DNA of 64,000 nt, taken from Peptococcaceae bacterium BICA1-7 (GTDB lineage Bacteria > Bacillota > Desulfotomaculia > Desulfotomaculales > Desulfocucumaceae). This document shows positions 1 through 64,000 of this stretch, one piece after another. The DNA lies in contig JUEB01000009.1 in assembly GCA_000802095.1 (NCBI GenBank), positions 248,001 through 312,000 of the forward strand. Direction: 5' to 3'. The notes under the pieces are model-generated. The model searched no databases and was not told the DNA's origin. It saw nothing but the letters and a program-made list of their open reading frames with translations. The translations under genes were made by a program, and so were the position numbers. Numbering within the stretch: the stretch's first letter is position 1; every line of letters starts with the position of its first letter.

Positions 1-85
1 AAGTTGGAAGATTCCACCAAATCCAACCACTAATAATGACAGCCATTACACATAATATTCCAATTAACTTTTTCTTACTTTTCAT
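1..85 (-). CDS. N-terminus of a membrane-anchored or secreted protein, cut by the window edge
   Basis: An ATG at 83-85 on the minus strand opens a frame that runs off the left edge after 28 codons. A GAGGAG ribosome site lies about 9 nt upstream (complement of roughly 95-100). The visible peptide begins MKSKKKLIGI and continues as a hydrophobic stretch ending near GWIWWNLP. That is a positively charged n-region plus an h-region, typical of a signal peptide or signal anchor. Nothing more can be said about function. Known: such N-termini direct Sec export. Inferred: the gene is real because start, ribosome site and signal agree. Confidence 0.6.
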   Translation of the reverse strand, partial: MKSKKKLIGILCVMAVIISGWIWWNLPT

Positions 86-876
86 GCACTTTTACTCCTC
101 GAAAAATATAATTTATCTTCGCTTCCGTAGTTTTATTGGTTCATACAAACTTTTGTTAATATTTTACTGTAACCATTTACACAAAGCTTATTAAGTCCTC
201 GCCTCCCAGGCTGGTGTCGCCAGGCTGAAAGCTCCAGGGATTGAACGCCTCGTCTCTCATAGCCTTAATTTGAATGAAATAGCCTTCTATGTGCTTTCAG
301 TTCTTTTGTGGTTAAAGCTAGGGGCAAATAGTTTGTATTGTTGCGCCACCTTTCTTCTTATGATTTTCTTCGCAATACCTGCCTTCCCTTCATCATGTAA
401 ATACCAGTTTCCTTATTCCCGTCCATCTCATGATGACAGAACTCCAATAATTCCTCATTTATAAGTTGAGCTAGAGAAGTGAATTGTCACTTTGGTACAG
501 GTTTAGCTTATTAATTCTGGCTCGCCTATAACGGATTATTTCCAGTAGTGAGAAAAAGTGTTCAAACCACTGGGCCGGTTCAACATCCGGTGCACCAGAG
601 ATTGGCTAAGCGCCTGTATTCTTTTTATCATTCCTGCGGATGAAGCCCCCCTGTTTCTCGTGATGCACAAGTCCTTGGCTAAGGCTCTGAGGTAGAAATC
701 ATCAAGTTCCAACAAAATTGTTAAAAATTTCTTGTTATTGTGAAGGGTTTTAATGAATTATAGCTAATAATAGCAATTCAGGAAATAATAATTATATATG
801 GTTTGGATGCCCATAAACGACAAATTTAAAAATATTACAAAATAAAACATCATTATAGAAAAAGGGAGGGGCTAAA
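86..876. other. AT-rich intergenic region upstream of the five-gene cassette
   Basis: About 790 nt without a convincing complete gene. It contains a degenerate fragment of mqnC (201-248, listed separately). The remainder is AT-rich, short frames have no ribosome site, and I see no clear sigma-A promoter. A strong GGGAGGGG ribosome site at 863-870 serves the gene at 877. Confidence 0.6.
201..248 (-). pseudogene. Degenerate fragment of mqnC (radical SAM futalosine enzyme)
   Basis: 48 nt match 22907-22954 inside the intact mqnC at about 43 of 48 positions. Translated on the minus strand, the fragment reads NPWSFQPGDTSLGG; intact mqnC has IPWSFQPGNTSLGG. A stop follows within about eight codons and nothing upstream resembles the rest of mqnC. 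The relic has the same orientation as the intact gene and sits on the far side of the 21.6-kb cassette. This is direct sequence evidence of homology. How it arose (duplication and decay, or recombination during cassette entry) is inference. Confidence 0.75.
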
Positions 877-2580
877 ATGGCGCTACAACAAATGTCAACC
901 ATTCCTCAATACACAGATTATGAACTTGATGATCTACGGAGGATTTACCAGGAAGCTTCCAAAAACCGGGATCGGAGCCTGGTGCTGAATATGGCCAACG
1001 ACGCACATTACAGGGTTGTCAACAAGAACTACGCAAATTTGAATTTGACACCCGACCGCTACCCACAGCTGTTCAGACAGCTGGATATGGCCAGAGCGAT
1101 GAACACAAAAGACCAATCCTTAAGCCTTGTATACGACAGCAATGACGACGGCTACACCGACGCCAATGTTTTGCTGGACGTAGGTCTGGCTAAAGATGGT
1201 ATTGCATGTTCGGACGCAGTTTCCACCTATATCGGAGGAGCCTATTCCCTGGTCCTGACCCTGCAGGTTTTTAAAAAGGATACGATGGAACTGGTTGCCC
1301 ATAACAACATTCAATCAATGGGCGAAGGAGAGTACACACCCATCAGCGCCAAGAGCGCCCAGGCCGTTTCCGGAAATCTGGTGGCTTATTATTTTATAGA
1401 CTATACGAAAGATCCCGGCACGCCTACCCAGCATATAGTCATAACCAAGGAACCCCAGGGGCCGGTAGCAGACCCGAAGATTACCCAGCCTGTGCAGAAA
1501 CCCAACCATACAGCTCCCCCGTGGCCTTACTGGCAATACATCAGGGTGGGTTTAAGCCGCGGCATCGGCAGCCGGGATGACGTTGATTACTGGTTTAACC
1601 AGGGCCAGTGGGACGACCGGACGGTGATGGTCCCCCTCGACGGCTCCGTAACTTATAACAGTAATATCAAGCCGCTGGTTCCCGAGGACACCATTCAACT
1701 GAATATGTCTGTAGCTCTAAAGACCGGAGGGCTCAAGGTGCTTCCCGCCGATATGCTAAACACTGTTTACCCGTACTTTTATGTAAGTCCAAGTGACCCC
1801 AAAACAATAATATTTAAGAAGCCCGCTCCCACCGACCCCCAAAGCACCGATAACGGAAATCCAATCGTGTTCGGCCCCGCGCCCTGGAACTCGGACACGG
1901 TGGTATACTTTTTTTGCCAGATTGCCGTCAAGACCGAAAGCAGCTATCCTCTGTTCGACTATTCGGGAATTATCAGCAGCGATACCCCCGATAGCGACCC
2001 CAGGGACGGAGTTCTATATATAAAGCCCTTCCAGTTTACCTGGCACTGTGTCGCCCAGGGCGTTCAAATCAAGCTTGCCGATGGCACCTCCAGGGCAGTT
2101 GAAAATATAGTGGGAAAGGAAATGGTGCTTTCAAACACCGGGGGTGAACAGGCAAAGGTGGTTGCCACCCATGTAGGCAAACACAGAGGACCGGTCCTTA
2201 GAATCCGGACAGATAACGGCTGTGAACTGGTATTGTCCGAGAGCCATGTGGTTATGACTCCGCAGGGGCCGAAACCGGCCAGTGAGCTTCAAGCCGGAAG
2301 CCAAGTCATTACGCTGGAGGGCGCTTCTAAAATCACCTGTATCTGCCTCGAAGAATATGATGGGTTTTTGTTCAACCTTGAGCTTGTCACCTATGAGCCC
2401 GGCAAAGAAGGCAGTTCCTCCATGTTTGCCAACGGTATCCTGGTGGGGGACTTCAACCTGCAAACTCATTACTACCATAACTACAGGAAACTGCCGCATG
2501 TGGTGCTGAAAAGACTGCCGCAAGATTTTCACCAGGATTTTAATAGTCTTTTAGAAGACATTGAAAAGTATAAAAAATAA
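877..2580 (+). CDS. Hint (Hedgehog/intein-like) domain protein, first gene of the cassette
   Basis: 567 residues, ATG with a GGGAGGGG site 6 nt upstream. Residues 1-390 match no family I know; they carry no signal peptide and include a proline-rich linker near 185-215. From Cys391 (motif WHCVAQG) the sequence follows a Hint fold: a charged LADGTSRAVENI segment, then an ESH motif near 455-457 in the position of the conserved histidine, then MFANGILVGDF near 516-526. The last block normally ends with His-Asn in splicing inteins; here it reads VGD, so protein splicing is not expected. Cys391-dependent cleavage, as in Hedgehog or bacterial intein-like domains, remains possible. A 40-residue tail follows. 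The gene starts a five-gene same-strand run. Function of the N-terminal part is unknown. Confidence 0.8.
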   Translation: MALQQMSTIPQYTDYELDDLRRIYQEASKNRDRSLVLNMANDAHYRVVNKNYANLNLTPDRYPQLFRQLDMARAMNTKDQSLSLVYDSNDDGYTDANVLLDVGLAKDGIACSDAVSTYIGGAYSLVLTLQVFKKDTMELVAHNNIQSMGEGEYTPISAKSAQAVSGNLVAYYFIDYTKDPGTPTQHIVITKEPQGPVADPKITQPVQKPNHTAPPWPYWQYIRVGLSRGIGSRDDVDYWFNQGQWDDRTVMVPLDGSVTYNSNIKPLVPEDTIQLNMSVALKTGGLKVLPADMLNTVYPYFYVSPSDPKTIIFKKPAPTDPQSTDNGNPIVFGPAPWNSDTVVYFFCQIAVKTESSYPLFDYSGIISSDTPDSDPRDGVLYIKPFQFTWHCVAQGVQIKLADGTSRAVENIVGKEMVLSNTGGEQAKVVATHVGKHRGPVLRIRTDNGCELVLSESHVVMTPQGPKPASELQAGSQVITLEGASKITCICLEEYDGFLFNLELVTYEPGKEGSSSMFANGILVGDFNLQTHYYHNYRKLPHVVLKRLPQDFHQDFNSLLEDIEKYKK

Positions 2581-2628
2581 TTAATCCCCTCCGGCAGTAG
2601 AAAAATCTCCGGCAAAGGATGTGTAGTC

Positions 2629-5600
2629 ATGCCTAACTTACCTCCTCCAACCTTAAGCGGAGTCAGCTATGAAAAAAATGCCAACCGGATCTCCTGCAAC
2701 TGGCAGCCTGGATCGGGACAGTATTTCATTATAGGCCTCTTCACAAACGGCAGCCTCATTGATCAGGCCAGCGCCATGGGCTTCGGCGGTGAGTTGATTC
2801 CCTCTCAAACTTTGGATGAGAATACACTATACCAGGTGCAGGTTGCTCAGACTGACAGCTTTGGCGGAACGCCGGGGCCCTTCGGGCCCCCGGCCAATTT
2901 GATTGTAAGTCCTCTGAAGAATATTGAAGTCAATAACAATGGCGTCCAGATTGATGTAAGCTGGGACTGCCCCGCCCTGGGTAATGTAACAGGAGGCCTG
3001 GTCTATGTTGTGGACCAGCAATCCGGCGATACGGTGATAATGGAGCAGTGTGAAGGCACACGGTGTCTGTTGGACCTTGGCGGCAAACTGGACCCTTCAA
3101 AAAAATACCAGATTGTGGCATACGGCACCTGCGGCATCTCCAAAGGACCCGCTTCGGACTATAGCGATCTCATCTGCCAGATTCCCACTCTGGACAGGGT
3201 CATGTACAACATTCTCGCAGAAGGAACAGGATGTCAAATCCAGGCTGTCAGCAATATCTCCTTGCCCGACAACACCCTTTTGCAATTGACGGTATATCAG
3301 GGGTCCGATGTCGCGGCCCGGGAGAGCCAGCCTTTTACCATACTGTCTCTAACTCTTGGCTACTCCCTGGACCCATCCTATATATACATGTGCCGCCTCC
3401 GTTACCAATCCGGCGGCTCCGTGGGACCCGAAAGTCAGGAGGTTCCCTTGTTGACCGCGCCTCCCCGCCTGCTAAAAACATTCTTTGACGGTCAGGCGGT
3501 GGAGGCGTTCTGGGAAAACCCTGACCTCCCGCCCCGGCCCGCATGGGGAAGCGCCGGCATAGTGGAAGGAACTTCGGTTGCAGGGGATGGAACCTTTCTC
3601 GGGGAGTATGGAAAAATAATTCCCACCCAGCCCATTGATCCGGTCAAGTCTTACTTCATCCAATTAAACCCCGTGCTTGGCAAATCCCGGGGGCCAATGG
3701 CGAATCAGATCCCTGTTATTGCCTGGACCAAAAATATTCAATCGGCGGCCTATGATGGCAACTGCCTTAAGGTTTGCTGGGAGGCAGGCCAGGGTCCCAA
3801 TGTTACAGGCTACAACCTGCTGATTAAATCCGGCGGCTCAGTATTGCGGTCGGTTCCCATGGCAGGAGCGGATTTGGCCAATGGGTACAAAATTGTAGAT
3901 ATAGAGTTGAGTCCCGGCGCTAGTTGCCAGGCTGCTTTGCAGGCTGTGGGACAGTTGTCGGAAGGCCAGCCGGGTCCACCCCAGGACATCATCACGGCTG
4001 TGCCGGGTATCCGGTCCATTGTCACCGGCGGCGACAGCATTATAGTAACCCTCATTGAGCCAACGGTAAAAACCGCCGTGGCGGGCTACCAGGGATTGCT
4101 GTACCAGGGCGGCTGTGTGGTTGCCGGCCCCGTGGCGGCAACGCTTAAAGACGGCCAATACCGCATAGAATTTCCTGTGGGCGGCCAGGGCGGTATCTCC
4201 CTCCTGGAAACCCGGGACTACTATGCCCGGGTTCAGGCAGTGGGCAGTACCCCCTCAGTATTCCAGGGGCCATTGAGCCCTGCCGGGCAGTGTCTGGTCC
4301 AGGCGCCGGAAATTCTCAACGGCGGTATGAACGGCTACCAATGGACTATGGAGTGGACTCCCTGCCGGGAAGTAGTAGTGACCGGCTATAAAATAACCCT
4401 TTCAGACCCCAATGGCAATAATCCTCAATATTTTTACACAACCCGGACTTGCCACACCGGCCTGAATAATTCCAGCGGCAACCAGATCATGGCCTCTGTC
4501 CAGGCCGTGGGAGATACTGCCGAAGGCCCGTTAAGCGCTCCCAAAAATCTATATGGAGACGGGGCAAACTATTATTTTTCAGCAACAGGAGCTTCTGCCC
4601 CGGCCTATCTTTACCGCTCTTATTCCCACCCGCCCCAGGCGGAGGATATCAACCTGTACCTGCCCGACCTCTTTAACCGGGACCCCCAGATTCAATCGGA
4701 CATTTTCAAACTTTCCAAGCCCTCCGGCTCTCCCGCGGGATTCCCGTACCTGCTCACCATAGACAGGGACAGCGCGGCCTGGAAATTCACCCCGGCAGAC
4801 CGGAATGTCCTGTGGAGTTCCTATACCGATTTTTTAAAAGACCTGGACCAGGACAGCAGCGGCGGGGGACCACTTTTAAAGCCCGGCGCTTTCAACCTGC
4901 TGCGGCAAATTATAGCCAGGGCCTTGCCCCTGACGTTCCCCGAACAGCTTTCCTACCTGTACGGCTTCAAAGCCGATGAAAGCTGCGTCGACCTCATCCC
5001 GGGCATGCGCGTCAGGCTGGACGGTGAGGTCCGGCAGTACGTCGGACCTCCCAATGACACTAATAAATACCTCAACGGCTTCGTGCCCTCGGGTACCGTT
5101 TACCTTTATCTTGATGACTACCTGCTCAACCACGATCGGCTGACAGGCTTCGACGCCTATTTATCCCTCTCTGCCAGGCCGGACGTGCCCTCCACCCAAA
5201 ACATCGGAGGCGGGGGCATCCTGGACCTGTATGCACCCCTCGGCAGGAGGGCGCTTTACCGCCTGTTCTACCCCCAGATGATTCCCGGCAGCAGCAGCAT
5301 GGGCTATGCCAATCTGACCTACAACATGCTGGTGCTGGGAGCGGACAATTACACCGACCTGGATGGCGCTGCCCGGCAGTATCTTGCACAGGGCAACTTC
5401 AGCGGTTATGACAACAAAATAATTGTAACCTTTTTCAGGGGCCGCACCGTACTGATTCCCGAAATCCCCGTAGAGATCAACGGCAGCATGCGGTACGTAC
5501 CGATAGGCACCACTATCAGAAGCATTCTGGCGCGTTTGGGACAGGTTCCTGCTTCAGGCAGATTCCTGGGGAGCATCGCTATGGAAAGATCCACCGTAAA

Positions 5601-5751
5601 CCTGGTCCAAACCGTCAAGGAAGCCCAAAGCGCTACAACCACCCCCGACCGGACTAAAATACTGCTGGCGGAAAGTGTCATGGATGGTTATGCCGATGGC
5701 ACAGTATACCTTGATCTGCCACTGCTTCAAGGTGACAGAATTTTATATTGA
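2629..5751 (+). CDS. Fibronectin-III-like repeat protein
   Basis: 1040 residues, ATG with an AAAGGA site about 9 nt upstream, 48 nt after the Hint gene. Residues 1 to about 640 are a series of roughly 85-100-residue beta-sandwich-like modules. Recurring features are a W near each module start (SCNWQPG, VSWDCP, VCWEAGQ, EWTPCRE), a Y-x-[VA]-x-[VA]-Q-A strand, and G-P-x-S/GPFGPP turns at module ends, the pattern of FN3 domains. About six or seven modules can be counted. The last 400 residues are different and rich in YLY/DLD segments, without a family I recognise. There is no signal peptide or sorting motif, so export would need another route. Likely a structural or adhesive part of the system encoded by the cassette (inference). 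Confidence 0.75.
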   Translation: MPNLPPPTLSGVSYEKNANRISCNWQPGSGQYFIIGLFTNGSLIDQASAMGFGGELIPSQTLDENTLYQVQVAQTDSFGGTPGPFGPPANLIVSPLKNIEVNNNGVQIDVSWDCPALGNVTGGLVYVVDQQSGDTVIMEQCEGTRCLLDLGGKLDPSKKYQIVAYGTCGISKGPASDYSDLICQIPTLDRVMYNILAEGTGCQIQAVSNISLPDNTLLQLTVYQGSDVAARESQPFTILSLTLGYSLDPSYIYMCRLRYQSGGSVGPESQEVPLLTAPPRLLKTFFDGQAVEAFWENPDLPPRPAWGSAGIVEGTSVAGDGTFLGEYGKIIPTQPIDPVKSYFIQLNPVLGKSRGPMANQIPVIAWTKNIQSAAYDGNCLKVCWEAGQGPNVTGYNLLIKSGGSVLRSVPMAGADLANGYKIVDIELSPGASCQAALQAVGQLSEGQPGPPQDIITAVPGIRSIVTGGDSIIVTLIEPTVKTAVAGYQGLLYQGGCVVAGPVAATLKDGQYRIEFPVGGQGGISLLETRDYYARVQAVGSTPSVFQGPLSPAGQCLVQAPEILNGGMNGYQWTMEWTPCREVVVTGYKITLSDPNGNNPQYFYTTRTCHTGLNNSSGNQIMASVQAVGDTAEGPLSAPKNLYGDGANYYFSATGASAPAYLYRSYSHPPQAEDINLYLPDLFNRDPQIQSDIFKLSKPSGSPAGFPYLLTIDRDSAAWKFTPADRNVLWSSYTDFLKDLDQDSSGGGPLLKPGAFNLLRQIIARALPLTFPEQLSYLYGFKADESCVDLIPGMRVRLDGEVRQYVGPPNDTNKYLNGFVPSGTVYLYLDDYLLNHDRLTGFDAYLSLSARPDVPSTQNIGGGGILDLYAPLGRRALYRLFYPQMIPGSSSMGYANLTYNMLVLGADNYTDLDGAARQYLAQGNFSGYDNKIIVTFFRGRTVLIPEIPVEINGSMRYVPIGTTIRSILARLGQVPASGRFLGSIAMERSTVNLVQTVKEAQSATTTPDRTKILLAESVMDGYADGTVYLDLPLLQGDRILY

Positions 5752-5782
5752 GCCTGCGTCTACATGGTGAAAGGAGTTTTCC

Positions 5783-8700
5783 ATGAGTCAGCCTTTCTTT
5801 GAAAAAAGTGACGCCAGCCGTCTGTTTTTCCTCCAGGAACAGCCCCCCGCAGGTCTAGGGGGCTACCGGTGCGTCTTTTTGCCTCCATCTGGCATTACAC
5901 CCCCAAGCCCCCTGGACCTTTCCGGCAGCTTTGCCATCGCCGGCGGACTGTACCTGTTCTTGAACAGCCCTCCTCAGGACGAAGCCGCTTTCATTGACGC
6001 GGTGCAAAACTACCTGGCAAAGCAGCGGCTGGACCGGGCCCGTTTCATGTGGCTCAGCAATCCAAACGAATCTCCGGTTTGCTGGAACCCTTTTTCACTT
6101 ACCATGGAACCGGACGGCACCCTGGGGCGTCTGGCTCAATTTCCGCTGCGGAATTACATGCTGGCGCTGGGCGCAAGCTGTATGATCTCGCTAAACGACC
6201 AGGCTGAGCCCACCGGTTTTGAAATAAGGCAAAACACCACCGGGGACAGGTGGATTTACCTCGATGTTTTTCCCGGCAAACCTTTCTACAGCACTGACAG
6301 CCGCGTCACCCTGAGCTTTACCGGACCCTATACCGGCAGCCTGGGCTTCGGCATTTCCGCCGGCCTGGAAGCCGGGACAGACTCACCGGGGGATCTGGAT
6401 GTACTGGACGCGGGAATCCGGTACTACTTTAACGACCCTGAGAACCCGGGCTACCTGTTATCACTCCGCTACAGGATCTTCAGCGGAAAGGGAACCCTTC
6501 CCCTGCAAGTTTTTTTTGATCCTTTAAACCCGGAGCAGGGAACGCGAACTTTCTTCGGCCTGCCGGCAGGTGAACCTCCCCTGGCCCTGGATTCCTGCTT
6601 CCAATCATGGGTGGGAATGCCATTAAAGCTTTCTCCGGAAGCCGGAGGGGACACAAAATTTGTCTTTGCGCCCTATGCCCAGACTCCCTGGGCACAGGAT
6701 ACCGATCCTTATACCCTGATACCTTCAGGGGTATTCCGTATTCTTCTTCCCCAAAGACTGTCCAGCGATTACACCCAACCCGCCGTGCGGCTTCTGGCCG
6801 GGACTTCCGCCCTTGAATACCTGGGTTTTCCGGCTGACGAAGGAAATCTACTGTATTTTATCCCCGGAAAACCTGCCTATGCCCCCTGCTTTTCAATAAC
6901 CCCCGGGCAGGATTCCACGGGACAGGCAAGATTAGGGGTTAACACCCAGGACACCCTGCTGTCGGACCAGGCCCTGACCTCTTATGTATATGTCTCTTCG
7001 GGACAGACCGGGACGGCAGGCTACTACGCCCAGCCCGAAAACTGTGTCATGTACCACCTGGAACAGCAAACACCTGCCGGCACACCTTTACTGGACTATA
7101 TGGAAATTCCCTTTAAGGCGCTGCCACTGCCGCAAAACCTGCCTGAACAGGCATTTTCCATGGTTCCTTACGGGGACCTGCCCAACCTTTATCACGGTGA
7201 ATATTTCGGATCTTTTGAAATACAGGTATTGTCTCCCGCCCGCCGGCTGACAATCAACGCCCTTACGGCAGAAGCCTCCAGCCGAAAGGCAGAAGCTGTC
7301 TCAGCACAGTCCGCTGCAGACCCGGTCAGTCTGGGAACCACAAACCACGGCTGGCTGGCTCAGTTCAACGACCAGCGCACCATTTGGCAAACCCTGACCC
7401 TGGCCAGCGCCAGGGGAGGGACACAGCAGTTGGTTTTGGCCGGGGCGGAGGGGGGAAACATCAGCGGTGTTTTGAGGGATGCCCTGCAGACAAACCGCCT
7501 GTTCCTGGTGGCGGAGGGCAGCAAGTTCTCTGCCCTGGGGGCCTTCCTGTCCTCGGTTCTTTCTATTGAAAGCTTCAGCTTTGACCTGAACACCGAAATG
7601 TGGCCCGATCAGGAAACAATATTTATTATGAAGTATACCGGTTCCTCTGTTCTGGAACTGGCGTCGGACTTAAACAGATGGACGGGCCCCCTGGATTTCT
7701 CCGAGGGCGCTGTTACCCGGCAGCACCTGTTGGGGATTTTACAGGACGCCGTCCAAATGGCGGCTACTAATACATACTTCCAGGACTTTGCCGCGATCAT
7801 CCAGGACCCCTTCTGGAACGGTATTCTGGCATTGAATGTATTTGCGCCTCTTTGGGGCCTTCCTCCCGAACTGGCGGGACTGGCGGGAGGGATCGACCCG
7901 GATGAATTCAAGGCGCATCACCTGGGAATACAGGTAAGCCCGGTTGAAGTTCAGGACACCGGAGGTTTGCCTGTCCTTACCATGAAAGAAAGCTCACTTT
8001 TCGGCCTCATTTATTACAACAGTGACAGTATACTTCAACAGAGCGGCCCGCCTTATCAGTACCAGGTCAAAAACTTAAGCATACTATTTGAAAACTCCGC
8101 CATCAAACAGTTTGGGTGCAGCGTCGAACTTCTGGTCAATGAGCTTTTCGGCGAAACAGTAAGGCTGCAAAACTGCAAGCAGGATCCCAACGTAATGCTC
8201 TTTAATGGAAAATACCAGGATCTGGACGGCCGCAAGATCTTTACCCTTAACAACCTGGAGGCCAACACTTTCAAGGCGGACGGCCGGGTATTGGATGAAG
8301 TGGAAATATTAAGCGCCAGTTTCATTACCGAAACCACAGAAGAAGAGCAGAAGGCCGGGAAGGATATCCAAACCCGGTTTTCCTTCCAGGGCAATTTACG
8401 GTTTAATGCGCTGGAAGGCTTCGACCTGTTTTCCTTCGGCAGCGAAATAGGAGATGCAGGTAAAAAGGGACAGCTCAATTTTTTAAACCTGTCGGTCAAA
8501 ATGAGTTTTCCCCAGGCATCACCTGAAAACAAAACTTTTACCTTTGACGCTCAGGACCTTTCCTTTAATCAGGCGGCCAGCAAAGCCCGCCGGGAAAGCC
8601 TTTACAGCCATTTCCCGCTGAAACTCAAGGGATTTGTGCAGGGCCAGGAGGGCGGTTCGCCCAAAAGTATGGGCTTTAATAATGTTACCACCCCCATCAG

Positions 8701-9121
8701 CGAAAGCTCCCTGTTTTACCCCTGGTTCGGCCTCTTATTTGAACTGAACCTGGGCAGCCTGGGGGCTCTGGCCGCTAACGCCGGATTCACCGCCAAGCTC
8801 CTGGCGGCCTGGTCCCCCGGTCAAAGCGGCATCAGTGTCTTTACCGGCATCAGCATTCCCGGCACGGGGGAAAGCGGCAAAATATTTTCCATCCAGAGCA
8901 TTTTAAAGATTTCGGTGGACCAATTCCGTATAGAGGCAGGATTAAGCCCCGGCGGACACACTTCCTACGTTCTGATACTGAATAACATCCGCCTGGATTT
9001 CATGGGGAAAAAGCTTCCCTCCAGCGCCTATACCGATCTGGCCCTGTTCGGCAACCCGGACCCTGCGGTCAGGGCGGACAGCCTGGGCTGGTATGCGGCC
9101 TATACCGATGAGAAGAAATAA
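5783..9121 (+). CDS. Large beta-rich protein of unknown function
   Basis: 1112 residues, ATG preceded by AAGGAG at a normal distance. No signal peptide, membrane segment or recognisable catalytic motif. The sequence is rich in short alternating hydrophobic strands with many G, P, S and T residues. A helical, acidic segment occurs around 560-720. The C-terminal third (LLFELNLGSLGALAANAGFT region) resembles in style the first 1000 residues of the giant protein two genes downstream. This suggests a shared type of long beta structure (inference from composition only). It is placed between the FN3 protein and the nuclease-fold protein with 20-30-nt gaps, so co-transcription is likely. I do not recognise the family. 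Confidence 0.75.
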   Translation: MSQPFFEKSDASRLFFLQEQPPAGLGGYRCVFLPPSGITPPSPLDLSGSFAIAGGLYLFLNSPPQDEAAFIDAVQNYLAKQRLDRARFMWLSNPNESPVCWNPFSLTMEPDGTLGRLAQFPLRNYMLALGASCMISLNDQAEPTGFEIRQNTTGDRWIYLDVFPGKPFYSTDSRVTLSFTGPYTGSLGFGISAGLEAGTDSPGDLDVLDAGIRYYFNDPENPGYLLSLRYRIFSGKGTLPLQVFFDPLNPEQGTRTFFGLPAGEPPLALDSCFQSWVGMPLKLSPEAGGDTKFVFAPYAQTPWAQDTDPYTLIPSGVFRILLPQRLSSDYTQPAVRLLAGTSALEYLGFPADEGNLLYFIPGKPAYAPCFSITPGQDSTGQARLGVNTQDTLLSDQALTSYVYVSSGQTGTAGYYAQPENCVMYHLEQQTPAGTPLLDYMEIPFKALPLPQNLPEQAFSMVPYGDLPNLYHGEYFGSFEIQVLSPARRLTINALTAEASSRKAEAVSAQSAADPVSLGTTNHGWLAQFNDQRTIWQTLTLASARGGTQQLVLAGAEGGNISGVLRDALQTNRLFLVAEGSKFSALGAFLSSVLSIESFSFDLNTEMWPDQETIFIMKYTGSSVLELASDLNRWTGPLDFSEGAVTRQHLLGILQDAVQMAATNTYFQDFAAIIQDPFWNGILALNVFAPLWGLPPELAGLAGGIDPDEFKAHHLGIQVSPVEVQDTGGLPVLTMKESSLFGLIYYNSDSILQQSGPPYQYQVKNLSILFENSAIKQFGCSVELLVNELFGETVRLQNCKQDPNVMLFNGKYQDLDGRKIFTLNNLEANTFKADGRVLDEVEILSASFITETTEEEQKAGKDIQTRFSFQGNLRFNALEGFDLFSFGSEIGDAGKKGQLNFLNLSVKMSFPQASPENKTFTFDAQDLSFNQAASKARRESLYSHFPLKLKGFVQGQEGGSPKSMGFNNVTTPISESSLFYPWFGLLFELNLGSLGALAANAGFTAKLLAAWSPGQSGISVFTGISIPGTGESGKIFSIQSILKISVDQFRIEAGLSPGGHTSYVLILNNIRLDFMGKKLPSSAYTDLALFGNPDPAVRADSLGWYAAYTDEKK

Positions 9122-9140
9122 TTGAAGGCAGGGGAGTACG

Positions 9141-10337
9141 GTGAAAGTATTGGTGTGGAATATTCAAAAATTTACCGCTTCCAAGGTACCCATTAATGAT
9201 GATCACAGAAAAAGAACCAGAGTCAGTGAAATGCCGGCTATCGCCAACTATTTGGAAATGGTATTTTCCGGGAACTATAGGTCGAACAACCGTCCGGATG
9301 TTATTGCACTGCTGGAGGTCATAGACAACCGGGGGACCGGTCTTGGCAAAACACCCACCGATGACAGCCTTGCCACCATCGGTCTCATCACCCTACAGCA
9401 GTTTATGACCAGCTTGAATATCAGGGATGCCGTCTGGCTGATTGCCCCTCCTTTAAAGTGCAATCCTCCGAAACCTCCGCTTCATCCCGGCAGATGGCCC
9501 CAGGAGGAAGTGGTTGGCGTATTGTACGACTCCAATAAAGTGAGCTTCGAGGGGCCAAATTACTGGGTAAACGGCGCTTCGGCCACCCAACTTCCGGCAG
9601 TTCCCTATGACGCCAGCTATCCGGCCCCCTGGAACAATGCCGCTATTACAGGCCCCACCGCCAGGGCCGGAAAAGTCATGTTTACCGACAGTACCAACAA
9701 TGCCTTGAACTTTCCCAACCAAAACAACCGCAGGCCCTTCATGGTGGACTTCAGGGAAAGGTATGGCGCCAGACGCCTGGTCCGGTGCGCTTTCCTGCAC
9801 ACCTCCCCCAGCACCTGCAAACAGGCTACCGTGGAGATAGGGAAAATTAGCGCCATCAGCGACGCCACCCCAGATATAACCATCGTGGCCGGAGACTATA
9901 ATGTCAATTTGCGGGTTGAAAGAGACAGGGCCGCCTACCAGGAGCTGACCACCCGTAATTTCAACAACCAGCTGACAATGCTAAACACCTATTCCACCCA
10001 CTACAAGAAGCTTGAAAGCGCCACACCCGTTGTTTTAACGCGAAGTGATAAATACCTGGTGGATAAAAGCAGCTACCAGGATAAATACTTCATAGACAAC
10101 TTCTACGTGAGGGTAAAAGGTGGCGTTGCCACAAATGTCCGGGTGGCCACCGCCATAGATATGGTCATGGGAGTTCCCGACCCCTATCTTAGAACCATGG
10201 AAGATTCACTGGAAGATTTAAAAGAAATAAGTGAAGAAGATATTACTCGCGGATTTTTGCTTTTCAAGGACGATGACAATTTCGGACATATCCGGGCCAC
10301 CAGCGACCACCTTCCCATTTTCCTTAATATAGATTAA
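9141..10337 (+). CDS. Endonuclease/exonuclease/phosphatase (EEP) fold protein
   Basis: 398 residues from a GTG start, with an AGGGGAG site just upstream and 19 nt after the previous gene. Motifs of the DNase I/exonuclease III/phosphatase superfamily are present in order: VWNIQK at the N-terminus (Asn7), IALLEV with Glu59 as metal ligand, a FLHTSPS strand near 215, VAGDYNVN near 249-256 (Asp and Asn), and SDHLPIF near 388-394 with the catalytic His. All key residues look intact, so it should be an active Mg-dependent phosphodiesterase or phosphatase. No signal peptide is visible. In the cassette it is the only part with an obvious enzymatic activity, so it is a candidate effector (inference). 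Substrate cannot be told from sequence. Confidence 0.8.
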   Translation: MKVLVWNIQKFTASKVPINDDHRKRTRVSEMPAIANYLEMVFSGNYRSNNRPDVIALLEVIDNRGTGLGKTPTDDSLATIGLITLQQFMTSLNIRDAVWLIAPPLKCNPPKPPLHPGRWPQEEVVGVLYDSNKVSFEGPNYWVNGASATQLPAVPYDASYPAPWNNAAITGPTARAGKVMFTDSTNNALNFPNQNNRRPFMVDFRERYGARRLVRCAFLHTSPSTCKQATVEIGKISAISDATPDITIVAGDYNVNLRVERDRAAYQELTTRNFNNQLTMLNTYSTHYKKLESATPVVLTRSDKYLVDKSSYQDKYFIDNFYVRVKGGVATNVRVATAIDMVMGVPDPYLRTMEDSLEDLKEISEEDITRGFLLFKDDDNFGHIRATSDHLPIFLNID

Positions 10338-10361
10338 TTGATTGATAAAGGAGCAAACCCT

Positions 10362-13300
10362 ATGACCGTGAAAAATACTGGAAATACAACTATTGAAGAC
10401 ATATGGAATGAGGCCGGCAGGCAGGCCCAAACCGGAGGGCCGGTAGTTTTGAGCAATTCACTGATGCCGTCGGAAACCCTGTGGGCCGAGGTTGCCGTAG
10501 CCCTGGGGGTGAAAGAAATAGACATATACCCACCAGCCGGCCAAAAGGTTTTCATCGGGCCAGTCACGGGAGACCGTTTCACGGTCAGGGGTTTGTTGTC
10601 TTTACTTGGTTTTACTGACTGTACCTGCGACATAGTCATCTGGGTTACCGGCGGGGCGCCGGGATTCTCCTTCCAAATAGGCCGCCAGGAGGAGGGGTGG
10701 ACCTTTGGGGACTGGTATTACCTCTTCAGGACCTCTTCATTCAACAGGCTGAATCAAAGAAACGTTAAATTCTCCTGGGACTCTTCAAAACCTATGACCG
10801 GTGAGCAAAGTCCCCTTTCCTTTTACGGGGAAGTGGAGCTTACGGGCACCCTTGGCTTCCTGCTCCGATTTACCACCGGCAATACGGTTGCCTGGCAGGG
10901 TCCCATACTGTTTTCCTCCGAATGGGACAACCGGCCGGCCTTTGACCTGAAGTCCCCTCTGGTAAATCCGGGCACGGGCGATTCCTTTACCATCGGTTTT
11001 CTGAATGTTTCATCACCATATCTGGAGGCCAGGGCTACTTACCAGGACTCGGAGGAAAAGCCGGCCGTCAAGCTTCCGCACACCGATGTCAATTTCGGCA
11101 TGCTCCTCAATGAAACCGGGATGACCCTAAAGCCTTTCACCTTTGAAGTCCCCATTATGGACTACAGCTCGGTACTGTGCCTGACCGGTATATATGGCAG
11201 CCCCGGGGATACTCTGAGCCTTGGGGATGTAACCAACTGGCTGTTAAACCTCCCGGCCCCGCCAAGCCTGCCCGCCCCCCTGGATGGACTGTTCAACAGC
11301 GTGGGACTCAGCTCCTTCCAGGCCATGTTCACCTCGGGCAACAGCTTCGACCTTTTATCCGCAGCTGTAACGGTCAGCTCCAAGAGCAGTGAGCCTCTTT
11401 GGAGAATCTACGGGGACGATATCGTTCTGAAAGATATTTATTTGCTAAGCGGCGTCCAGTGGATAGCTGCCGGCTACACCTATTATGACAACACCTTTGG
11501 GGCCGATCTAAAGGTTTTCGGGCTCCTTTTCAATATTGAAATAAGCTGGGCCACCGGCTGGCCCCTGGTGATCAAGGGAGAATTGACCCCTTCCGACGGG
11601 CTTCCCTTAAAATTCAGCGATCTGATCCAAAAACTGAGCTGCGGGCTGGATACTTCCGGCCTGGACGATTTCTTCTCCCTTACCTTTTCCCGGGTCGGAG
11701 CCGAGCTGACCCCTTCCGGCGATAATTTTGCCCTGCGGGTGATGACTGAAGCGGATGTAAGCCTAAAGCTTTTCGGGAAGGAATATCTGGGCCTGCACAA
11801 CCTGTACCTGCTTTTTACAGCGGCCAAAGACTTAAAGGGCCAGATACAATACAGTGTTTACGCCAGCGGGGACATTACCATCCTGGGATTTCACCTGCCG
11901 GCGGAACTTGTTCTGTCCGGTGATCAAAAGCAGTTTACCGTTGGGCCTTTCAGCTTCACTTTCGGCGATATAGTTAAATTTATGGTGCAGCTTATTCATC
12001 CCTCGTGGGATTTCGAACTGCCCGCCCCCTGGAATGTATTAAATTCCATCGGCTTTGAAAACCTGACCCTGACTTTCGATTTGATTGAAAAGAGTGTAGC
12101 CCTGTCCACAGGAATGCGGGTCGATTTCGGGTTTATCGACATTACCGACATATCCCTCACCTACCACTGGAAAACACCCAAAGGCCAGAAGGAAGGCGTT
12201 ATTGTTTCACTTAAAGGAACCTTCCTGGGACTGCCCATCAGCACCGAGGACGGAGAGGACAGCCTGAGCTGGGATGTGGTCAACGAGCATCCCCCCGAAG
12301 TGCCCGGCGCCGGAAATGAAACCTTCCACCTGGAGTACCTTGGCATCGGACAGCATATTTCCTTCAGGGACAGTAGCCAGTTAAAGACCATAGGCGATGT
12401 GATAACGGCGCTGGAAACCAATTTTCGCCCGGTAAGCCGGGCGGAAACCCCCCTGGCCCTGGCCGGCGGCCTTATTTTTAACGAGAACAGCGGCTGGCTC
12501 CTGGGAACAAAATTCACCTTTCTAAAAATGATTACCCTTAGCGCTATTTTCAACGACCCCCAGCTTTACGGGCTACGGGTGGCTCTGGCGGGAGAAAAGG
12601 CAGGAAGCCTCTCCGGACTGGAATTTGAAATATTCTATAAAAAGGTCACCGATACGGTGGGCATGTACCATACCGAGTTAATTCTTCCCGACGCCTTCCG
12701 GTATCTTGAATTCGGAGCGGTTTCCATCACCCTGCCCATAGTGGTCATCGATATTTACACCAACGGCAATTTCCGCATTGACGCGGGATTTCCCCATAAC
12801 GGAAACTTTGAGCGATCCTTTGCCGTGCAAGTTTTCCCCTATATCGGCCTGGGCGGCTTTTACCTGGCCTACCTGGACGGAAGCACCTCCGAAACGGTTC
12901 CCCGGATTGACAACGGCCAGTTCCGCCCGGTGATTGAATTCGGGTTCGGGCTGGCCGTGGGCCTGGGCAAAACCATTCACAAGGGGCCCTTAAAAGCAGG
13001 CCTGTCCCTTACTGTGGCAGGTATTCTGGAAGGAACCCTGGCCTGGTTCCACCCCGACAACAAGGACCAGGACACCGAAGTTTACTACTGCATTTGCGGA
13101 ACCGTCGGCATTACCGGCCAGTTATATGGTGAAGTGGATTTTTGTATCATCAAGGCCAGCGTGGAAGTGCTGGCCTATGCCCGTGTAATGCTGATCATCC
13201 AGTCCTACGAGCCCATTGCCATTGCCCTTGATATCGGGGTGGAGGCCCATGTAAAGGTCAAGGTGCTGTTTGTCACCATTCACCTGTCCTTTGAGCTAAC

Positions 13301-16300
13301 CCTCCACGAACAATTCACCATCGGTGAAAGGCATACCCCGCCCTGGCATGTTATCGAAGGCGCCACACCGGCGGCCTCCGGGAAAAAACTCCGCCTGCAG
13401 CGCTCCCGCGCCCGTGGCCTCAGCCGTTTAAACCGCATGCTCCCCGCATTCCCCCTTGATAAAATAATGTCGGAGCCGCGGCTTGACTGGCAGGCGGTCA
13501 CCCGGCTGAAAAACGCCGATGATCAGGACAGTTTCAACGTGGACCTGGAATTCTGTGTACTGTACACTGTTTCGGATACCAAATCCCTGGTTGGTGATAA
13601 TGGACAGCCCGCCCCGGTAAAGGTGGCAGCACTGCCTTTGCTCTTTGTGCCCAACGCTATCCCGCCGGGGGTTTCGGACCGGAAAGCACTAAAAGCGGCG
13701 GACGCTGCAGAGTCCCCTTTTTCCATGTTGGCGCACGGCATGCTGGAAAGGGCTCTGGCGGCCCGCATGGCCGTTACCCAAAGCATATACATCAGCCTAT
13801 ACGATTTGCAGGTCATAGCCACCCACCTGCTGGCCGGAATGGCCGACGAGGATTTTACCTATGCCGGCCTGTCGGACTATTTCAAAAACCATATGACCTT
13901 CCGCCTGCGTCTGCCGGAAAAGCCACCGGCAGGAACAGAAGCTCCCTCGGGCACCATTTTCCCGATGATCCCCGATTTAAAGCTTGAAAGCCAGGATGGC
14001 CTGGTCGGCGTACACTACCTGGACGACGCACGGCTTCTGGCCAGCCCCGTCTATGAAGAAAAACTCAGTGCATATTTTGAATCCTTCAACGTCCGCTACC
14101 AGAACCAGGCGGAAAAAATAGGCGACCACAACCCCGCCGGTCTGAAATCCAAAAACGCCGCTCCCGCCGGAGAAACCACCTCGGCCTTCATTTTCAGGGA
14201 TTATTTCCTGATGATTACCCGGAGCGTCATTCAGGCCGCCATGGATTATCTCCAGAACTATATCTACCAAACCCCTGGGGACAGAGCCGTATCACTGTTT
14301 TCCATAGCACAGGAAACAGCATCCCAAAGCGGCCAGCCCGGCCTGGAAAACCCGACGCCCTATACCATTGCTCTGGCCAACCAGGACCGGGCGGACTTGC
14401 TGGACACCGCGTGCGCTCCCACACTTAGCCTTGTGCTCTATCAAACCAGGAACGGGGATACGGTAAAAAGCATCGCAGATAAATTCGGGATAACTCCCGA
14501 AGCTTTGACCGGCCTTACCGGCAGCAGCGGAACCCTGCTGAACGCCGGACATCCGGGGATGCTGAAGCCCGGCGGGCTAATCAGCGTGGGCAGCCTGCAG
14601 TATACGGTGGAAATAGACGGGGAGCCACTGGACTACGTCGCGGCCTTGTTTTACATAACCGAAGAAAGCCTGATCCGGGCCAACCCCGGAATAGACCGCC
14701 AGCCCCTGCAAAAGGGGCAGGTTCTGTCCATCCCCGGCGCCAAATATCAGATCCGCGAGGCAGATACCTTCCAGTCGGTGGCGGACGCCTTCCACCTCAC
14801 CCTGCCGGACCTGACCGGATTTAGCCAGGAGGATGAGGGCATACTGGCGGAGCTTTCGGTGTGGAACATTCCACCCTTTACCGTCACCATCCGGGAAGGA
14901 GACAGCCTCCGCTCCCTGGCTGAAAGATACAACCTAAATCTGGAAGAATTGCTGGATGACGGCCTGAGCCGGCAGGAAGACCTCTTTTTAAGAAATACCG
15001 GCCTGCTGGTGCCCCAAAGGCCGGACATGGAAGGGAGCCAGCTGGTGGCGGAGGTTATGAAAAAAACCGCGGTCAACGACATAGCCGCCTCTCTTTCCCG
15101 CTTCCTGCTCAACGGGCTTCGCATCCCCATGCCGGCGGATGAGCCTGACTTCAGGAAACTGTTTTCACTGTACAACCTCCTGGGACAGCAGATTGATGCG
15201 CCCGAAACAAGCACGACGGAATATTCCCTGACCCTGTCCAACCCGGACGGTGTTTCATGGATTTTACCTGCCAGCACTAAATATATATTCGACGGGGATG
15301 ATTACGACGCCATCGCCAGGTGCCGGCAGCCCTTTACCCCGGAATTCACGCCACCTGCGCCTGTCGCCTCATTCGCCTACCAGCCCGGCCGCTATGCCTT
15401 AAGCCAGGCGGTCCACTGGCAGAACCCCGCCGCCGGAGAATTGGCGGGAGAGGGGGACGGCGGCCTAAGTACCGCCGGCGAGCCGGTAATATACCCATTT
15501 CCCTCCGCGCTGCTGGCCGGGATCCTGGATTTGAGCCCCAGAGTCCCCGGGCAGGACGGCTTTAAATATGACCTGGTCATCGGCATTCAGGAGTCTCCCG
15601 GCGTACCGCTGAAGGTTCAGCCGGTGGAAAGCTACTGCTGGGCCACCGTAATGGATTTCAAGATCCACCGGGTCTACCGGCCTGTTAACACCCTGGAAGC
15701 GATAAACAACAGCTACCAACTGCTTGGAACCGATGAACAGGGTCGAAAAACATTGCAAAGCATTTGGGAATATATGTTGAGCGGCCCGGGGAAAGAAGAC
15801 CGGGCCGGCTTGTACATACTTTATTCCGCCGACCCGTCCCAGCCCAATAACCAGGGCTGTCTGTCCGGACTGCTCCAGGATAATGCCACCTTCCTGCTGA
15901 AAACCAACCTCTCCACCACCAGCCATTCCTCTCCCGAACTGAAGGCTGGACACTATGGCCCGGATACCATGGATGGAGCCCCGCTGCAGGAATACTATGC
16001 CAGTACCGGTGACCCGCAAAACTTCCTCAAGCTCCTCTGGGAATGCAGTGTTGTCAACACCGGCGGCTATTACCTGAACTACACCGAACAGGGGGGCGGC
16101 CCCCTGCCCGGCACCATATTCAACGAAGCCGGAGAAGCATCGCTGAAACTGCTGGTCTTATTCGACAGCCTGAAGCACCTTCCCGGCCCGGCGCCGCATC
16201 CGGACATGCTCAGGTTTTGCAATTGCGCGGTTATTTGTCAAAACCTGGACACCTCCACCGCCCAGCTATACGTGGAGGCTTCCAGCTACGCCATCAAAAA

Positions 16301-19300
16301 CCCTGACGACAGCCAACCGGCCACCCTGCAAAACACCGCGCTGGCTATGGGCTTTGACTCCACCCTGGCTATGGCGGAAGTAAACCGGGAGGTCAAGCTG
16401 ATCCTGAAAACCGGCGCGACAATAACGGTCAACGCCGCTTCCTATGTGATCAAGCAGGGGGATACCCTGGATAGTGTGGCCGAGGTATTGACCGGCGGCA
16501 GCCTGGATGCGCTGGTGGACACAATCAAGGACACGGCGGGGCTGTTAACCCTCAATGCGCTTTTGCAGTACCAGCCCGGCCAGCTGCAACTGGTTAATAC
16601 CATTCCCACAGGCTCATTAGGGTTTGAATTAGACCGCACAAACCCCGACCCGGATGATACGCCCTACGGCCAAATGACGGCAAGCCAGCAGATGAACCTG
16701 CTCTTTCACCTGCTGGGCTATCAAATACAGGACACAGATTATTTCAGCACCGTGAACAAAGAAGGTTCGGAAGGCCTTCCGGCAGGTCCCGCCAATGCCC
16801 AGGGAGCCGGACAGCAGGACAAGACCCTGTGGAATTATAAAAACAGCCTCCAGGCTTCCAACTTTGCCAGAGCCGAATACAACTACGCGCCTGCGGTGCC
16901 CGGCCTGCCGCTGCCCCAGGACAACTCTTACGCGGGACTGGCAGAAGGCTCAAACATGACGTTGTCCCTATACTTCCAGGATGTATTCGGCAACCGGCCT
17001 GACGCTGCCCCGGCTTCCCGGGTAACTCTGCCCTTTGCCTACAGCGACAGCGTTATCTCGGTTTCCATGTGGCCGGGAATCGCGGTCAGCTACAGTGTTC
17101 AAAAAAGCAGCCCGCCTGAATTCAGGCTTTGCCTGCAAGCCGCCGTAAGCCTTGCCAACTACCTGAGCGGCCCCGGCCGTTCCCTGACAGCCAGCGCCAA
17201 AAGCGTGCTGACCGACAGGGAAAAGCTGACACAGGCTTACTACCAGTTGATTCAGCCCGACCTGCAGGTAAGCGTCTCCGCCAGCCTGGATCAGCCGGCG
17301 GAGAATACACCGCCTGAAATCCACTATATATGGAAATCCCGGTGGTTCCAGTTGCTGTCCGCCCAGTTGATATTCCTTAATGCCCTGGCGGAGCTGGAAA
17401 GCGTAAAAATACAGGCCGCCGCGGGAAATACCCTGTCCGGCCTGTGCACGCCATACCTGGTCAGTCCGGGGGCCCTTGCGGAAAACAACGGGGCTCTGCC
17501 TGCCGACACGCTGTTTGATATATCCGAAACCAATCCCCTGGTGCTTCCTCAAAAAGAAGTGGTCCGCCAGGGCGACACTCTTATAACCATATCGGAACGC
17601 CGGGGAGGAACTCCCGGCCCGGTGGCGCTGGCAATCCAAAACAGCCAGGCGCCCTTGCCTCCGGGAACGGTGATAAAAACTCCGCAGCGTCAAGTGCCTG
17701 CCTCTGCCCAGGAGCCAACCGGCGACCGCTCACTGGCGGACCTGTGGCGGGATTTCAACCTGTGGCCCCTGGGTTTGGCTACCGAGAACAGTGACAGGGC
17801 TGATCTATTGAGGCAGGGCGCTGTGGTTTCGCTACAGGGGCTTTCCCTGCAGGTACCGGCGGAAGCCAGCTTTAATCAGCTGGTGGAACAGTTCATGAAC
17901 TACACGGTGAGCGTAGATACCTCCCTGGCCCAGGTGGCTGAGAATTATTCCATGCCCCTGTCATCCCTTGCGGACGCCATCCGCTCACAGGCGGGAATAT
18001 GGCGGGAGGGCGCGGTTTTCACCTATGGAGGCCATTCCCGGACTGCTGCTTTAAATGACAGCCTTTACGATCTGGCAGAAGCATTCTCAATGGACGGGCT
18101 GCCCGTTACGGTTGAAACTCTGGCTCAGTCCAACAAGGACAATGCCACCCTGCTTAAAACCGGCGCCATACTGAGCACGGGCCTGTTTTCCATCCAGTTA
18201 AGCGATCTGGTGCAGGCCAACCTGGAGGTGAAGGGCCTGTTTGTGCCCGGCGCGGTTTTCCGGGTGTCCAACTATGTTACCGGTAAACTGGATACACTGG
18301 CGGGGCTGGAGTCGGACCCGGGCTTTAAAGCAGAGGATATTGCCGCGCTCAACCAGTATTTGCCCAATCTCTTCGGTGCCGGGACGCCCCTTTTCATTTC
18401 AATGGCAAATTATATTCCGGCCCCGGGAGAAACACTTTCCCACCTGGTGGCGGCAAGGAACGTCACCTTTGAGGAATTGGGCCTGGCCAACGGCAGTCAC
18501 CCGCTGAAGGCCCAGGACAGGGAAAACCTGGAGGTTCCTGGACGGCAAAACCTGCCCGACGGCCGGGAGCTTATGGTTCCCTGCGTCACGGCGGTCAACC
18601 CGGATACCGGCCTTACTGAAAGCTTAAGCGACATAGCGGCACGTTTCAACAACGGCCTGGATTCCCTTGGCCTGGCCAGGATAAACTGGCACATGCCCTA
18701 TCTCTTCAGTCCGGGACAGCAGGTGATAGCGGGGGGCAAAACCCTTACCATCCTGGAAACTGATAATTTCAACCAGCTTATCCATAGGTTTTTAGAGCTG
18801 GGAGTTCCCCTTACAGACCAGGACCTGGTCAATGCACTGGACAAGCCGGGAATTCTTGCCCCGGGCGCCCTTTTCTCGGCAACATGTCCCAGTATTTCCG
18901 TTATTAAGCCCTCGGGTCAGGCTTTGCTCTTTCACGTAAAAACTTCGTATTTGCTGCTGGTCAACCGTACCCGGCCCGGCTTGCTAATACCGGGCACCAG
19001 GGTTTCACTCAAACTGCCCCAAACCGGAGAAATGGTTTCACTGGATACCAGAGACTCGGAAACACTCAATACACTTCTGACAAACTTCCAGGGCACCTAC
19101 GGTCCGGACATTGGGTGGGACGATTTGGCTTCGGCTGTTGAAAACCTGGATATTCTCATACCCGGCGCCGCCTTTATTCTGCCGCCGTCAGCCTGCGTCC
19201 TGGAATGCTCACTGGAAGCGAACCTGCCCGGGGTATTGTTCCCCGTGGACGTAACCCTGGCCATGGAGAGGGTGCAGTATGAAATAACCGGGGCAGTGCT

Positions 19301-22300
19301 GGGCGTATTGCAGGCAGCCGGTGTCCCTCAGCAGGTAATCGAAATACTTGACACTTTAAAAGACCAGCAGTTCATCAGCGGAGACAGTTTCAGGGCCAAG
19401 CTCAGGGAAAGTCTGGCCGATGCATACAGCCTGCTGCCCCTGGACCTGACCCTGAGAATCTCGGCTTCACCGTCCACACTGGTAAGTGCGGCGCTTGAAG
19501 ACACTGTGCCTGTTCAGAAAGCATTGACAACACTCTCTCCCTACATGCCTGAAGGAACGGACACATCGGATGCCATGAGCCTGACGCAGTTTGCTATTGA
19601 CTTTGAAGATGCCTTTAATGATGGCGAAAACTTCCTGAAGCTGGCAGTGGGCCTGGGACGTGAGCCCAACGGAGTTGGAGAAAAAGCCAAAAAGCTGTGG
19701 GCGGTCTCTTTCGGCCAAAACGGTTTTGAGTTTTCAATCAAAAATGAGCAGGTATCCTACTTCGCTATGCGGCCCCTGTCCAACGTTCTAATCAGCCGGG
19801 ATGCCCGGATGAGTACCTATCAGAGGGGTCAGGGTTTGACCAGCGCCCCGGCCATGCACTTTGCGAATGTGGAGCTTGACCTCTGGGCGCGGCAGTTCCT
19901 GGAAAGCGTTGATTTATTCCTTTCCGGCCCCTACTCGGTGCCTGCGGCCCGGTACAATCCCGGCGCGGTTGCCAGGCTCCTTGACTGCAAGGAAGAACTT
20001 TCGGAGGCCATTTCGTTTTACCTGATAAACCTGCTTGAATCTCCCGGCTATGCCGGAGACATAAATAAAGCCCGGGATGAATTTATGGACAGGCTTAAAA
20101 TAAGGCTGGCGGACGCTTACTCCGTGGAAACCATCCTGCAGTTCCCTGTGGATGTGCCTCACAGCAGCTTTACAGATGTCCGCACCGCACCAAGGCTTTC
20201 AGGCAAGCCCGTAAATATAGGGTTTGTAACCGGTGCTACAGAAGATATTGAAACCATGGCCCAAAAGCTTAATGTGAGCCAGCAATTCCTGCTGGACACC
20301 ATTTCCACTATGCCGGGCATTTTAAACTTCTCCGCTGACGGCCAGGTGGTCCGTGTACAATACACCCCTCCCCCGGGAACGCCGCAAACCGTGGAACTTC
20401 TCCCGGGCATGACCTTGAAATCACTGGCTGAAACAACCCTGGGGCTGGAGAATGTGTACGACTTAATCGGCAGACTGACCGTCATTGAAGGGGATTCTCT
20501 GTTTGCTCCCCATATCACCGTCAACATTACCGGCGTTAAAGGAACGGTGGGCGATACCGGCCAGCCGATGCCGGGAGTCCCGGCCAGGAGCTTCCAGGCT
20601 GCGGCCGGATACTTCGACCTTCCCGTTTCCGACCTTGGCCGGGCAATACAAAACATCCCCGGCATTTTTGCCGTCGCTTCCTTAAGCTACAACGGCCGGG
20701 AAACGGCAGTGACCCCGGTGGACACCCTGGGAACCGTCTCCGCACGGCTCGACTCCACTCCCGAAACACTGGCCCAGTATTATGCTGTGGAGCCCGGCCT
20801 TTTAACCCAGGGTATTTCCGTATACAGCCTGCAGGTACTGCCCCAATACGATATCTCCACTGCCAAAGTCCCTCTATCTGAGCCAGGCTCCCACCTTACC
20901 TTCTTTGTAGACGTGAAATCCGGATGGTGGGCCAAAAAAATGTTTTTCAACCTGGAGTACGCCATCAATGAAATTGAGTTTGATATATCCAATGTTCAAA
21001 ATATAGAAGACTACCAGGCTTCCTCCTGGTTAAGCTTTGTCATTCCCCTCGGCAGCGAAGACACCCGGCTGAAGGTCAAGTCAGGCCTCGGACAGCAGGA
21101 GGTTCCTTTGCTTATGCGGGCCTACCCGCCGTCTCCGGTGCTCATGAGCCAGGAAGGTGAGGGAAAACAGGTGGAAGCTGTCTGGCCGGACCAAAATCCT
21201 CCACTGGATGATTTAAAGAGCTGGGAATTCGAATACAGCTTTGAATACCGCATGGCAGCCCAGGATGAAATTTCCACCTTTGTCACCTTCAATGACGTCA
21301 TCCACGGATCAGACTATGCCCCCATGGCGGGAGACGGCGCCGACCCTCCCCTGGACCTATTTGAGGCACTGGCCCAGTTTGCCTTCAATTATCCGCAATT
21401 ACGGGATGACCTTGAACTACTGCCATTGACCTCCGGCGGGTCAGCGCCGTCCCAGGTGGCAGGCACGGCCATCGAAACCTTTGTGCAGCTTGCCGAATCG
21501 GTAGCCCAGGCCTGGTCCGCACCTGACGGCAGGCTTACTGGCGATACTGGAATCATTGCTGAAACCCACGAATATATATTGACCACCACCCATGACCAAT
21601 CACCCGGGCACTGCCTGAAAACCTTGATCTTTCATTCCGGGACAGCCAGCGAAAGCCTCTGGCCAAGCCATGTATGGGTATGGGACGATAATGACGGAAA
21701 GTGGTTGTCCCTGGAGCCAAAAGCTATAGAACCAGACAGCCGGGAAGCTGTTTTTGAATTCCCTGCCGGCATCACGCCGGAGAGATCTATCTGTTACAAA
21801 GCAGGGTTTAGCGGGCTTAACGTGATCAGGTACCAGAGCGGGGGAGCCGGACTGTCCATTTTCCGTAACCGCTACCTGGTAAGCAGCGGAGTAACCGCCG
21901 GGCCTTTCGTGTATACTACACCCTCGGTCAGGTTTCCCAACATGTTCACTCCATGGATTGTCCGCCCGGAAGAGTATCATCTAAGCGCAGGCACAGCCCA
22001 GTATTCCGGTAACTTCTTCGACAGTCTGCTCTCCGGACTCAGCAGCTTTTTTATAAAGCTGTTCGACCCGGAGAACCCGGCCTGGAATGACACAAGCACC
22101 CGTCAGATCGACCTGGCCGCAGGTTACTCCTTCGCGCTGTCTTTGGACCAGGCAGAAATGGTGGATATAAGAACCGTTACTCCGGTCCTGCTGGTGACGG
22201 TATATCCGTTCAAGATCAAGGAGGATTACAAAACAGATGAAGGCAGCTTCGTTTACAACCTGGCAACAGCAATCAGCCGCTGGAAAGATCAAAACCTCAG

Positions 22301-22442
22301 CTTCCAGCCTTCGAACCCGGGATTTTTCCTGTTTGATCTCAAAATATACGAATATAAAACCGACGGACAGCCCCGCCCGGTACTGGAGCTTTCCAATCTC
22401 CAGTACCAGTTTTCAAATTTCTTGAATAAAAATGATGAATAA
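10362..22442 (+). CDS. Giant (~4026 residues) LysM-repeat protein
   Basis: I chose the ATG at 10362 because AAAGGAG lies 8 nt upstream; an in-frame TTG directly after the preceding stop lacks one. Residues 1 to about 1030 are beta-rich and contain long alternating hydrophobic strands near 880-1000 (for example KVKVLFVTIHLSFELT). From about 1360 there are LysM-like units: NGDTVKSIADKFGIT, REGDSLRSLAERYNL, then KQGDTLDSVAEVL (about 2030), RQGDTLITISERRG (about 2400), PGETLSHLVAARN (about 2690) and several weaker copies down to about 3470. They are separated by unrelated stretches rather than forming one array. The last 500 residues are again beta-rich and end without an anchor motif. No signal peptide. 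LysM binds peptidoglycan or chitin in known proteins; many copies here are degenerate. Probably the scaffold of the cassette system (inference). Confidence 0.85.
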   Translation: MTVKNTGNTTIEDIWNEAGRQAQTGGPVVLSNSLMPSETLWAEVAVALGVKEIDIYPPAGQKVFIGPVTGDRFTVRGLLSLLGFTDCTCDIVIWVTGGAPGFSFQIGRQEEGWTFGDWYYLFRTSSFNRLNQRNVKFSWDSSKPMTGEQSPLSFYGEVELTGTLGFLLRFTTGNTVAWQGPILFSSEWDNRPAFDLKSPLVNPGTGDSFTIGFLNVSSPYLEARATYQDSEEKPAVKLPHTDVNFGMLLNETGMTLKPFTFEVPIMDYSSVLCLTGIYGSPGDTLSLGDVTNWLLNLPAPPSLPAPLDGLFNSVGLSSFQAMFTSGNSFDLLSAAVTVSSKSSEPLWRIYGDDIVLKDIYLLSGVQWIAAGYTYYDNTFGADLKVFGLLFNIEISWATGWPLVIKGELTPSDGLPLKFSDLIQKLSCGLDTSGLDDFFSLTFSRVGAELTPSGDNFALRVMTEADVSLKLFGKEYLGLHNLYLLFTAAKDLKGQIQYSVYASGDITILGFHLPAELVLSGDQKQFTVGPFSFTFGDIVKFMVQLIHPSWDFELPAPWNVLNSIGFENLTLTFDLIEKSVALSTGMRVDFGFIDITDISLTYHWKTPKGQKEGVIVSLKGTFLGLPISTEDGEDSLSWDVVNEHPPEVPGAGNETFHLEYLGIGQHISFRDSSQLKTIGDVITALETNFRPVSRAETPLALAGGLIFNENSGWLLGTKFTFLKMITLSAIFNDPQLYGLRVALAGEKAGSLSGLEFEIFYKKVTDTVGMYHTELILPDAFRYLEFGAVSITLPIVVIDIYTNGNFRIDAGFPHNGNFERSFAVQVFPYIGLGGFYLAYLDGSTSETVPRIDNGQFRPVIEFGFGLAVGLGKTIHKGPLKAGLSLTVAGILEGTLAWFHPDNKDQDTEVYYCICGTVGITGQLYGEVDFCIIKASVEVLAYARVMLIIQSYEPIAIALDIGVEAHVKVKVLFVTIHLSFELTLHEQFTIGERHTPPWHVIEGATPAASGKKLRLQRSRARGLSRLNRMLPAFPLDKIMSEPRLDWQAVTRLKNADDQDSFNVDLEFCVLYTVSDTKSLVGDNGQPAPVKVAALPLLFVPNAIPPGVSDRKALKAADAAESPFSMLAHGMLERALAARMAVTQSIYISLYDLQVIATHLLAGMADEDFTYAGLSDYFKNHMTFRLRLPEKPPAGTEAPSGTIFPMIPDLKLESQDGLVGVHYLDDARLLASPVYEEKLSAYFESFNVRYQNQAEKIGDHNPAGLKSKNAAPAGETTSAFIFRDYFLMITRSVIQAAMDYLQNYIYQTPGDRAVSLFSIAQETASQSGQPGLENPTPYTIALANQDRADLLDTACAPTLSLVLYQTRNGDTVKSIADKFGITPEALTGLTGSSGTLLNAGHPGMLKPGGLISVGSLQYTVEIDGEPLDYVAALFYITEESLIRANPGIDRQPLQKGQVLSIPGAKYQIREADTFQSVADAFHLTLPDLTGFSQEDEGILAELSVWNIPPFTVTIREGDSLRSLAERYNLNLEELLDDGLSRQEDLFLRNTGLLVPQRPDMEGSQLVAEVMKKTAVNDIAASLSRFLLNGLRIPMPADEPDFRKLFSLYNLLGQQIDAPETSTTEYSLTLSNPDGVSWILPASTKYIFDGDDYDAIARCRQPFTPEFTPPAPVASFAYQPGRYALSQAVHWQNPAAGELAGEGDGGLSTAGEPVIYPFPSALLAGILDLSPRVPGQDGFKYDLVIGIQESPGVPLKVQPVESYCWATVMDFKIHRVYRPVNTLEAINNSYQLLGTDEQGRKTLQSIWEYMLSGPGKEDRAGLYILYSADPSQPNNQGCLSGLLQDNATFLLKTNLSTTSHSSPELKAGHYGPDTMDGAPLQEYYASTGDPQNFLKLLWECSVVNTGGYYLNYTEQGGGPLPGTIFNEAGEASLKLLVLFDSLKHLPGPAPHPDMLRFCNCAVICQNLDTSTAQLYVEASSYAIKNPDDSQPATLQNTALAMGFDSTLAMAEVNREVKLILKTGATITVNAASYVIKQGDTLDSVAEVLTGGSLDALVDTIKDTAGLLTLNALLQYQPGQLQLVNTIPTGSLGFELDRTNPDPDDTPYGQMTASQQMNLLFHLLGYQIQDTDYFSTVNKEGSEGLPAGPANAQGAGQQDKTLWNYKNSLQASNFARAEYNYAPAVPGLPLPQDNSYAGLAEGSNMTLSLYFQDVFGNRPDAAPASRVTLPFAYSDSVISVSMWPGIAVSYSVQKSSPPEFRLCLQAAVSLANYLSGPGRSLTASAKSVLTDREKLTQAYYQLIQPDLQVSVSASLDQPAENTPPEIHYIWKSRWFQLLSAQLIFLNALAELESVKIQAAAGNTLSGLCTPYLVSPGALAENNGALPADTLFDISETNPLVLPQKEVVRQGDTLITISERRGGTPGPVALAIQNSQAPLPPGTVIKTPQRQVPASAQEPTGDRSLADLWRDFNLWPLGLATENSDRADLLRQGAVVSLQGLSLQVPAEASFNQLVEQFMNYTVSVDTSLAQVAENYSMPLSSLADAIRSQAGIWREGAVFTYGGHSRTAALNDSLYDLAEAFSMDGLPVTVETLAQSNKDNATLLKTGAILSTGLFSIQLSDLVQANLEVKGLFVPGAVFRVSNYVTGKLDTLAGLESDPGFKAEDIAALNQYLPNLFGAGTPLFISMANYIPAPGETLSHLVAARNVTFEELGLANGSHPLKAQDRENLEVPGRQNLPDGRELMVPCVTAVNPDTGLTESLSDIAARFNNGLDSLGLARINWHMPYLFSPGQQVIAGGKTLTILETDNFNQLIHRFLELGVPLTDQDLVNALDKPGILAPGALFSATCPSISVIKPSGQALLFHVKTSYLLLVNRTRPGLLIPGTRVSLKLPQTGEMVSLDTRDSETLNTLLTNFQGTYGPDIGWDDLASAVENLDILIPGAAFILPPSACVLECSLEANLPGVLFPVDVTLAMERVQYEITGAVLGVLQAAGVPQQVIEILDTLKDQQFISGDSFRAKLRESLADAYSLLPLDLTLRISASPSTLVSAALEDTVPVQKALTTLSPYMPEGTDTSDAMSLTQFAIDFEDAFNDGENFLKLAVGLGREPNGVGEKAKKLWAVSFGQNGFEFSIKNEQVSYFAMRPLSNVLISRDARMSTYQRGQGLTSAPAMHFANVELDLWARQFLESVDLFLSGPYSVPAARYNPGAVARLLDCKEELSEAISFYLINLLESPGYAGDINKARDEFMDRLKIRLADAYSVETILQFPVDVPHSSFTDVRTAPRLSGKPVNIGFVTGATEDIETMAQKLNVSQQFLLDTISTMPGILNFSADGQVVRVQYTPPPGTPQTVELLPGMTLKSLAETTLGLENVYDLIGRLTVIEGDSLFAPHITVNITGVKGTVGDTGQPMPGVPARSFQAAAGYFDLPVSDLGRAIQNIPGIFAVASLSYNGRETAVTPVDTLGTVSARLDSTPETLAQYYAVEPGLLTQGISVYSLQVLPQYDISTAKVPLSEPGSHLTFFVDVKSGWWAKKMFFNLEYAINEIEFDISNVQNIEDYQASSWLSFVIPLGSEDTRLKVKSGLGQQEVPLLMRAYPPSPVLMSQEGEGKQVEAVWPDQNPPLDDLKSWEFEYSFEYRMAAQDEISTFVTFNDVIHGSDYAPMAGDGADPPLDLFEALAQFAFNYPQLRDDLELLPLTSGGSAPSQVAGTAIETFVQLAESVAQAWSAPDGRLTGDTGIIAETHEYILTTTHDQSPGHCLKTLIFHSGTASESLWPSHVWVWDDNDGKWLSLEPKAIEPDSREAVFEFPAGITPERSICYKAGFSGLNVIRYQSGGAGLSIFRNRYLVSSGVTAGPFVYTTPSVRFPNMFTPWIVRPEEYHLSAGTAQYSGNFFDSLLSGLSSFFIKLFDPENPAWNDTSTRQIDLAAGYSFALSLDQAEMVDIRTVTPVLLVTVYPFKIKEDYKTDEGSFVYNLATAISRWKDQNLSFQPSNPGFFLFDLKIYEYKTDGQPRPVLELSNLQYQFSNFLNKNDE

Positions 22443-22517
22443 ATCCGGGGTAAAATAAGGGAAAAAATAACTGTCTACTTAGGGACGCCCACCTGGTGAT
22501 ACTTTTTCTTTAATGCG

Positions 22518-22548
22518 AAAACTCCCTCAGGAAATGAGAGGGAGTTTT
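22518..22548 (+). terminator. Rho-independent terminator after the cassette
   Basis: Perfect 11-bp stem AAAACTCCCTC / GAGGGAGTTTT with a 9-nt loop, followed on the + strand by a T-rich run. It lies between the convergent giant gene and mqnC, so it ends the cassette transcript and may also help end the menaquinone operon. Confidence 0.85.
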
Positions 22549-22615
22549 CTCTTTGTACTTCATACAGGTACATTTTCAGAAAGATTCGCCCGATGATGTA
22601 TAGCTTAAGCCCTTA

Positions 22616-23692
22616 TTAATATTCCCTCACCAGCTTATACAGAGTGGTCCTCTGGGCCGGCCTGAAGCCGGCGTCCCTGATGGACCTGACTATCTCTTCC
22701 AGGGGCACCCGGTAGGTTACCCCGGCGGCCCGCACCACATTTTCCTCCAGCATGGTGCTGCCGAAGTCATTGGCCCCGAAGGAAAGCCCCACCTGGGCCA
22801 TTTTGGCTCCCTGGGTAACCCAGGAGGCCTGTATGTTTTTCACATTGTCCAGCATTATTCTAGACACCGCCAGTGTCTTCAGGTACTCCACGCCGGTGGA
22901 GGCCCTGCCTCCCAGGCTGGTGTTGCCCGGCTGAAAGCTCCAGGGGATGAAGGCGGTAAACCCCCCGGTCTGATCCTGTAGGTCCCTCACCCTGATCATA
23001 TGGAGAATTCTCTCCTCCACTGTCTCCACATGTCCGAACATCATGGTGGCGGTGGTGCTCATACCCTGCCGGTGCGCCTCCAGCATTACCTCCATCCACT
23101 TCTCCCAGGTTACCTTGTTGGGGCTGACCAGCCCCCTGACCCTGTCCACCAGTATCTCGGCGCCGCCCCCCGGAAGTGAGTCCAGCCCGGACTCCCGGAG
23201 CCTCTTGATCACCTCACCCACCGGAAGCCCCGACATATCTGCCATATGGGCCACCTCCGGCGGTGAAAAGGAGTGGATGTGTATATTGTAGCGCTCCTTT
23301 ATCGATCTGAGCATTTCCAGGTAGTAGTCCAGCCCCAGCCCCGGATGCATCCCGCCCTGTATCATCACCGCGGTGCCGCCGGCCTCAAGGGTCTCCTCAA
23401 TCTTCTTATACAGAGCAGCTTCAGAAATGACATAGGCCTCGGGATGGTCTTCCTCCCGGCAAAAGGCGCAGAATTTGCACTTGCTCACGCACACATTGGT
23501 ATAATTTATATTGCGGTCTATTATAAAGGTCACTATTTTTTCCGGGTGCATGCGCCGCCTGATCAGGTTGGCCGCCTGGCCCAGCTGCAGAAGGTCGCAC
23601 TCTCTGTATATCAGCCCGCCCTCTTCCAGGCTGAGCCGCCGGCCGGACACCGCGCTATCCAGAAGATCTCCGGCCTCAGTCATTTTTTTCAC
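22616..23692 (-). CDS. mqnC: Cyclic dehypoxanthine futalosine synthase
   Basis: 358 residues. Radical SAM enzyme of the futalosine menaquinone pathway that cyclises dehypoxanthine futalosine. The cluster motif CVSKCKFC (CxxxCxxC, residues about 67-74) binds the [4Fe-4S]-SAM centre. Also seen are MIQGGMHP, the LPGGGAEIL loop near 170, and the PWSFQPGNTSLGG block near 245-258. Length is normal for MqnC. It is the last gene of the operon and overlaps the end of mqnA by 17 nt, indicating translational coupling. A short degenerate copy of its PWSFQPG region occurs at 201-248. Confidence 0.93.
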   Translation of the reverse strand: MKKMTEAGDLLDSAVSGRRLSLEEGGLIYRECDLLQLGQAANLIRRRMHPEKIVTFIIDRNINYTNVCVSKCKFCAFCREEDHPEAYVISEAALYKKIEETLEAGGTAVMIQGGMHPGLGLDYYLEMLRSIKERYNIHIHSFSPPEVAHMADMSGLPVGEVIKRLRESGLDSLPGGGAEILVDRVRGLVSPNKVTWEKWMEVMLEAHRQGMSTTATMMFGHVETVEERILHMIRVRDLQDQTGGFTAFIPWSFQPGNTSLGGRASTGVEYLKTLAVSRIMLDNVKNIQASWVTQGAKMAQVGLSFGANDFGSTMLEENVVRAAGVTYRVPLEEIVRSIRDAGFRPAQRTTLYKLVREY

Positions 23693-24521
23693 CCCATACT
23701 TTGAGCTTTGCCCTTTCCTCTATTATCCCGCTTTTATAGGCATAATCATAAAAAAGTGACAGCGCTTTCCTGTAATTCCTGTTGAAGCCATGCCTTATGG
23801 TTTTAAAATAGTCCTCCAGCACTGCCTGGGGAAGGTCTGTTTTCAGGCGGGCCTTTTTAATAATGGCCTTTCTGTGCGCCTTGCCCAGCTCTCTGGAGTC
23901 CACTAAAAGCCTTGAGATCTCTTCAATTTTGGCGGGATTTTCCCGGGCAAAATCTTTATTAACCACCCAGACGGCGTACACCATCATCTGTCCTGTGAAC
24001 TGCTTCCACGCATCTCCCAGATCCGTGATAACCAGCCCTGACCCGTCCCCGCCAATCTGGTTGCGGGCCTTCATGGCATCATCCCCGATCAGCAGAGCCC
24101 CGTCGGCCCCGGCCAGCATTTTACTTAGATCGGGGCCTTGCGGAACCAGCTCGGCCTCCACGTGAAAGTAGTGCTCCAGAAGTATTCTTAACAACACCAC
24201 CGATGTGGCCGAAGAAGTGGTGACTGCTATGCTTTTACCCTCCATTTCGGTTACAGAAAACTTGCTGAAAAGCAGTATGCTGTCCACCCTGCCGTTGGCG
24301 CTGATGGATATGTCCGGAAGAATCAGGCAGCTCTCTCTGTTCCTTGCATATTCAATTGACGATATAGGAGTGGCATCGAGATCTCCTTCCAAAAACATGC
24401 GGTTAAGCATGGTGGGCGGCCCCTTTACCAGTCTCCCGTCAAACTCCAAAAGTCCTTCCTCAAGGGCATGGTATACCGGCAGGCAATTAAGATAATCCAC
24501 CTGTCCCAATCTAATACCCAC
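23676..24521 (-). CDS. mqnA: Chorismate dehydratase
   Basis: 281 residues. MqnA makes 3-enolpyruvylbenzoate from chorismate, the first committed step of the futalosine route. The N-terminus RLGQVDYLNCLPVYHAL and the LEGDLDATPISSIEYA block are typical of this periplasmic-binding-protein-like fold. No signal peptide, as expected for a cytosolic enzyme. It lies 3 nt after mqnE and overlaps mqnC, forming the core E-A-C block. Confidence 0.93.
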   Translation of the reverse strand: MGIRLGQVDYLNCLPVYHALEEGLLEFDGRLVKGPPTMLNRMFLEGDLDATPISSIEYARNRESCLILPDISISANGRVDSILLFSKFSVTEMEGKSIAVTTSSATSVVLLRILLEHYFHVEAELVPQGPDLSKMLAGADGALLIGDDAMKARNQIGGDGSGLVITDLGDAWKQFTGQMMVYAVWVVNKDFARENPAKIEEISRLLVDSRELGKAHRKAIIKKARLKTDLPQAVLEDYFKTIRHGFNRNYRKALSLFYDYAYKSGIIEERAKLKVWGEKND

Positions 24522-24524
24522 CTA

Positions 24525-25670
24525 TTACCCCTCCCTGATAATATTATAAAGGGTGTCCCTTTCCACCGGAACTCTCCCGGCGGCCCTGATCATTCTTACC
24601 AGTTCATCCCGGGGCAGCCTCTGGTCGGTCTCAGCCCCGGCATCATGCACAATTTTTTCCTCCTCCACCGTCCCGTCAAGGTCGTTAACCCCGAAGGACA
24701 GGGAAACCTGGGCTATTTTAGGCCCTATCATAATCCAAAAGGCCTTTATGTGGTCAAAATTATCAAGCATCAGCCTGGCCAGAGCCAGCATTTTAAGGTC
24801 ATCATATCCTGTGGAAGGGGAACTTCCCTGGTCCAGCTGGGTGTTTTTGGGGTGGAAGGCCAGGGGTATGAAGGCAAGGAATCCCCCGGTCCGGTCCTGC
24901 AGCTCCCTCAGCCTGATGAAGTGGTCTATCCTTTCCTCAGGGGTCTCCACGTGCCCGTAAAGAATGGTGGCATTAGTGCGCATGCCCAGGCCATGAGCTG
25001 CCCCGTGTACCTCAAGCCATCTGTCGCCGCTAATTTTTTTGGGGCAGATCAGCTCCCTCACCCTGGGAGAAAAAACCTCCGCCCCTCCCCCGGGCAGCGA
25101 GTCCAGCCCGGCCTCCTGAAGCACGGCCAAAACCTGTTCCACGGTCATGCTGTTAACCCTGGCCAGATAATCTATTTCCACGGCGGTGAAAGACTGTATG
25201 ATTACCCCGGGCAGTGCCCGGCGAACCCTTTTGAGCATTTCCACGTAATAGTCAAGGGGCAGCTTTTCATTTAGCCCTCCCACGATGTGTATCTCGGTTA
25301 TGCCCCGTCCCCTGTAGTCAAGGGCTTTGGCTTCTATCTCATCCAGGGTAAGGGTATAGGCCCCCGTGTCAGCCTCATCCCTCCCGAAGGCGCAGAATTT
25401 GCACCTGTTCACACATATGTTGGTATGGTTAATATGCCTGTTCAGAATATAATATACCCTATCACCATGCTTCCTCCGCCTTACGGTATCAGCCAGCCTT
25501 CCCACGGCCAGCAGGTCGTCCGACTTTAAAAGCCTGAGCCCTTCTTCACTGCCCAGCCTTTCGCCCGCCTCAACCTTGGCGGCTATGTCCTCCAGGCCGC
25601 TGTTCTTATAAAAATCTATCACCCGGCGCGCCCTCCTTCCACCACTTGCCTCAATGGAATGCCTATACAT
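24525..25670 (-). CDS. mqnE: Aminodeoxyfutalosine synthase
   Basis: 381 residues. Radical SAM enzyme joining the adenosyl part of SAM to 3-enolpyruvylbenzoate to give aminodeoxyfutalosine. Motif CVNRCKFC near residues 84-91, followed by HIVGGLNEKLPLDYY and LPGGGAEVF near 190. It is closely similar to the MqnC encoded two genes downstream, as these two enzymes are paralogues. ATG at 25670 has an AGGAG site about 12 nt upstream, slightly long. The 53-nt gap to the prenyltransferase gene is the largest in the operon. Confidence 0.92.
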   Translation of the reverse strand: MYRHSIEASGGRRARRVIDFYKNSGLEDIAAKVEAGERLGSEEGLRLLKSDDLLAVGRLADTVRRRKHGDRVYYILNRHINHTNICVNRCKFCAFGRDEADTGAYTLTLDEIEAKALDYRGRGITEIHIVGGLNEKLPLDYYVEMLKRVRRALPGVIIQSFTAVEIDYLARVNSMTVEQVLAVLQEAGLDSLPGGGAEVFSPRVRELICPKKISGDRWLEVHGAAHGLGMRTNATILYGHVETPEERIDHFIRLRELQDRTGGFLAFIPLAFHPKNTQLDQGSSPSTGYDDLKMLALARLMLDNFDHIKAFWIMIGPKIAQVSLSFGVNDLDGTVEEEKIVHDAGAETDQRLPRDELVRMIRAAGRVPVERDTLYNIIREG

Positions 25671-25723
25671 TCTGAATTCTGGCTCCTGTATTCCGACCTG
25701 TAATAAATGCTTTTTAGTTATTT

Positions 25724-26578
25724 TTACAAAAGTATATCCGCCAGGGTAAATATAAAAGTTGATATACTAAGCCCCGCATTGAGGTTAAAAAAGGCCATCC
25801 CGGATCTGGAAAGATCCTCCGGGCTGATCACCCGGTGCTGGTAAAAAAGAAGAGCAGCAGCCAGGAACATCCCGGTATAGTACAGCATTCCAAGCTGAAC
25901 AGCCAGCCCCACCCCTACAAAAAGTCCTATGGCTGCCGTATGGAAGGCCGAGGAAATCATAAGCCCCGGTCTTATCCCAAACCGGGCGGGTATGGAGTGC
26001 ACACCCTCAGACCGGTCAAAATCAAAGTCATCACAGGCGTAAATTATATCAAAACCGGCCACCCAGAACATAACACCGGCGGCCAGCATTAGAGGCGCCA
26101 GGTCAAAACTGCCTGCTATGGCCACCCACGCCCCTAGGGGCGCCAGGCCCAGGGCCAGGCCCAGTACCAGATGGCAGAGCCAGGTAAAGCGCTTGGTATA
26201 GGGATATATAAAAAGCACTGCCAGGGCCACCGGGAAAAGCTTGAAGGCCAGCGGGCTCAGGTTATAGGCTGAAACCAGCAGCAGCCCCAGGGATACCAGG
26301 GCATAGCCCCACACCTCCACCACCGAGAGCATCCCCCTGGGAATAGCCCTGCCTGCGGTGCGCGGATTTCTGGCGTCAATGTGCCGGTCAATAATCCTGT
26401 TCAGTGACATGGCCGCAGTGCGGGCCCCCGCCATGGCCAGGGTAATCCAGCCCAGGTCGTGGGCCGAGGGGACTTTTTGGGCCACCAGCAGCGCACCTAT
26501 ATAGGCAAAGGGCAGAGCAAAAAGAGTATGCTCTATCTTGATCATTTCAAAGAATATTTTAAGCTTTTTAAATACCAT
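25724..26578 (-). CDS. mqnP: UbiA-type prenyltransferase for menaquinone synthesis
   Basis: 284 residues, highly hydrophobic with about eight membrane helices. The two aspartate-rich motifs of UbiA enzymes are present: NRIIDRHID near 60-70 and DDFDFDRSEG near 180-190. They bind Mg-diphosphate of the polyprenyl donor. Given its place among mqn genes, the acceptor is probably 1,4-dihydroxy-6-naphthoate, the role proposed for MqnP (inference from context). The start overlaps the end of the UbiD gene by 11 nt. Confidence 0.88.
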   Translation of the reverse strand: MVFKKLKIFFEMIKIEHTLFALPFAYIGALLVAQKVPSAHDLGWITLAMAGARTAAMSLNRIIDRHIDARNPRTAGRAIPRGMLSVVEVWGYALVSLGLLLVSAYNLSPLAFKLFPVALAVLFIYPYTKRFTWLCHLVLGLALGLAPLGAWVAIAGSFDLAPLMLAAGVMFWVAGFDIIYACDDFDFDRSEGVHSIPARFGIRPGLMISSAFHTAAIGLFVGVGLAVQLGMLYYTGMFLAAALLFYQHRVISPEDLSRSGMAFFNLNAGLSISTFIFTLADILL

Positions 26579-28019
26579 AGGTCCCCCACTTTTTATCCAC
26601 CAGCTGCCTTATTTCAGGGGTCATAACAATATCTTCCGGCCACTCACGGTGGTGACCCTCACCTGGCCCCTTCCTGGTGGCGTCAATGCCCATTTTGCCC
26701 CCGTAGTAGGGCATGGGGGAAGAGTGGTCCAGTGCGTCCAGAGGCCCCTCCATTATAACTACATCCCTCCGGGCATCAATGTTGTTAAAGGCCCTCCAGG
26801 CCACCTCCGAGAGGTTCTGGGCGTCTACATCATGATCCACCACCACCAGGAGCTTGGAAAGCATCATCAGCCCCATGCCCCACAGGGCGCTCATAACTTT
26901 TCTGGCGTGCCCCGGGTAGCTCTTTTTTATGGATACTATGACGCAGTTGTGAAAAACACCCTCCGGTGGCATGTTCATATCCTTTATCTCTGGCAGAATC
27001 ATACGGATAAGGGGCAGGAATATCCTCTCTGTAGCTTTGCCCAGATAGGCGTCCTCCATGGGAGGCCGGCCCACTATGGTGGCCGGATACAGGGGAGCCT
27101 TCCTCCTGGTCACACAGGTAAGATGAAATACAGGATAGTCATCGGCCAGTGAATAATAGCCGGTGTGGTCCCCGAAGGGCCCCTCCAGCCTTTTCTCCAT
27201 GGGATCCACGTAGCCCTCCAGTATAATTTCCGACTGGGCGGGAACCTCCAGATCAACGGTCTCGCAGCGCACCATCTCCACCGGCTCCTTGCGCAAAAAG
27301 CCCGCAAAAAGTATTTCATCGATGTCATGGGGCAGGGGTGCGGTGGCCGAGTATATCACCGCCGGGTCTGCCCCCAGGGCAACCGCCACCGGCAGCCTGC
27401 GCTCCCCGGGCGAAAGCCTTCTCAGGTGCTCGGCTCCATCTTTATGGATATGCCAGTGCATGCCTGCAGTCTGGCCGTCAAAAATCTGCATTCTGTACAT
27501 GCCCACGTTTCTGCGCCCGCTTTCGGGGTCCCTGGTAAAAACAAGGGGCAGGGTGATGAATGGGCCTCCATCATCAGGCCAGCACTTCAGCACCGGAATA
27601 TCCTCCATGGTGGGTCTGTCCTTAATAATAACCTCCTTGCAGGGTCCTGTCTTCACTGTCTTGGGCAGAAAGGAAGAGATCTGGGCCAGCTTGGGCAATG
27701 CCTTCAGCTTGTCCATAAAGGACGACGGAAGCTCCGGAGGCTGTATAAAGCTCATTATTTCGCGGCCTATGTCGTCGAGATTGTTCACTCCCAGGGCCAT
27801 GCCCATCCTCTCCATAGAGCCGAAGGCATTGGTCAGCACCGGCATGCTATAGCCCCGGACGTTCTCAAAAAGAAGGGCGGGACCTCCTTTTTTACACACC
27901 CTGTCGGTTATTTCTGTTATTTCCAGATTGGCGTCAACCTCTGTTTTTATCCTTTTGAGCAGTCCTTTTTTCTCAAGGTCGGTTACAAACCCGCGCAGAT
28001 CTCTGTAGGCCATATTCAC
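26568..28019 (-). CDS. mqnL: UbiD-family menaquinone biosynthesis decarboxylase
   Basis: 483 residues, normal for UbiD decarboxylases, which use prenylated FMN. Seen are the N-terminal YRDLRGFV start, a GMYRMQIFDGQTAGMHWH block near 200, and the GPFGDHTGYYSLADDYP segment near 285 that contains conserved acidic and arginine residues. In futalosine organisms this enzyme (MqnL) decarboxylates the prenylated dihydroxynaphthoate. It is the first of five tightly packed genes. The UbiX-type partner (MqnM) that makes the cofactor is not in this window. Confidence 0.88.
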   Translation of the reverse strand: MNMAYRDLRGFVTDLEKKGLLKRIKTEVDANLEITEITDRVCKKGGPALLFENVRGYSMPVLTNAFGSMERMGMALGVNNLDDIGREIMSFIQPPELPSSFMDKLKALPKLAQISSFLPKTVKTGPCKEVIIKDRPTMEDIPVLKCWPDDGGPFITLPLVFTRDPESGRRNVGMYRMQIFDGQTAGMHWHIHKDGAEHLRRLSPGERRLPVAVALGADPAVIYSATAPLPHDIDEILFAGFLRKEPVEMVRCETVDLEVPAQSEIILEGYVDPMEKRLEGPFGDHTGYYSLADDYPVFHLTCVTRRKAPLYPATIVGRPPMEDAYLGKATERIFLPLIRMILPEIKDMNMPPEGVFHNCVIVSIKKSYPGHARKVMSALWGMGLMMLSKLLVVVDHDVDAQNLSEVAWRAFNNIDARRDVVIMEGPLDALDHSSPMPYYGGKMGIDATRKGPGEGHHREWPEDIVMTPEIRQLVDKKWGTYGI

Positions 28020-28396
28020 ACCTCATTCTACGAGGCAGCCTGAAAAGCCCTCGGCATCGGGGAACCCTTCAAACTGCCTCTTATATATAAATTTCTTTTT
28101 TATTTTTTGGTACCAACACCCGTGTGCCGTAACTACCCCCGGTCAGCTTACAGAGACTCAAGGAGGCCCGGCCTCTCGAACATTAATTTTATTCCCGACT
28201 GGTGCGGGAAGGCTTTGGTGCACTTCTTAAGGCGAATCCAATAATGGCGCAGTCGAAATAGTCATTGCCCTGCACCAGTCTTATTATGCCCTTAAAAGGT
28301 TTTTTCCGATATTTTCAACCACCCGGGTCAGCATATTTTCGCAAAAATCAAGTCCCACCATTTATGAAACATTAATATATTTCACCTATTTAGCTG
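28020..28396. other. Intergenic region upstream of the menaquinone operon
   Basis: About 375 nt with stop codons in all frames. I see no hairpin terminator or clear -10/-35 pair. It probably holds the promoter for the five mqn genes, but I cannot point to it. Confidence 0.4.
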
Positions 28397-29167
28397 TTAG
28401 CAGACCATTCTCCTGCTTTCCTTGGTCACCCCGCTGAGGTATACCACCAGGTCCCTCAGATCCTCTCTGTCTTTACTTGTCTTAAAACTCTCAAGTATGG
28501 AAAAGGCTTCCTTGAAAAAGGCGTCCGCCCGGTCACACATATCTGCCTTGGCCAGCCCCACAGCCATGCCCAGCGAGAACCCAAACCCGTACAGCTGCTC
28601 CTGGCTCTCCCTGTCGGCTCCGGCTACCTGTCCGCCCAGCTTACAGCACCCGGCCATCAGCTCCGCCATTTCAAGCCTTATTATTTCCCTCCTGGAAACA
28701 GTGGAAGCCATATCCCCGCCCTGACTCTTCAGTCTTATAACTCCCCCTTCATTAATCATGCAGATAATTTCCGAAAGGGGTCCAAGGTATTCTACAATGT
28801 CACCTTCGCAGAGAGTGGTGAAAAACCTGCCATATAGGTAGTCACCTACCAGAACAGGGTACTGGCAGCCATCTCCGGGCAGGCCGCCCTCACTGTCCGC
28901 CAGCTGATCATCCTCGTTAATTTCCCGGTGCAGCATCACGGCCAGATATATGAACTGAAATACCTGGGCCAGGGAAATAACCCTGCCGGTGACTCCACCA
29001 TGCATTTTTGCCGCATACAGTACAAGGGCGGGACATAAATCAGTGCCCGTATATTTTTCCAGGTGCGAAAAATCTTTAAGGCTGCCGGCTTTTATTCTAT
29101 AATGCCTGCTCATACTCTCCCTTACTCGCATTAGATCCCATTTTATCGGGCAATACACGTCATGCAA
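28397..29167 (-). CDS. Polyprenyl synthetase-like protein lacking the aspartate-rich motifs
   Basis: 256 residues. The layout follows trans-polyprenyl diphosphate synthases: PALVLYAAKMHGG matches the N-terminal R-P-x-L-x-L-x-A block, and VGDYLYGRFF matches the conserved V-G-D-Y-L-x-A-R-A-F helix. However, where the first DDxxD motif should be (LHDDIID), this protein has LHREINEDD. The second DDxxD region near the C-terminus reads GMAVGLAKADM. Substrate Mg ions are held by those aspartates, so it is unlikely to be an active synthase. It may be a regulatory subunit or diverged paralogue related to menaquinone side-chain synthesis, consistent with its place next to the mqn operon (inference). 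Confidence 0.7.
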   Translation of the reverse strand: MHDVYCPIKWDLMRVRESMSRHYRIKAGSLKDFSHLEKYTGTDLCPALVLYAAKMHGGVTGRVISLAQVFQFIYLAVMLHREINEDDQLADSEGGLPGDGCQYPVLVGDYLYGRFFTTLCEGDIVEYLGPLSEIICMINEGGVIRLKSQGGDMASTVSRREIIRLEMAELMAGCCKLGGQVAGADRESQEQLYGFGFSLGMAVGLAKADMCDRADAFFKEAFSILESFKTSKDREDLRDLVVYLSGVTKESRRMVC

Positions 29168-29250
29168 AAAACTCCCCCCTTTTATCCCCTAAAAAAATAT
29201 ATATTCGAGGCGGGAACATTTTTTCCTCCCCCAGGTCCAAATTTGCTCGT

Positions 29251-29294
29251 AAAAAGCAAAAAGCCCTGCTTCGTATAATACGAAAACAAGGCTT
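29251..29294 (-). terminator. Terminator after speD
   Basis: Imperfect hairpin with arms 29261-29275 and 29279-29294 (AAGCCCTGCTTCGTA / TACGAAAACAAGGCTT). On the minus strand it is followed by a T-rich stretch, TTTGCTTTTT. It lies about 40 nt beyond the speD stop. Confidence 0.75.
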
Positions 29295-29333
29295 GCTAAT
29301 AGCTGTCTAACCGGGTACTAATAAATATCCCCC

Positions 29334-29717
29334 CTATTGATTTACGGCAACCGGCGGAACTACCCCGGCAGGTATTATGCCCCTCTCGGTCTCCTTTGCC
29401 GCCATATGAGTGGCGCAGAAACATTCGGTAAGGTAGTTGCAGGCATCCCATGGGTCCACTTTTTCACCGCATGTAAACACGTCCACGGCCGCGTAGCCCA
29501 GCTCAGGCCACGTGTGAATGGCCAGGTGCGACTCGGAAATCACAACCACACCACTTACCCCTTGAGGACTGAATTTATGAAAAACAAATTCCCTGACCTC
29601 GGCGCCGGCTTCCAGTGCTGCGTTAACCATTATTGTCTCAACCTTTTTTATGTCATTCAGGATATCGAATTCGCATCCATAAATCTCAGCCAAAACATGG
29701 CGGCCCAAAGGTTTCAT
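29334..29717 (-). CDS. speD: S-adenosylmethionine decarboxylase proenzyme
   Basis: 127 residues from the ATG at 29717, chosen because an AAGGGGGAAG site precedes it and the protein then starts [14 protein letters not shown], as in class 1B bacterial SpeD. Longer in-frame starts have no ribosome site. The enzyme decarboxylates SAM to supply aminopropyl groups for spermidine. The motif [12 protein letters not shown] contains the serine that self-cleaves to form the pyruvoyl group, and the catalytic Cys occurs in FTCG. It stands alone between two terminator-like or non-coding gaps; no spermidine synthase is adjacent. Confidence 0.93.
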
Positions 29718-29868
29718 TACATTATCTTCCCCCTTTATTAATAACATATTGGAACCGGCAAACCCCTTTATTTTCAGGGGGGGGCCAATTCCAACCAAAT
29801 TCAATTTTAGCATAATATCAAAGTTTGTCAACAAAATTTTGGTTTAACTGTCAAACCCTTTTTCATCA

Positions 29869-30618
29869 CTATCTTACCAGGTTTGAAAGTTTACCGACTA
29901 AATCTATAACTACATCGACACAGTCCCCCCTCTCCATAGGACCTATTCCCGAAGGTGTGCCGGTAAGTATTACGTCCCCCGGCTCCAGTGTCATGACCCT
30001 GGAAATGAAGCTTACCAGCTCCCCGGTTTTGAATATCAGGTCCGCGGTATTTGATTCTTGCTTTAGCTCTCCGTTGAGATAAAGTTTTATATCCATTCTG
30101 TCCGGGTCAAGGCCAGTAATAATATACGGCCCCAGTGGAAGAAAGGTGTCAAAGGACTTGGCCCTGGTCCACTGTCCATCCCTGCCCTGCAGGTCCCTGG
30201 CTGTAACGTCGTTGGCGCAGGTAACCCCCAGCACATAGCGGGAGGCCTCCTCAACCTGCACATTTTTACAGCGGGATCCTATAACTATGGCCAGCTCGGC
30301 CTCGTAGTCAACCCTGGCGCTCATGGCAGGGTATTCGATGATGTCACCGGGGCCTATAACCGCACTGGGAGGCTTTATAAACAGTATGGGCTCCCCGGGC
30401 AGCTCCAGCTCCATCTCCCGGGCATGGCTCCTGTAATTAAGCCCCACGCAAACAGCTTTCCCGGGCTGGCAGGGGGCCAGCGCCTTAACCCTGTCCACCC
30501 TGTAGGGATTGCCCATAGGCTCCGGCCTTGTAAAAGGATTATTTACCTCATACACCCCTTCTTCTTCCACAATGCCGTAAAAAATTCTGTCACCGCTAAA
30601 AAATCTGCCTAACTTCAA
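29869..30618 (-). CDS. Fumarylacetoacetate hydrolase family protein
   Basis: 249 residues. The fold acts on C-C bonds or tautomerises beta-keto acids with a divalent metal. Conserved landmarks: VCVGLNYRSHARE near 57-69, FIKPPSAVIGPGD, the metal-binding DYEAELAIVIG near 103-113, ANDVTARDLQ near 133-142, and TGTPSGIGPMERGD near the C-terminus. All look intact. The exact substrate (fumarylpyruvate, acylpyruvate or oxaloacetate) cannot be assigned. It lies 26 nt after the membrane phosphatase-like gene. Confidence 0.88.
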   Translation of the reverse strand: MKLGRFFSGDRIFYGIVEEEGVYEVNNPFTRPEPMGNPYRVDRVKALAPCQPGKAVCVGLNYRSHAREMELELPGEPILFIKPPSAVIGPGDIIEYPAMSARVDYEAELAIVIGSRCKNVQVEEASRYVLGVTCANDVTARDLQGRDGQWTRAKSFDTFLPLGPYIITGLDPDRMDIKLYLNGELKQESNTADLIFKTGELVSFISRVMTLEPGDVILTGTPSGIGPMERGDCVDVVIDLVGKLSNLVR

Positions 30619-30644
30619 GGTTCACTCCCCCTTCCCGAAAACTA

Positions 30645-32933
30645 TTAGACCATATCCCCCTTTATTCCTTCCATATGGTCCAAAACAAGGTAAATAAGCA
30701 CCGGAACCCCGAAAATCATGGTTGTGGCCGCTGCCACCACCCCGGAGTCATTAAATATAAAGGCCACTATGCTCCCGGCTATTACCCCCACCAGCCCCTT
30801 AAACAAAAAGGGTAGCTTCTCCCTTACCCCTTCCATTACCCCGGGAGGCCTGTAAAATAAAAGCGCCAGCATTCCCAGGCTGGACAGGAATATCCTGCTC
30901 CATATGGTGTATTTTATTAATTTCATGTTTATTTCGGACTTTCTGATTATTATATTGATCACCTCGTCAAGACCACCGGTCATCACCTGGGCAGCAGCCC
31001 TTCCTATGTGGGACTGGCACTGGACCGGCCTTGCCGAGTCATAAAGGGTCAGCCCCAGCACCACCGCCACCACCGTTGAGGCCACCGCCAGCACCGGGCG
31101 CCAGGTCAGGCTGATGCCGCAGATTAACAGAAAAGTTACCAGAAAGGCTGCAGAGGCCGCAATTGTCCCCCCCACATTGGTGCCCAGCTGAGGCGCGGCT
31201 ATAACATACACAGTAAAGGCATATACCGCCCCGCTTAAGGCTATGAGAAAGCTCCTTCTCTTTTCCAGGTACTGAATAAGTGATGTGGTTCCCACCAGGG
31301 TTGCTCCAATCAGTACCCCCATATACTCATTGCCCAGCCCATAAAACCTTGCCCCCACCACAGGGTCATAGCTCATTATGGACACCTTCTGCAGGGGAGA
31401 ACCGGCCATTATATCAGCTGTTATTACCAGAAAGGTGGCGCAGCTAACCAGTAAAAAGGAGTCACTGCCCCATTTTTGACTTATAAATATGAATATGCAG
31501 GTTAACAGCGCGGTAATTAAAACCAGCAGCAGCCCCTCCATCAAAATCCCTGCAGCCGGGAAAAGAGGCATCAGCAGGTAGGCCAGGGGAACTGACATGA
31601 CGGCCAGGAATAAGGGCTGTAAATATTCTTTTCCTTTCTTTTTCATAAAGATTAATCCCAGCGCGACGATAAGAAGGATGAGCTGGAAGAAAACAAATCC
31701 CTTTTGCAGGTATGGCCTGGCCTCATATACCGACTCCAGCACCCGGTACATACCGGCGGCTGTTTCGACCCCGTATTCCCCGGGCACAACCCCGGCCGGC
31801 CGGCCGGTAAAAGCACCCGGAGATGAAAGACCCAGAAAATTTAGTGCCGTGGGTGCTATATCAACATTCATGATTACCCCCGGCCTCCTGGTGGTGGAGG
31901 AAACCAGCAATCCCCGGGAAATGTTGCCTCCGCACATTATAACCGGTGACATCCTGTCCTTTTTTTCACCATTATCACCGGGGGTTGGCGAGACCAGTAT
32001 TAATAGATCTTTCTTCAAATCCAGACGTCCCATAAGGGCGCCGATGAATTCATCAGACCTCCGGATAGCCTCACCACGCCAGGAATTCCAGTGACCCCTG
32101 GCCATGTATTCCCTGGAGGCCTGAAGCCTTCCCAGATCCCCCAGGTCGACCGCCACCAGCCTTACCTCCGGCCCAAGCTTCTCATACTCCCTTAAAATTC
32201 CTCCGTAGTGGGTGCTATGCCCCCCGGTGAACTCCCTGTCCGGTCTGATCACCTCATTCCCCACAGACCCCGCGTCCACTATCCCCTCACTGTCCATGAC
32301 TATTGACAGGATCTGTCTTTGGGGACCATGGGTGTCATCAGAATTACCCAGGGCGGCGGTTCGCCAGCCGGACTCATGCAGTATTTCCCCCAGGGAGCCG
32401 GGAACCACCGGGTAGCTCAGCCCCTCATTCATCAGCCTCATCCTGGCGATATCAAGGTACACCAGTGTTCCTGCAGGAGGTGACAGTCCGGTTCTGCGAA
32501 AAAACTCATCCGCTGCGGTGCCGTTGCCCAGTTGATCAGAGGACGCCATTCCCTGGGACGGCGCATTCGAAGCGGCCACTGCGTGGGCCCCTGCGCCAAT
32601 GGTGGCATGGGTGTTCTCCGGTGTCACACCCCTCCCGGTGTTTACATTCATCAATGCTATGGCGCCCCTTTCGGCCATGGCGGAAATATTGGGGGGCAGT
32701 CCCTCCTCCAGATCTTTAATCTGCAAAAAGTCCATGGTCACAATCACAACCCTGCCCGGAGAGCCCTCTGCCCCAATGGTAAAGCTCTCTCCCGCCGGGA
32801 AGGCGGGCAGAGCCCCTGTCAGCGCCGGCGCCATACCGGAGGCCCTTAGCATAAAGGCCAGCCCCGCCAGAATTATAGTTAAAGCCGCAATAGCCCAAAT
32901 AGTCCTGCTGATTAAAGTTCCCCCCTGCGTCAA
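30645..32933 (-). CDS. Membrane protein with an alkaline-phosphatase-like outer domain
   Basis: 762 residues. A single N-terminal membrane helix (AIAALTIILAGLAF) is followed by about 370 residues resembling the alkaline phosphatase/phosphomutase superfamily: VVIVTMDFLQIKDL near the start, ENTHATIGAG and GNSDDTH further on, then APTALNFLGL. Residues about 400-760 hold roughly ten membrane helices. The start is a TTG that overlaps the glycosyltransferase stop (TTGA); no better start precedes the first helix. Close coupling to a GT4 gene suggests a role in envelope polymer modification (inference). The metal-ligand set looks incomplete compared with true phosphatases, so activity is uncertain. 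Confidence 0.7.
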   Translation of the reverse strand: MTQGGTLISRTIWAIAALTIILAGLAFMLRASGMAPALTGALPAFPAGESFTIGAEGSPGRVVIVTMDFLQIKDLEEGLPPNISAMAERGAIALMNVNTGRGVTPENTHATIGAGAHAVAASNAPSQGMASSDQLGNGTAADEFFRRTGLSPPAGTLVYLDIARMRLMNEGLSYPVVPGSLGEILHESGWRTAALGNSDDTHGPQRQILSIVMDSEGIVDAGSVGNEVIRPDREFTGGHSTHYGGILREYEKLGPEVRLVAVDLGDLGRLQASREYMARGHWNSWRGEAIRRSDEFIGALMGRLDLKKDLLILVSPTPGDNGEKKDRMSPVIMCGGNISRGLLVSSTTRRPGVIMNVDIAPTALNFLGLSSPGAFTGRPAGVVPGEYGVETAAGMYRVLESVYEARPYLQKGFVFFQLILLIVALGLIFMKKKGKEYLQPLFLAVMSVPLAYLLMPLFPAAGILMEGLLLVLITALLTCIFIFISQKWGSDSFLLVSCATFLVITADIMAGSPLQKVSIMSYDPVVGARFYGLGNEYMGVLIGATLVGTTSLIQYLEKRRSFLIALSGAVYAFTVYVIAAPQLGTNVGGTIAASAAFLVTFLLICGISLTWRPVLAVASTVVAVVLGLTLYDSARPVQCQSHIGRAAAQVMTGGLDEVINIIIRKSEINMKLIKYTIWSRIFLSSLGMLALLFYRPPGVMEGVREKLPFLFKGLVGVIAGSIVAFIFNDSGVVAAATTMIFGVPVLIYLVLDHMEGIKGDMV

Positions 32934-34069
32934 ATATTTTTACTGCCGGAGGCCAGCCTATAATAAATGGTGTCAGTATCCCCGGCCATTTTCCTGGCAC
33001 TGAAGTTTTTAATCACCCGATCCCTGGCCTGACCGCCCATCCTCCGTGATATTTCCTCATCGCCGGCAAAAAACCCGATGGCCCGGGCCAGGCCCTCAGC
33101 GTCCCCGGGATTAACCAGCAGGCCGCTGACCCCATCCTCTATCACTTCGGGTATGCCCCCCACCCTGGTGGAAATTACCGGGCGGCCTGACGCCATGGCC
33201 TCCAGAATAGTCAGAGGAAGCCCCTCGCTGACCGAGGGCAGAACAAAAATGTCAAAGCAGGGCATAAGCCTGTGTACGTCCATCCTCTGGCCGGTGAAAA
33301 AGACCCTTCCCGACAGGTTAAGGTCTCTGACCTCTTTTTCCAGTTCCCCCCGGAGAGGACCGTCTCCCACCAGCACAAAGTTCAGATCCTCTCCCCGGGC
33401 AGTAAGACGGGAGGCTGCTCCCAGCAAATATTTCAGCCCCTTCTGCGGAGCCAGCCTGGCTACGGTCCCCACCACTTTTCTGCCGGCGGGTGCTCCGGTC
33501 ACCCTTTCCAGGTACTCCCTGTCCGGCCTGGCACAGAAAACCTCCGGCACTATGCCGTTATATACAGTAACCACCCTTTCGGGCCTGACCCCTTCCCTGT
33601 CGATCAATTCCCGGCGCAGCGCCTCGGAAACAGCTATTATTCTGGTGGTATAACCGGCTAAAAACCTTTCCGAGGCAGCAAACAGGCTTACTTTCCATCC
33701 CGGCAGATGTTGGTGGAATATTGAATTATGTGCAGTCATCACCACCGCCGGCACGCCCGCCAGCAGTGCAGCCGGGCGACCCACCAGACCGGCCTTGGAG
33801 CCGTGAGCATGAACAATATCGGCCCGATAGCCCCTGAAAAAAGTGATCAGTTTTTTAACAGCCGCAAGATCTCCTGCCGGAGAAATATCTCCTCCCAGGG
33901 ACAGGGGAAAGGTCTTCACCCTTTTGGAAAAGTGATCAGCCATGTCCTCCGGGCAGGCCACCATGTGCTCATACCTTTTCTGGTCTGACTCCCCCACCAG
34001 GGTGAGCAGATGATTTCTTATCCCCCCCTGTGAGGGCCTGATCACGTGCATTACCTTTATCCTGCCCAT
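32930..34069 (-). CDS. GT4-family glycosyltransferase
   Basis: 379 residues from the ATG at 34069, preferred over an ATG 21 nt earlier because GGAGG lies 8 nt before it. GT-B fold retaining transferase: N-terminal MHVIRPSQGGIRNHLL, AHGSKAGLVGR, GTVARLAPQKGLKYL at the start of the second domain, and the EX7E donor motif within SEGLPLTILEAMASG near 280-295. It likely transfers a sugar from a nucleotide donor to a cell-envelope acceptor. It overlaps the membrane protein gene downstream. Confidence 0.9.
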   Translation of the reverse strand: MGRIKVMHVIRPSQGGIRNHLLTLVGESDQKRYEHMVACPEDMADHFSKRVKTFPLSLGGDISPAGDLAAVKKLITFFRGYRADIVHAHGSKAGLVGRPAALLAGVPAVVMTAHNSIFHQHLPGWKVSLFAASERFLAGYTTRIIAVSEALRRELIDREGVRPERVVTVYNGIVPEVFCARPDREYLERVTGAPAGRKVVGTVARLAPQKGLKYLLGAASRLTARGEDLNFVLVGDGPLRGELEKEVRDLNLSGRVFFTGQRMDVHRLMPCFDIFVLPSVSEGLPLTILEAMASGRPVISTRVGGIPEVIEDGVSGLLVNPGDAEGLARAIGFFAGDEEISRRMGGQARDRVIKNFSARKMAGDTDTIYYRLASGSKNI

Positions 34070-34156
34070 CCCTTGTCCTCCAGGTCCCATTAATTGTGAC
34101 AGACAACAATATTATTTCCAGAATAATCCCGGGTAACCGTAAAAAAACAGCCTATT

Positions 34157-34183
34157 CTCTGTGATCTCTGTGTCCTCTGTGGC
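34157..34183. repeat. Three tandem 9-bp units CTCTGTGNN
   Basis: Units CTCTGTGAT, CTCTGTGTC and CTCTGTGGC follow one another exactly, then GCTAAAA. I recall similar CTCTGTG-rich stretches scattered between genes in many bacterial genomes; their role is not known. A genome-wide count would show whether it is one of a family here. Confidence 0.5.
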
Positions 34184-34227
34184 TAAAAGAGACCCGAGAA
34201 GTTTTCATTTCTGTAGTAGGATCAGTG

Positions 34228-34251
34228 AAGGCGCGGTTTGTACCGCGCCTT
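34228..34251. terminator. Perfect 10-bp hairpin after the small acidic ORF
   Basis: AAGGCGCGGT, loop TTGT, ACCGCGCCTT. The T-rich side faces the + strand (toward 34260-34275), while the genes around it run on the minus strand. It may act as a transcript end or processing signal rather than a classical terminator. Confidence 0.5.
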
Positions 34252-34255
34252 CCTG

Positions 34256-34408
34256 CTACTTATCTTTTTTTAGACTTAACTCTTCACTTTCACCCTTTTC
34301 CTCATGCCCCTTTACTTTCTGGCGGAAAAAATGCTCGGCTATTTCCAGAAGTCCCTGCTGGCTTGCATTGATGTTGATATCCTCAGGGTCTTTTGGTATC
34401 ATCCCCAT
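34256..34408 (-). CDS. Small acidic/charged protein, 50 residues, next to ferredoxin
   Basis: ATG at 34408 (or 34402, better spaced from the GAGGTG site) to a TAG at 34256. It begins MGMIPKDPEDIN, has an amphipathic middle (GLLEIAEHFFRQKV) and ends in a Lys/Glu-rich tail. It starts 9 nt after the ferredoxin stop, so both are probably on one transcript. No family recognised; possibly a partner of the ferredoxin (inference). Confidence 0.6.
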   Translation of the reverse strand: MGMIPKDPEDININASQQGLLEIAEHFFRQKVKGHEEKGESEELSLKKDK

Positions 34409-34417
34409 ATCACCTCT

Positions 34418-34606
34418 TTATATCTCCTTTATGGCGCTGGTGGGGCAGCCTTCCATGGCCTCCTGAGACTGGTCCTCCTGTTCCGTCGGAATTTCATCTA
34501 CAGTCACCTGGGCCTTATCATCTCCATTCCAGTCAAACACCTCGGGGCAGGCATCCACACAGGCCCCACAGCTGATGCATAAATCCTGATCCACTTCCAT
34601 TTTCAT
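34418..34606 (-). CDS. Single-cluster 4Fe-4S ferredoxin
   Basis: 62 residues from the ATG at 34606. The upstream in-frame ATG contains the GGAGGTG ribosome site, so it is not the start. The CISCGACVDACPEVF block near residues 10-24 supplies three cysteine ligands and the C-terminal GCPTSAI supplies the fourth, the arrangement of clostridial-type monocluster ferredoxins. The acidic body fits a low-potential electron carrier. It shares a transcript with the 50-residue ORF. Confidence 0.92.
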   Translation of the reverse strand: MKMEVDQDLCISCGACVDACPEVFDWNGDDKAQVTVDEIPTEQEDQSQEAMEGCPTSAIKEI

Positions 34607-34702
34607 TTCCGGCACCTCCATAAAAAAGGAATCTATAAGCTAATATAGTTATTCCTGCATGATTATATATTTATCCAGAAAAAGGACTTTTAAAAGCCTC
34701 AC

Positions 34703-34731
34703 TTGACAAGTATTTTCCATTATTACATAAT
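34703..34731 (+). promoter_or_regulatory. Sigma-A-type promoter for the 194-residue protein gene
   Basis: TTGACA at 34703-34708, a 17-nt spacer, and CATAAT at 34726-34731 (five of six matches to TATAAT). The gene on the same strand starts 69 nt downstream. Confidence 0.75.
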
Positions 34732-34799
34732 GGGCTGTATATTCTATATTGTCTGCTATAACTAAAGGGCTGCCAGTGCCCTTCGGGTGGTGAAATAAA

Positions 34800-35384
34800 A
34801 TGCCGGGCAAGAGAAAGAATAAATCCAGCGGCCAGAAGGTTAAAAGTGTTCCCAGGTACTGGGTGAGCCTTTTATTCCTGGGGCCCGCAGTATTCTTTAT
34901 CTATTATATACTTATCGGGGGAGGTTCAGGCACCCCCTCTCAGGACAGGGCATATATACCACCGCAGTACAGAGTGGCCGGGGAAGCGGTTTCTGTTGGA
35001 CAGGACACGCTTACAGCAGCTCCGGGAGGAAACGTAATTTTCAGCCGGAAGCTGGTTATAGGCAACAATACAATAGTTCCCGAGGGTGGTAATGTTTTTG
35101 CGGTTATTCCACTGGCAGCCCCGGAGGGGTTTGAAGAGCCCGACAGCGTTAAATGGTACATTGCCGGGGGTGACGGCACAAAATATGATTTGCTTAAAAC
35201 AGTAAAGAATAATCCTGCCGGAAGTGATCTAACTGAAGGCACTGAACCGGGCAGCCAGGTATTCTACCTGGTCTTCAAGGTCAGCAGGCAGGAGGAACTC
35301 TACCTGGTATATACCGCCCCCAACCCCCCGGCAGCCTGGAAACTGCCTCCAATTAAAATAGAGGAAAAAGGCGCCACACAGTAA
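34800..35384 (+). CDS. Membrane-anchored protein of unknown function
   Basis: 194 residues. A basic start (MPGKRKNKSSGQK) leads into one membrane helix near residues 22-40, then a beta-rich, mostly polar outer domain of about 150 residues. No lipobox and no catalytic motif. It is a single + strand gene among minus-strand neighbours, with its own promoter at 34703. The ATG is preceded by a GGTGG-like site. Family unknown. Confidence 0.75.
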   Translation: MPGKRKNKSSGQKVKSVPRYWVSLLFLGPAVFFIYYILIGGGSGTPSQDRAYIPPQYRVAGEAVSVGQDTLTAAPGGNVIFSRKLVIGNNTIVPEGGNVFAVIPLAAPEGFEEPDSVKWYIAGGDGTKYDLLKTVKNNPAGSDLTEGTEPGSQVFYLVFKVSRQEELYLVYTAPNPPAAWKLPPIKIEEKGATQ

Positions 35385-35417
35385 TGAAAATATAAGCTAT
35401 TTATATAGTCTGAAGAA

Positions 35418-35768
35418 TTACACCCCTGTATTTGTTTTCTTTCTTATTAACAGCCTTTTGATAAGGCTGGCTGCAATCAGTATGGTAAAAAACCACCAGC
35501 AGGCAATCAGAAGGGTATAAAGGAATTCTCCGGGGAAGCCATGCTCATCCGCCAGAAGGGTTGTGTAGCGCCCGTCATAATACCAGGTCCCCTGATACTT
35601 TGCCATATTGGCGGCATTTTCTTCTCCCGGCATGCTAAAACTATTCCCCAGGGTAGGATATGTCTTTAAAACCAGCTTAACGGTAGGGTCAGCCAGGGCA
35701 CCCACCTTTGCGGTGAAAAGTTTTACCATTGTCAGCAGGGCATACCCGGCCCATAATGCTTTGGACAT
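35418..35768 (-). CDS. Small protein with two membrane helices
   Basis: 116 residues from the ATG at 35768, supported by GGAGAG 6 nt upstream; an earlier in-frame start runs through low-complexity DNA without a ribosome site. Helices lie near residues 5-25 and 80-105, with an outer loop of about 55 residues between them. The C-terminus is basic (RLLIRKKTN). It is convergent with the 194-residue gene. No family recognised. Confidence 0.7.
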   Translation of the reverse strand: MSKALWAGYALLTMVKLFTAKVGALADPTVKLVLKTYPTLGNSFSMPGEENAANMAKYQGTWYYDGRYTTLLADEHGFPGEFLYTLLIACWWFFTILIAASLIKRLLIRKKTNTGV

Positions 35769-35844
35769 AATCACTCTCCATAAATTTTGAAAAAATGCTA
35801 TTAATAATATAGCACTAGATCCTCCAACTTCCAACCTCCTGTCT

Positions 35845-36990
35845 CTAACCTCCATTCCCGGCCGGTATCCTGATTACCTGTCCGGGAATAATCACCTGAG
35901 GGTTTTTTATTGTTTCTGTATTTTCAGAAATAATTTGTTCCACGGGCACCCCGACCTTTACAGCAATATTCCAGAGTGTGTCTCCGGGCTTAACTATGTA
36001 GTTCCATGTTCTCTCCTCAATGTCCCGGGACCACACCTGCAGACCTCCCACCGCAGTACCCACAGCCACCCTCCCACCGGCAGGAAAAGACAGTCCGGTT
36101 ACTCCCTCCACCGGGCTGAATACCTGATCCGGGGCTCTTTTAGCAGGATAATTAAACAAAAAAACATATCCTTCAGGAGTCCCGGCTCCCAGGCTGGCCT
36201 CACTTTCCCCTGAAGTGGCCAGGGCGCTGACCGAGGTCCCCAGGGAATCGGTTACCAGCAGCACCTCAAGGGCTGAGCCGTCACCCACCAGCCACACCAT
36301 CCCCCCCACGCCCAGGGCCAGCTCTTCTCCGGGCCTGGCCAGCACATCTCCGGTCACCATGGAGTTTATGCCAAGAGGCTGTCCGGCCAGTGCAGCACCC
36401 TCCTCAAAGCCCTCCTCTGTAAGCCTGTAGGTGGATAATCCCCATTGATCATTTTCCCCGTGGGCCACCGCAATGACATTTATGCCATCCGGCCTTTTCA
36501 ATACTGCCACATACCGTGGCGGTCCCGGCACAGCCCTTATGCCTGCCAATTCAAGTCTCACGGCCTCACCGTCCCCCAACACCAGGCGGTACACATAAAT
36601 TGACTCCCGTCCCGGGGCAGCCGCCACTATTTCATCCAGGCCATCACCGTCAAGGTCTCCTGCAGCCACATCAGCAAAGTCAGCCCCGGTCTCCCGGCCT
36701 GATTCCGCTACCACTGCCAGGGCCCCCTGCCTGCTGTTAAGCACCGCCACCCTGTCCGCTGTGGTGACGGCTGTGCCCTCTACCTCAGTGCCAATTCTAA
36801 CTGCTGTAAGGCCTGTTATTCTTTCATTGAGGTCATATGCTGAATACAGGCTGTACTCACCGTCTGAGGGCACAAAAAAGTACACCCTGCTCCCCTCGGC
36901 AGCGGCAATTTCACTGCCGGCGGTAAAGCTCCCGGCTACCACCTTTACAGGGCCTGGGCCCAGGTCTGTTCTCCAAAATAGAGAAGGCAT
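35845..36990 (-). CDS. FG-GAP/propeller-like protein with a C-terminal LysM domain
   Basis: 381 residues from the ATG at 36990; GGAGGT sits about 9 nt upstream, and the earlier in-frame GTG overlaps that site. The first 325 residues form repeated four-stranded units with the calcium-type motif AGDLDGDGLDEIV near 125-137, as in FG-GAP/VCBS propellers. Residues about 330-377 are a clear LysM domain (YIVKPGDTLWNIAVKVGVP to VIRIP). No signal peptide is visible although LysM suggests wall contact; spore-related or non-classical location is possible (inference). Confidence 0.8.
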   Translation of the reverse strand: MPSLFWRTDLGPGPVKVVAGSFTAGSEIAAAEGSRVYFFVPSDGEYSLYSAYDLNERITGLTAVRIGTEVEGTAVTTADRVAVLNSRQGALAVVAESGRETGADFADVAAGDLDGDGLDEIVAAAPGRESIYVYRLVLGDGEAVRLELAGIRAVPGPPRYVAVLKRPDGINVIAVAHGENDQWGLSTYRLTEEGFEEGAALAGQPLGINSMVTGDVLARPGEELALGVGGMVWLVGDGSALEVLLVTDSLGTSVSALATSGESEASLGAGTPEGYVFLFNYPAKRAPDQVFSPVEGVTGLSFPAGGRVAVGTAVGGLQVWSRDIEERTWNYIVKPGDTLWNIAVKVGVPVEQIISENTETIKNPQVIIPGQVIRIPAGNGG

Positions 36991-37008
36991 TTCCCGCCTA
37001 CCTCCCAC

Positions 37009-37220
37009 CTTCTTATTTGGTGCAAGTTATGCCGGAAATGCCTTTAATGTTAATTGCCAGTGAGTATTTCTTAACTCGGAATACATAAAAAAACCGCCCG
37101 GGCCGCTGCTGCCAAAAATAGGGACCACAGGGCTCACAAAGTGAAATACCCTTAAAAACTCCTGTCTCCTGTATTCTGTCTCCTGTCTCCCGGCCGGAGG
37201 TATTACCCTCAAGATGTTGT
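37009..37220. repeat. Non-coding gap with low-complexity CTCCTGT repeats
   Basis: At about 37145-37195 the sequence repeats TCCTGTCTCCTGTATTCTGTCTCC. Related TCCTGTATTC words occur near 25680, and a TCCTGTCTC word with similar surroundings near 35835. They look like members of a dispersed intergenic repeat family. No gene seen. Confidence 0.45.
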
Positions 37221-38051
37221 TTATATATCTTTCCGGGAGAAGTAGTAAACAGACAGCAGATAAAAGGCCAGCACATAAAGCAGTGTGTAGGCCACCATCC
37301 ATATGCTGGGCTCGGCCGAGGCCCCGAAGGGACCCATCTGCTGTATAGCCGACAGGGGATTGTTGGCCGGCATCATAATATGTACTATCTTCCTGTACAG
37401 AGAGTCCACAGGCATGATCAGACTGGAAACTATACCCCCGTTTTTAAGGTAAAGATTGTTTATAAGGTAGCCAATCTGCTCCACCACACCTCCCACCACG
37501 GCGACGGAATAAAGCATGAAGGCAATCGCACCGCTTGCTACGGTGGAGGAAAGCACCGACACCAGCATGGTCACCGACATGAGAACGATGGGCTGCAGCA
37601 TGAATAAAAGCCCGGCCTGCCATATCCAAGGGAACCGCATGCCGGTTTTATAGTATATTATTGAGCTGATCACAGCAAACATAATGGCGGCGTAAGAGGC
37701 TAAAAAAACTCCCTGCCCCAGAAATTTACCGGCAATTATCTCATAGCGGGCAAGAGGCTTGGTAATTACAGCCTGTATGCTGCCGCTCTCAATATCGGAA
37801 GAAATAATCCCTGCCGAAGATATTATGGACAGAAAGGAAACTATAAACCCCCCGAAATAAAGGCCGAACAGCAGCAGCTGGGGATATATTATAGAGGCCA
37901 GCATCTGGTTTTGAGACCTTGCTATATCCTTAACGGCGAAATGAACCCCGGTCCCGAAGATCCCCAGAAAAACAGCGGCAATTATTATTGAAACAAGGAG
38001 TATTTTGCGGCTGAAGGCCTCCCGGAAAGTAAACCTGAAAATGGTAAACAA
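37221..38051 (-). CDS. ABC-2 type transporter permease
   Basis: 276 residues with six membrane helices and the ABC-2 layout: a basic N-terminus (FRFTFREAFSRK), a first helix, then the SSDIESGSIQAVITKPLARYEIIAGKF cytosolic loop that contacts the ATPase. It starts just 2 nt after the ATP-binding gene. Together they form an exporter of unknown substrate. Confidence 0.88.
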   Translation of the reverse strand: MFTIFRFTFREAFSRKILLVSIIIAAVFLGIFGTGVHFAVKDIARSQNQMLASIIYPQLLLFGLYFGGFIVSFLSIISSAGIISSDIESGSIQAVITKPLARYEIIAGKFLGQGVFLASYAAIMFAVISSIIYYKTGMRFPWIWQAGLLFMLQPIVLMSVTMLVSVLSSTVASGAIAFMLYSVAVVGGVVEQIGYLINNLYLKNGGIVSSLIMPVDSLYRKIVHIMMPANNPLSAIQQMGPFGASAEPSIWMVAYTLLYVLAFYLLSVYYFSRKDI

Positions 38052-38053
38052 GG

Positions 38054-38962
38054 TCAGTCTCCCTCCTTCAAGAGGTTGATAAAAATTTCCTCCAGGGAAA
38101 CCTTTTCATGGGCCAGCCTGTACAGCCTGCCTCCGCTGCCCACCACGGCCCTGGCCAGTTCAGGTATATCCTCCCTGGACCTCACCGCCGCCCTGATGGT
38201 AGTGCTTCCGGAGCTTACTATTCTGGCCAGTGGACTTATCTTATCCAGCAGCCCGTCACTGACCACGTCTACGTGGAGCTCCACCACCGCTCCGTCAGCC
38301 CCCATTTGATCGGGTCTGCCCTGGTCGATAATCCTGCCCCCCTTGATAAAGGCCACCTGGTCGCAAACCATCTCAACCTCGCTGAGAAGGTGGCTGTTCA
38401 GAAAAATTGTCTTTCCTCTTTCCTTCAGCCCCTGCATTATCTCCCTTACCTCCCGGCGTCCCAGTGGATCAAGGGCCGAGGTGGGCTCATCCAGGAAGAC
38501 AAGGTCCGGGTCCGGCAGCAGCGCGCAGGCCATGCCTATCCTCTGGCGCATGCCCTTACTGTACGTCTTTACCTTTTTCCTCTCCGCCCCGGTTAGCCCC
38601 ACCACGTCCAGCACCAGGGGTATCCGGCTTTTCCGGGTCCACCTGTCCATCTTATACAGTGAAGCGTGAAACTCCAGCAGCTGCCTGCCGGTAAGCCACT
38701 CGTGGTAGCTGAAATTTTCCGGAAGAAAGCCTATCTTCCTTCTGACCTCCACGTTTCCCAGGGGGCGGCCCAGAAGGCTGGCCGATCCCGAGGTGGGCCT
38801 TACCAGTCCCACCAGTGTTTTGACCAGGGTGCTCTTCCCCGCCCCGTTGGGTCCCAATAGACCAAAGATTTGCCCCTCCTCCACAGAGAGGCAAATCTCT
38901 TTGCAGCCGGCGCTGCCGTCATAAAGCTTGGTTAAATTTTCGGTCTCAATAGCCAGATTCAT
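38054..38962 (-). CDS. ABC transporter ATP-binding protein
   Basis: 302 residues. Walker A GPNGAGKST near 37-45, signature YSKGMRQRIG near 134-143 (a variant of LSGGQ), Walker B DLVFLDEPTSALDP near 154-167, and the H-loop at NSHLLSE. The last 80 residues form the extra C-terminal domain common in CcmA/DrrA-type exporters. It follows the anti-sigma gene by 19 nt, so the ECF pair may control this exporter (inference). Confidence 0.92.
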   Translation of the reverse strand: MNLAIETENLTKLYDGSAGCKEICLSVEEGQIFGLLGPNGAGKSTLVKTLVGLVRPTSGSASLLGRPLGNVEVRRKIGFLPENFSYHEWLTGRQLLEFHASLYKMDRWTRKSRIPLVLDVVGLTGAERKKVKTYSKGMRQRIGMACALLPDPDLVFLDEPTSALDPLGRREVREIMQGLKERGKTIFLNSHLLSEVEMVCDQVAFIKGGRIIDQGRPDQMGADGAVVELHVDVVSDGLLDKISPLARIVSSGSTTIRAAVRSREDIPELARAVVGSGGRLYRLAHEKVSLEEIFINLLKEGD

Positions 38963-38981
38963 TTCATTCTCCCAACCGTGT

Positions 38982-40091
38982 TTACTTAATGGTGCCGGCT
39001 ATGGCCAGGGCACTGTCTGCGGTCAGGCCATCCCCGGCCAGCACTGAAATTACCCCGCCATCCTGCCACACCAGGGCGCCCACCGCCTTATCGCCGCTGA
39101 TATCCTTTACAAATACACCCTCCTGGCCATTTACACTGACATTAGTGGACTGCCCTTCCCTTACCGGTATCAGCACAGTGTGCTGCCAGTCGTCCACCGC
39201 CATAAGCTGCTGCCTGAGGCTTTCCGGAAGGGCCGGAATACTTAAGAGCGCCTCCCTTATGGCCATCACATCAACACCGGGGGAGGTCTTCACCGACGGT
39301 CCCCTGGACTGGGCAAACACCAGACTGCTCTCCGGGCCGGTATATTCGGCGTATATTCCGGTGGGAACATCCACAGTAAACTCCTGGCCATTCATTTCCC
39401 TGGGCAGGCTGGCTGTGCTTCCGAAGGCCTGGAGAGCTGCATTTACATTATCCACATCCAGAGTCAATGTTACACTGGTAGCTGAATTTTTTTTCAGGGT
39501 AGGCCCGCTGTACCCCTCGATAGACGGAAGCTTCAAGTCAAAGTCCACCGAACTCCTGGCCTCCTCAAGGGCAACCTGCTTTATTTCATGGGCTCCCATT
39601 ACCTCCACCCTGCCGAAATTCCTTATATCGACATTACCGGCGCCCTCTCTCATTACCTTTTCAATCTGCTGCATATCCCCGGGGGTGATGTTTATTGTCT
39701 TTACCTTCTCAACCCTGAAGATGGTCAAAAAGTTTGCCGCCACACTGCTCACCGGGGTAAATCCTATAACTGCCACCACGGCCACCGCGGCTGCAGCTGT
39801 AATAAGCTTTTTATATTTCATATTTTTGTACCACTTTCCTTTTTTATTCTTTTCATACTCTATTTTCTTGAGTTTAAGTCTGCTCCAGGCCAGTTCCGCG
39901 TTAAACCTTTCCCTGTCGGAAGCAATAAAGCCCTCCATGCTGGTTCTTACCGTCAGGTCATTTTCCATAAGCCTCTGGTAAGCAGCATCACACTCCCGGC
40001 AGACTTTCAGGTGCTCCTGAAGTTCCTCGGCCTCCCTGTCCTGCAGCTCTCCGTCAATATACGCCTGAATAAGCCCTTCATCAAAACACAT
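38982..40091 (-). CDS. Membrane-spanning anti-sigma factor with zf-HC2 domain
   Basis: 369 residues from the ATG at 40091, chosen because AAGGAAG is about 9 nt upstream and zf-HC2 proteins start MCFDE or similar. The motif HLKVCREC near 26-33 is the H-x3-C-x2-C zinc site that binds ECF sigma factors. One membrane helix follows near 95-115, then about 250 extracytoplasmic residues without a recognised domain, presumably the sensor. It overlaps the sigma gene by 11 nt, the usual arrangement for cognate pairs. Confidence 0.85.
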   Translation of the reverse strand: MCFDEGLIQAYIDGELQDREAEELQEHLKVCRECDAAYQRLMENDLTVRTSMEGFIASDRERFNAELAWSRLKLKKIEYEKNKKGKWYKNMKYKKLITAAAAVAVVAVIGFTPVSSVAANFLTIFRVEKVKTINITPGDMQQIEKVMREGAGNVDIRNFGRVEVMGAHEIKQVALEEARSSVDFDLKLPSIEGYSGPTLKKNSATSVTLTLDVDNVNAALQAFGSTASLPREMNGQEFTVDVPTGIYAEYTGPESSLVFAQSRGPSVKTSPGVDVMAIREALLSIPALPESLRQQLMAVDDWQHTVLIPVREGQSTNVSVNGQEGVFVKDISGDKAVGALVWQDGGVISVLAGDGLTADSALAIAGTIK

Positions 40092-40623
40092 CAGGGTCAC
40101 TTCCTTTCAGCTCCAGTACTCTTTCCCTGAACTTGGCCTGGGCGCGCGCTATTATTGTTCCCATAGAAGACTTTTTGGTGCCGGTGGCCCTGGCTATTTC
40201 TTCATAGCTGAATCCGGAAAATTTCATAATCAGACAGGTTCTGTCTCTTTCCCCCATAGCGTTAAGGACCTGGTGAATCATTGCGGCCTCTTCCTTTCTA
40301 ATGACAGTCTCTTCTGATGAAACTTCTCCGTAACGCTCTTCCTGCACCTTCAACTCCCTCTGGGAACGGCTTTTTTCGCTCCGGATGAGATTAATGGCCA
40401 GGTTTTTGGCCACGCGAAACAGCCATCCGCCCACCGCACTCCGGTTATCCGGAGGAGACTGGTACAGCTTCAAAAAAGCCTCCTGGGCAATGTCTTCCGC
40501 CAGGCCACTGTCACCCAGAATATAGGTTACGTGGCGGCAGACAGAAGGGTAGTAACGGTAAAAATGTTCCTGTATATCCAACTCATCGTCCGCTTTCGGG
40601 AAAATGGCCGGCCACCTCCCCAT
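40081..40623 (-). CDS. ECF-family RNA polymerase sigma factor
   Basis: 180 residues from the ATG at 40623 (a GTG 45 nt earlier is possible; neither has a strong ribosome site). Region 2 is seen in YPSVCRHVTYILGDSGLAEDIAQEAFLKLY, and region 4 in GERDRTCLIMKFSGFSYEEIARATG, a helix-turn-helix that reads the -35 element. Acts with the downstream anti-sigma factor, probably controlling this operon and envelope functions (inference). Confidence 0.9.
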   Translation of the reverse strand: MGRWPAIFPKADDELDIQEHFYRYYPSVCRHVTYILGDSGLAEDIAQEAFLKLYQSPPDNRSAVGGWLFRVAKNLAINLIRSEKSRSQRELKVQEERYGEVSSEETVIRKEEAAMIHQVLNAMGERDRTCLIMKFSGFSYEEIARATGTKKSSMGTIIARAQAKFRERVLELKGSDPDVF

Positions 40624-40866
40624 CGTGCACTCATCTATAGGACACGTCAAAATAAAAAAAAATGACACATGGCCAGCTTCATTTAAAATTATCTATTAAC
40701 CAGTACACTTTTACAACAAAAATTTTCAAAACAGGGGTGCCATTTTAAGTAACCCTTCCTAAAACAGCCGCCCGATCATTTTTTTGCCCTTTCACCCACA
40801 AAATAACTGCCCGCCCCGCCTTGACTTTCCCCCCGTAAAAGGGTAAAATAACTTTTGCAAGTGCAT

Positions 40867-40944
40867 CGGGGCGTAGCTCAGTTTGGCTAGAGCGCTACCT
40901 TGGGGTGGTAGAGGCCGCACGTTCGAGTCGTGTCGCTCCGACCA
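40867..40944 (+). tRNA. tRNA-Pro (anticodon GGG)
   Basis: Cloverleaf by eye: acceptor CGGGGCG pairs with CGCTCCG (one G-T), D stem GCTC/GAGC, anticodon stem CTACC/GGTAG with loop TTGGGGT giving anticodon GGG, T stem GCACG/CGTGT around TTCGAGT, then A and an encoded CCA. The 3' half is duplicated at 56358-56403, marking it as the integration site of the element that follows. Confidence 0.93.
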
Positions 40945-40945
40945 G
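40900..40945 (+). other. Left attachment site (tRNA-Pro 3' half)
   Basis: 46 bp from the anticodon loop through CCA are identical to 56358-56403 except for one base (C at 40918, T at 56376). This is the direct repeat expected after tyrosine-recombinase integration into a tRNA gene, and integration leaves the tRNA intact. Confidence 0.88.
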
Positions 40946-40951
40946 CAAATA

Positions 40952-40977
40952 CAAGGACTCCAGAAATGGAGTCCTTG
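40952..40977 (+). terminator. Hairpin directly after tRNA-Pro
   Basis: CAAGGACTCC, loop AGAAAT, GGAGTCCTTG: a perfect 10-bp stem 7 nt after CCA. No T-run follows, so it may be a weak terminator or a processing signal. It was brought by the element; the original chromosomal terminator is likely at 56407. Confidence 0.6.
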
Positions 40978-40988
40978 GCCTATACAGG

Positions 40989-41015
40989 TTTGACGGTAAA
41001 ATTGACGGTAGCAAG
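40989..41015 (+). repeat. Subterminal repeat, left copy (likely integrase arm site)
   Basis: TTTGACGGTAAA then ATTGACGGTAGCAAG, itself an internal repeat of TTGACGGTA. A copy with three changes lies at 56219-56245 in the same orientation, inside the right end. Paired subterminal repeats of this kind are typical arm-type binding sites of tyrosine integrases (inference). Confidence 0.6.
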
Positions 41016-41095
41016 CTAATTTTACCACCTTTAAAACAGAAAATAGTTAAAGAAAAAGACGGGGCACAATTTTGATGTACCCCTTTTTTGTATAG

Positions 41096-42329
41096 TTATG
41101 TCTCCAGATTATCCTGACCTGATTCCGTATCATTGAAAGCCTCCGGCAGTTCATTTTTAATTGATGAATTTAAACGATCAACACTTTCTTTCATTATATT
41201 TGATGTCTTATGCAGATATATATCTGCAGTAGTGGAGAGCTTTGAGTGTCCAAGATAGCTCTGGATTATCTTCAGGTTCTCACCCATCTCTAATAACATA
41301 GTTGCAAAGGTATGGCGCAAGCCGTGAAACGCCCATTCTCGGCAAGCCTGCCTTTTCAAGTAGATTGTACAGGCACCTCAGTAGTCCTCTAGGCTCAATG
41401 AGGTGTCCTATGGCAGTGGCGAAGACCAATCCTTGGTCCTGGTAGGCTGAATCTACCAGTTCTTTTTCTTCGTCCTGTCTTTTTTTCTGCTCTTTTAGCA
41501 CTGCCAGTAACAGGTTCGTTATGGGGATTACCCTTTTTGACGATTTAGACTTGGGTGAGCTCTTTATAACAAGCTCCGTCTTTTTAGGATTGTCAGGATT
41601 TCTAGACTTCAACCTGTTAACTGTGCGGTTAACTGTGATTGTTCCATTCTCAAGATTTACGTCAGTACCCCAGCGCAACGCCAATACTTCCCCTCGTCTA
41701 AGGCCCGTATATATTACTGTGAGGAAAATTGGCAAGTATCTCGGTGCCTCTTTACAGGCCAGCTCCAAAAATTTCACCCTGGCGTCCTTATCGAGTACTA
41801 TTTTTTCTTTGAAGCGAACTTTAGGTACAGAACAGGCCTTGACTGGGTTGAAGGCAATCCTTTTCTCTCTTATGGCCTGATCAAGCGCCATGCTCATAAT
41901 AGAATGAATCTTTTTAACCACACTGGTTGATTTTTTTCCAACCTTGAGCAAATGCGTATAAAACTGCTGTATCTGCATGGTATTTAATTTGGAAAGCTCT
42001 ATTTGCCCCAGATGTGGAATAATACTGGCCTTAATGTTACTCTCATAAGTGTCCAGGGTACCTCTCTCTACATACGCAGCCTTATGATTATAAAGCCAGT
42101 AGTCTAACCATTCAGCCAAACTCCCTTTGACTGGGATAACATATTTGCCCTCCGCAATTTCCTGCTGCGCCTGCTTGAAATTTGCCAGGGCCTCTTTTTG
42201 GGAATCACCATATACATACCTGTACCGCATCCTTCCTGAGGAAGGGTCCCTTCCCAGAGGAATTCTGCCTTCATAGCGGCCATCTTTCCTCTTGTAAATG
42301 GTACCTTCTCCGTTACTACGTCTAGCCAT
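41096..42329 (-). pseudogene. Tyrosine recombinase/integrase interrupted by one frameshift
   Basis: The frame starting at the ATG at 42329 encodes an arm-binding domain (GEGTIYKRKDGRYEGRIPLG), a SAM-like core-binding domain and the start of the catalytic domain with YTGLRRGEVLALRW (first catalytic Arg). It then leaves frame at a GGG run (CCC at 41332-41334 on the + strand). The remaining catalytic motifs HGLRHT, LGHSKLSTTADIYLH with the nucleophilic Tyr lie in the +1 frame and end at 41096. Skipping one G restores LPRMAFHGLRH, the expected spacing. Joined length would be about 411 residues, normal for phage-type integrases. It may be a true inactivating mutation, a sequencing error in the G-run, or less likely a programmed shift. 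Confidence 0.85.
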
Positions 42330-42400
42330 TGCCCTATAAAATACCCCCTTTACATAAAATTACATTTATTATATCATGCAAATCCCTGCCATTGGATTGT

Positions 42401-42601
42401 TTAAAACACACCCGCCTGTCTCTGCAGCCATATATCAAGAGCTTTTTTAGGTATCCTGTAGGACATACCTAACCTTACAACAGGAAAACCCTTCTGATTG
42501 CACAATTCATAAGCCTTGCGAACACCAATGCGCAAGTATTCAGCCATCTCTCTCGCAGTCATGAGCTCCTTGAATTCGTCTATTTTTCTTGCTGCTTCCA
42601 T
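42401..42601 (-). CDS. Excisionase-type helix-turn-helix protein
   Basis: 66 residues. The central ELMTAREMAEYLRIGVRKAYELCNQKGFPVVRLGMSYRIPKKALDIWL is split across helices typical of the MerR-like excisionase (HTH_17) family. It sits just upstream of the integrase on the same strand, as in many elements where Xis and Int are co-transcribed. GGAGGGAG precedes the ATG. It would bend DNA at the attachment site and favour excision. Confidence 0.85.
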   Translation of the reverse strand: MEAARKIDEFKELMTAREMAEYLRIGVRKAYELCNQKGFPVVRLGMSYRIPKKALDIWLQRQAGVF

Positions 42602-43653
42602 CTATACTCCCTCCTTTACATAATCTCCGGCAAGACCAGTTTACCGGGATCAGCCAACTAATCAGACTGACAACATATATTTAGTACGTCACTGCATATA
42701 TTGCTTTTCTAACGACGTGTTTTTAAAGACAGACATTGTCCTATCAATATAAAAACTCCGGCGCCCCCTGGCTGCATGTACGGTCACTCCCCGCTGGCTT
42801 CCAACCTTCTTGGCACACTCAATCGGCGCGCTCTGGCTGTCACTCTTGTCAGCACCTTCCCGATGTCCCCTGGGGTGGGGCCGGGTAACTGAGCCTGCAG
42901 CACAAATATTTTTATTAGCTTTTCACCTATCGCCAGGCATCACTCCCGAAAAAAGTTTTTAAAAAAGCGCTTTTACTAGCATCTGGTGAACTAAGATGTT
43001 GGGAAAATCGCTTTTATTCAGTTGCAGTTTTAATCACCTATAAATTGACTATGTCGGCTACACGATAACACTTAAGTCATATTAATACACTCAGAATTAT
43101 TTGAAACTGCTCCCCTGGAGCACAATCAATAAACTTAGCTTAAGAAAGTGTTATTAATCTATACACGGAAAATAATAAATTAGCCCTGAATCTATCTAAT
43201 ATATTATAGCACACACCGTCATTACTTCAAGTATTTTCATATGGTAAACAAATTTACTGTTATATTGAACATGAAATGAAATAAATTAATTTACTGTTAT
43301 ATTTATCATCAAATAATAATCAAATTTACTGTTATACTTTAATCCATTTACCCAACTAGCTACCTACAATTTTAATACGCAATTTATTATTTAAAACTGC
43401 TAAATAGTTTGATTACAATAACTCTCTTTAAATGGTAAAATTTACATATATCTCAGAGGTAAATTTTTCCTAGAGGTAATAGCAATTTTTTCCATATTTT
43501 CTTTACCCATCATACGTATGGCACATTTTTTAAAAAACTATTTGGAAATTTTTATTAAGTAAAGGAGATCTATGTTTCTTGTGGTAATTATTACAACAAG
43601 AAATCCTTTATTGTTAAGTATTACAAATTGGTTGATTTGTTTTATTTGGTTTA
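42602..43653. other. Non-coding region between excisionase and the defence operon
   Basis: About 1050 nt. 42740-42900 is a GC-rich patch with no open frame and no family I recognise, possibly a gene relic. From 42950 on the DNA is strongly AT-rich. It holds three direct repeats (43251-43336) and presumably the promoter of the defence operon and of the xis-int pair; I cannot place the promoters exactly. Confidence 0.5.
43251..43336 (+). repeat. Three direct repeats AATTTACTGTTATA, spaced about 36 bp
   Basis: Exact 14-bp copies at 43251-43264, 43288-43301 and 43323-43336, start-to-start 37 and 35 bp. Even spacing near 3.5 helical turns suggests binding sites for one protein, either an operator for the operon at 43654 or iterons. 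No regulator gene is adjacent. Confidence 0.8.
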
Positions 43654-44829
43654 ATGGAGGTGTTAGAAATAGAATTACTGGGGGCTATTGAAAGCACTAG
43701 TTGTGGAATACAAAGTCTAAGCGGTTTTGCGTACCAAATTAGAGTATTTACCTATTATATGTCAACCATGTTAAGCGGATGTCAAATAGAGTTTGAGACA
43801 CTTGAAGACGTCGTTGCCAAATTTACTGATAAAGACACCTTTATAGACAGACACCCTGATTCATTTAGGAGTTTGCTAAAGGGCAAAAGTGGTTGTCATG
43901 CAATACAAGTAAAACGAACATCCATTGATAAAAATTCAAAGCAAAAAATATTATGTAACTGGTTGTTACTTGAATCAACCGGCGTAGATATTTCTGAGTA
44001 TGTTTTGTTTACTGATAGCGTTCATGAAAATGATGATAATTTATTCGATATTACATGTGACACATTATTTTCTGTAGTAACAAAGTCCAACAAAAAAGCA
44101 GGCTCTTTGATTAGCAAAGTAAAGGATATTTATGGAAAACATTTTGACAAATTTGAAAAAGCTTATATAAGAATCAAAGAAAAGTTTTCATTCATATCAG
44201 AAGATAACCTTGATGAAAAGATATTAAATGGATTTGCGATGATATTTCGCAAAGAAGGTGTTAATGAATTAATATATTCATTGCGAATTCAGGAACTCCT
44301 TAGAAACATAACCTACGAAATCATATTAAGTATAGACAAAAAAACTCCTTACATTTGCACCTATAAATCATTAATGCAAAAGGCAGAGGATATCTGCGAA
44401 AGAATAAAGGACAACCATTACGAACCTGATTACATTTCTTTTAGAAGAGCTCAAAAGATAGATCTATCTAATCAGATTATTGTAAATTCACGGGAATACA
44501 AGCAACTTCTTGCGTGTAATTTAACACAAAAAAGAATAGAGGAACATCTTATTTTTCAGCAATATTACGAAATTATTCGATTTCGTTATTTAGAAGATAA
44601 TAAATTAAATATAGTTGAGAATATTGAAAGCACTACTTATAGTAATTTTTGCGACACAAAGGAATACTTACAACAAAACAATAAAGATACACCATACAAT
44701 CGTTTAAGTAAAACAAAGGAAAAAGACAATTACTATGCTCCTAAGAACCAGACAAGATATGGTTCCTGCGTTCATCTTACTATGGACTCAATAGATGATG
44801 ACATTAAGATTTCATGGGAGGACAAATAA
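43654..44829 (+). CDS. Predicted nuclease effector of an ABC-3C/Lamassu-like system
   Basis: 391 residues. The N-terminal SGFAYQIRVFTYYM near 23-36, FETLEDV near 47-53 and HAIQVKRT near 82-89 match the pattern G-F-x-Y-Q ... E-x-x-E-D ... Q-V-K of DUF4297/Cap4-like PD-(D/E)xK nucleases, often the effector (LmuA-type) of these systems. Residues after 220 are helical and could be the C-terminal domain that binds the partner ATPase. The annotated ATG is odd: GGAGGTG, a perfect ribosome site, overlaps codons 1-3, and the only nearby downstream candidate is an ATA at 43669. Strongly AT-rich. It overlaps the next gene by one base (TAATG). Confidence 0.72.
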   Translation: MEVLEIELLGAIESTSCGIQSLSGFAYQIRVFTYYMSTMLSGCQIEFETLEDVVAKFTDKDTFIDRHPDSFRSLLKGKSGCHAIQVKRTSIDKNSKQKILCNWLLLESTGVDISEYVLFTDSVHENDDNLFDITCDTLFSVVTKSNKKAGSLISKVKDIYGKHFDKFEKAYIRIKEKFSFISEDNLDEKILNGFAMIFRKEGVNELIYSLRIQELLRNITYEIILSIDKKTPYICTYKSLMQKAEDICERIKDNHYEPDYISFRRAQKIDLSNQIIVNSREYKQLLACNLTQKRIEEHLIFQQYYEIIRFRYLEDNKLNIVENIESTTYSNFCDTKEYLQQNNKDTPYNRLSKTKEKDNYYAPKNQTRYGSCVHLTMDSIDDDIKISWEDK

Positions 44830-45257
44830 TGAATAAAAACATCATTGAATTAGACATTATTTTAACCAGTACATACTTTAAAATTGTTCTAGACATATTA
44901 AAAGTTCACAAAAATTTAAGTATAAACAAAACGCTTGTTTTTTCGTATCTAATTAAAAAAAGACAGTTTATGAATTCGAACATATATAATACACAAAACA
45001 AAAATGATTTAGTACTTAAATACATCTCTCAACTGTCTGGACTATATAATGATTATTGCAAAAACATAAAATATATTATTAGCGCCATTCATTTACTAAT
45101 TACAAGTAACAAATTGTCTCTTCACCTCGGGGAATTAATTTACATCGAAACAGGCGAATTGACAGTTAAAGAGAAATCATTTATCAATAATGCAATACAG
45201 GAAAGCAAAAACTATTCAGATAGACAGTTTTTAAAAGAGGTGATTAGAAATGTTTAA
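44829..45257 (+). CDS. Small middle component of the three-gene defence-like operon
   Basis: 142 residues from the ATG at 44829 that overlaps the previous stop; GGAGG is 8-9 nt upstream. The protein is mostly helical with a Lys/Asn-rich composition and no catalytic motif. By size, position between a nuclease-like gene and an SMC-like ATPase, and overlaps on both sides, it fits the middle component (LmuC-like) of ABC-three-component systems. Sequence alone would not identify it. Confidence 0.65.
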   Translation: MNKNIIELDIILTSTYFKIVLDILKVHKNLSINKTLVFSYLIKKRQFMNSNIYNTQNKNDLVLKYISQLSGLYNDYCKNIKYIISAIHLLITSNKLSLHLGELIYIETGELTVKEKSFINNAIQESKNYSDRQFLKEVIRNV

Positions 45258-46992
45258 AATCAACAGCCTAGTAATGGTTAGTTATAAAAATGAAATATAC
45301 ACCTACACATTTGGAAACGGTGTAAATTACTTTAAGGGTACGAATGATTCTGGCAAAACAGAGTTTTATAGCTTTATTGATTATATGTTTGGATCTTCAC
45401 AAAGAATTAATAAAATACTATGGTTTAAAGATACACTAAAGTGTGCAATACTGGATTTTGAGCACAATAGCATATCGTATGAGATAAAAAGAACATTAGA
45501 CAAAGAAGTTAATTTCTTTAGATATAAGGATGAGGAGTGGAGTGACCCTATAAATTACAATGAGTACAAAGACAAGCTAAATTCAATTTTTACTATTGAC
45601 GTGTCCCTTTTAAAGAGTCTGAGAGATTTCACCGAAGAGGATTTAACCTATAGAACCTTCACTCTATTTAATTTCTTAGGTGAAAGAGCCTTGGGAGTTT
45701 TAAATGACTTTTTTGACAAAGGGAAAGACATAAAGTACTCAACCAAATTACCTTCAATACTAAACTATATTTTCAACGACAATCTAGAAAATATTTCCAA
45801 CCTTAAGAAGCAACTAGCTAAGCTTCAAGGCGATGTAATTAAACTTGAAAATTCTATAAATAAATTTGATTTTATTAAAAACAATATAAATCGAAATTTG
45901 CAAAAACTAAATATTTCCGTATTATATACAGGGAAAAATAAAAGCATGGTACTAGAGGAAATTGAATCCGTTAAGTCATTAGAGGAGACCAAGAAGAATT
46001 CCAAAAAGGTTAGAACAATTTCTGAGTTGGAAACAATATATAATAACTTGAACGAGCAGATAAAAGTTTATGAAAATACTATTGAGGATAACAAAAGTTT
46101 TGAAATCGAGAATAGTAATAGAAAAATCCTTTTAGATACTTTTAAAGAGTTAATTTCCGACAAACAAGAATATAGCTATTTAGTTACGCCCTTAATGGAT
46201 ATAATTGACAACTTAGAGAAAAGCATTTCATTTAATAAATATATAATTAACAGTAGCACAATAAATGAATTAAAAAAACAAAGAGATACTGTAAAAAGTG
46301 AGATATCAGCCAACGATACTCGGTTTACCTGTTACGATATTTCAGAAAAGTCACGTTCTATTGCCCTAATTGAAGAATATCTTAATATAGATATTGAATA
46401 CAATACAGAAGAACTGGAGAGAAAGCGTCAACATATAAAGCAATTAAAATCAGAAATAAAGGCCTTACAAAATAGTGATAACGACGAAAAACTTACTGAA
46501 CTTTCCGATTTTATAACGAATCTATACAAATCTGCTTATGGTGTTTCTGACATTATAAAAAGTGATGAAGATATTTATATTCAATACTATAAAAAAGGTA
46601 ATCTGCTTCAACCCAAAATAAGAAACAGTGCAAACCTTACCAAAGATGGCTATGATAACTACTACATTGGGAGTATGGCTAGGCATACTTTGATTCAATT
46701 ATGTGGATATCTTGGATTTTTGCATTTATTAATCAAAGAAAATAAGTATCCATTGATTCCCATATTGGTAATTGACCATATTTCAAAGCCCTTCGATTCG
46801 GGCAACAGGAAAGCAATAGGTATCATTTTGCAACGCTTTTATGAAACTGTAAGCGTAGAAGATCTCCAAATTTTTATGTTTGATGATGAAAATCATGAGG
46901 ATTTATCCATTATACCTAGTCATCATGAGGATTTAGTTACTGACAATAAATCTGGGTTTAATCCTTTTTTCCACGAAATAAAAATAAACTAA
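45250..46992 (+). CDS. SMC/RecN-like ATPase of the three-gene defence-like operon
   Basis: 580 residues. Walker A is KGTNDSGKTEF near 29-39. About 300 residues in the middle (roughly 180-440) are Lys/Glu-rich heptad-like coiled coil. Near the C-terminus come GSMARHTLIQLCGYLGFLHLL, in the place of the ABC signature, and the Walker B PILVIDHISKPFD near 505-517. This is the compact SMC-like architecture of LmuB and ABC-3C ATPases, which sense foreign DNA ends and release the effector. ATG overlaps the previous gene by 8 nt with GAGG at a normal distance. A terminator follows. Confidence 0.82.
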   Translation: MFKINSLVMVSYKNEIYTYTFGNGVNYFKGTNDSGKTEFYSFIDYMFGSSQRINKILWFKDTLKCAILDFEHNSISYEIKRTLDKEVNFFRYKDEEWSDPINYNEYKDKLNSIFTIDVSLLKSLRDFTEEDLTYRTFTLFNFLGERALGVLNDFFDKGKDIKYSTKLPSILNYIFNDNLENISNLKKQLAKLQGDVIKLENSINKFDFIKNNINRNLQKLNISVLYTGKNKSMVLEEIESVKSLEETKKNSKKVRTISELETIYNNLNEQIKVYENTIEDNKSFEIENSNRKILLDTFKELISDKQEYSYLVTPLMDIIDNLEKSISFNKYIINSSTINELKKQRDTVKSEISANDTRFTCYDISEKSRSIALIEEYLNIDIEYNTEELERKRQHIKQLKSEIKALQNSDNDEKLTELSDFITNLYKSAYGVSDIIKSDEDIYIQYYKKGNLLQPKIRNSANLTKDGYDNYYIGSMARHTLIQLCGYLGFLHLLIKENKYPLIPILVIDHISKPFDSGNRKAIGIILQRFYETVSVEDLQIFMFDDENHEDLSIIPSHHEDLVTDNKSGFNPFFHEIKIN

Positions 46993-47013
46993 TAGATTTA
47001 CATATGCTGTAGA

Positions 47014-47043
47014 TGCCCCCTGAGACGTACGACTCAGGGGGCA
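47014..47043 (+). terminator. Terminator of the defence-like operon
   Basis: Perfect 11-bp stem TGCCCCCTGAG / CTCAGGGGGCA, loop ACGTACGA, then CCTTTTATAG. About 20 nt after the ATPase stop. Confidence 0.85.
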
Positions 47044-47158
47044 CCTTTTATAGCAATCTGTTATTAATAATGCCAGTCTAAAGCCCAGTCACTTTGATTT
47101 AACAACATTACTCAAGATAGTATTTGTTTCCCTGTAATGATTTGTCATAACTTTGACA

Positions 47159-47857
47159 TCATCTTATCATACTTTTTAAACTTTTATCTTCTACCTTCAC
47201 CAACTTCCGGTACACAACCCGGGCCGATATTCCCCCACAGGTGGTTTCACCTTCACTTTTATAATATGGCACCTGGGCAGCTCCAACAAAAGCGTTATTC
47301 TGGACTATTGGTGATCCGGAATCAACATAGGTCAGCTTTCGCCCTTCAGGCATGGTGAATATAACTCTGTCGCCGGCGACTTCTTTAATCTCAATGTCAT
47401 ATTTCTTCGCCTGGCTATTCAGTCCATCACTGAGCCAAATTACAGCCTGTCCAGTTTTAGGATGCCTTACCGGGTACTTTCTGCCGGCATTATTATCAAC
47501 CTCACGAATCGGCTGTGCCAGTATGCCAAAATCAGTGGCCTTGTTAAATTTCAGCTGGTCGCGAAAACCATCAGAGGCAAGCGATATGTGGCCAGGTCCG
47601 GAAATATATCCCTGTCCGGAGGCTTTTTCTATAGGCTTTGCCGCCAGGGCAGCTGCTTTCATTGAAGTCGTCCAGAAACATAAGGTTGTTTCTATGGCCT
47701 GAACGGTATTACCGGGTACCCCCTGTTCTACCCTTACCAATGCCTTTTGTCCGCTCAGGTATACCTGGGGGCCAAAAATTCCGGGTCGCAAGGCGAAATA
47801 CCCTACTATTAGTACCAGTAAGACTGCTCCCAATATAATCTTTAAACGTTTTGACAT
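47159..47857 (-). CDS. Membrane-anchored protein with a serine-protease-like DSGSP motif
   Basis: 232 residues. One signal anchor near residues 5-24. Near the C-terminus, YVDSGSPIVQNNAFVGAAQV resembles the nucleophile strand of trypsin-like and SpoIVB-type (S55) proteases, where G-[DM]-S-G-S-P holds the catalytic Ser and a strand of the form L-V-G-A follows. A GPGHISLA segment near 90 could carry the His, but this is uncertain and the overall length is short. It could instead be a non-catalytic relative. RBS GAAAGGTGAG upstream. It lies 54 nt after a secreted-protein gene on the same strand. Confidence 0.6.
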   Translation of the reverse strand: MSKRLKIILGAVLLVLIVGYFALRPGIFGPQVYLSGQKALVRVEQGVPGNTVQAIETTLCFWTTSMKAAALAAKPIEKASGQGYISGPGHISLASDGFRDQLKFNKATDFGILAQPIREVDNNAGRKYPVRHPKTGQAVIWLSDGLNSQAKKYDIEIKEVAGDRVIFTMPEGRKLTYVDSGSPIVQNNAFVGAAQVPYYKSEGETTCGGISARVVYRKLVKVEDKSLKSMIR

Positions 47858-47911
47858 ATTTTCTTCTCACCTTTCCTAACTAATTGCGATAGACCTTTAC
47901 CATTAGATATT

Positions 47912-49480
47912 TTACTCAGTCAAAAATACCCGCAACCTTGCTTGCGACTGATCCAGGGTTATAGGTACCTCCCGATAGCCGTAGACAGGCTCGATATGCT
48001 CCTCATAGATGGGAATGACCTCTTTCTTTAATGGGTGGTAGTAAAGAGGATATTCCCAACTCCCGGGTACCGGTGGCCCCTCGGGAATATCGGTGCCGGC
48101 CACTGGTGATTCAAGCCTGTTATCGTTATATGTGCTTTCCGTGCGGCCTTCAAAGGGTTCTTTGACGTATTGCCCCTGTTGATCCCACCACCGGTAGGCC
48201 ACGGTGGCAATAAGCGTTAACTGTTCCGACAGACCTGTCCAGTCCCATGTTTTTTCGACCGTACCTTTGGGAGAAAAATAAACGTTTTCCTCTTTGCGAA
48301 ACTCCATCCAGCCGGCTTCCCTTTTTACATAAAACCGTACCTTTGCATATCCGCCCACATCGAAGGAGGATTTAAACACTGCTTTTACCTGGTATTGTTT
48401 ATTAACCTCAACTGTACCGGATATGGGCTGCCCGTTACTGTTCAGTAATTGAAGAGAGGAAACGGCCAGGTTGGAAGGTGCCATATCCTCAGGCGGCTTT
48501 GGAATTTCCCCGGTATTAACAGGAGCTACAACGGTGTTGTTATTCCAATTGTAGTCGGCAATATCACCCTCCAGGTCAATGTAGGGCGGGTTGCTGAAGC
48601 TGTCCTTAACCCAGGACCTGGTGCTGTTGTTCCATCTCATTCCCACTGAGGCTACGATTTTAGTTGTGCCTGCTACCATGGTCCAGGGAACGCTTTTAAT
48701 GTTCACTCCCCCGAAACTTCCGAAATAAACCGGCTGCTCAGTAAGTAAAAGGGCCGAATTATCTGCTTTGAACTGGTACAGCCGCACTGTGGACCAGCCG
48801 GGTATCTTATAGTTCAGGTAAAATGTCGCTGAAGCCTGGTAAGTCGTGCTCACAGTCCCCCCTCCCGCCGGCGCGCCGCTGACAACTGAAGTGGCCTGCA
48901 TATCCGGAGGTAAGAATTTTATAGTGGTAATCCAGCCCGGAGCCCTTGCCGGACCTGTTTCCGGTGTGCCGACTGCAGGGTTTATCAGCCATTTCCCCGA
49001 GTTCCACAGGCTTATTATTTCTTCCCTGGACGTGTACAAAGCACCGTTGGGAAAGGGTTGCTTCATAACAAAACTTCCGCTGCCCCTTTCTCCTGCATGC
49101 CATATAAAGGGATATTTACTCAAATCGTATATATCCCAAATGTTGTACTGTCCGCTGGTGCCGTGAAAATCAACATCATTGCCGTCAAGAAAAAATTTAA
49201 GCTTGCTGCTGATATACTGGGTGCCACCTTCCGGTCTGTACAAGTATAGGCCCTGCTTTCCGTCCTCCGGATTGATGCCGTATATGGGGGTCACCCGGTA
49301 CTCATCCTCCTGGTCGGGGAAGATGAACCGGATCAATGAGTAGCCCTGGTACGAGTAATCAGTGCCGAAGGGGTTGGGAGAAGTATCAGGATTGGTATCA
49401 GCCCAGGATGGAGAAGTACCAGAGGCGGTAAAGCATATCAATAAACAAAGGATTATATTAATCTTCATGGCCTTTTTCAT
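47912..49480 (-). CDS. Secreted protein of unknown function
   Basis: 522 residues with a classical signal peptide (MKKAMKINIILCLLICF, cleavage probably after SWA near 28). The mature part is rich in aromatic residues and beta strands. Two related segments can be seen near 215-305 and 360-450, each with V-R-x-Y ... FGG or YFSP ... W-x-W or VPW ... ASVGMRW/ATVAYRW, suggesting a duplicated beta-sandwich. The C-terminus is Pro/Tyr/Glu-rich. It sits between a lipoprotein gene and the anchored DSGSP protein, so the three may form an extracytoplasmic set carried by the element (inference). Confidence 0.75.
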   Translation of the reverse strand: MKKAMKINIILCLLICFTASGTSPSWADTNPDTSPNPFGTDYSYQGYSLIRFIFPDQEDEYRVTPIYGINPEDGKQGLYLYRPEGGTQYISSKLKFFLDGNDVDFHGTSGQYNIWDIYDLSKYPFIWHAGERGSGSFVMKQPFPNGALYTSREEIISLWNSGKWLINPAVGTPETGPARAPGWITTIKFLPPDMQATSVVSGAPAGGGTVSTTYQASATFYLNYKIPGWSTVRLYQFKADNSALLLTEQPVYFGSFGGVNIKSVPWTMVAGTTKIVASVGMRWNNSTRSWVKDSFSNPPYIDLEGDIADYNWNNNTVVAPVNTGEIPKPPEDMAPSNLAVSSLQLLNSNGQPISGTVEVNKQYQVKAVFKSSFDVGGYAKVRFYVKREAGWMEFRKEENVYFSPKGTVEKTWDWTGLSEQLTLIATVAYRWWDQQGQYVKEPFEGRTESTYNDNRLESPVAGTDIPEGPPVPGSWEYPLYYHPLKKEVIPIYEEHIEPVYGYREVPITLDQSQARLRVFLTE

Positions 49481-49497
49481 AAGAATCCCTCCAAATT

Positions 49498-49524
49498 AAA
49501 AAGAACGCTCTGCGCGTTCTTTTT
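49498..49524 (-). terminator. Terminator overlapping the lipoprotein stop codon
   Basis: AAAAAGAACGC, loop TCTGC, GCGTTCTTTTT: perfect 11-bp stem. The lipoprotein stop codon (49523-49525) sits within the arm, and the arm itself supplies the T-run on both strands. Confidence 0.8.
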
Positions 49525-50590
49525 AATCTAAGATTTCCAACCAAACTTTAGAGAGGTCTGGGGTTCCACTTCCCTTTCCTGGTTTACCGATCAGTTTTGC
49601 AACACTTGACTGCACGGAACTGCCACCGTAGAATCTCCCATTCTCAGCAATAAAATTGTAATTTGCTCCATTGTTGACCTGTACCTTTAAGAAAAAGTTG
49701 TCCCACGCTTCTTTCTCGCCTTTATAGAAGTACAGGTACCCCACTGCAACTTTTGCGGCCAGGTCATCGGCTGAACCTGTGAACCTGCTGTTCTTAGCCC
49801 TTATAGCCAGCCCTCCCCTTTCCGGGTCATACAGTATGTTTTCTTCCGGAACACCCCACAATTTGAACCACTCTATAGCGTCCAGGGTGAATCCCCCGTC
49901 TCTGGGGTCCGTGATCATAACCGGCACGGATGTTTTAACCTGTCTGGAGCTGCCGTCCTTTTCCACCACATCAGCGGTGTTCTGGTTTTTATAGACCGTT
50001 ACCTTTTTGACATTAAAGGCCCCGGGCTGCGGCACATCCCGCCAGGTTTCCACCGTCACGCACTGCGTTGCATCATCCCAGAACACAAGGGCTCCCAGGG
50101 CCTGGGCCACTGCCCGGTAGGGTATCATGGTGCGACCGGGTGGAATGACTTCAGGTGGAACATCAAACTTGCCGTACCAGTAGCCGTTTACATCAAAATC
50201 TTTTTTCCCCACCCACATTTGTATTCCATCATTTCTCTTTTCCGGCGGGATATATTCTCCACCGCGAATCTTCGTGGGTTGGAATGGTCCCCTTTCTACT
50301 AAAACCGACTGAGTACCCTCATCCCACTGCACCAGCTCCTCGGGAATACCAAGGCTGTACGCAAGGAACCTGGCCGGCATCATGGTCCTATCATTCTTCA
50401 CATAGGGAGCCACGTCCATTTCATAACGCTTTCCGTCCACCTCATAGAACGGTTTCCCTATCCAGAACTTGGCCACCCTGGCCTGGTCCGGTCCTATGAC
50501 CCCGGCGTATGCCTTTTGGGTACTGCAGCCGGATATTAACACAGTGGTCACCATGACCACGGCCAGTAGTAAAGCAAATATCTTTTTCAA
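49523..50590 (-). CDS. Lipoprotein with two copper-amine-oxidase-N-like (stalk) domains
   Basis: 355 residues. Signal peptide with lipobox LISGC, Cys22 as the lipidated residue. Residues about 40-190 contain two copies of the stalk domain: DGKRYEMDVAPYVKNDRTMMPARFLAYSLG then VQWDEGTQSVLVE, and GRTMIPYRAVAQALGA then VFWDDATQCVTVE. Such domains occur in many clostridial surface proteins and are thought to mediate wall or protein contacts. The last 150 residues are unassigned. Confidence 0.85.
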   Translation of the reverse strand: MKKIFALLLAVVMVTTVLISGCSTQKAYAGVIGPDQARVAKFWIGKPFYEVDGKRYEMDVAPYVKNDRTMMPARFLAYSLGIPEELVQWDEGTQSVLVERGPFQPTKIRGGEYIPPEKRNDGIQMWVGKKDFDVNGYWYGKFDVPPEVIPPGRTMIPYRAVAQALGALVFWDDATQCVTVETWRDVPQPGAFNVKKVTVYKNQNTADVVEKDGSSRQVKTSVPVMITDPRDGGFTLDAIEWFKLWGVPEENILYDPERGGLAIRAKNSRFTGSADDLAAKVAVGYLYFYKGEKEAWDNFFLKVQVNNGANYNFIAENGRFYGGSSVQSSVAKLIGKPGKGSGTPDLSKVWLEILD

Positions 50591-50734
50591 CGTAAAAAAC
50601 CTCCCTCCAGAAACCGTTTTAAGTCCCTTAAAATATAAGGAGTAATAGAGAACAACATCCAGGTCCTTTTCTACCCGCAGAAGTCAAAAATACGCGCCTG
50701 CAGGGGAAATTATCCGTTTAGACAACCCTGTTTC

Positions 50735-50763
50735 TTGACAATGTCCCAATAGGGACGTATTAT
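50735..50763 (+). promoter_or_regulatory. Strong sigma-A promoter with a palindrome in its spacer
   Basis: TTGACA at 50735-50740, 17-nt spacer, TATTAT at 50758-50763. The spacer contains the perfect inverted repeat GTCCC-AATA-GGGAC (50743-50756), a likely repressor site. No protein-coding frame follows; the transcript would end at the hairpin at 50854-50889. Confidence 0.78.
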
Positions 50764-50769
50764 TTACTT

Positions 50770-50889
50770 AAAGAGTTATCACCCCTTTAATAAATGGGAA
50801 TACTGAATACTGAGAACGGCGTGTGTGCCTCGCCTGACGGGGTTTCATTTAGACCCTTGAAACTGCTGGTAACAGTTTCAAGGGTTTTT
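50770..50889 (+). ncRNA. Predicted ~120-nt small RNA, candidate antitoxin
   Basis: Defined by the promoter at 50735-50763 and a terminator at 50854-50889: a 12-bp perfect stem CCCTTGAAACTG / CAGTTTCAAGGG with a TTTTT tail. No frame with a ribosome site lies inside. It runs toward the 3' end of the tiny toxin-like gene at 50893-50982 on the other strand, the convergent layout of txpA/RatA-type type I systems. The RNA itself is predicted, not seen. Confidence 0.6.
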
Positions 50890-50892
50890 CAA

Positions 50893-50982
50893 TTACTGCC
50901 GCCGGTCGGCTATAAGCACGACGAGGGTTAGCAGAAGAATTACGGCTATTATGGTTTGTATTGCATCTGATACTTCAATCAT
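50893..50982 (-). CDS. Tiny hydrophobic peptide, holin-like type I toxin candidate
   Basis: 29 residues from the ATG at 50982, preceded by GGGGGTGAG at ideal distance; an in-frame ATG 21 nt earlier would give 36. Layout: short acidic start (MIEVSDAIQ), one membrane helix (TIIAVILLLTLVVLIA) and a charged end (DRRQ). This matches the size and pattern of Gram-positive holin-like/Fst-type toxins, which depolarise the membrane. A convergent small RNA with its own promoter and terminator lies next to it. Such a module would help keep the element in the cell (inference). Confidence 0.62.
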   Translation of the reverse strand: MIEVSDAIQTIIAVILLLTLVVLIADRRQ

Positions 50983-51154
50983 TTCTGCCTCACCCCCTTT
51001 CATGGATGTTTCCATCCCCGGCAGGTGAGGCCCGTCCTCAGTTCCGTATTCCCAACATTATTCTACCATTTCTGCCAAGACCTGAGATGAAAAATTTTCC
51101 TTATTTCTACCTGGTCACCACCCCCTGTGTTATATTGAAATATCTAATTTACGA

Positions 51155-51487
51155 TTAGCCGGCCACAGCCTTGGGTCGGCCTACGGGCAACACCATCAAG
51201 TTATAATCCATGCCCAGGACCTTTAGACCCTGGGCCAGTTCAAAGCCGTCCTTAATGCCCCTTCGGTATGCATTCCACTGTTCCAGGTTGGCAATTTCAT
51301 TGACAAGCGCTTCAAATTCAAGCAGCAATCCTTTATTGGTATCTGGAAGATGTTTTTTAAGAGTCTCGTAGAATTCACTCTCCTTTTTTAATGCAATCTC
51401 GTATGCCTTAATTTCAGCTTCCGTCATTTCTTCCTTGGATTCATTGACTCTATCCATGAAGAATTCATTCAACTTATTCTGCAGCAT
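51155..51487 (-). CDS. Hypothetical helical protein
   Basis: 110 residues from the ATG at 51487; GGGAGG is 9 nt upstream and supports this start over an upstream TTG. Predicted almost wholly alpha-helical, with a Glu/Lys-rich first half and AYRRGIKDGFELAQGLKVLG near 75-95. Similar YRxGxKDGFxLA endings are common in small proteins of clostridial mobile elements. Function unknown. Confidence 0.7.
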   Translation of the reverse strand: MLQNKLNEFFMDRVNESKEEMTEAEIKAYEIALKKESEFYETLKKHLPDTNKGLLLEFEALVNEIANLEQWNAYRRGIKDGFELAQGLKVLGMDYNLMVLPVGRPKAVAG

Positions 51488-51714
51488 TAAATTCAACCTC
51501 CCTGTATTGTCCTTAATTAACCTGGAGTCGTCTCCAAATACAATTTTTTACTTCCCAGGTGCACAGGAGGTTTCCGGTGTGATATAATTTCACAACTAAG
51601 GGCCTCTGGCTCTGGGTTGTGTTTTGGGGGTTGGTTAACTTTGCAGGTTGGGCCAGCCCCCGTCCAATATTGTCCTAAACAAAAATCCTCTTGTTGTCCC
51701 TCCTTCCTTACCGC
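51488..51714. other. Short non-coding gap
   Basis: No coding frame with a ribosome site; contains the start signals of the gene ending at 51155 and the end of the zinc-ribbon gene transcript. Nothing else recognised. Confidence 0.4.
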
Positions 51715-51864
51715 TTATTTCCCTTTCCTGTTCCGGCAGTCCAGGCAGCATTCAGCACCACCACCGTATCCCTTTTCGAGTATTTCTTTTGTAAGCCAGA
51801 TTTCTTTCCCGCACCCCGGGCAGCAATACAATACTCGCCCCGGCCTATACTCATTAACAGCCAC
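51715..51864 (-). CDS. Small zinc-ribbon protein
   Basis: 49 residues from a GTG at 51864 to a TAA at 51715. Two knuckles, CCPGCGKE near 14-21 and CCLDCRNR near 39-46, give a four-Cys zinc ribbon. GGGGTG lies about 8 nt before the GTG. The start overlaps a short upstream frame (51854-51910, beginning MKIILENE, 18 codons, with its own GGAGG site) by 11 nt, suggesting translational coupling. Common type of small regulatory or unknown protein in mobile elements. Confidence 0.6.
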   Translation of the reverse strand: MAVNEYRPGRVLYCCPGCGKEIWLTKEILEKGYGGGAECCLDCRNRKGK

Positions 51865-51910
51865 TAACCTTCACCCCACTCTCCATCTCATTCTCAAGGA
51901 TAATTTTCAT
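51854..51910 (-). CDS. Possible 18-residue leader peptide
   Basis: ATG at 51910 with GGAGG 8 nt upstream, ending in TAA overlapping the start of the zinc-ribbon gene. It may be the end of a longer open frame that extends to 52066 with several possible starts. Whether it is translated for its own product or only to couple translation is unknown. Confidence 0.35.
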   Translation of the reverse strand: MKIILENEMESGVKVSGC

Positions 51911-52320
51911 GCCACCAGCCTCCTTATTTTTACTGAGACATTGTTTAAACAGCGAAGCCATTAAGTCTCCCTGGCCCTGTGGGCGGGGAGATATAGAGGG
52001 GTTGGGGTTCCTCCTTTCCATAACCCGCCATTTTTTCCGCCGACCGGATTTGAGCCTAATAAGCACGGTGCAGGGTTCCCTGGTGCAAGGGCGGCTGCAT
52101 GATAAAAACTCCGCGATAGCGGAGTCTCCATAAAACAGCCGGGCCGGGAAGGATACCGGACTGGTTCCTGCAGAAAAGAACTGCCCAGGAGGATATGTTC
52201 ACGGCCTCCCCCTTGCAGCTGGGTGCGCCGTGCCAGGCTATAATAAATCCGGTCGGCGGAAAAAAGAAGCTTCGCCCAAAGCGAAGCCTCCTTGTGGACC
52301 CCACGAGCCGGCAGTTACCC

Positions 52321-52375
52321 GGGCACACTCCGGACTACACAGGACTTATCTTTCAGACAAGTCCGGTGTGTGCCC
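52321..52375. repeat. Long inverted repeat, 16-bp arms
   Basis: GGGCACACTCCGGACT (52321-52336) and AGTCCGGTGTGTGCCC (52360-52375) pair with one mismatch. Inside, GGACTT and AAGTCC offer an alternative shorter stem. No T-run follows, so it is not a simple terminator. Confidence 0.75.
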
Positions 52376-52699
52376 CCACTCCAATCGGCAAGGCGACTGT
52401 TTTTACCACACATGCCGCCCCAAATAGAAAAATAGTGGCCTTGCCGTTCCTTTGCTCAGGACCCAAGAGAAATCTTTCATGCTTTTACCCGAGAGAATTA
52501 CCGGAAAACCACATAGCCTACTTAGAATCCCTCAGGACTACCTTCCCGTGAGAAATACCCTCACAAAACCCAAAAAACTAAAATCATCTACAAAGCAATA
52601 CCCAGCACCCGCAGCCTCATCATCAATTTAAAAAGACATTCATAGAGCAGGCCCGCCCGGCGACCTGTTTGAGTCTGGATACAGACGAAAAGAGGTCGA

Positions 52700-52745
52700 G
52701 GAAGGGGTGGTCTCGGGCAAATCATTGGCCGAGACCACCCCTTCC
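52700..52745. repeat. Perfect 17-bp hairpin
   Basis: GGAAGGGGTGGTCTCGG (52700-52716), 12-nt loop, CCGAGACCACCCCTTCC (52729-52745). GC-rich with no T-run on either side, so structural rather than a terminator. Confidence 0.85.
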
Positions 52746-52828
52746 GTCCGGGCGGGACTGCTCGACCCCAGAGATATCAGGCACTTCAGAGAGGTGGCGG
52801 GTGCGGCCCCAAATGCCGGGGGTGGGAT

Positions 52829-52903
52829 TTTAAAATATCCGACGATCGTATCTCCCATGATCGTATGTCCGACCATCGTATTTCCTATGATCTAATTTCC
52901 CAG
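52829..52903. repeat. Tandem 15-bp repeats
   Basis: Units starting at 52844, 52859, 52874 and 52889 share GATCGTATNTCCNAY, with a weaker fifth unit before them (ending ATATCCGAC). Exact 15-bp period. They end two bases before the stop of the replication-relaxation gene. Iterons for a replication protein are the simplest reading; read on the minus strand they would also encode five-residue repeats. Confidence 0.8.
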
Positions 52904-52905
52904 CC

Positions 52906-53856
52906 CTAAAAGCGTTTTAGCCTGTCCCATTTGGTGGACTCGGCCAGGTTGAAAAGGTCTGTTTTTTCTCCCCTGGCATTATGGGCAACCCATATGCCGG
53001 ACTGCCAGTCCTCGTCATAGATAAAAAATATGTTCTCCAGGCCCTGCTTCAGGGCTACGTCCATCAGGGGGGTTATAGACCTTTCTCTCCTGGACTTCCC
53101 CTTGACCTCCCCCGGTTCTCTGCCGCCGACAACGAGTATAGTGGGCTCCTGACTCCACTTTTCCTTCCAGGCCCCACTTGCCCGGTACCGCTTCCAGCGG
53201 CCTGTCTTGACAAAGAATTTCTCCGGGTCGGCGCTGCGCTCGTATTCCACGTGGAATAAATTCTTCTCTACGCGAATAACCGCATCCGGGGAAACCCTGT
53301 AGGGCTTTGCGCCAATTTGCCTGGGCACAACTCTCTGCCAGGTCAGCCTGGTGGGGTGCCAGTCAAAGGCCAGCTGCCGCTTTTCGCACTCCAGTTGCAG
53401 GTTTATACAAAATTCGTTGAGCTCCAGCTCGTGAATCAGCCTGGACATTTCCACCACGTTGTTTGTCTCCTGCCAGCGGGTATCGTCTTCGTATTCCTTC
53501 TCCTCGCGCTTTCTGACGTGGAACAGTATGTCGTACCCGAGCTGGGAAAGGGCAAATATGTACTGGTGCGTCCCCTCGTGCTTTGAGACGATGGGCCGGA
53601 ATCTCAGTATCATCCCCCTGTCGAACAGGGTTTTAAGCCTTGTGCTTGCCTGCTTGTAGGGGTTTCTGGCCTCCTGGTAGAACAGCCTCCCAACCTGTCC
53701 GGTGAGGAGAAAGCGGTAATAGAACAGCGTCTCCAGAATGTCAAGGTCTTTGGTGGTCAGTATGCCGTGCACCCCGGGGGCCTTTTTCAATACCTCCTCG
53801 AAGCTCATTGGGTTTTTGGGGTATTCCCACTGAGGCAGTACATAAACCCATACCAT
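52906..53856 (-). CDS. Replication-relaxation family protein
   Basis: 316 residues, ATG with GGAGG 8 nt upstream. The N-terminal winged-helix part LTTKDLDILETLFYYRFLLTGQVGRLFY followed by STRLKTLFDRGMILRFRP matches the Replic_Relax pattern (relaxation of the replication origin or regulation of replication in plasmids and integrative elements). The C-terminal half has the basic and aromatic run RVSPDAVIRVEKNLFHVEYERSADPEKF, similar to that family's nuclease-like region. It lies beside the structured region and tandem repeats, consistent with acting there. Confidence 0.78.
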   Translation of the reverse strand: MVWVYVLPQWEYPKNPMSFEEVLKKAPGVHGILTTKDLDILETLFYYRFLLTGQVGRLFYQEARNPYKQASTRLKTLFDRGMILRFRPIVSKHEGTHQYIFALSQLGYDILFHVRKREEKEYEDDTRWQETNNVVEMSRLIHELELNEFCINLQLECEKRQLAFDWHPTRLTWQRVVPRQIGAKPYRVSPDAVIRVEKNLFHVEYERSADPEKFFVKTGRWKRYRASGAWKEKWSQEPTILVVGGREPGEVKGKSRRERSITPLMDVALKQGLENIFFIYDEDWQSGIWVAHNARGEKTDLFNLAESTKWDRLKRF

Positions 53857-53916
53857 GGCGGTACCTCCTTTTTGGTTTAATGGGCGGGACCGGAAAAAAA
53901 AATAATTCTTCAGCAG

Positions 53917-54975
53917 TTAGCTTAAATAAAGCCTTTTGATCAGCTCCCGCTTTCTTTCACTCATCTCAGCGTACTGATCCGGGGGCTTCCGCTTCTGCAC
54001 CGCGTGTTTTTTCTTCGGCCCCGCTCTGCCGGTTTTGCTGTTGCCCTGCCCTGGCCGTTTGCGCGCCGGCCTGCCGGGAATGTGTGCATAGTCGTCGCGC
54101 AGTGCTGAAAATAAAAAACCGGGCAGGTTTTTAATCCGCCCGGTGCAGGTGCCGATAAATTCAATTTTTCTTTTGATGTACTGGGCCGAGTATTTTTTCA
54201 GCAGCTCCGCCACATACCTATCCGGCAAGTCGGCGTTGCAGTTACTTCTGGCCACCTCCTGTATTTCCCGAATGGTACACTCCTGTTGCGGAATTGTTTC
54301 CATGCCGGCTGCTACTTCCATGCCGACTTCTTTGTCCGGCTGTTTATCCTCAACAACAACAATATTATTATTATTTAGATCATTATATTGTATCTGTTTT
54401 GAATACGGCTGCCGTATCGATTTTGAATACGGCCTTTCCGGAAGGCCGCTATTTTCCTGGGGATTATCAGAGCCGTATTCATTTTGAATACGGCTCGTTA
54501 TAGCTTTCTTTTCTTCTTTTATTTTGCTGAGCCTGGCCAGCTCCTGGCCGTGCCAGTTTCTGTCCGACCAACTCCGGAACCGTTTTAGTTCACAGTACAT
54601 GCTGTCGGCATATACCGGGATCTCGTACCAGTAGTATACGTTCTTTAAGCTGCCAAACTTATTCTTTTCCTGGATGATTTCAATAAGCCCGAATTCGTAT
54701 AGGGTCTGTATTATCTTCTGGGCCTTGTTTACGCCACATCCGAAGGCCTGGGCCACTTCCCTGATATCCTTGTGGTGGCTTATATCGTCCTGGGGGTACA
54801 TAGCCCTGTCGCACCAGGTGTAGATCATCAGCCATGCTGAGAACACTTCCATGCCCAGGACCCTCATCCAGTGATCGGCATGATGGAACGCTAGCTGCGG
54901 CAGAGAGAGTTCTTGCCGAGGTTTGTTGTGTTTTGATTTAAATATCAATTTATCTGTATCTCTATCTGTATTCAA
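53917..54975 (-). CDS. Replication-initiator-like protein with winged helix
   Basis: 352 residues from the TTG at 54975, preferred because GGGAGTG is 7 nt upstream; ATG starts at 55011 and 55026 have no ribosome site, and the latter lies within a terminator hairpin. Residues 20-130 (LSLPQLAFHHADHWMRVLG to NVYYWYEIPV) look like the DNA-binding winged helix of plasmid initiators, with VAQAFGCGVNKAQKIIQTLYEFGLIEII as the recognition part. The middle is low-complexity; near 260-320 a helical SAQYIKRKIEFIGTC segment resembles DnaD-type regions; the end is very basic. Probably the replication gene of the element (inference). Confidence 0.65.
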   Translation of the reverse strand: MNTDRDTDKLIFKSKHNKPRQELSLPQLAFHHADHWMRVLGMEVFSAWLMIYTWCDRAMYPQDDISHHKDIREVAQAFGCGVNKAQKIIQTLYEFGLIEIIQEKNKFGSLKNVYYWYEIPVYADSMYCELKRFRSWSDRNWHGQELARLSKIKEEKKAITSRIQNEYGSDNPQENSGLPERPYSKSIRQPYSKQIQYNDLNNNNIVVVEDKQPDKEVGMEVAAGMETIPQQECTIREIQEVARSNCNADLPDRYVAELLKKYSAQYIKRKIEFIGTCTGRIKNLPGFLFSALRDDYAHIPGRPARKRPGQGNSKTGRAGPKKKHAVQKRKPPDQYAEMSERKRELIKRLYLS

Positions 54976-55017
54976 TAAAAACACTCCCGTTCTTTTATAT
55001 TTGATTGGCATAAAAAA

Positions 55018-55044
55018 GACAACCATATAAACCGGTTGGTTGTC
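55018..55044 (-). terminator. Terminator or attenuator ahead of the replication gene
   Basis: On the minus strand GACAACC, 13-nt loop, GGTTGTC followed by TTTTTT. It lies 40 nt upstream of the TTG start at 54975. It can end transcripts from 55160-55921 or attenuate transcription into the replication gene. Confidence 0.7.
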
Positions 55045-55159
55045 AAAACATCTATTATAATATTTGCATGTTTAGCGCCCATCACCTACTAAACCCCTTA
55101 GTGTCGGGGGCGGGACTAGGTGCAAAATATCTACTAACCCACTATTTAATCAAATATAT

Positions 55160-55615
55160 TTAATAGGTCATATATTTGGGTCCAGTATCATTATTTTCAA
55201 CAATAAACATGTCTTCAATATCTTTCATGTCATCTTCGATTTCTTTGATTCTTGAGCATTTGCTTGGTTGAACTATCTTTATTTCAACCAAAAGAAACAC
55301 GAATGCACATAATAGACTAAATATGAAAGTACACACATATAGCGGTGCAACCCAGGAGGCTAGTCCTTCTGATTTTGCAATTGGTATTATTGATAATCCA
55401 GCAGAACCTGCAATTCCAAAAAGAATAGAATAAATGATTGATATTTTAGGAGTTGGCTCTAGATTATTTTTAACATTACGCATTATCCTATTCCAATCAG
55501 AACATCTAATTGCCATTCGCTTTTCCCGTTCAGTCAAAGGTATAGCAATTTTTTCTTCTCTTTGCCAATTCAAGACCTTTTCGCCATTTGTAGGTTGTCC
55601 ATCGACAATTGCCAT
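55160..55615 (-). CDS. Membrane protein with two helices, AT-rich accessory gene
   Basis: 151 residues. Cytosolic N-terminal region of about 60 residues, two membrane helices (near 60-80 and 90-112), then a charged tail rich in Glu/Asp. No family recognised; weak ribosome site. It follows the zinc-ribbon gene by 21 nt and shares its low GC content, so the two form a transferred pair. Confidence 0.65.
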   Translation of the reverse strand: MAIVDGQPTNGEKVLNWQREEKIAIPLTEREKRMAIRCSDWNRIMRNVKNNLEPTPKISIIYSILFGIAGSAGLSIIPIAKSEGLASWVAPLYVCTFIFSLLCAFVFLLVEIKIVQPSKCSRIKEIEDDMKDIEDMFIVENNDTGPKYMTY

Positions 55616-55636
55616 AATAAATCCACACTCTTTATT

Positions 55637-55921
55637 TTATTTGCTTTTTACGGATTCTTCATTGCTTTTGTTTTTTAATAATCTAGAAACTATTGCATTA
55701 AACAAAACAGTATATCCACATATTTTGCAAGTAAGTAATAACAAAGGATAAACTGCTCCATTACTACCAATAACAACATTTTCACCATAATACTGTCTGA
55801 TTTCCGCAACCTTTTCACCTATATGCCAATCATTATTTTCACATATAGGACAAACTTTGTCCCCTTGCCAATTTTTATTAATCCAATCAACAGCTTCTTG
55901 TAAACTGATATTATATTCCAT
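55637..55921 (-). CDS. Zinc-ribbon protein, AT-rich accessory gene
   Basis: 94 residues, ATG with AGGAAGAGG upstream. CPICENNDW near 24-32 and CKICGYT near 65-71 form a four-Cys ribbon; between and after them are hydrophobic strands (LLLLTCKICGYTVLFNAIV). A fold with separated knuckles like this is common in small proteins of defence neighbourhoods, but I cannot name the family. Confidence 0.68.
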   Translation of the reverse strand: MEYNISLQEAVDWINKNWQGDKVCPICENNDWHIGEKVAEIRQYYGENVVIGSNGAVYPLLLLTCKICGYTVLFNAIVSRLLKNKSNEESVKSK

Positions 55922-56357
55922 AATTATCCTCTTCCTATGATCTTGCCAATATACATATAAATATGTATTTTAAATACAATTTGTTTTATTTTATTCATTT
56001 TTTTTATTTTTGTAAATATTTTCATATGAAATTCAGTATAATTTTTAAAGAAATTTGCTATTAGTCAAGTCAACTTTTAAAAACACTCTAGTAGGCTTTA
56101 CCAACCCTAAATTTTTAAGGTCCCTCTTTTGTAACACCCTAACATTTTTTGGTAGATCGCTATTGTGCTATTGGCACTCAATGAATATTGCACTTGCTAA
56201 TAAAACATTGCTTAAAATTTTGACGGTAAATTTGACGGCGGCAAGACGACAATTCTTTATGACAGGGGGTAACGAAAGGAAAAGACCGTTCTCTAAAACG
56301 CTTTATTTGACTGGCATAAGCACAAAGCGGTATTCCAAAACTGCACCTCACCCTAAT
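55922..56357. other. Right-end non-coding region of the element
   Basis: AT-rich, likely promoter of the 94-residue gene at its left and the subterminal repeat 56219-56245. No gene with a plausible start is seen. Confidence 0.5.
56219..56245 (+). repeat. Subterminal repeat, right copy
   Basis: TTTGACGGTAAA then TTTGACGGCGGCAAG; 24 of 27 positions match 40989-41015 in the same orientation. It lies 113 bp inside the right attachment site. Likely integrase arm site. Confidence 0.6.
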
Positions 56358-56403
56358 TTGGGGTGGTAGAGGCCGTACGTTCGAGTCGTGTCGCTCCGAC
56401 CAG
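56358..56403 (+). other. Right attachment site (partial tRNA-Pro copy)
   Basis: 46 bp matching 40900-40945 with one change. There is no D arm or 5' acceptor strand before it, so it is not a tRNA gene. A perfect terminator follows 3 nt later, which is probably the original terminator of tRNA-Pro. Confidence 0.88.
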
Positions 56404-56406
56404 TAA

Positions 56407-56436
56407 AAAATCCGCAATCTTTTGATTGCGGATTTT
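56407..56436 (+). terminator. Probable original terminator of tRNA-Pro
   Basis: AAAATCCGCAATC, loop TTTT, GATTGCGGATTTT: perfect 13-bp stem, then GCTTT. Displaced from the tRNA by integration of the element. Confidence 0.82.
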
Positions 56437-56484
56437 GCTTTATACCGGAAGCAGGGAATTCGGTACAGAGCATAATCTCCATAC

Positions 56485-56517
56485 AAAGAAAAAGCCAGGC
56501 TATTCACCTGGCCTTTC
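56485..56517 (-). terminator. Terminator of the S-layer-homology gene
   Basis: Minus strand GGCCAGG, short loop, CCTGGC then TTTTTCTTTG. 14 nt beyond the stop at 56531. Confidence 0.7.
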
Positions 56518-56530
56518 AAGTCTTATACTA

Positions 56531-57895
56531 TTAATTGGTGGTAAAGCTCCAGTCTTCCCCGTCCAGACCCTCGAATTCTTCACCGGATTCTTCCGAACTG
56601 AAGTAGCCGTCTTTAATGGTTACTTCATAGGTGTCGTTACTTTCAAGCTCTTCTCCAAGGGTTATAATCAGTTCATCACCGTCAATTTGAACTGTGTCGA
56701 TGTCTACTTCTTCATTATCGTCCTTGTTGTAGACCACTACAGCGTCCACCAGGCTGTCTGCATCGATGTCGCAGTTAAAAGTAGCCCTGAGCACATTGGT
56801 GTCTTCCCAGTCAACGTCTTCTTCACCGTTTTCAGGGTCCAGTCTCTCTATTTCTACCGCTTCATCTTCATCGACGGTGGTGAATTCCCACTGGCTGCCG
56901 CTTAGGCCCTCAAATATTTCATCGGAATCTTCGTCTTTGATGATGTCGTCTTCTATAGTTACTTTATAAGTAGTATCCTCTTCCAGTTCTTCATCAAGTT
57001 CAATATTCAGATATCTGCCGTCAATGGAAACCTCGTCGATATCAACAACGTCCCCGTCTTCGCTCCTAATTTCGATGCCGTCCTTCACGTCAGCCAGTGT
57101 GTCCACAGCCTCAATTTCTACATTGAATTTAGCCGTGAGCTTATCAATATCGATCTCTACATTGTCACTGCCATCGGCAGGGCCGAGGCTTGAAATTTCC
57201 ACTTCATCCGTGCTGCTATCATCACTGTCATCGTCGCCAACCGGCCCCTGGTCCAGTATTTTGTAGATTATGGCCGCCAGTTCAGCCCTGGTCACCGGCT
57301 TGTTGGGAGCAAATATTTTGCCGGGGTAGCCAACCATGTACTGGCACCTATACATGGAGGATACATAAGTCCTTGCATAGGCCGGTATTTCGTTGGTGTC
57401 ACTGAAGAAAAGTTCGTCATTATCTTCTTCAAGGCCCATGGCCCTTACCGCCCAGACCGCCACTTCATACCGCTTGGCGGGCTGCCAGCCGGCCAGGTCT
57501 TCCGACTCGTCCTCTGTAAGAATACCTTCGTCCACTGCGTAGTCTATCATATCTTCAAGAATGTTGTTCCAGGAAAGGTTTTTGTCAGCCTCATAGCCGG
57601 AGGCCCTGGCGATCATCATCAATGCCTCATGCTTGCTTACCGTGGCATTTGGTTTGAATGTAAAATCCTCATAACCTGAAATCATCCCCCAGGAAGCCAT
57701 GCTGTTGATAGATTTTTCAGCCCAGTGGGATTTTATATCAACCAGTTTAACATTAACCTTTACCGGTTTTGGCTGTTTAAATTTCCATTTCTTTCCATGT
57801 GCCTCGTTTTTCCACGGGTCGGCGCTGGCGGCTGTTGCGACTCCAAAAACGATAAAAGCTGCCAGTACCAAGGAAATGACTCCCTTTTTAATCAA
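56531..57895 (-). CDS. S-layer-homology protein with Ig-like (Big_5) domains
   Basis: 454 residues from a TTG with AGGAGGTG 5 nt upstream. Signal peptide ends near ASA (25). Three SLH motifs occupy about 50-220: DIKSHWAEKSINSM with GYEDFTFKPNATVSKHEALMMIARASG, a middle one around DEGILTEDESEDLAGWQPAKRYEVAVW, and FSDTNEIPAYARTYVSSM with GKIFAPNKPVTRAELAAIIYKIL. Then two Ig-like domains (about 235-345 and 350-454), each with ISSLGPADGSDNVEI or IERLDPENGEEDVDW and a final WEFTT/WSFTT strand. Very acidic, which suits Ca-dependent folding. It attaches to secondary wall polymer. It lies between two tRNA-tail remnants. Confidence 0.9.
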   Translation of the reverse strand: MIKKGVISLVLAAFIVFGVATAASADPWKNEAHGKKWKFKQPKPVKVNVKLVDIKSHWAEKSINSMASWGMISGYEDFTFKPNATVSKHEALMMIARASGYEADKNLSWNNILEDMIDYAVDEGILTEDESEDLAGWQPAKRYEVAVWAVRAMGLEEDNDELFFSDTNEIPAYARTYVSSMYRCQYMVGYPGKIFAPNKPVTRAELAAIIYKILDQGPVGDDDSDDSSTDEVEISSLGPADGSDNVEIDIDKLTAKFNVEIEAVDTLADVKDGIEIRSEDGDVVDIDEVSIDGRYLNIELDEELEEDTTYKVTIEDDIIKDEDSDEIFEGLSGSQWEFTTVDEDEAVEIERLDPENGEEDVDWEDTNVLRATFNCDIDADSLVDAVVVYNKDDNEEVDIDTVQIDGDELIITLGEELESNDTYEVTIKDGYFSSEESGEEFEGLDGEDWSFTTN

Positions 57896-58062
57896 GATTG
57901 CACCTCCTGAACAATTAAATTAATACTATTAAATTTACAACTATTAAATTATTGACCGAAATTTTTCCCTAATCTCATCCCACCTTTTTCCGATCCCGAA
58001 TACCCTTGTCATTTTATTTATACGATGTGCGCCCGCGCTTAATGGGGGTCCATTTAACCTTT

Positions 58063-58088
58063 TTCAAGTCGTGTCTCTCCGACAGGTA
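58063..58088 (+). other. Degenerate third copy of the tRNA-Pro tail
   Basis: TTCAAGTCGTGTCTCTCCGACAGGTA matches the T arm and 3' acceptor of tRNA-Pro (TTCGAGTCGTGTCGCTCCGACCAGTA, as at 56380-56405) at 22 of 26 positions. A terminator hairpin follows immediately, as at the other copy. It suggests an older integration or duplication at the same locus. Confidence 0.65.
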
Positions 58089-58120
58089 AAAACCCGCCAA
58101 CCTTTAGTTCAGCGGGTTTT
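58089..58120. terminator. Terminator, usable on both strands
   Basis: AAAACCCGC, 14-nt loop, GCGGGTTTT, with A/T-rich flanks. Lies after the phosphopantetheinyl transferase gene (minus) and after the tRNA-tail remnant (+). Confidence 0.7.
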
Positions 58121-58155
58121 ACAATTTCAGGCTCATGCAGTTAGTTTGCCTTGCA

Positions 58156-58905
58156 TTAAAACTCAATAAAGGAAAAATTTTCTTTTATTGGATTAATGTC
58201 AAATTGCATTCTGGTTTTCTTGGGATAAACAATTGAGCACATATATCTGTCTATGGTAAAAGAAATTACCTTGTACTGGGCGAAATTTTTATAATGGCTT
58301 ATTGAATGATTATCGAAAACTTCTATCCCGTCAATCTCAAAAACCTCAAAGGGGGTCATCAGGCCGGTTTTAAGAACCTTGGATAAAGCCTCCTTGGCTG
58401 TCCACAAAAGAGTCAGCCCGGCATAAAATGAGAATGGGCAGGAGCCCATTATTTCTTTTTCAGCCCCGGTTATATGTTTTTCCAAAACATCCGCATTATT
58501 GGGATTTATCTTCTCAATGTCAATCCCCAGGGGATGAGCTTCCGGAAAGGCCAGCGCGGCGCCGAAATCATCGCAGTGGGTAATGCTGACCTGAATGTTT
58601 TGGCAGCCGGATACTACCACAGGCTGAGTAAATATGCCGGGCTGGATTAGAATATCTGTCAGGTTTTCCCGGCCGGTTAGGGCAGCCACCGCCTGCTTGG
58701 CGGTAAAGCGCCCCATCAGATAGCTTCTGATTCTCTTTTCAAATTCCAATGTATTGTAGTATTTAAGTTCCTGATCATGCAAATGCCCAATTAATACTTC
58801 ATAATCTTCAATATCCGAAAGAAAACAGAGGCATAAAGTGGCTTTATATATATTTTCCGGCCTATTCAAGGTGAGTTTGTCCACGTAAACATTGTGTTTT
58901 TGCAT
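58156..58905 (-). CDS. 4'-phosphopantetheinyl transferase, Sfp type
   Basis: 249 residues. It would load the phosphopantetheine arm onto carrier domains of the NRPS encoded in the same run. Motifs: PVVVSGCQNIQVSITHC near 95-110, GIDIEKI near 125-131 (Mg-binding Asp and Glu), and LLWTAKEALSKVLKTG near 163-178 (W-x-x-K-E-A-x-x-K). Start ATG has only a distant GAGGGG site. It is the last gene of the minus-strand run. Confidence 0.88.
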   Translation of the reverse strand: MQKHNVYVDKLTLNRPENIYKATLCLCFLSDIEDYEVLIGHLHDQELKYYNTLEFEKRIRSYLMGRFTAKQAVAALTGRENLTDILIQPGIFTQPVVVSGCQNIQVSITHCDDFGAALAFPEAHPLGIDIEKINPNNADVLEKHITGAEKEIMGSCPFSFYAGLTLLWTAKEALSKVLKTGLMTPFEVFEIDGIEVFDNHSISHYKNFAQYKVISFTIDRYMCSIVYPKKTRMQFDINPIKENFSFIEF

Positions 58906-58971
58906 CTAAAACTGGTCATCCCCTCTCACAGATACTAACCACTATATATCATGATTTTTTTAATAAGATTA

Positions 58972-59736
58972 TTATATTTCATAAATACACCTCAGTTCTT
59001 TTGCTGCAATTATGGTTTCGTAGGGGTATCCAAAGGCATTGTTTATATACAAGGTATCGTCTTTTATGACCCGGTTATTGACATGGCTATGTCCATATAC
59101 ATGAATGTTCGATCCCAGTCTGCGAATTTGTTTTTCGATTAAATTTGTACCAAGAACCGGATACAGGCACCTTTTATCACGGGGAATATAATACGGCATT
59201 ACGTCAATCCGCGGGAGAAAATGGGAGAAAGAAATGATAAACTTATTGGCAGTATTTAAAGTAATAAATGGCTCATTAACTGAGATAAAATGTTCGGTAA
59301 TTCTTCTTTCATCATAATTTTCAGGCCACCTGCACGCAATAAAGTCAGCCCAGATTTGAAACAGCTCGGGGGAAGGCCTTTCAAATGAATAGTCATACCA
59401 GCCAAATAGCGGAATGATTGATAATGAAGGGAGATCCAGCGGCTTCATCAGAATACCGCAGTCAGAAGCTATGGCTTGGATTAATTGCAGTTTTTCCATT
59501 GAGTTAGCAACCTGGCAACGTTGCACCCACAGATCATGGTTGCCCGGGATAAAAATAACTTCTAAGAATCTCTTCCTCAAACTTTTCAGTGTTTTTTCGA
59601 ATAAAGGTATTATATCGGTTACATCACCAGCTAAAATAAGGATGTCATTTTGGTAATCATAGAGGGACAAATTATCAAAATAACGAAGGTTTTCCTGGAA
59701 ATCAATATGGATATCCGATATGGCAAGTATTTTCAA
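58972..59736 (-). CDS. Calcineurin-like metallophosphoesterase
   Basis: 254 residues from a TTG with AAGGGGAA at normal distance. All five metal motifs are present: ISDIHID at the start, LAGDVTD near 35, PGNHDLW near 62, SFSHFLP near 170 and YGHSHVNNR near 213. Dimetal phosphoesterase of unknown substrate. It sits inside the peptide-synthesis run; a role there is only an inference from position. Confidence 0.88.
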   Translation of the reverse strand: MKILAISDIHIDFQENLRYFDNLSLYDYQNDILILAGDVTDIIPLFEKTLKSLRKRFLEVIFIPGNHDLWVQRCQVANSMEKLQLIQAIASDCGILMKPLDLPSLSIIPLFGWYDYSFERPSPELFQIWADFIACRWPENYDERRITEHFISVNEPFITLNTANKFIISFSHFLPRIDVMPYYIPRDKRCLYPVLGTNLIEKQIRRLGSNIHVYGHSHVNNRVIKDDTLYINNAFGYPYETIIAAKELRCIYEI

Positions 59737-59782
59737 AAAAATTCCCCTTATATCCTTTCTTAATATCCCACAGTATTGTCCG

Positions 59783-60526
59783 CTATCTTAACTCCGCTGC
59801 GCCGTCTTTCCCTGCCCTGACGTTTTTCCAAAAAGCACAGGCCATGCGGGAGTACACCTCCGGATCGATCAGATTCCGGTTCAGCACCGACTGCGTTTCC
59901 GGGGTAATGTATCCTTGCCGGACAACCTCCTGTCCGGCAAGGAGGGCGGCCTCAAGGTACCACTTTATACTGGCCTGCAGCTCCGGCACTTTCAGCAGAT
60001 CTCCCGCAGGGCACAGAATGGCGGCGGCAAACTCAAAATCGGGGCCGGATGTAAAAAGTCGCATCGTCTCCAGCAGCCCCGAGAAATGATGCCTCTCCGG
60101 ATATGCGCAGCTGGAGATCAGTACGAGCTTTTTGGGCCACTCCTCCTGATAGCGCATCGGGTGGATGTACTGATCGCCGCGCTTGACAATCTGCGGGCTG
60201 ATCAAAGGAATGATCCGGTCCATAAAGTTCTTCATCAGTCCGCTGACGGTGTATATATACAGGGGAGTGGCGTAAAGGAGAATATCCGCCCGGCGCACTT
60301 TTTCCAGAAGCCCGGGCATGTCATCCTTGTAAACGCAGGCTCCAGGCGTTTTAGACCAGCAAGTCAGGCATCCGGTACAGTGATTGATCTTCTTTTCCTT
60401 AAGATATATCACTTCCGTTTCCGCACCTGCCTCCCGCGCGCCCCTGAGAAAAGGCTGCAGTATGCGGTCGGTGTTGCCGAGGTCGCCCCTGGAGCTTCCA
60501 TTGAAAGCCAGCAATTTCACTTTCAT
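59783..60526 (-). CDS. Flavodoxin-fold NAD(P)H:FMN reductase-like protein
   Basis: 247 residues. FNGSSRGDLGNTDRIL near 9-24 binds the FMN phosphate; CTGCLTCW near 50-57 is the cysteine pair motif seen in iron-sulfur flavoproteins; ATPLYIYTVSGLMKNFMDR near 85-103 is the second flavin loop. GGAGGG lies directly before the ATG, so the GTG at codon 3 (60520) may be the true start. Possible tailoring oxidoreductase of the neighbouring peptide pathway (inference). Confidence 0.85.
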   Translation of the reverse strand: MKVKLLAFNGSSRGDLGNTDRILQPFLRGAREAGAETEVIYLKEKKINHCTGCLTCWSKTPGACVYKDDMPGLLEKVRRADILLYATPLYIYTVSGLMKNFMDRIIPLISPQIVKRGDQYIHPMRYQEEWPKKLVLISSCAYPERHHFSGLLETMRLFTSGPDFEFAAAILCPAGDLLKVPELQASIKWYLEAALLAGQEVVRQGYITPETQSVLNRNLIDPEVYSRMACAFWKNVRAGKDGAAELR

Positions 60527-60578
60527 CCCTCCGTTATTAATGTTCTGCTGGAAGGGAGCAATACATTTTCATTTAACC

Positions 60579-61877
60579 TTATTTGCCGCCCATACTTGCT
60601 GAAACCTCTATCTTATGAAATTGCTGGTTGACAGCTTCACTGATAAGATGAGATTTACTTATAAAAATAAGTGATCCCGCAATGCAAAAGAATCCGCATA
60701 TTAAAATAGTATGGGGAACGCCTATTATGCCTGCCAGAGCGGCCGCCATCAGGCTGCCAAAAGGAAACAGGCCTCTAAAGGCCACGGTGAAAAAACTCAT
60801 CACTCTTCCACGCTTATCATCTTCTACAATGGACTGCAATACCGTGCCGCTGGCTGCCATTTGCACAAAGACGCCAAAACCTGCAAACATCAACCAAAAC
60901 ATACAAAGCCCCGGGCTGCGGGATTGGGAAAAGGCAAGCAAAGCCACGCCGTGTATACCCACGGCCAGGGGTATAAGCTTCACCAGACCACGGGCGTCCT
61001 TTCTTGATGCCAGATAAAGTGTGCCGGCCAAAGCTCCCATGCCGGAAAATGCCATTAAAAAGCCAAGTGTCTGCGGGCCTCCATGAAGAATTTCCTTAAC
61101 GAAAACAGGCATAAGCACCGCGGTTGGCCAGGCTGTAAGGCTGACAAAACCCTGCAGTATAATAATGGACTTGATGGGGGAGGAATTAAAGGCATAAACA
61201 TAGCCTTCTTTTAATCCTTTTAATATATTTGTATTTTTGTTTTCAATTTTTTGGGGCTTGACTTTCATGGCCAACAGCGCAGCGATAATGACAAGGTAAC
61301 TAATGCCGTTAATGACAAGGCATATGCCCTCCCCCACAGCGAGAATAAGCAGGCCTGCTATGGAGGGGCCGATTAAGCGCGCCAGATTAAACATGGAATT
61401 GCTTAAAGCAACGGCGTTACCCAAATCCTCCCTCTTTTCAACTATATTAAAAACAAAGGACTGGCGGACTGGCAGGTCGAATGAACCAACCAAACCAAGA
61501 AAAAGGCTTAATGGTATAATGTACCATATGGAAATTTTATCCGTCAAAACCAGAATGGCCATAATAAAGGCCTGAACCATGCTCAGCGCATTGGTGGCAA
61601 TAAAGGTTCTGTGCCGGTTCCACCTGTCGATAAGCACTCCGGCAAAGGGCACAACAAGAAAAAAAGGTATTTGACCGACAAACTCCACAACTCCCAGATA
61701 GAACACAGAGTTGGTCAAGCCATAAACGAGCCAGCTAATGGTGACGCTTTGCATGAAGGTTCCTGTCATGGATACGGCCTGACCGAAAAAGTAAAGACGG
61801 TAGTTTCTATAACCAAAGGATCGGGTGATAGATTTTAGACCGTTCATGATGTTTTTATTGTTATTGTTGTTATTCAT
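60579..61877 (-). CDS. MFS transporter (MFS_3, EntS-like exporter)
   Basis: 432 residues, twelve membrane helices. After an Asn-rich start come FRNYRLYFF-like NYRLYFFGQAVSMTGTFMQ, the loop LIDRWNRHR near 84-92 and SFDLPVRQSFV near 130, all typical of the family that includes siderophore and peptide exporters. ATG with GGAGG 9 nt upstream. It lies 80 nt after the NRPS-like gene, suggesting export of its product. Confidence 0.88.
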   Translation of the reverse strand: MNNNNNNKNIMNGLKSITRSFGYRNYRLYFFGQAVSMTGTFMQSVTISWLVYGLTNSVFYLGVVEFVGQIPFFLVVPFAGVLIDRWNRHRTFIATNALSMVQAFIMAILVLTDKISIWYIIPLSLFLGLVGSFDLPVRQSFVFNIVEKREDLGNAVALSNSMFNLARLIGPSIAGLLILAVGEGICLVINGISYLVIIAALLAMKVKPQKIENKNTNILKGLKEGYVYAFNSSPIKSIIILQGFVSLTAWPTAVLMPVFVKEILHGGPQTLGFLMAFSGMGALAGTLYLASRKDARGLVKLIPLAVGIHGVALLAFSQSRSPGLCMFWLMFAGFGVFVQMAASGTVLQSIVEDDKRGRVMSFFTVAFRGLFPFGSLMAAALAGIIGVPHTILICGFFCIAGSLIFISKSHLISEAVNQQFHKIEVSASMGGK

Positions 61878-61957
61878 CTAATTACCTCCTCTCATAGGAT
61901 CTTCTAAAACTTTCCCTTCATATAGTGTTTTTGCATTGCTTCAAAAATTCATACAAC

Positions 61958-64000
61958 TTACCATTTAAGATTTATTTCCTTTGCCAAACGCTCAATAACA
62001 CCGGCTGGCGGACTAAACTGCAGATCTGACAGCGCCTGGGCCCTGCTTAACTCGCCCTTGCGAACCAGACCGGCATATTCTTCATGGTACATTGTATATT
62101 TCATTCTTCGCAGGTCCATGTAGGTATTAAGCCAAACCATCCGGCAATTGGTTGTTCTCCCCGGGTACGATGTTGGTATCTGCTGCCAGTCAAATACCTG
62201 CCGGCACTTCTCCTTCAGCGCCTCTTTATCTGTTTTGTTGAATCGGAAAATATAAAAAGGTATTACCAAAATAATACCCTGGTTAGCGTCAGCATCGAGA
62301 TCTTCTCTGGACAGATAAACCTTTTGTTTACTCATAGGCTCCTGGCGCCTCATAAATTCGGCCAGAAATTCTTCGTCACGCTGAAAGTACTCCAGCATTT
62401 CCTCCCAATATTCCAGGGCAGTCTCTTTATCCGCCATCATCATGGCCTGACCCTTGGAATATCCGTTGATAATTAGCGGAATACCCAATTTATCCGCCAG
62501 TTCTATGGCATTGGCATATAGTATGCCTCCGCAAACAAAGCAACTGCTCAATCTCACCTTTGATTCATTGGTATACCGCCAAAGTTTTTTCATGAATAGG
62601 GTATCATGCTGTTTAATGATCAGATCCACGTTTAGCGCCTTGCACAATTTTTTTACATTGTTTGTGGCAATGTCATCCTCATAGCCGTGATCATTATGAA
62701 ACCCAAGCACCTTTAGTTTGTACTTATCCACTATATCTATCAATGCTGCGCTGCTGTCAACCCCACCACTTAAAGGGACCAGAACATGGTACTTATTGTT
62801 TGAGCTTTTATACTTTTCCAGGCTTATAATGAGGTCTGCCTCATCTTTAAATTCATTTTTTTTAACAGGTATATCCGATTGGCTTCTGCAATAACTGCAG
62901 ACTCCCTGTTCGTTTATGTCCGCCTTGGGGAAATTTCCCGGTAAAACGCATTTACTGCACAATACTATGGCATCTTTCTTTTCATCCAGTAGCGTTTCTA
63001 TTGTTTCTCCAATATGTTTTCTGATATTATCAGCCAAAAACTGTATCGTTGCACTCTTGAATATCTTATTGCTATATCTGATTATCAAGTGCATTTGGTT
63101 ATCAAAAATTACAATGTTTAGATGAATTAAGTATGGCAGGTTATTGGCCTTTCCTGATGATAAACCAAAATACTTTTGATCAAATATGGGATTGTCTGAT
63201 TTATTGTCTATATGTCCCAAGTAGTTAAAGCCTATCTCAGGCTCAGGAATACTGTCCAGGCATTTAGTTTTCTTTAAATACTTTGATATGCCATAATTAA
63301 ATCCGCTATTGGGCACTTTAGCAAACTGCTTCTTTATATCGGTGATTTTTTCTATTGGTGAATGGTTATCGTTCAAATCAAATACTACCGGATATGAAGA
63401 GGTGAACCATCCAACTGTGCGGGACAGGTCAATGCCGGCATCAATTTCCTTCCGGCCATGGCTTTCAAAGTCAATCATCACGCTTTTCTTTCCCGTCCAA
63501 TGCTGAAGGGCCTCAACAAAACAGGTGAGAATTATTTCATGATCGCAAAAAGAATGCCGCCGGGGGATTTCCTTAACTATCTTTTCTGTTTCCATCTTAT
63601 TTAACGAAAACACATGCTGCTCAACGGATTCTTCTCTATTATCCGAAAAGTAATCAGGATAATCTCCTGGTATAGGCTGTATATTCTTCATTGCTTCCGA
63701 GCACCAGTAATGTACATCATTGGAGAAGGAATTTATATCGGCATATCTTGTTAAAGAATCCGCCCAATATTTAAAGGAGGTGGTTTTTTCAGGCAGCCCC
63801 AAAGGGAGCCCTTGTTGCAGCTGATCATATATTGTTATGAGATCTTCAATGATAATATTAAAGGAAACAAAGTCGGTGATGAGGTGGTGTATTGTAATCA
63901 ACAGTTCTCCGCTGCCGGCGCCCAGTTTAATATAACCGGCGCGTATAAGCGGACCTTCAGCGAGATCAAAATTAAGCTGGCTTTCCGAAATTATTTGGCG
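61958..64000 (-). CDS. Partial NRPS condensation/epimerization-like domain fused to a PP-loop amidotransferase-like domain
   Basis: The frame is open at the right edge, so the N-terminus lies outside; at least 680 residues are present. The first part is a condensation-superfamily domain: LNFDLAEGPLIRAGY, then ITIHHLITD (HHxxxD active site, about 63875-63895), DAGIDLSRTVGWFTSSYPV and IGFNYLGHI, the last two typical of epimerization or terminal domains. The second part begins CSKCVLP (about 62945) and GVCSYC, then has the PP-loop VPLSGGVDSS (about 62755-62785) and SSCFVCGG. This matches N-acetyl-sugar amidotransferase/WbpG-type ATP-pyrophosphatases that adenylate a substrate for amination. It ends WLNTYMDLRRMKYTMYH. 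The fusion is read through without a stop. Confidence 0.82.
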   Translation of the reverse strand, partial: RQIISESQLNFDLAEGPLIRAGYIKLGAGSGELLITIHHLITDFVSFNIIIEDLITIYDQLQQGLPLGLPEKTTSFKYWADSLTRYADINSFSNDVHYWCSEAMKNIQPIPGDYPDYFSDNREESVEQHVFSLNKMETEKIVKEIPRRHSFCDHEIILTCFVEALQHWTGKKSVMIDFESHGRKEIDAGIDLSRTVGWFTSSYPVVFDLNDNHSPIEKITDIKKQFAKVPNSGFNYGISKYLKKTKCLDSIPEPEIGFNYLGHIDNKSDNPIFDQKYFGLSSGKANNLPYLIHLNIVIFDNQMHLIIRYSNKIFKSATIQFLADNIRKHIGETIETLLDEKKDAIVLCSKCVLPGNFPKADINEQGVCSYCRSQSDIPVKKNEFKDEADLIISLEKYKSSNNKYHVLVPLSGGVDSSAALIDIVDKYKLKVLGFHNDHGYEDDIATNNVKKLCKALNVDLIIKQHDTLFMKKLWRYTNESKVRLSSCFVCGGILYANAIELADKLGIPLIINGYSKGQAMMMADKETALEYWEEMLEYFQRDEEFLAEFMRRQEPMSKQKVYLSREDLDADANQGIILVIPFYIFRFNKTDKEALKEKCRQVFDWQQIPTSYPGRTTNCRMVWLNTYMDLRRMKYTMYHEEYAGLVRKGELSRAQALSDLQFSPPAGVIERLAKEINLKW

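What the first reader, a model, noticed from the sequence alone, without database searches (positions are those of the whole stretch)
877..22442. Five-gene 21.6-kb cassette of Hint, FN3, beta-rich, EEP-nuclease and giant LysM proteins
Five genes in one direction with 48-, 31-, 19- and 24-nt gaps, a single terminator at the end and no other genes inside. Two are over 1000 residues and one is about 4026. Only the EEP-fold protein has an evident enzyme activity. Hint plus nuclease plus large repeat scaffolds is reminiscent of secreted toxin or injection machineries, but no signal peptides, tail or sheath proteins are present. I know of no described system with this combination. The DUF6603-type group of large beta-rich proteins is one family worth testing for genes 3 and 5; I am not certain of it.
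Basis: partly seen in the sequence, partly recalled or inferred. Interest (0 to 1): 0.8.

Follow-up and report, generated by a model that had tools for sequence, protein, structure and literature searches.

The report
Giant-protein cassette with swappable nuclease gene
A gene block scattered over at least ten bacterial phyla keeps the same two huge proteins but carries different enzymes between them, most of them predicted to attack DNA or RNA, so it looks like an undescribed machine for holding and perhaps delivering such enzymes.

Summary
The five genes lie as described, and the same order (Hint, FN3, beta-rich g3, enzyme, giant LysM g5) recurs in 17 further cassettes in Pseudomonadota, Actinomycetota and Bacteroidota. 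g5 relatives occur in at least ten phyla; g3 precedes g5 in 81 of 82 distinct loci with room. The window copy is an insertion of about 24 kb between mqnC and a DedA-like gene.

The new point is the place between g3 and g5. It holds unrelated enzymes: DNase-I-like EEP (19 loci, window included; 4 more carry an EEP upstream), ComEC-type MBL (27), a second MBL group (3), an HNH, a toxin-type deaminase, an unknown family (9), small-gene pairs (14) or nothing (8). In three loci the enzyme is fused to the N-terminus of g5. The best-conserved part of g5 is predicted as a porin-like beta-barrel; g3 has no clear structural match.

Best reading: an undescribed, non-phage cassette that cages and probably delivers exchangeable nucleic-acid-attacking effectors. 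The anatomy is well supported; delivery is inference. Defence and extracellular DNA degradation are not excluded. DUF6603 is not supported for genes 3 and 5.

The parts
877..2580 (+). g1: Hint protein, 567 aa; left edge of the cassette
   Evidence: family A5; adjacent homologues in 15 further cassettes plus Tistrella and Embleya
2047..2466 (+). Hint domain of g1 (about residues 391-530); Cys391, Thr445, His457, Asp525 each 19 of 19
2629..5751 (+). g2: FN3 protein, 1040 aa
   Evidence: Pfam fn3 1.9e-8; family in 48 of 90 rows
4552..5748 (+). conserved C-terminal domain of g2 (residues 642-1040), present without the FN3 part in short versions
   Evidence: 4 sequences
5783..9121 (+). g3: 1112-aa beta-rich protein, constant partner of g5; no Pfam family, no clear structural relative
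9141..10337 (+). g4, exchangeable enzyme slot: EEP fold, DNase-I-like, 398 aa; Asn7, Glu59, Asp252, Asn254, His390 each 17 of 17, Asp389 15 of 17
10362..22442 (+). g5: 4026-aa LysM giant (ATG start; the longest ORF begins with TTG at 10338)
12324..13328 (+). best-conserved part of g5 (residues 663-997 of the longest ORF): predicted porin-like beta-barrel
14439..14957 (+). LysM repeats of g5 (residues about 1368-1540); more divergent LysM-like repeats follow by eye
20775..22439 (+). conserved C-terminal region of g5, no known relative found
22517..22549 (+). intrinsic terminator hairpin

Best explanation
The block is a mobile cassette that encodes one protein machine with an exchangeable enzyme. 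Shown by comparison: g3 and g5 go together; the place between them holds one to three enzymes of unrelated folds, mostly with intact nucleic-acid-attacking active sites; the enzyme can be fused to the N-terminus of g5, and g1 can be fused to g2; the whole moves between phyla; no gene family that tracks the enzyme type, as an immunity gene would, was seen in the flanks fetched. Inferred: the enzyme docks at the N-terminal end of g5 and is held inactive by the g3/g5 assembly, which would let a DNase be made without signal peptide or immunity protein. LysM and FN3 parts bind a target surface, the Hint protein matures itself or g2 by self-cleavage, and the amphipathic barrel of g5 acts as cage or conduit through which the enzyme reaches a target cell after release by lysis or an unknown export route. 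In short, it works like a toxin complex whose effector is a separate, swappable gene.
For: Co-occurrence: g3 before g5 in 81 of 82 distinct loci with room; the same 8 plasmid records with g3 alone and with g5 alone. Full order g1-g2-g3-enzyme-g5 in the window, Tistrella, Embleya and 15 of 15 further cassettes checked, in three phyla. Enzyme classes: EEP related to DNase I, MBL related to ComEC nuclease, HNH (Pfam just under cut-off; PtuB 2.5e-22 in PADLOC), Bd3614/MafB19-type deaminase. Active sites kept: EEP 17 of 17, MBL 28 of 28 aligned proteins. Fusions of two different enzyme families to g5: L007, L011, L074; g1-g2 fusion in L130. At least 15 changes of slot type on the g5 tree. Barrel: Z 12.9, rmsd 7.1, 222 aligned; 212 of 982 chains at Z 8 or more; strands 914-995 amphipathic (z 3.1-4.5; mean over 37 g5 strands 1.16, over 23 g3 strands 0.39). 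Some enzymes carry signal peptides (L039, L043; the L074 fusion; upstream EEP of L023, L025, L033), which points outside the cytoplasm for those.
Against: No secretion gene, receptor or delivery step was identified. Signal peptides sit on a few enzymes but on no g3, so enzyme and scaffold may part. Slot type follows the tree (15 changes against 51.8 in shuffles), so swapping is rare, unlike fast-evolving polymorphic toxins. Eight loci have no slot enzyme; 14 have a pair of small genes in its place that may be split-off N-terminal pieces of g5; the L050 MBL has lost its metal motif (by eye). g1 is dispensable: 26 of 50 cassette genomes had no g1 match, and in 9 of the 24 with one it did not lie at the cassette. 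Flanks right of g5 were short in many loci, and small upstream gene families of unknown role do occur in g2-less cassettes, so an immunity gene is not excluded. The g5 model has pTM 0.48. No activity has been measured.
Confidence: 0.45

Rival explanations
1. An intracellular anti-phage or anti-plasmid defence system: g3/g5 sense an invader and unleash an exchangeable nuclease, as Avs, Lamassu or Septu do with theirs.
For: Slot enzymes resemble defence effectors in PADLOC: the L054 MBL resembles LmuA (1.8e-12), RTasMBL (2.4e-9) and Avs1a (1.4e-4); the L021 HNH resembles PtuB (2.5e-22). Almost no signal peptides. Patchy and horizontally moved. One plasmid copy stands near a type III-B CRISPR locus and a SIR2 gene, another in a plasmid stretch with E2/UBC and JAB-type genes.
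Against: No NTPase or known sensor domain was found in the window's five proteins by Pfam or NCBIfam; g1-g4 have no PADLOC hit (g5 not scanned there). LysM, FN3 and Hint are not typical of defence (recalled). Other annotated neighbourhoods, such as Tistrella, are mostly metabolic genes. Some enzymes have signal peptides.
Confidence: 0.2
2. A surface or released scaffold that displays extracellular DNA- or RNA-degrading enzymes for feeding, biofilm remodelling or DNA processing; LysM anchors it to cell wall.
For: LysM and FN3; DNase-I-like and ComEC-like enzymes; signal peptides on some enzymes; no gene family that tracks the enzyme type seen in the flanks.
Against: g3 and g2 lack signal peptides and g5 has no convincing one. 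A deaminase and one apparently dead MBL do not fit DNA feeding. It does not explain the barrel.
Confidence: 0.2
3. The slot enzymes act on something other than nucleic acid (EEP and MBL superfamilies also contain enzymes of lipids and sugars), and the cassette is a lipid- or polymer-handling machine built on amphipathic beta sheets.
For: The structural hits for g5 are membrane-facing beta proteins, and the (weak) hits for g3 are of the same sort (LptD, porins, ApoB). The MBL profile also reaches a phosphorylcholine esterase (7.8e-4) and the EEP profile reaches nocturnin (1.6e-5). The C6 slot family has no nuclease signature.
Against: The best hits are nucleases (DNase I 5.5e-14, ComEC 2.1e-12), and HNH and deaminase folds share the slot.
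Confidence: 0.12

Closest known systems
Polymorphic toxin systems (PMC3482391; abstract start seen, passages)
   Same: Exchangeable nuclease and deaminase effectors, Hint domain, large repeat proteins, wide horizontal spread.
   Different: The effector is a separate gene before, or fused to the N-terminus of, the giant protein instead of its C-terminal tip; Hint is on another protein; no immunity gene recognised; no RHS, filamentous or known trafficking domain in Pfam.
Tc toxin complexes (recalled; no call compared them directly)
   Same: Giant proteins without signal peptides, an enzyme held by a large beta-rich protein, a pore: the way of working I propose.
   Different: No Tc, SpvB or RHS Pfam domain in any of the five proteins; LysM, FN3 and Hint instead; predicted porin-like barrel in place of a helical channel.
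Defence systems with exchangeable nucleases (Avs1, Lamassu, Septu, retrons)
   Same: MBL and HNH effectors of the same broad families.
   Different: No NTPase or sensor found; giant beta-rich partners; LysM, FN3 and Hint.
DUF6603 proteins (PF20248)
   Same: Large all-beta proteins of similar look; found elsewhere in 2 of 11 cassette-bearing genomes tested.
   Different: No supported sequence relation to g3 or g5.
Bacterial outer-membrane porins
   Same: Predicted fold of g5 residues 663-997.
   Different: No convincing signal peptide; part of a 4000-aa protein; present also in Streptomyces and Embleya, which have no outer membrane.

Membership tests
Polymorphic toxin system | toxin domain at the C-terminus of a large polypeptide | tested here: not met
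   enzyme is a separate gene upstream of g5, or an N-terminal fusion to g5
Polymorphic toxin system | cognate immunity gene next to the toxin | tested here: inconclusive
   (+ strand ORFs, families in 3 or more loci): none that tracks slot type; but flanks right of g5 are short and small upstream families of unknown role occur in g2-less cassettes; nothing conserved left of g1 by eye in 15 cassettes
Polymorphic toxin system | exchangeable effector domains of nuclease or deaminase type | tested here: met
   (as separate genes)
Polymorphic toxin system | Hint or other release peptidase | tested here: met
   g1, catalytic Cys 19 of 19, but on a different protein from the enzyme and not in every cassette
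Tc toxin complex | TcA/TcB/TcC domains (RHS, SpvB, TcdA-type) | tested here: not met
   no such Pfam hit up to E 0.1 in the five proteins
Contractile injection system or tailocin | sheath, tube, baseplate proteins | tested here: not met
   none in Pfam or PHROGs for the five proteins (PHROGs gave only a LysM lysis family, 0.0089)
Prophage or phage module | homologues in phage genomes | tested here: not met
   g3 and g5 core: no match in 50,697 phage records; g5 core in one of 2.9 million viral contigs; gene 4 in none
DUF6603 (PF20248) | match over the curated cut-off | tested here: not met
   12.2 bits against 27, 1 of 8 core sequences; g3 0 of 9
DUF6603 (PF20248) | remote homology by profile-profile comparison | tested here: inconclusive
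   probability 1.9% with g5, 0.2% with g3; the DUF6603 side had only 4 sequences
Anti-phage defence system (PADLOC) | match of core proteins to known systems | tested here: not met
   g1-g4: no hit; g5 was not scanned in PADLOC; slot MBL and HNH of other cassettes do match effector models
Outer-membrane porin fold | closed 16-18-strand beta-barrel | tested here: inconclusive
   predicted only; Z 12.9, rmsd 7.1 over 222 residues, model pTM 0.48
EEP/DNase I superfamily (g4) | conserved Asn, Glu, Asp-x-Asn and Ser-Asp-His motifs | tested here: met
   (Asp of the last motif 15 of 17)

The most novel reading that the evidence does not exclude
A new class of non-phage protein-delivery machine, spread over at least ten phyla, in which two giant beta-rich proteins cage a separately encoded, swappable nuclease or deaminase and pass it through a porin-like barrel into target cells.
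Probability: 0.33. Interest if true: 0.93.

Novelty: categorically new. Interest (0 to 1): 0.8.

Why it matters
Two giant protein families without a Pfam name, and a swap site for predicted DNA- and RNA-attacking enzymes between them, sit in many genomes as hypothetical proteins. If the cassette delivers its enzyme, it is a new route of protein translocation apart from phage tails and known secretion systems. If it is defence, it is a new sensor type. Either way the swap site gives a direct handle for experiments, and the caging idea (a signal-less DNase with no recognised immunity gene) is testable.

Tried and rejected
DUF6603 membership: rejected for lack of a sequence match. Phage or tailocin origin: rejected; the viral structure library gave nothing for g3. 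Homology of g3 and g5 N-terminal parts to each other: none. PDB sequence relatives of g1, of the g5 N-terminal quarter, of the g5 C-terminus and of slot family C6: none significant. g3 against PDB folds: best Foldseek E 0.011 with probability 0.08, best VIA Z 4.1; I do not claim a new fold from this, since parts of a 1112-residue model are poorly tested in one search. Internal promoters and terminators: at chance. Literature: seven answered searches gave no description of the cassette in their listings; the library is open-access only. The small-gene pairs in cyanobacterial and some Bacteroidota slots were first counted as possible cargo; since g5 is shortened at its N-terminus in the same loci, I now think they are split-off pieces and do not count them as enzymes. 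Slot labels for the tree and tallies were assigned by me; of the four 'EEP upstream' loci three matched the EEP profile and L025 was labelled by its likeness to L023. Aegerolysin as a name for small upstream genes of L023/L033 was a guess and had no Pfam support for the one protein tested.

Limits: the genome scan kept the best 80 of 246 relatives, so counts lean to close relatives of the window. Rarity is from samples: 1 of 398 in the window's phylum, 3 of 345 and 1 of 346 in two others, each count including the centre genome. The alignments hold duplicate copies of one record (L022 = L004, L034 = L005). The signal-peptide rule is my own crude script. The tree is a quick one without bootstrap; 40 of 84 inner branches are starred.

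Full report
WHAT IS THERE. Searches give five ORFs on the + strand with gaps of 48, 31, 19 and 24 nt. Gene 5 most likely starts at the ATG at 10362 (Met9 of the longest ORF), which is nearly invariant in its family. A strong hairpin at 22517-22549 follows. Pfam finds FN3 in gene 2 and LysM in gene 5 and nothing in genes 1, 3, 4 up to E 0.1; NCBIfam finds the intein-type Hint start in gene 1, under its cut-off.

AN INSERTION. The genome is G000, 4.75 Mb. The EEP gene has no match in 97 of the 99 other relatives searched, including two of the same genus and five of the same family; two same-order genomes gave weak partial matches. In the same-genus genome G002, mqnC and a DedA-like gene are about 50 nt apart and selA follows; in the window's genome about 24 kb lies between the same two genes: a UbiE-like methyltransferase (by eye), a small gene and the cassette. 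Of the five relatives with mqnC, four keep mqnC-DedA-selA and one keeps mqnC-selA without a DedA match; a sixth had no mqnC match. The nearest g5 relative is that of Rhizobium terrae, 60% identical over 460 columns, grouped with SH-aLRT 100. So the block was very probably gained horizontally.

THE SAME CASSETTE ELSEWHERE. A g3 probe finds 8 of 72,556 plasmid records; a g5-core probe finds the same 8, and so does the core of a Chitinophaga. A genome scan with the g5 core found 246 relatives, 80 kept. With plasmids and one viral contig they span Bacteroidota, Pseudomonadota, Cyanobacteriota, Acidobacteriota, Actinomycetota, Chloroflexota, Vulcanimicrobiota, Verrucomicrobiota, Bacillota and Ignavibacteriota. 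Of 88 distinct loci including the window, g3 was found upstream of g5 in 81: 80 by ORF picking and one more, L074, by six-frame search. Six others (L024, L037, L041, L048, L058, L083) end before g3 could be seen. L027, with 816 nt of room, is the one miss. g2 was found in 48 of 90 rows.

THE FIVE IN ORDER. Search of 50 of the cassette genomes with a gene-1 profile gave hits in 24. In 15 of these the hit lies at the cassette; in the other 9 it lies elsewhere, so Hint relatives also occur apart. Fetching the DNA of the 15 and searching it showed g1-g2-g3 in that order in 15 of 15, and an alignment of 19 g1 proteins keeps Cys391, Thr445, His457 and Asp525 in 19 of 19. They are in Streptomyces, Magnetospirillum, Rhizobium, three Pseudomonas, Rhodanobacter, Oceaniradius, Breoghania, Dyella, Sphingomonas, Sediminibacterium, two Chitinophaga and one Bacteroidetes MAG; Tistrella and Embleya add two. 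Genes left of g1 differ by eye, so g1 is the edge. In the Bacteroidetes MAG a second copy of g1 is fused to g2 (1786 aa).

THE SWAP SITE. Between g3 and g5 lie genes of different families. My labels over 88 distinct loci: EEP 19 (window included), MBL 27 (one to three tandem copies), second MBL group 3, HNH 1, deaminase 1, unknown family C6 9, EEP upstream of g3 instead 4, pairs of small genes 14, none 8, undetermined 2 (tally of the 87 besides the window). The EEP family profile finds DNase I (5.5e-14). The MBL profile finds the ComEC nuclease domain (2.1e-12). Pfam names the HNH of L021 (8.1e-4, just under cut-off) and the Bd3614- and MafB19-type deaminase of L082, whose zinc motifs look intact by eye. 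EEP catalytic residues are kept in 17 of 17 (the Asp of the last motif in 15) and the HxDxDH motif in 28 of 28 aligned MBL proteins. The L050 MBL, not in that set, has lost the motif by eye. Three loci have the enzyme fused to the N-terminus of g5: C6 in Azospirillum B510 and Mycetohabitans, MBL in Niastella. On the g5 tree (87 rows) slot type needs at least 15 changes (9 is the least possible; 51.8 in shuffles), with an EEP pair inside the MBL part. So enzymes were replaced several times, but not often.

NO RECOGNISED IMMUNITY GENE. grouped + strand ORFs around the cassette. Right of g5 only split parts of g5 and groups seen in 3 loci recur, but many flanks there are short. Left of g3, in cassettes without g2, small families of 12, 11, 9 and 6 members recur; the first three span several slot types, so they do not look like cognate immunity, but this is not excluded. 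(The family of 6 lies in three cassettes that do have a short g2.)

THE SCAFFOLD. The g3 model is confident (pLDDT 86.6, pTM 0.75) but has no clear relative among the solved or viral structures searched. The g5 N-terminal quarter (pLDDT 82, pTM 0.48) contains the best-conserved part of the system, residues 663-997, predicted as a porin-like barrel: Z 12.9, rmsd 7.1, 222 aligned; 212 of 982 chains at Z 8 or more. Its last strands are strongly amphipathic (z 3.1-4.5), the other g5 strands less so (mean of all 37 is 1.16), the g3 strands hardly (0.39). No sequence relative is in the PDB. Signal peptides are absent from g3 (0 of 78), g2 (0 of 19) and g1 (0 of 3); of the slot enzymes 4 of 54 pass a crude rule, of which L039 and L043 look real; the 3 of 90 g5 hits look spurious.

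HOW IT MAY WORK. A DNase made in the cytoplasm without signal peptide or immunity gene must be harmless there. Its position next to, and sometimes on, the N-terminus of g5, near a large predicted barrel, suggests that g3 and g5 hold it. LysM and FN3 suggest binding to a wall or matrix; Hint suggests a self-cleavage step in assembly or release. This resembles toxin complexes in working, but no such family's defining parts were found. The same enzyme classes are also used by defence systems, so a sensor-nuclease role stays open, as does a role in degrading DNA outside the cell.

LITERATURE. Seven answered searches of the held open-access library gave no paper on the cassette in their listings; beyond listings I saw only passages of PMC3482391. 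Most subscription papers are not held. Statements about Tc toxins and about how the defence systems act are recalled.

VERDICT. Real, widespread though rare, mobile and apparently undescribed. The anatomy (two constant giant partners, a swap site for nucleic-acid-attacking enzymes, Hint and FN3 partners in many) is well supported; delivery is inference.

Noticed in passing
window 40867-46992: tRNA-Pro (40867-40944) followed by a phage-type integrase gene (41280-42329, -) and an AT-rich stretch (29-37% GC) with three ORFs of 391, 147 and 580 aa without any Pfam hit: probably an integrated island.
   Followed up: partly
L137, about 0.4-1.2 kb before the window: A UbiE-like methyltransferase (by eye), about 50% identical to copies at the other end of the mqn cluster in four of five relatives, lies inside the inserted stretch beside the cassette.
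   Followed up: partly
L130:6328-11688 (oriented), genome of L072: Gene 1 and gene 2 fused in one 1786-aa ORF, preceded by a second gene-1 copy; three tandem MBL genes follow g3.
   Followed up: partly
L009:17237-19158: Paenibacillus plasmid cassette without slot enzyme has a gene with a Nal1 C-terminal (protease) match directly before g3 and, by eye, a lipase-like gene before that.
   Followed up: no
L007:15581-16513: A gene that by eye looks like a GH18 chitinase lies a few genes upstream of the Azospirillum B510 cassette.
   Followed up: no
L050:6700-7868: MBL slot protein of Streptomyces sp. NBC_00572 has lost its metal-binding motif by eye: a possible dead enzyme in the slot.
   Followed up: no
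L041, L042, L045, L051, L053, L061, L064, L066, L067, L085 and L077, L086, L087, L089: Two small genes stand in the slot where the N-terminus of g5 is shortened; they may be split-off pieces of g5.
   Followed up: partly
L062, L078, L080, L081, L083, L084, L088; fused in L007 and L011: Slot family C6, about 500 aa, with GxGHQ and EGxxT motifs and no PDB relative (Pfam tested on one member: none); by eye reminiscent of GT-B glycosyltransferases.
   Followed up: partly
L007, L011, L043, L077, L086, L087, L089 and L062, L078, L080, L081, L084, L088, L074, L065, L039, L008: Cassettes without g2 have small recurrent genes left of g3, several with signal peptides by eye, of unknown role.
   Followed up: no
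L151-L154: True DUF6603 proteins (frames of 900-1500 aa) occur elsewhere in two cassette-bearing genomes, three of them in the genome of L053, Leptolyngbya PCC 7375.
   Followed up: partly
L092: One IMG/VR contig carries g3 and a split g5; with no other phage link it may be a mis-called provirus.
   Followed up: no
L055: g5 of this Pseudomonas cassette ends after 2219 aa, while its close relatives L056, L057 and L060 have about 3950 aa.
   Followed up: no

What the first reader, a model, noticed from the sequence alone, without database searches (positions are those of the whole stretch)
61958..64000. NRPS domain fused to a WbpG-like PP-loop amidotransferase domain
The frame runs unbroken from a condensation/epimerization-type domain with intact HHxxxD into a Cys-rich PP-loop domain with SGGVDSS. 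PP-loop enzymes of this kind install amidine or amide groups on sugars. A fused version at the end of an NRPS would point to an unusual release or amidination of the peptide. The partner genes (PPTase, exporter, flavoprotein, phosphoesterase) support a real pathway.
Basis: partly seen in the sequence, partly recalled or inferred. Interest (0 to 1): 0.7.

Follow-up and report, generated by a model that had tools for sequence, protein, structure and literature searches.

The report
Asparagine-modifying domain fused to peptide synthetase
A bacterial assembly-line enzyme that loads the amino acid asparagine carries, in the same protein, an ATP-using domain that probably remodels that asparagine while it is still attached; related domains are known from two antibiotic pathways, but this placement at the end of the protein, which recurs in four genomes here, is one I found described nowhere.

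Summary
On the minus strand an unbroken 1,850-aa protein reads C-A-PCP-epimerization-PP-loop (AANH) domain; the window shows only its last third. The fusion is no frameshift: a 70%-identical paralogue lies on another contig of the same genome, and three other genomes (two Bacillota, one SAR324) carry it too, one with a thioesterase in place of the E domain.

The WbpG/amidotransferase reading is not supported. The domain misses the WbuX model cut-off by far, has a CxxC...C triad that two true WbuX proteins in the same genome lack, lies outside the WbuX clade, and has no HisH/HisF partner nearby.

The best clue is the partner A domain: it carries the asparagine code in every fused case, across separate A-domain lineages, and an AsnA gene lies beside the paralogue. 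In albicidin (AlbIV) and cystobactamid (CysH) a related domain inside an Asn-loading A domain turns carrier-bound Asn into beta-cyanoalanine or isoasparagine. I therefore read this as in-cis tailoring of tethered Asn: nitrile or isoasparagine most likely, CtaC-type thioamidation next, amidination unlikely. The chemistry is inferred: CysH, AlbIV and CtaC sequences were not obtainable and the tree is unresolved. Verdict: new variant of a known kind.

The parts
61958..64000 (-). C-terminal part of the NRPS-AANH gene; it continues beyond the window to C9:315531 (L008:9959-15511)
62999..64000 (-). Epimerization domain (C-terminal part inside the window; whole domain = L008:11000-12304)
   Evidence: PDB hits: E domains about 195-258 bits versus C domains under 49 bits; motifs HHLITD, ESHGR, FNYLG
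63872..63889 (-). HHxxxD motif of the E domain (HHLITD)
   Evidence: translated coordinates
61961..63001 (-). C-terminal AANH / PP-loop domain (347 aa as delimited here)
62888..62959 (-). N-terminal tetra-cysteine motif of the AANH domain (C15, C18, C35, C38 of the domain)
62750..62770 (-). PP-loop SGGVDSS
62531..62542 (-). CFVC, first two cysteines of the Fe-S type triad (C154, C157 of the domain)
   Evidence: aligns with CSYC of TtuA; absent in the WbuX proteins of this genome
62144..62155 (-). TTNC, third cysteine of the triad (C286 of the domain)
60579..61877 (-). MFS exporter (MFS_3) directly downstream
   Evidence: Pfam
59783..60526 (-). NADPH-dependent FMN reductase / flavodoxin-like protein
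   Evidence: Pfam
58972..59736 (-). Calcineurin-like phosphoesterase
   Evidence: Pfam
58156..58905 (-). 4'-phosphopantetheinyl transferase, needed to activate the carrier proteins
   Evidence: Pfam

Best explanation
The protein is an asparagine-loading NRPS module, C-A(Asn)-PCP-E, that carries its own tailoring enzyme at the C-terminus: a PP-loop (AANH superfamily) domain of the thiotemplated kind. Shown here: the unbroken fusion, its conservation, the Asn code of the A domain, the epimerization domain, the intact PP-loop and the CxxC...C triad. Inferred: the A domain loads L-Asn on the PCP, the C domain joins it to the polyketide coming from the upstream trans-AT PKS, E gives D-Asn, and the AANH domain spends ATP to adenylate the side-chain amide oxygen of the PCP-bound Asn. 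The most likely outcome is that of the AMDH domain of CysH/AlbIV: loss of AMP to give the nitrile (beta-cyanoalanine), or amino shift to isoasparagine. It is a tailoring step on the assembly line, not a release step and not a sugar-type amidination.
For: The fusion is conserved: a paralogue on C19, plus L064, L065 and L066, with domains 58-71% identical to the window copy. The A-domain code, read against 1AMU (reference sequence confirmed), is DLTKIGEVGK in window, C19, L064 and L065, DATKIGEVGK in L066, and DLTKVGEVGK in Roseovarius L058, where the AANH sits inside the A domain. These are three A lineages: L066 and L058 are 33-40% identical to the window-type A domains, no closer than the non-Asn A domain of L071 at 39%. 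L070 has a C-A(Asn)-PCP-E gene with a separate AANH gene right behind it. AsnA (PF03590, 339 bits) follows the C19 copy; asnB precedes the Streptomyces AANH-C gene. Literature: the AlbIV Asn/Cya A domain (code DLTKIGEVGK) holds a 342-aa AANH-type insertion (PMC12283262); the CysH AMDH domain converts CysH-bound Asn to beta-cyanoalanine, and its deletion abolishes isoasparagine and cyanoalanine products (PMC7966384). Freestanding AANHs beside non-Asn NRPSs exist (L071, L085 with a Cys code), so Asn is not a generic companion.
Against: The AMDH domains of CysH and AlbIV themselves could not be fetched; L058/L060 stand in for them on architecture. The fused domains are only about 22-27% identical to these, score higher against freestanding AANHs L084/L085 than against L058, and the tree leaves their neighbour unresolved. 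The domain is C-terminal, not inside the A domain as in AlbIV/CysH. The A codes are predictions from sequence. The conserved triad resembles the Fe-S site of CtaC/TtuA, which thiolate. The structure model was too poor to use (mean pLDDT 53).
Confidence: 0.5

Rival explanations
1. CtaC-type thioamide synthetase in cis: the Fe-S AANH domain replaces oxygen by sulfur on the PCP-bound peptide, either in the Asn side chain (thio-asparagine) or in the backbone amide.
For: CxxC...C triad invariant in the fused domains and aligned with TtuA. CtaC is an AANH protein of this kind (D77, S78, C154, C157, C284), acts only on PCP-bound substrate, and its homologues lie near NRPSs mostly in anaerobes (PMC6772006). 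Spacing in the fused domains, 72-73 and 129 residues, is near CtaC's 77 and 127. Weak profile matches of L064/L066 to sulfur transferases LarE and TtuA.
Against: The same triad occurs in L058/L060, which look like AMDH, and in two legionaminic-type cluster proteins (L067, L068), so it does not prove sulfur chemistry. Strict coupling to Asn modules is not expected of a backbone thioamidase. No sulfur-mobilising gene was recognised among the neighbours.
Confidence: 0.28
2. Amidination as proposed by the first reader: ammonia replaces the amide oxygen, giving an amidine on the peptide.
For: The closest curated family over the full length is TIGR03573, N-acetyl sugar amidotransferase, and the closest PDB chain by profile is LpNASAT 8wex.
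Against: Scores are far below the family cut-off. The domain has the Cys triad and a GYSKGQ motif in place of the GEN..E motif of WbuX. No HisH/HisF ammonia pair was seen near C9 or C19, whereas the true WbuX pair on C18 has both. Tree exclusion from the WbuX clade at 100/100.
Confidence: 0.07
3. The AANH domain is a relic or structural appendage without catalysis.
For: The C19 copy's E domain has lost one His of HHxxxD (HYLVAD), so decay of neighbouring domains may occur.
Against: PP-loop, tetra-Cys, triad and many other positions are invariant across five fused copies 58-71% identical to the window copy, including SAR324.
Confidence: 0.05

Closest known systems
AMDH (aminomutase/amide dehydratase) domain of CysH (cystobactamid) and AlbIV (albicidin)
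   Same: ATP-binding AANH-type domain of about 340 aa in cis with an Asn-activating NRPS module (AlbIV with the same A-domain code); CysH's acts on carrier-bound Asn (PMC7966384, PMC12283262)
   Different: There it is inserted in a stand-alone module (inside the A domain); here it is at the C-terminus after E (or TE), in a PKS-NRPS line of an apparent anaerobe; sequence divergence is large by proxy (about 22-27% to L058/L060)
CtaC, thioamide synthetase of closthioamide biosynthesis
   Same: AANH protein with PP-loop and CxxC...C Fe-S motif of similar spacing, acting on PCP-bound substrate, homologues found near NRPSs in anaerobes (PMC6772006)
   Different: Freestanding protein, works on a beta-alanine chain in a pathway without a canonical NRPS; no Asn link reported
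WbpG/WbuX N-acetyl sugar amidotransferases (TIGR03573; LpNASAT 8wex)
   Same: Fold family, tetra-Cys motif, PP-loop, full-length profile match
   Different: No Cys triad in most, GEN..E instead of G.SKGQ, HisH/HisF partners, sugar substrate; fused domains fall below the cut-off and outside the clade
C-A(Asn)-PCP-E modules without a tailoring domain (known from D-Asn prodrug pathways; own knowledge)
   Same: Domain order and D-Asn output
   Different: No AANH domain attached

Membership tests
WbuX / N-acetyl sugar amidotransferase (TIGR03573) | score above curated cut-off (203.2 bits) | tested here: not met
   123-159 bits for fused domains; 341 and 408 bits for the genome's own WbuX proteins
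WbuX / N-acetyl sugar amidotransferase (TIGR03573) | HisH/HisF ammonia-supply genes and sugar cluster next door | tested here: not met
   none recognised near C9 or C19 copies; present beside the C18 pair
WbuX / N-acetyl sugar amidotransferase (TIGR03573) | groups with WbuX in a tree | tested here: not met
   six WbuX/legionaminic-cluster proteins form a 100/100 clade without the fused domains
AMDH domain (CysH/AlbIV) | in cis with an Asn-activating A domain | tested here: met
   Stachelhaus-type codes DLTKIGEVGK / DATKIGEVGK
AMDH domain (CysH/AlbIV) | ATP-binding AANH fold with PP-loop | tested here: met
   SGGVDSS invariant
AMDH domain (CysH/AlbIV) | insertion inside the A domain | tested here: not met
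   A domain uninterrupted; AANH lies after E or TE
AMDH domain (CysH/AlbIV) | sequence clade with CysH/AlbIV (69% identical to each other) | tested here: inconclusive
   CysH/AlbIV sequences not obtainable; proxies L058/L060 form their own group, placement of fused clade unresolved
AMDH domain (CysH/AlbIV) | converts tethered Asn to beta-cyanoalanine or isoasparagine | not testable with these tools
   needs biochemistry
CtaC-type NRP thioamide synthetase | PP-loop Asp/Ser and CxxC...C triad | tested here: met
   present with spacing 72-73/129 against 77/127 in CtaC (PMC6772006)
CtaC-type NRP thioamide synthetase | sequence clade with CtaC | not tested
CtaC-type NRP thioamide synthetase | sulfide-dependent +16 Da on PCP-bound substrate | not testable with these tools
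   needs biochemistry

The most novel reading that the evidence does not exclude
A thioamide synthetase built into an NRPS module: the C-terminal Fe-S AANH domain converts the tethered asparagine side chain to thio-asparagine in cis, a residue and an in-line domain that I know of from no pathway.
Probability: 0.2. Interest if true: 0.75.

Novelty: new variant of a known kind. Interest (0 to 1): 0.5.

Why it matters
It ties a poorly understood class of PP-loop domains to one substrate, asparagine, across fused, inserted and split arrangements, and gives C-terminal domains for testing how one AANH scaffold chooses between nitrile, isoasparagine and thioamide. It also marks Asn-tailored polyketide-peptides in organisms that look anaerobic, and a C-terminal position may be easier to graft than an insertion within an A domain.

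Tried and rejected
1) Frameshift or assembly artefact: rejected, five fused copies, two in this genome 70% identical to each other. 2) Sugar amidotransferase: rejected as above. 3) 'Cys triad means thioamide': dropped as proof, because L058/L060 and two legionaminic-cluster proteins also carry a triad. 4) viral contigs and phage records: no relatives. 5) CtaC/CysH/AlbIV sequences: class searches of other groups of the phylum reached only freestanding AANHs; other phyla could not be set as centre. 6) AlphaFold model of the domain: mean pLDDT 53, not used for a fold search. 7) Nitrile synthetases 9leh/9lei and PesC: different enzyme classes, only chemical analogues. 8) Whether C9 and C19 belong to one cluster: not resolvable, contigs end inside PKS genes.

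Full report
Observation. The reported frame exists on the minus strand at 61958-64000 and is open at the window's right edge. The window is C9:248001-312000 of a 4.75 Mb genome in 33 contigs. Beyond the edge the frame runs on to C9:315531 without a stop, giving a 1,850-aa protein. Its domains are C-A-PCP-E-AANH. The second C-like domain is an epimerization domain: PDB E domains score about 195-258 bits and C domains under 49 bits. The terminal 347 aa hold a tetra-cysteine motif, SGGVDSS and a CFVC...C triad.

Fusion or artefact. The same genome holds a second complete copy on contig C19 (1,849 codons open, AANH domain 69-70% identical). A scan of 84,980 species genomes with conserved peptides found three more: HGW-Firmicutes-7 (L064), a SAR324 bacterium (L065) and a Clostridia MAG (L066), AANH identity 58-71% to the window copy. 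All are fused in one frame. L066 has a thioesterase where the others have E. All five follow PKS genes. In a survey of the class (113 genomes) and of about 400 genomes of the phylum no other fused copy was seen.

Not a sugar amidotransferase. TIGR03573 matches over nearly its full length but at 123-159 bits against a cut-off of 203; two true WbuX proteins of this genome reach 341 and 408. These two sit in a legionaminic/pseudaminic-type cluster with HisF- and HisH-like genes (identified by sequence inspection). They lack the triad and have GEN..E where the fused domains have GYSKGQ. A maximum-likelihood tree places the fused domains in one clade (100/99), outside the WbuX clade (100/100); their relation to other NRPS-linked AANHs is unresolved.

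The asparagine link. The A-domain codes, read against the gramicidin synthetase structure 1AMU, are DLTKIGEVGK (window, C19, L064, L065) and DATKIGEVGK (L066) (position 331 is printed as C by the aligner in some rows because of a misplaced gap, the motif GPTETVVG is identical in all five). PMC12283262 lists DLTKIGEVGK for Asn and for the beta-cyanoalanine module of albicidin. In Roseovarius and Pseudohalocynthiibacter plasmids a related AANH domain is inserted inside an A domain with code DLTKVGEVGK, the arrangement described for AlbIV. In genome G414 a C-A(Asn)-PCP-E gene is followed by a separate AANH gene (L070). In a Streptomyces plasmid an AANH-C protein follows asnB and an A-PCP gene (its code DARHASL.. 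is only suggestive of Asp/Asn). The A domains fall in three lineages: L066 and L058 are no closer to the window's than a non-Asn A domain is. AsnA lies beside the C19 copy. Freestanding AANHs also occur by NRPSs with other codes (L071; L085 with a Cys code), so the Asn link belongs to the fused, inserted and L070 cases, not to all NRPS-linked AANHs.

Mechanism. CysH's AMDH domain was shown to dehydrate CysH-bound Asn to beta-cyanoalanine, and its deletion removed isoasparagine and cyanoalanine products (PMC7966384). PMC12283262 assigns the AlbIV insertion to the AANH superfamily. All AANH enzymes adenylate their substrate and then displace AMP (PMC6772006). I infer that the fused domain adenylates the side-chain amide of PCP-bound Asn and ends in nitrile or isoasparagine. 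CtaC-type sulfur insertion remains a serious rival because of the conserved triad and the apparent anaerobic setting. Amidination lacks an ammonia source next door. Which reaction occurs cannot be settled from sequence here.

Surroundings. Downstream of the window copy lie an MFS exporter, an FMN reductase, a phosphoesterase and a PPTase. The PKS modules lack AT domains; stand-alone ATs lie on C24 and C29, so the PKS is of the trans-AT type. PKS pieces on C3, C6, C19, C24, C29, C30 and C9 show that the assembly breaks inside the clusters.

Limits. Codes are predictions. The predicted structure was unusable.

Noticed in passing
L084:8873-9985 (G527:C240): A freestanding AANH gene with the Cys triad sits between DapD/DapE/DapF-like, decarboxylase and MFS genes without any NRPS: possibly a small pathway from a diaminopimelate-like precursor. 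It is the best non-fused profile match to the fused domains.
   Followed up: partly
L058:12421-20469 (Roseovarius pelagicus plasmid) and L059: NRPS with an AANH domain inserted in an Asn-coded A domain, on plasmids of two marine Rhodobacterales; an albicidin/cystobactamid-type AMDH arrangement.
   Followed up: partly
L060:14932-17112 (Streptomyces sp. NBC_01216 plasmid): AANH domain fused in front of a condensation domain, beside asnB, an A-PCP gene and a tyrosine aminomutase.
   Followed up: partly
L085:9568-10689 (G541): Freestanding AANH beside PPTase, KAS III-like, AMP-ligase and Cys-coded NRPS genes.
   Followed up: partly
L010:4092-9638 (contig C19): The paralogue's epimerization domain has HYLVAD instead of HHxxxD and may be inactive.
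   Followed up: no
L067:9038-10159, L068:8844-9977: Amidotransferase-like proteins in legionaminic-type sugar clusters that nevertheless carry CWHC and a third Cys, unlike most WbuX.
   Followed up: no
L066:5876-11020: The thioesterase domain before the AANH has GWCTG, a cysteine at the usual serine position of the nucleophile motif.
   Followed up: no
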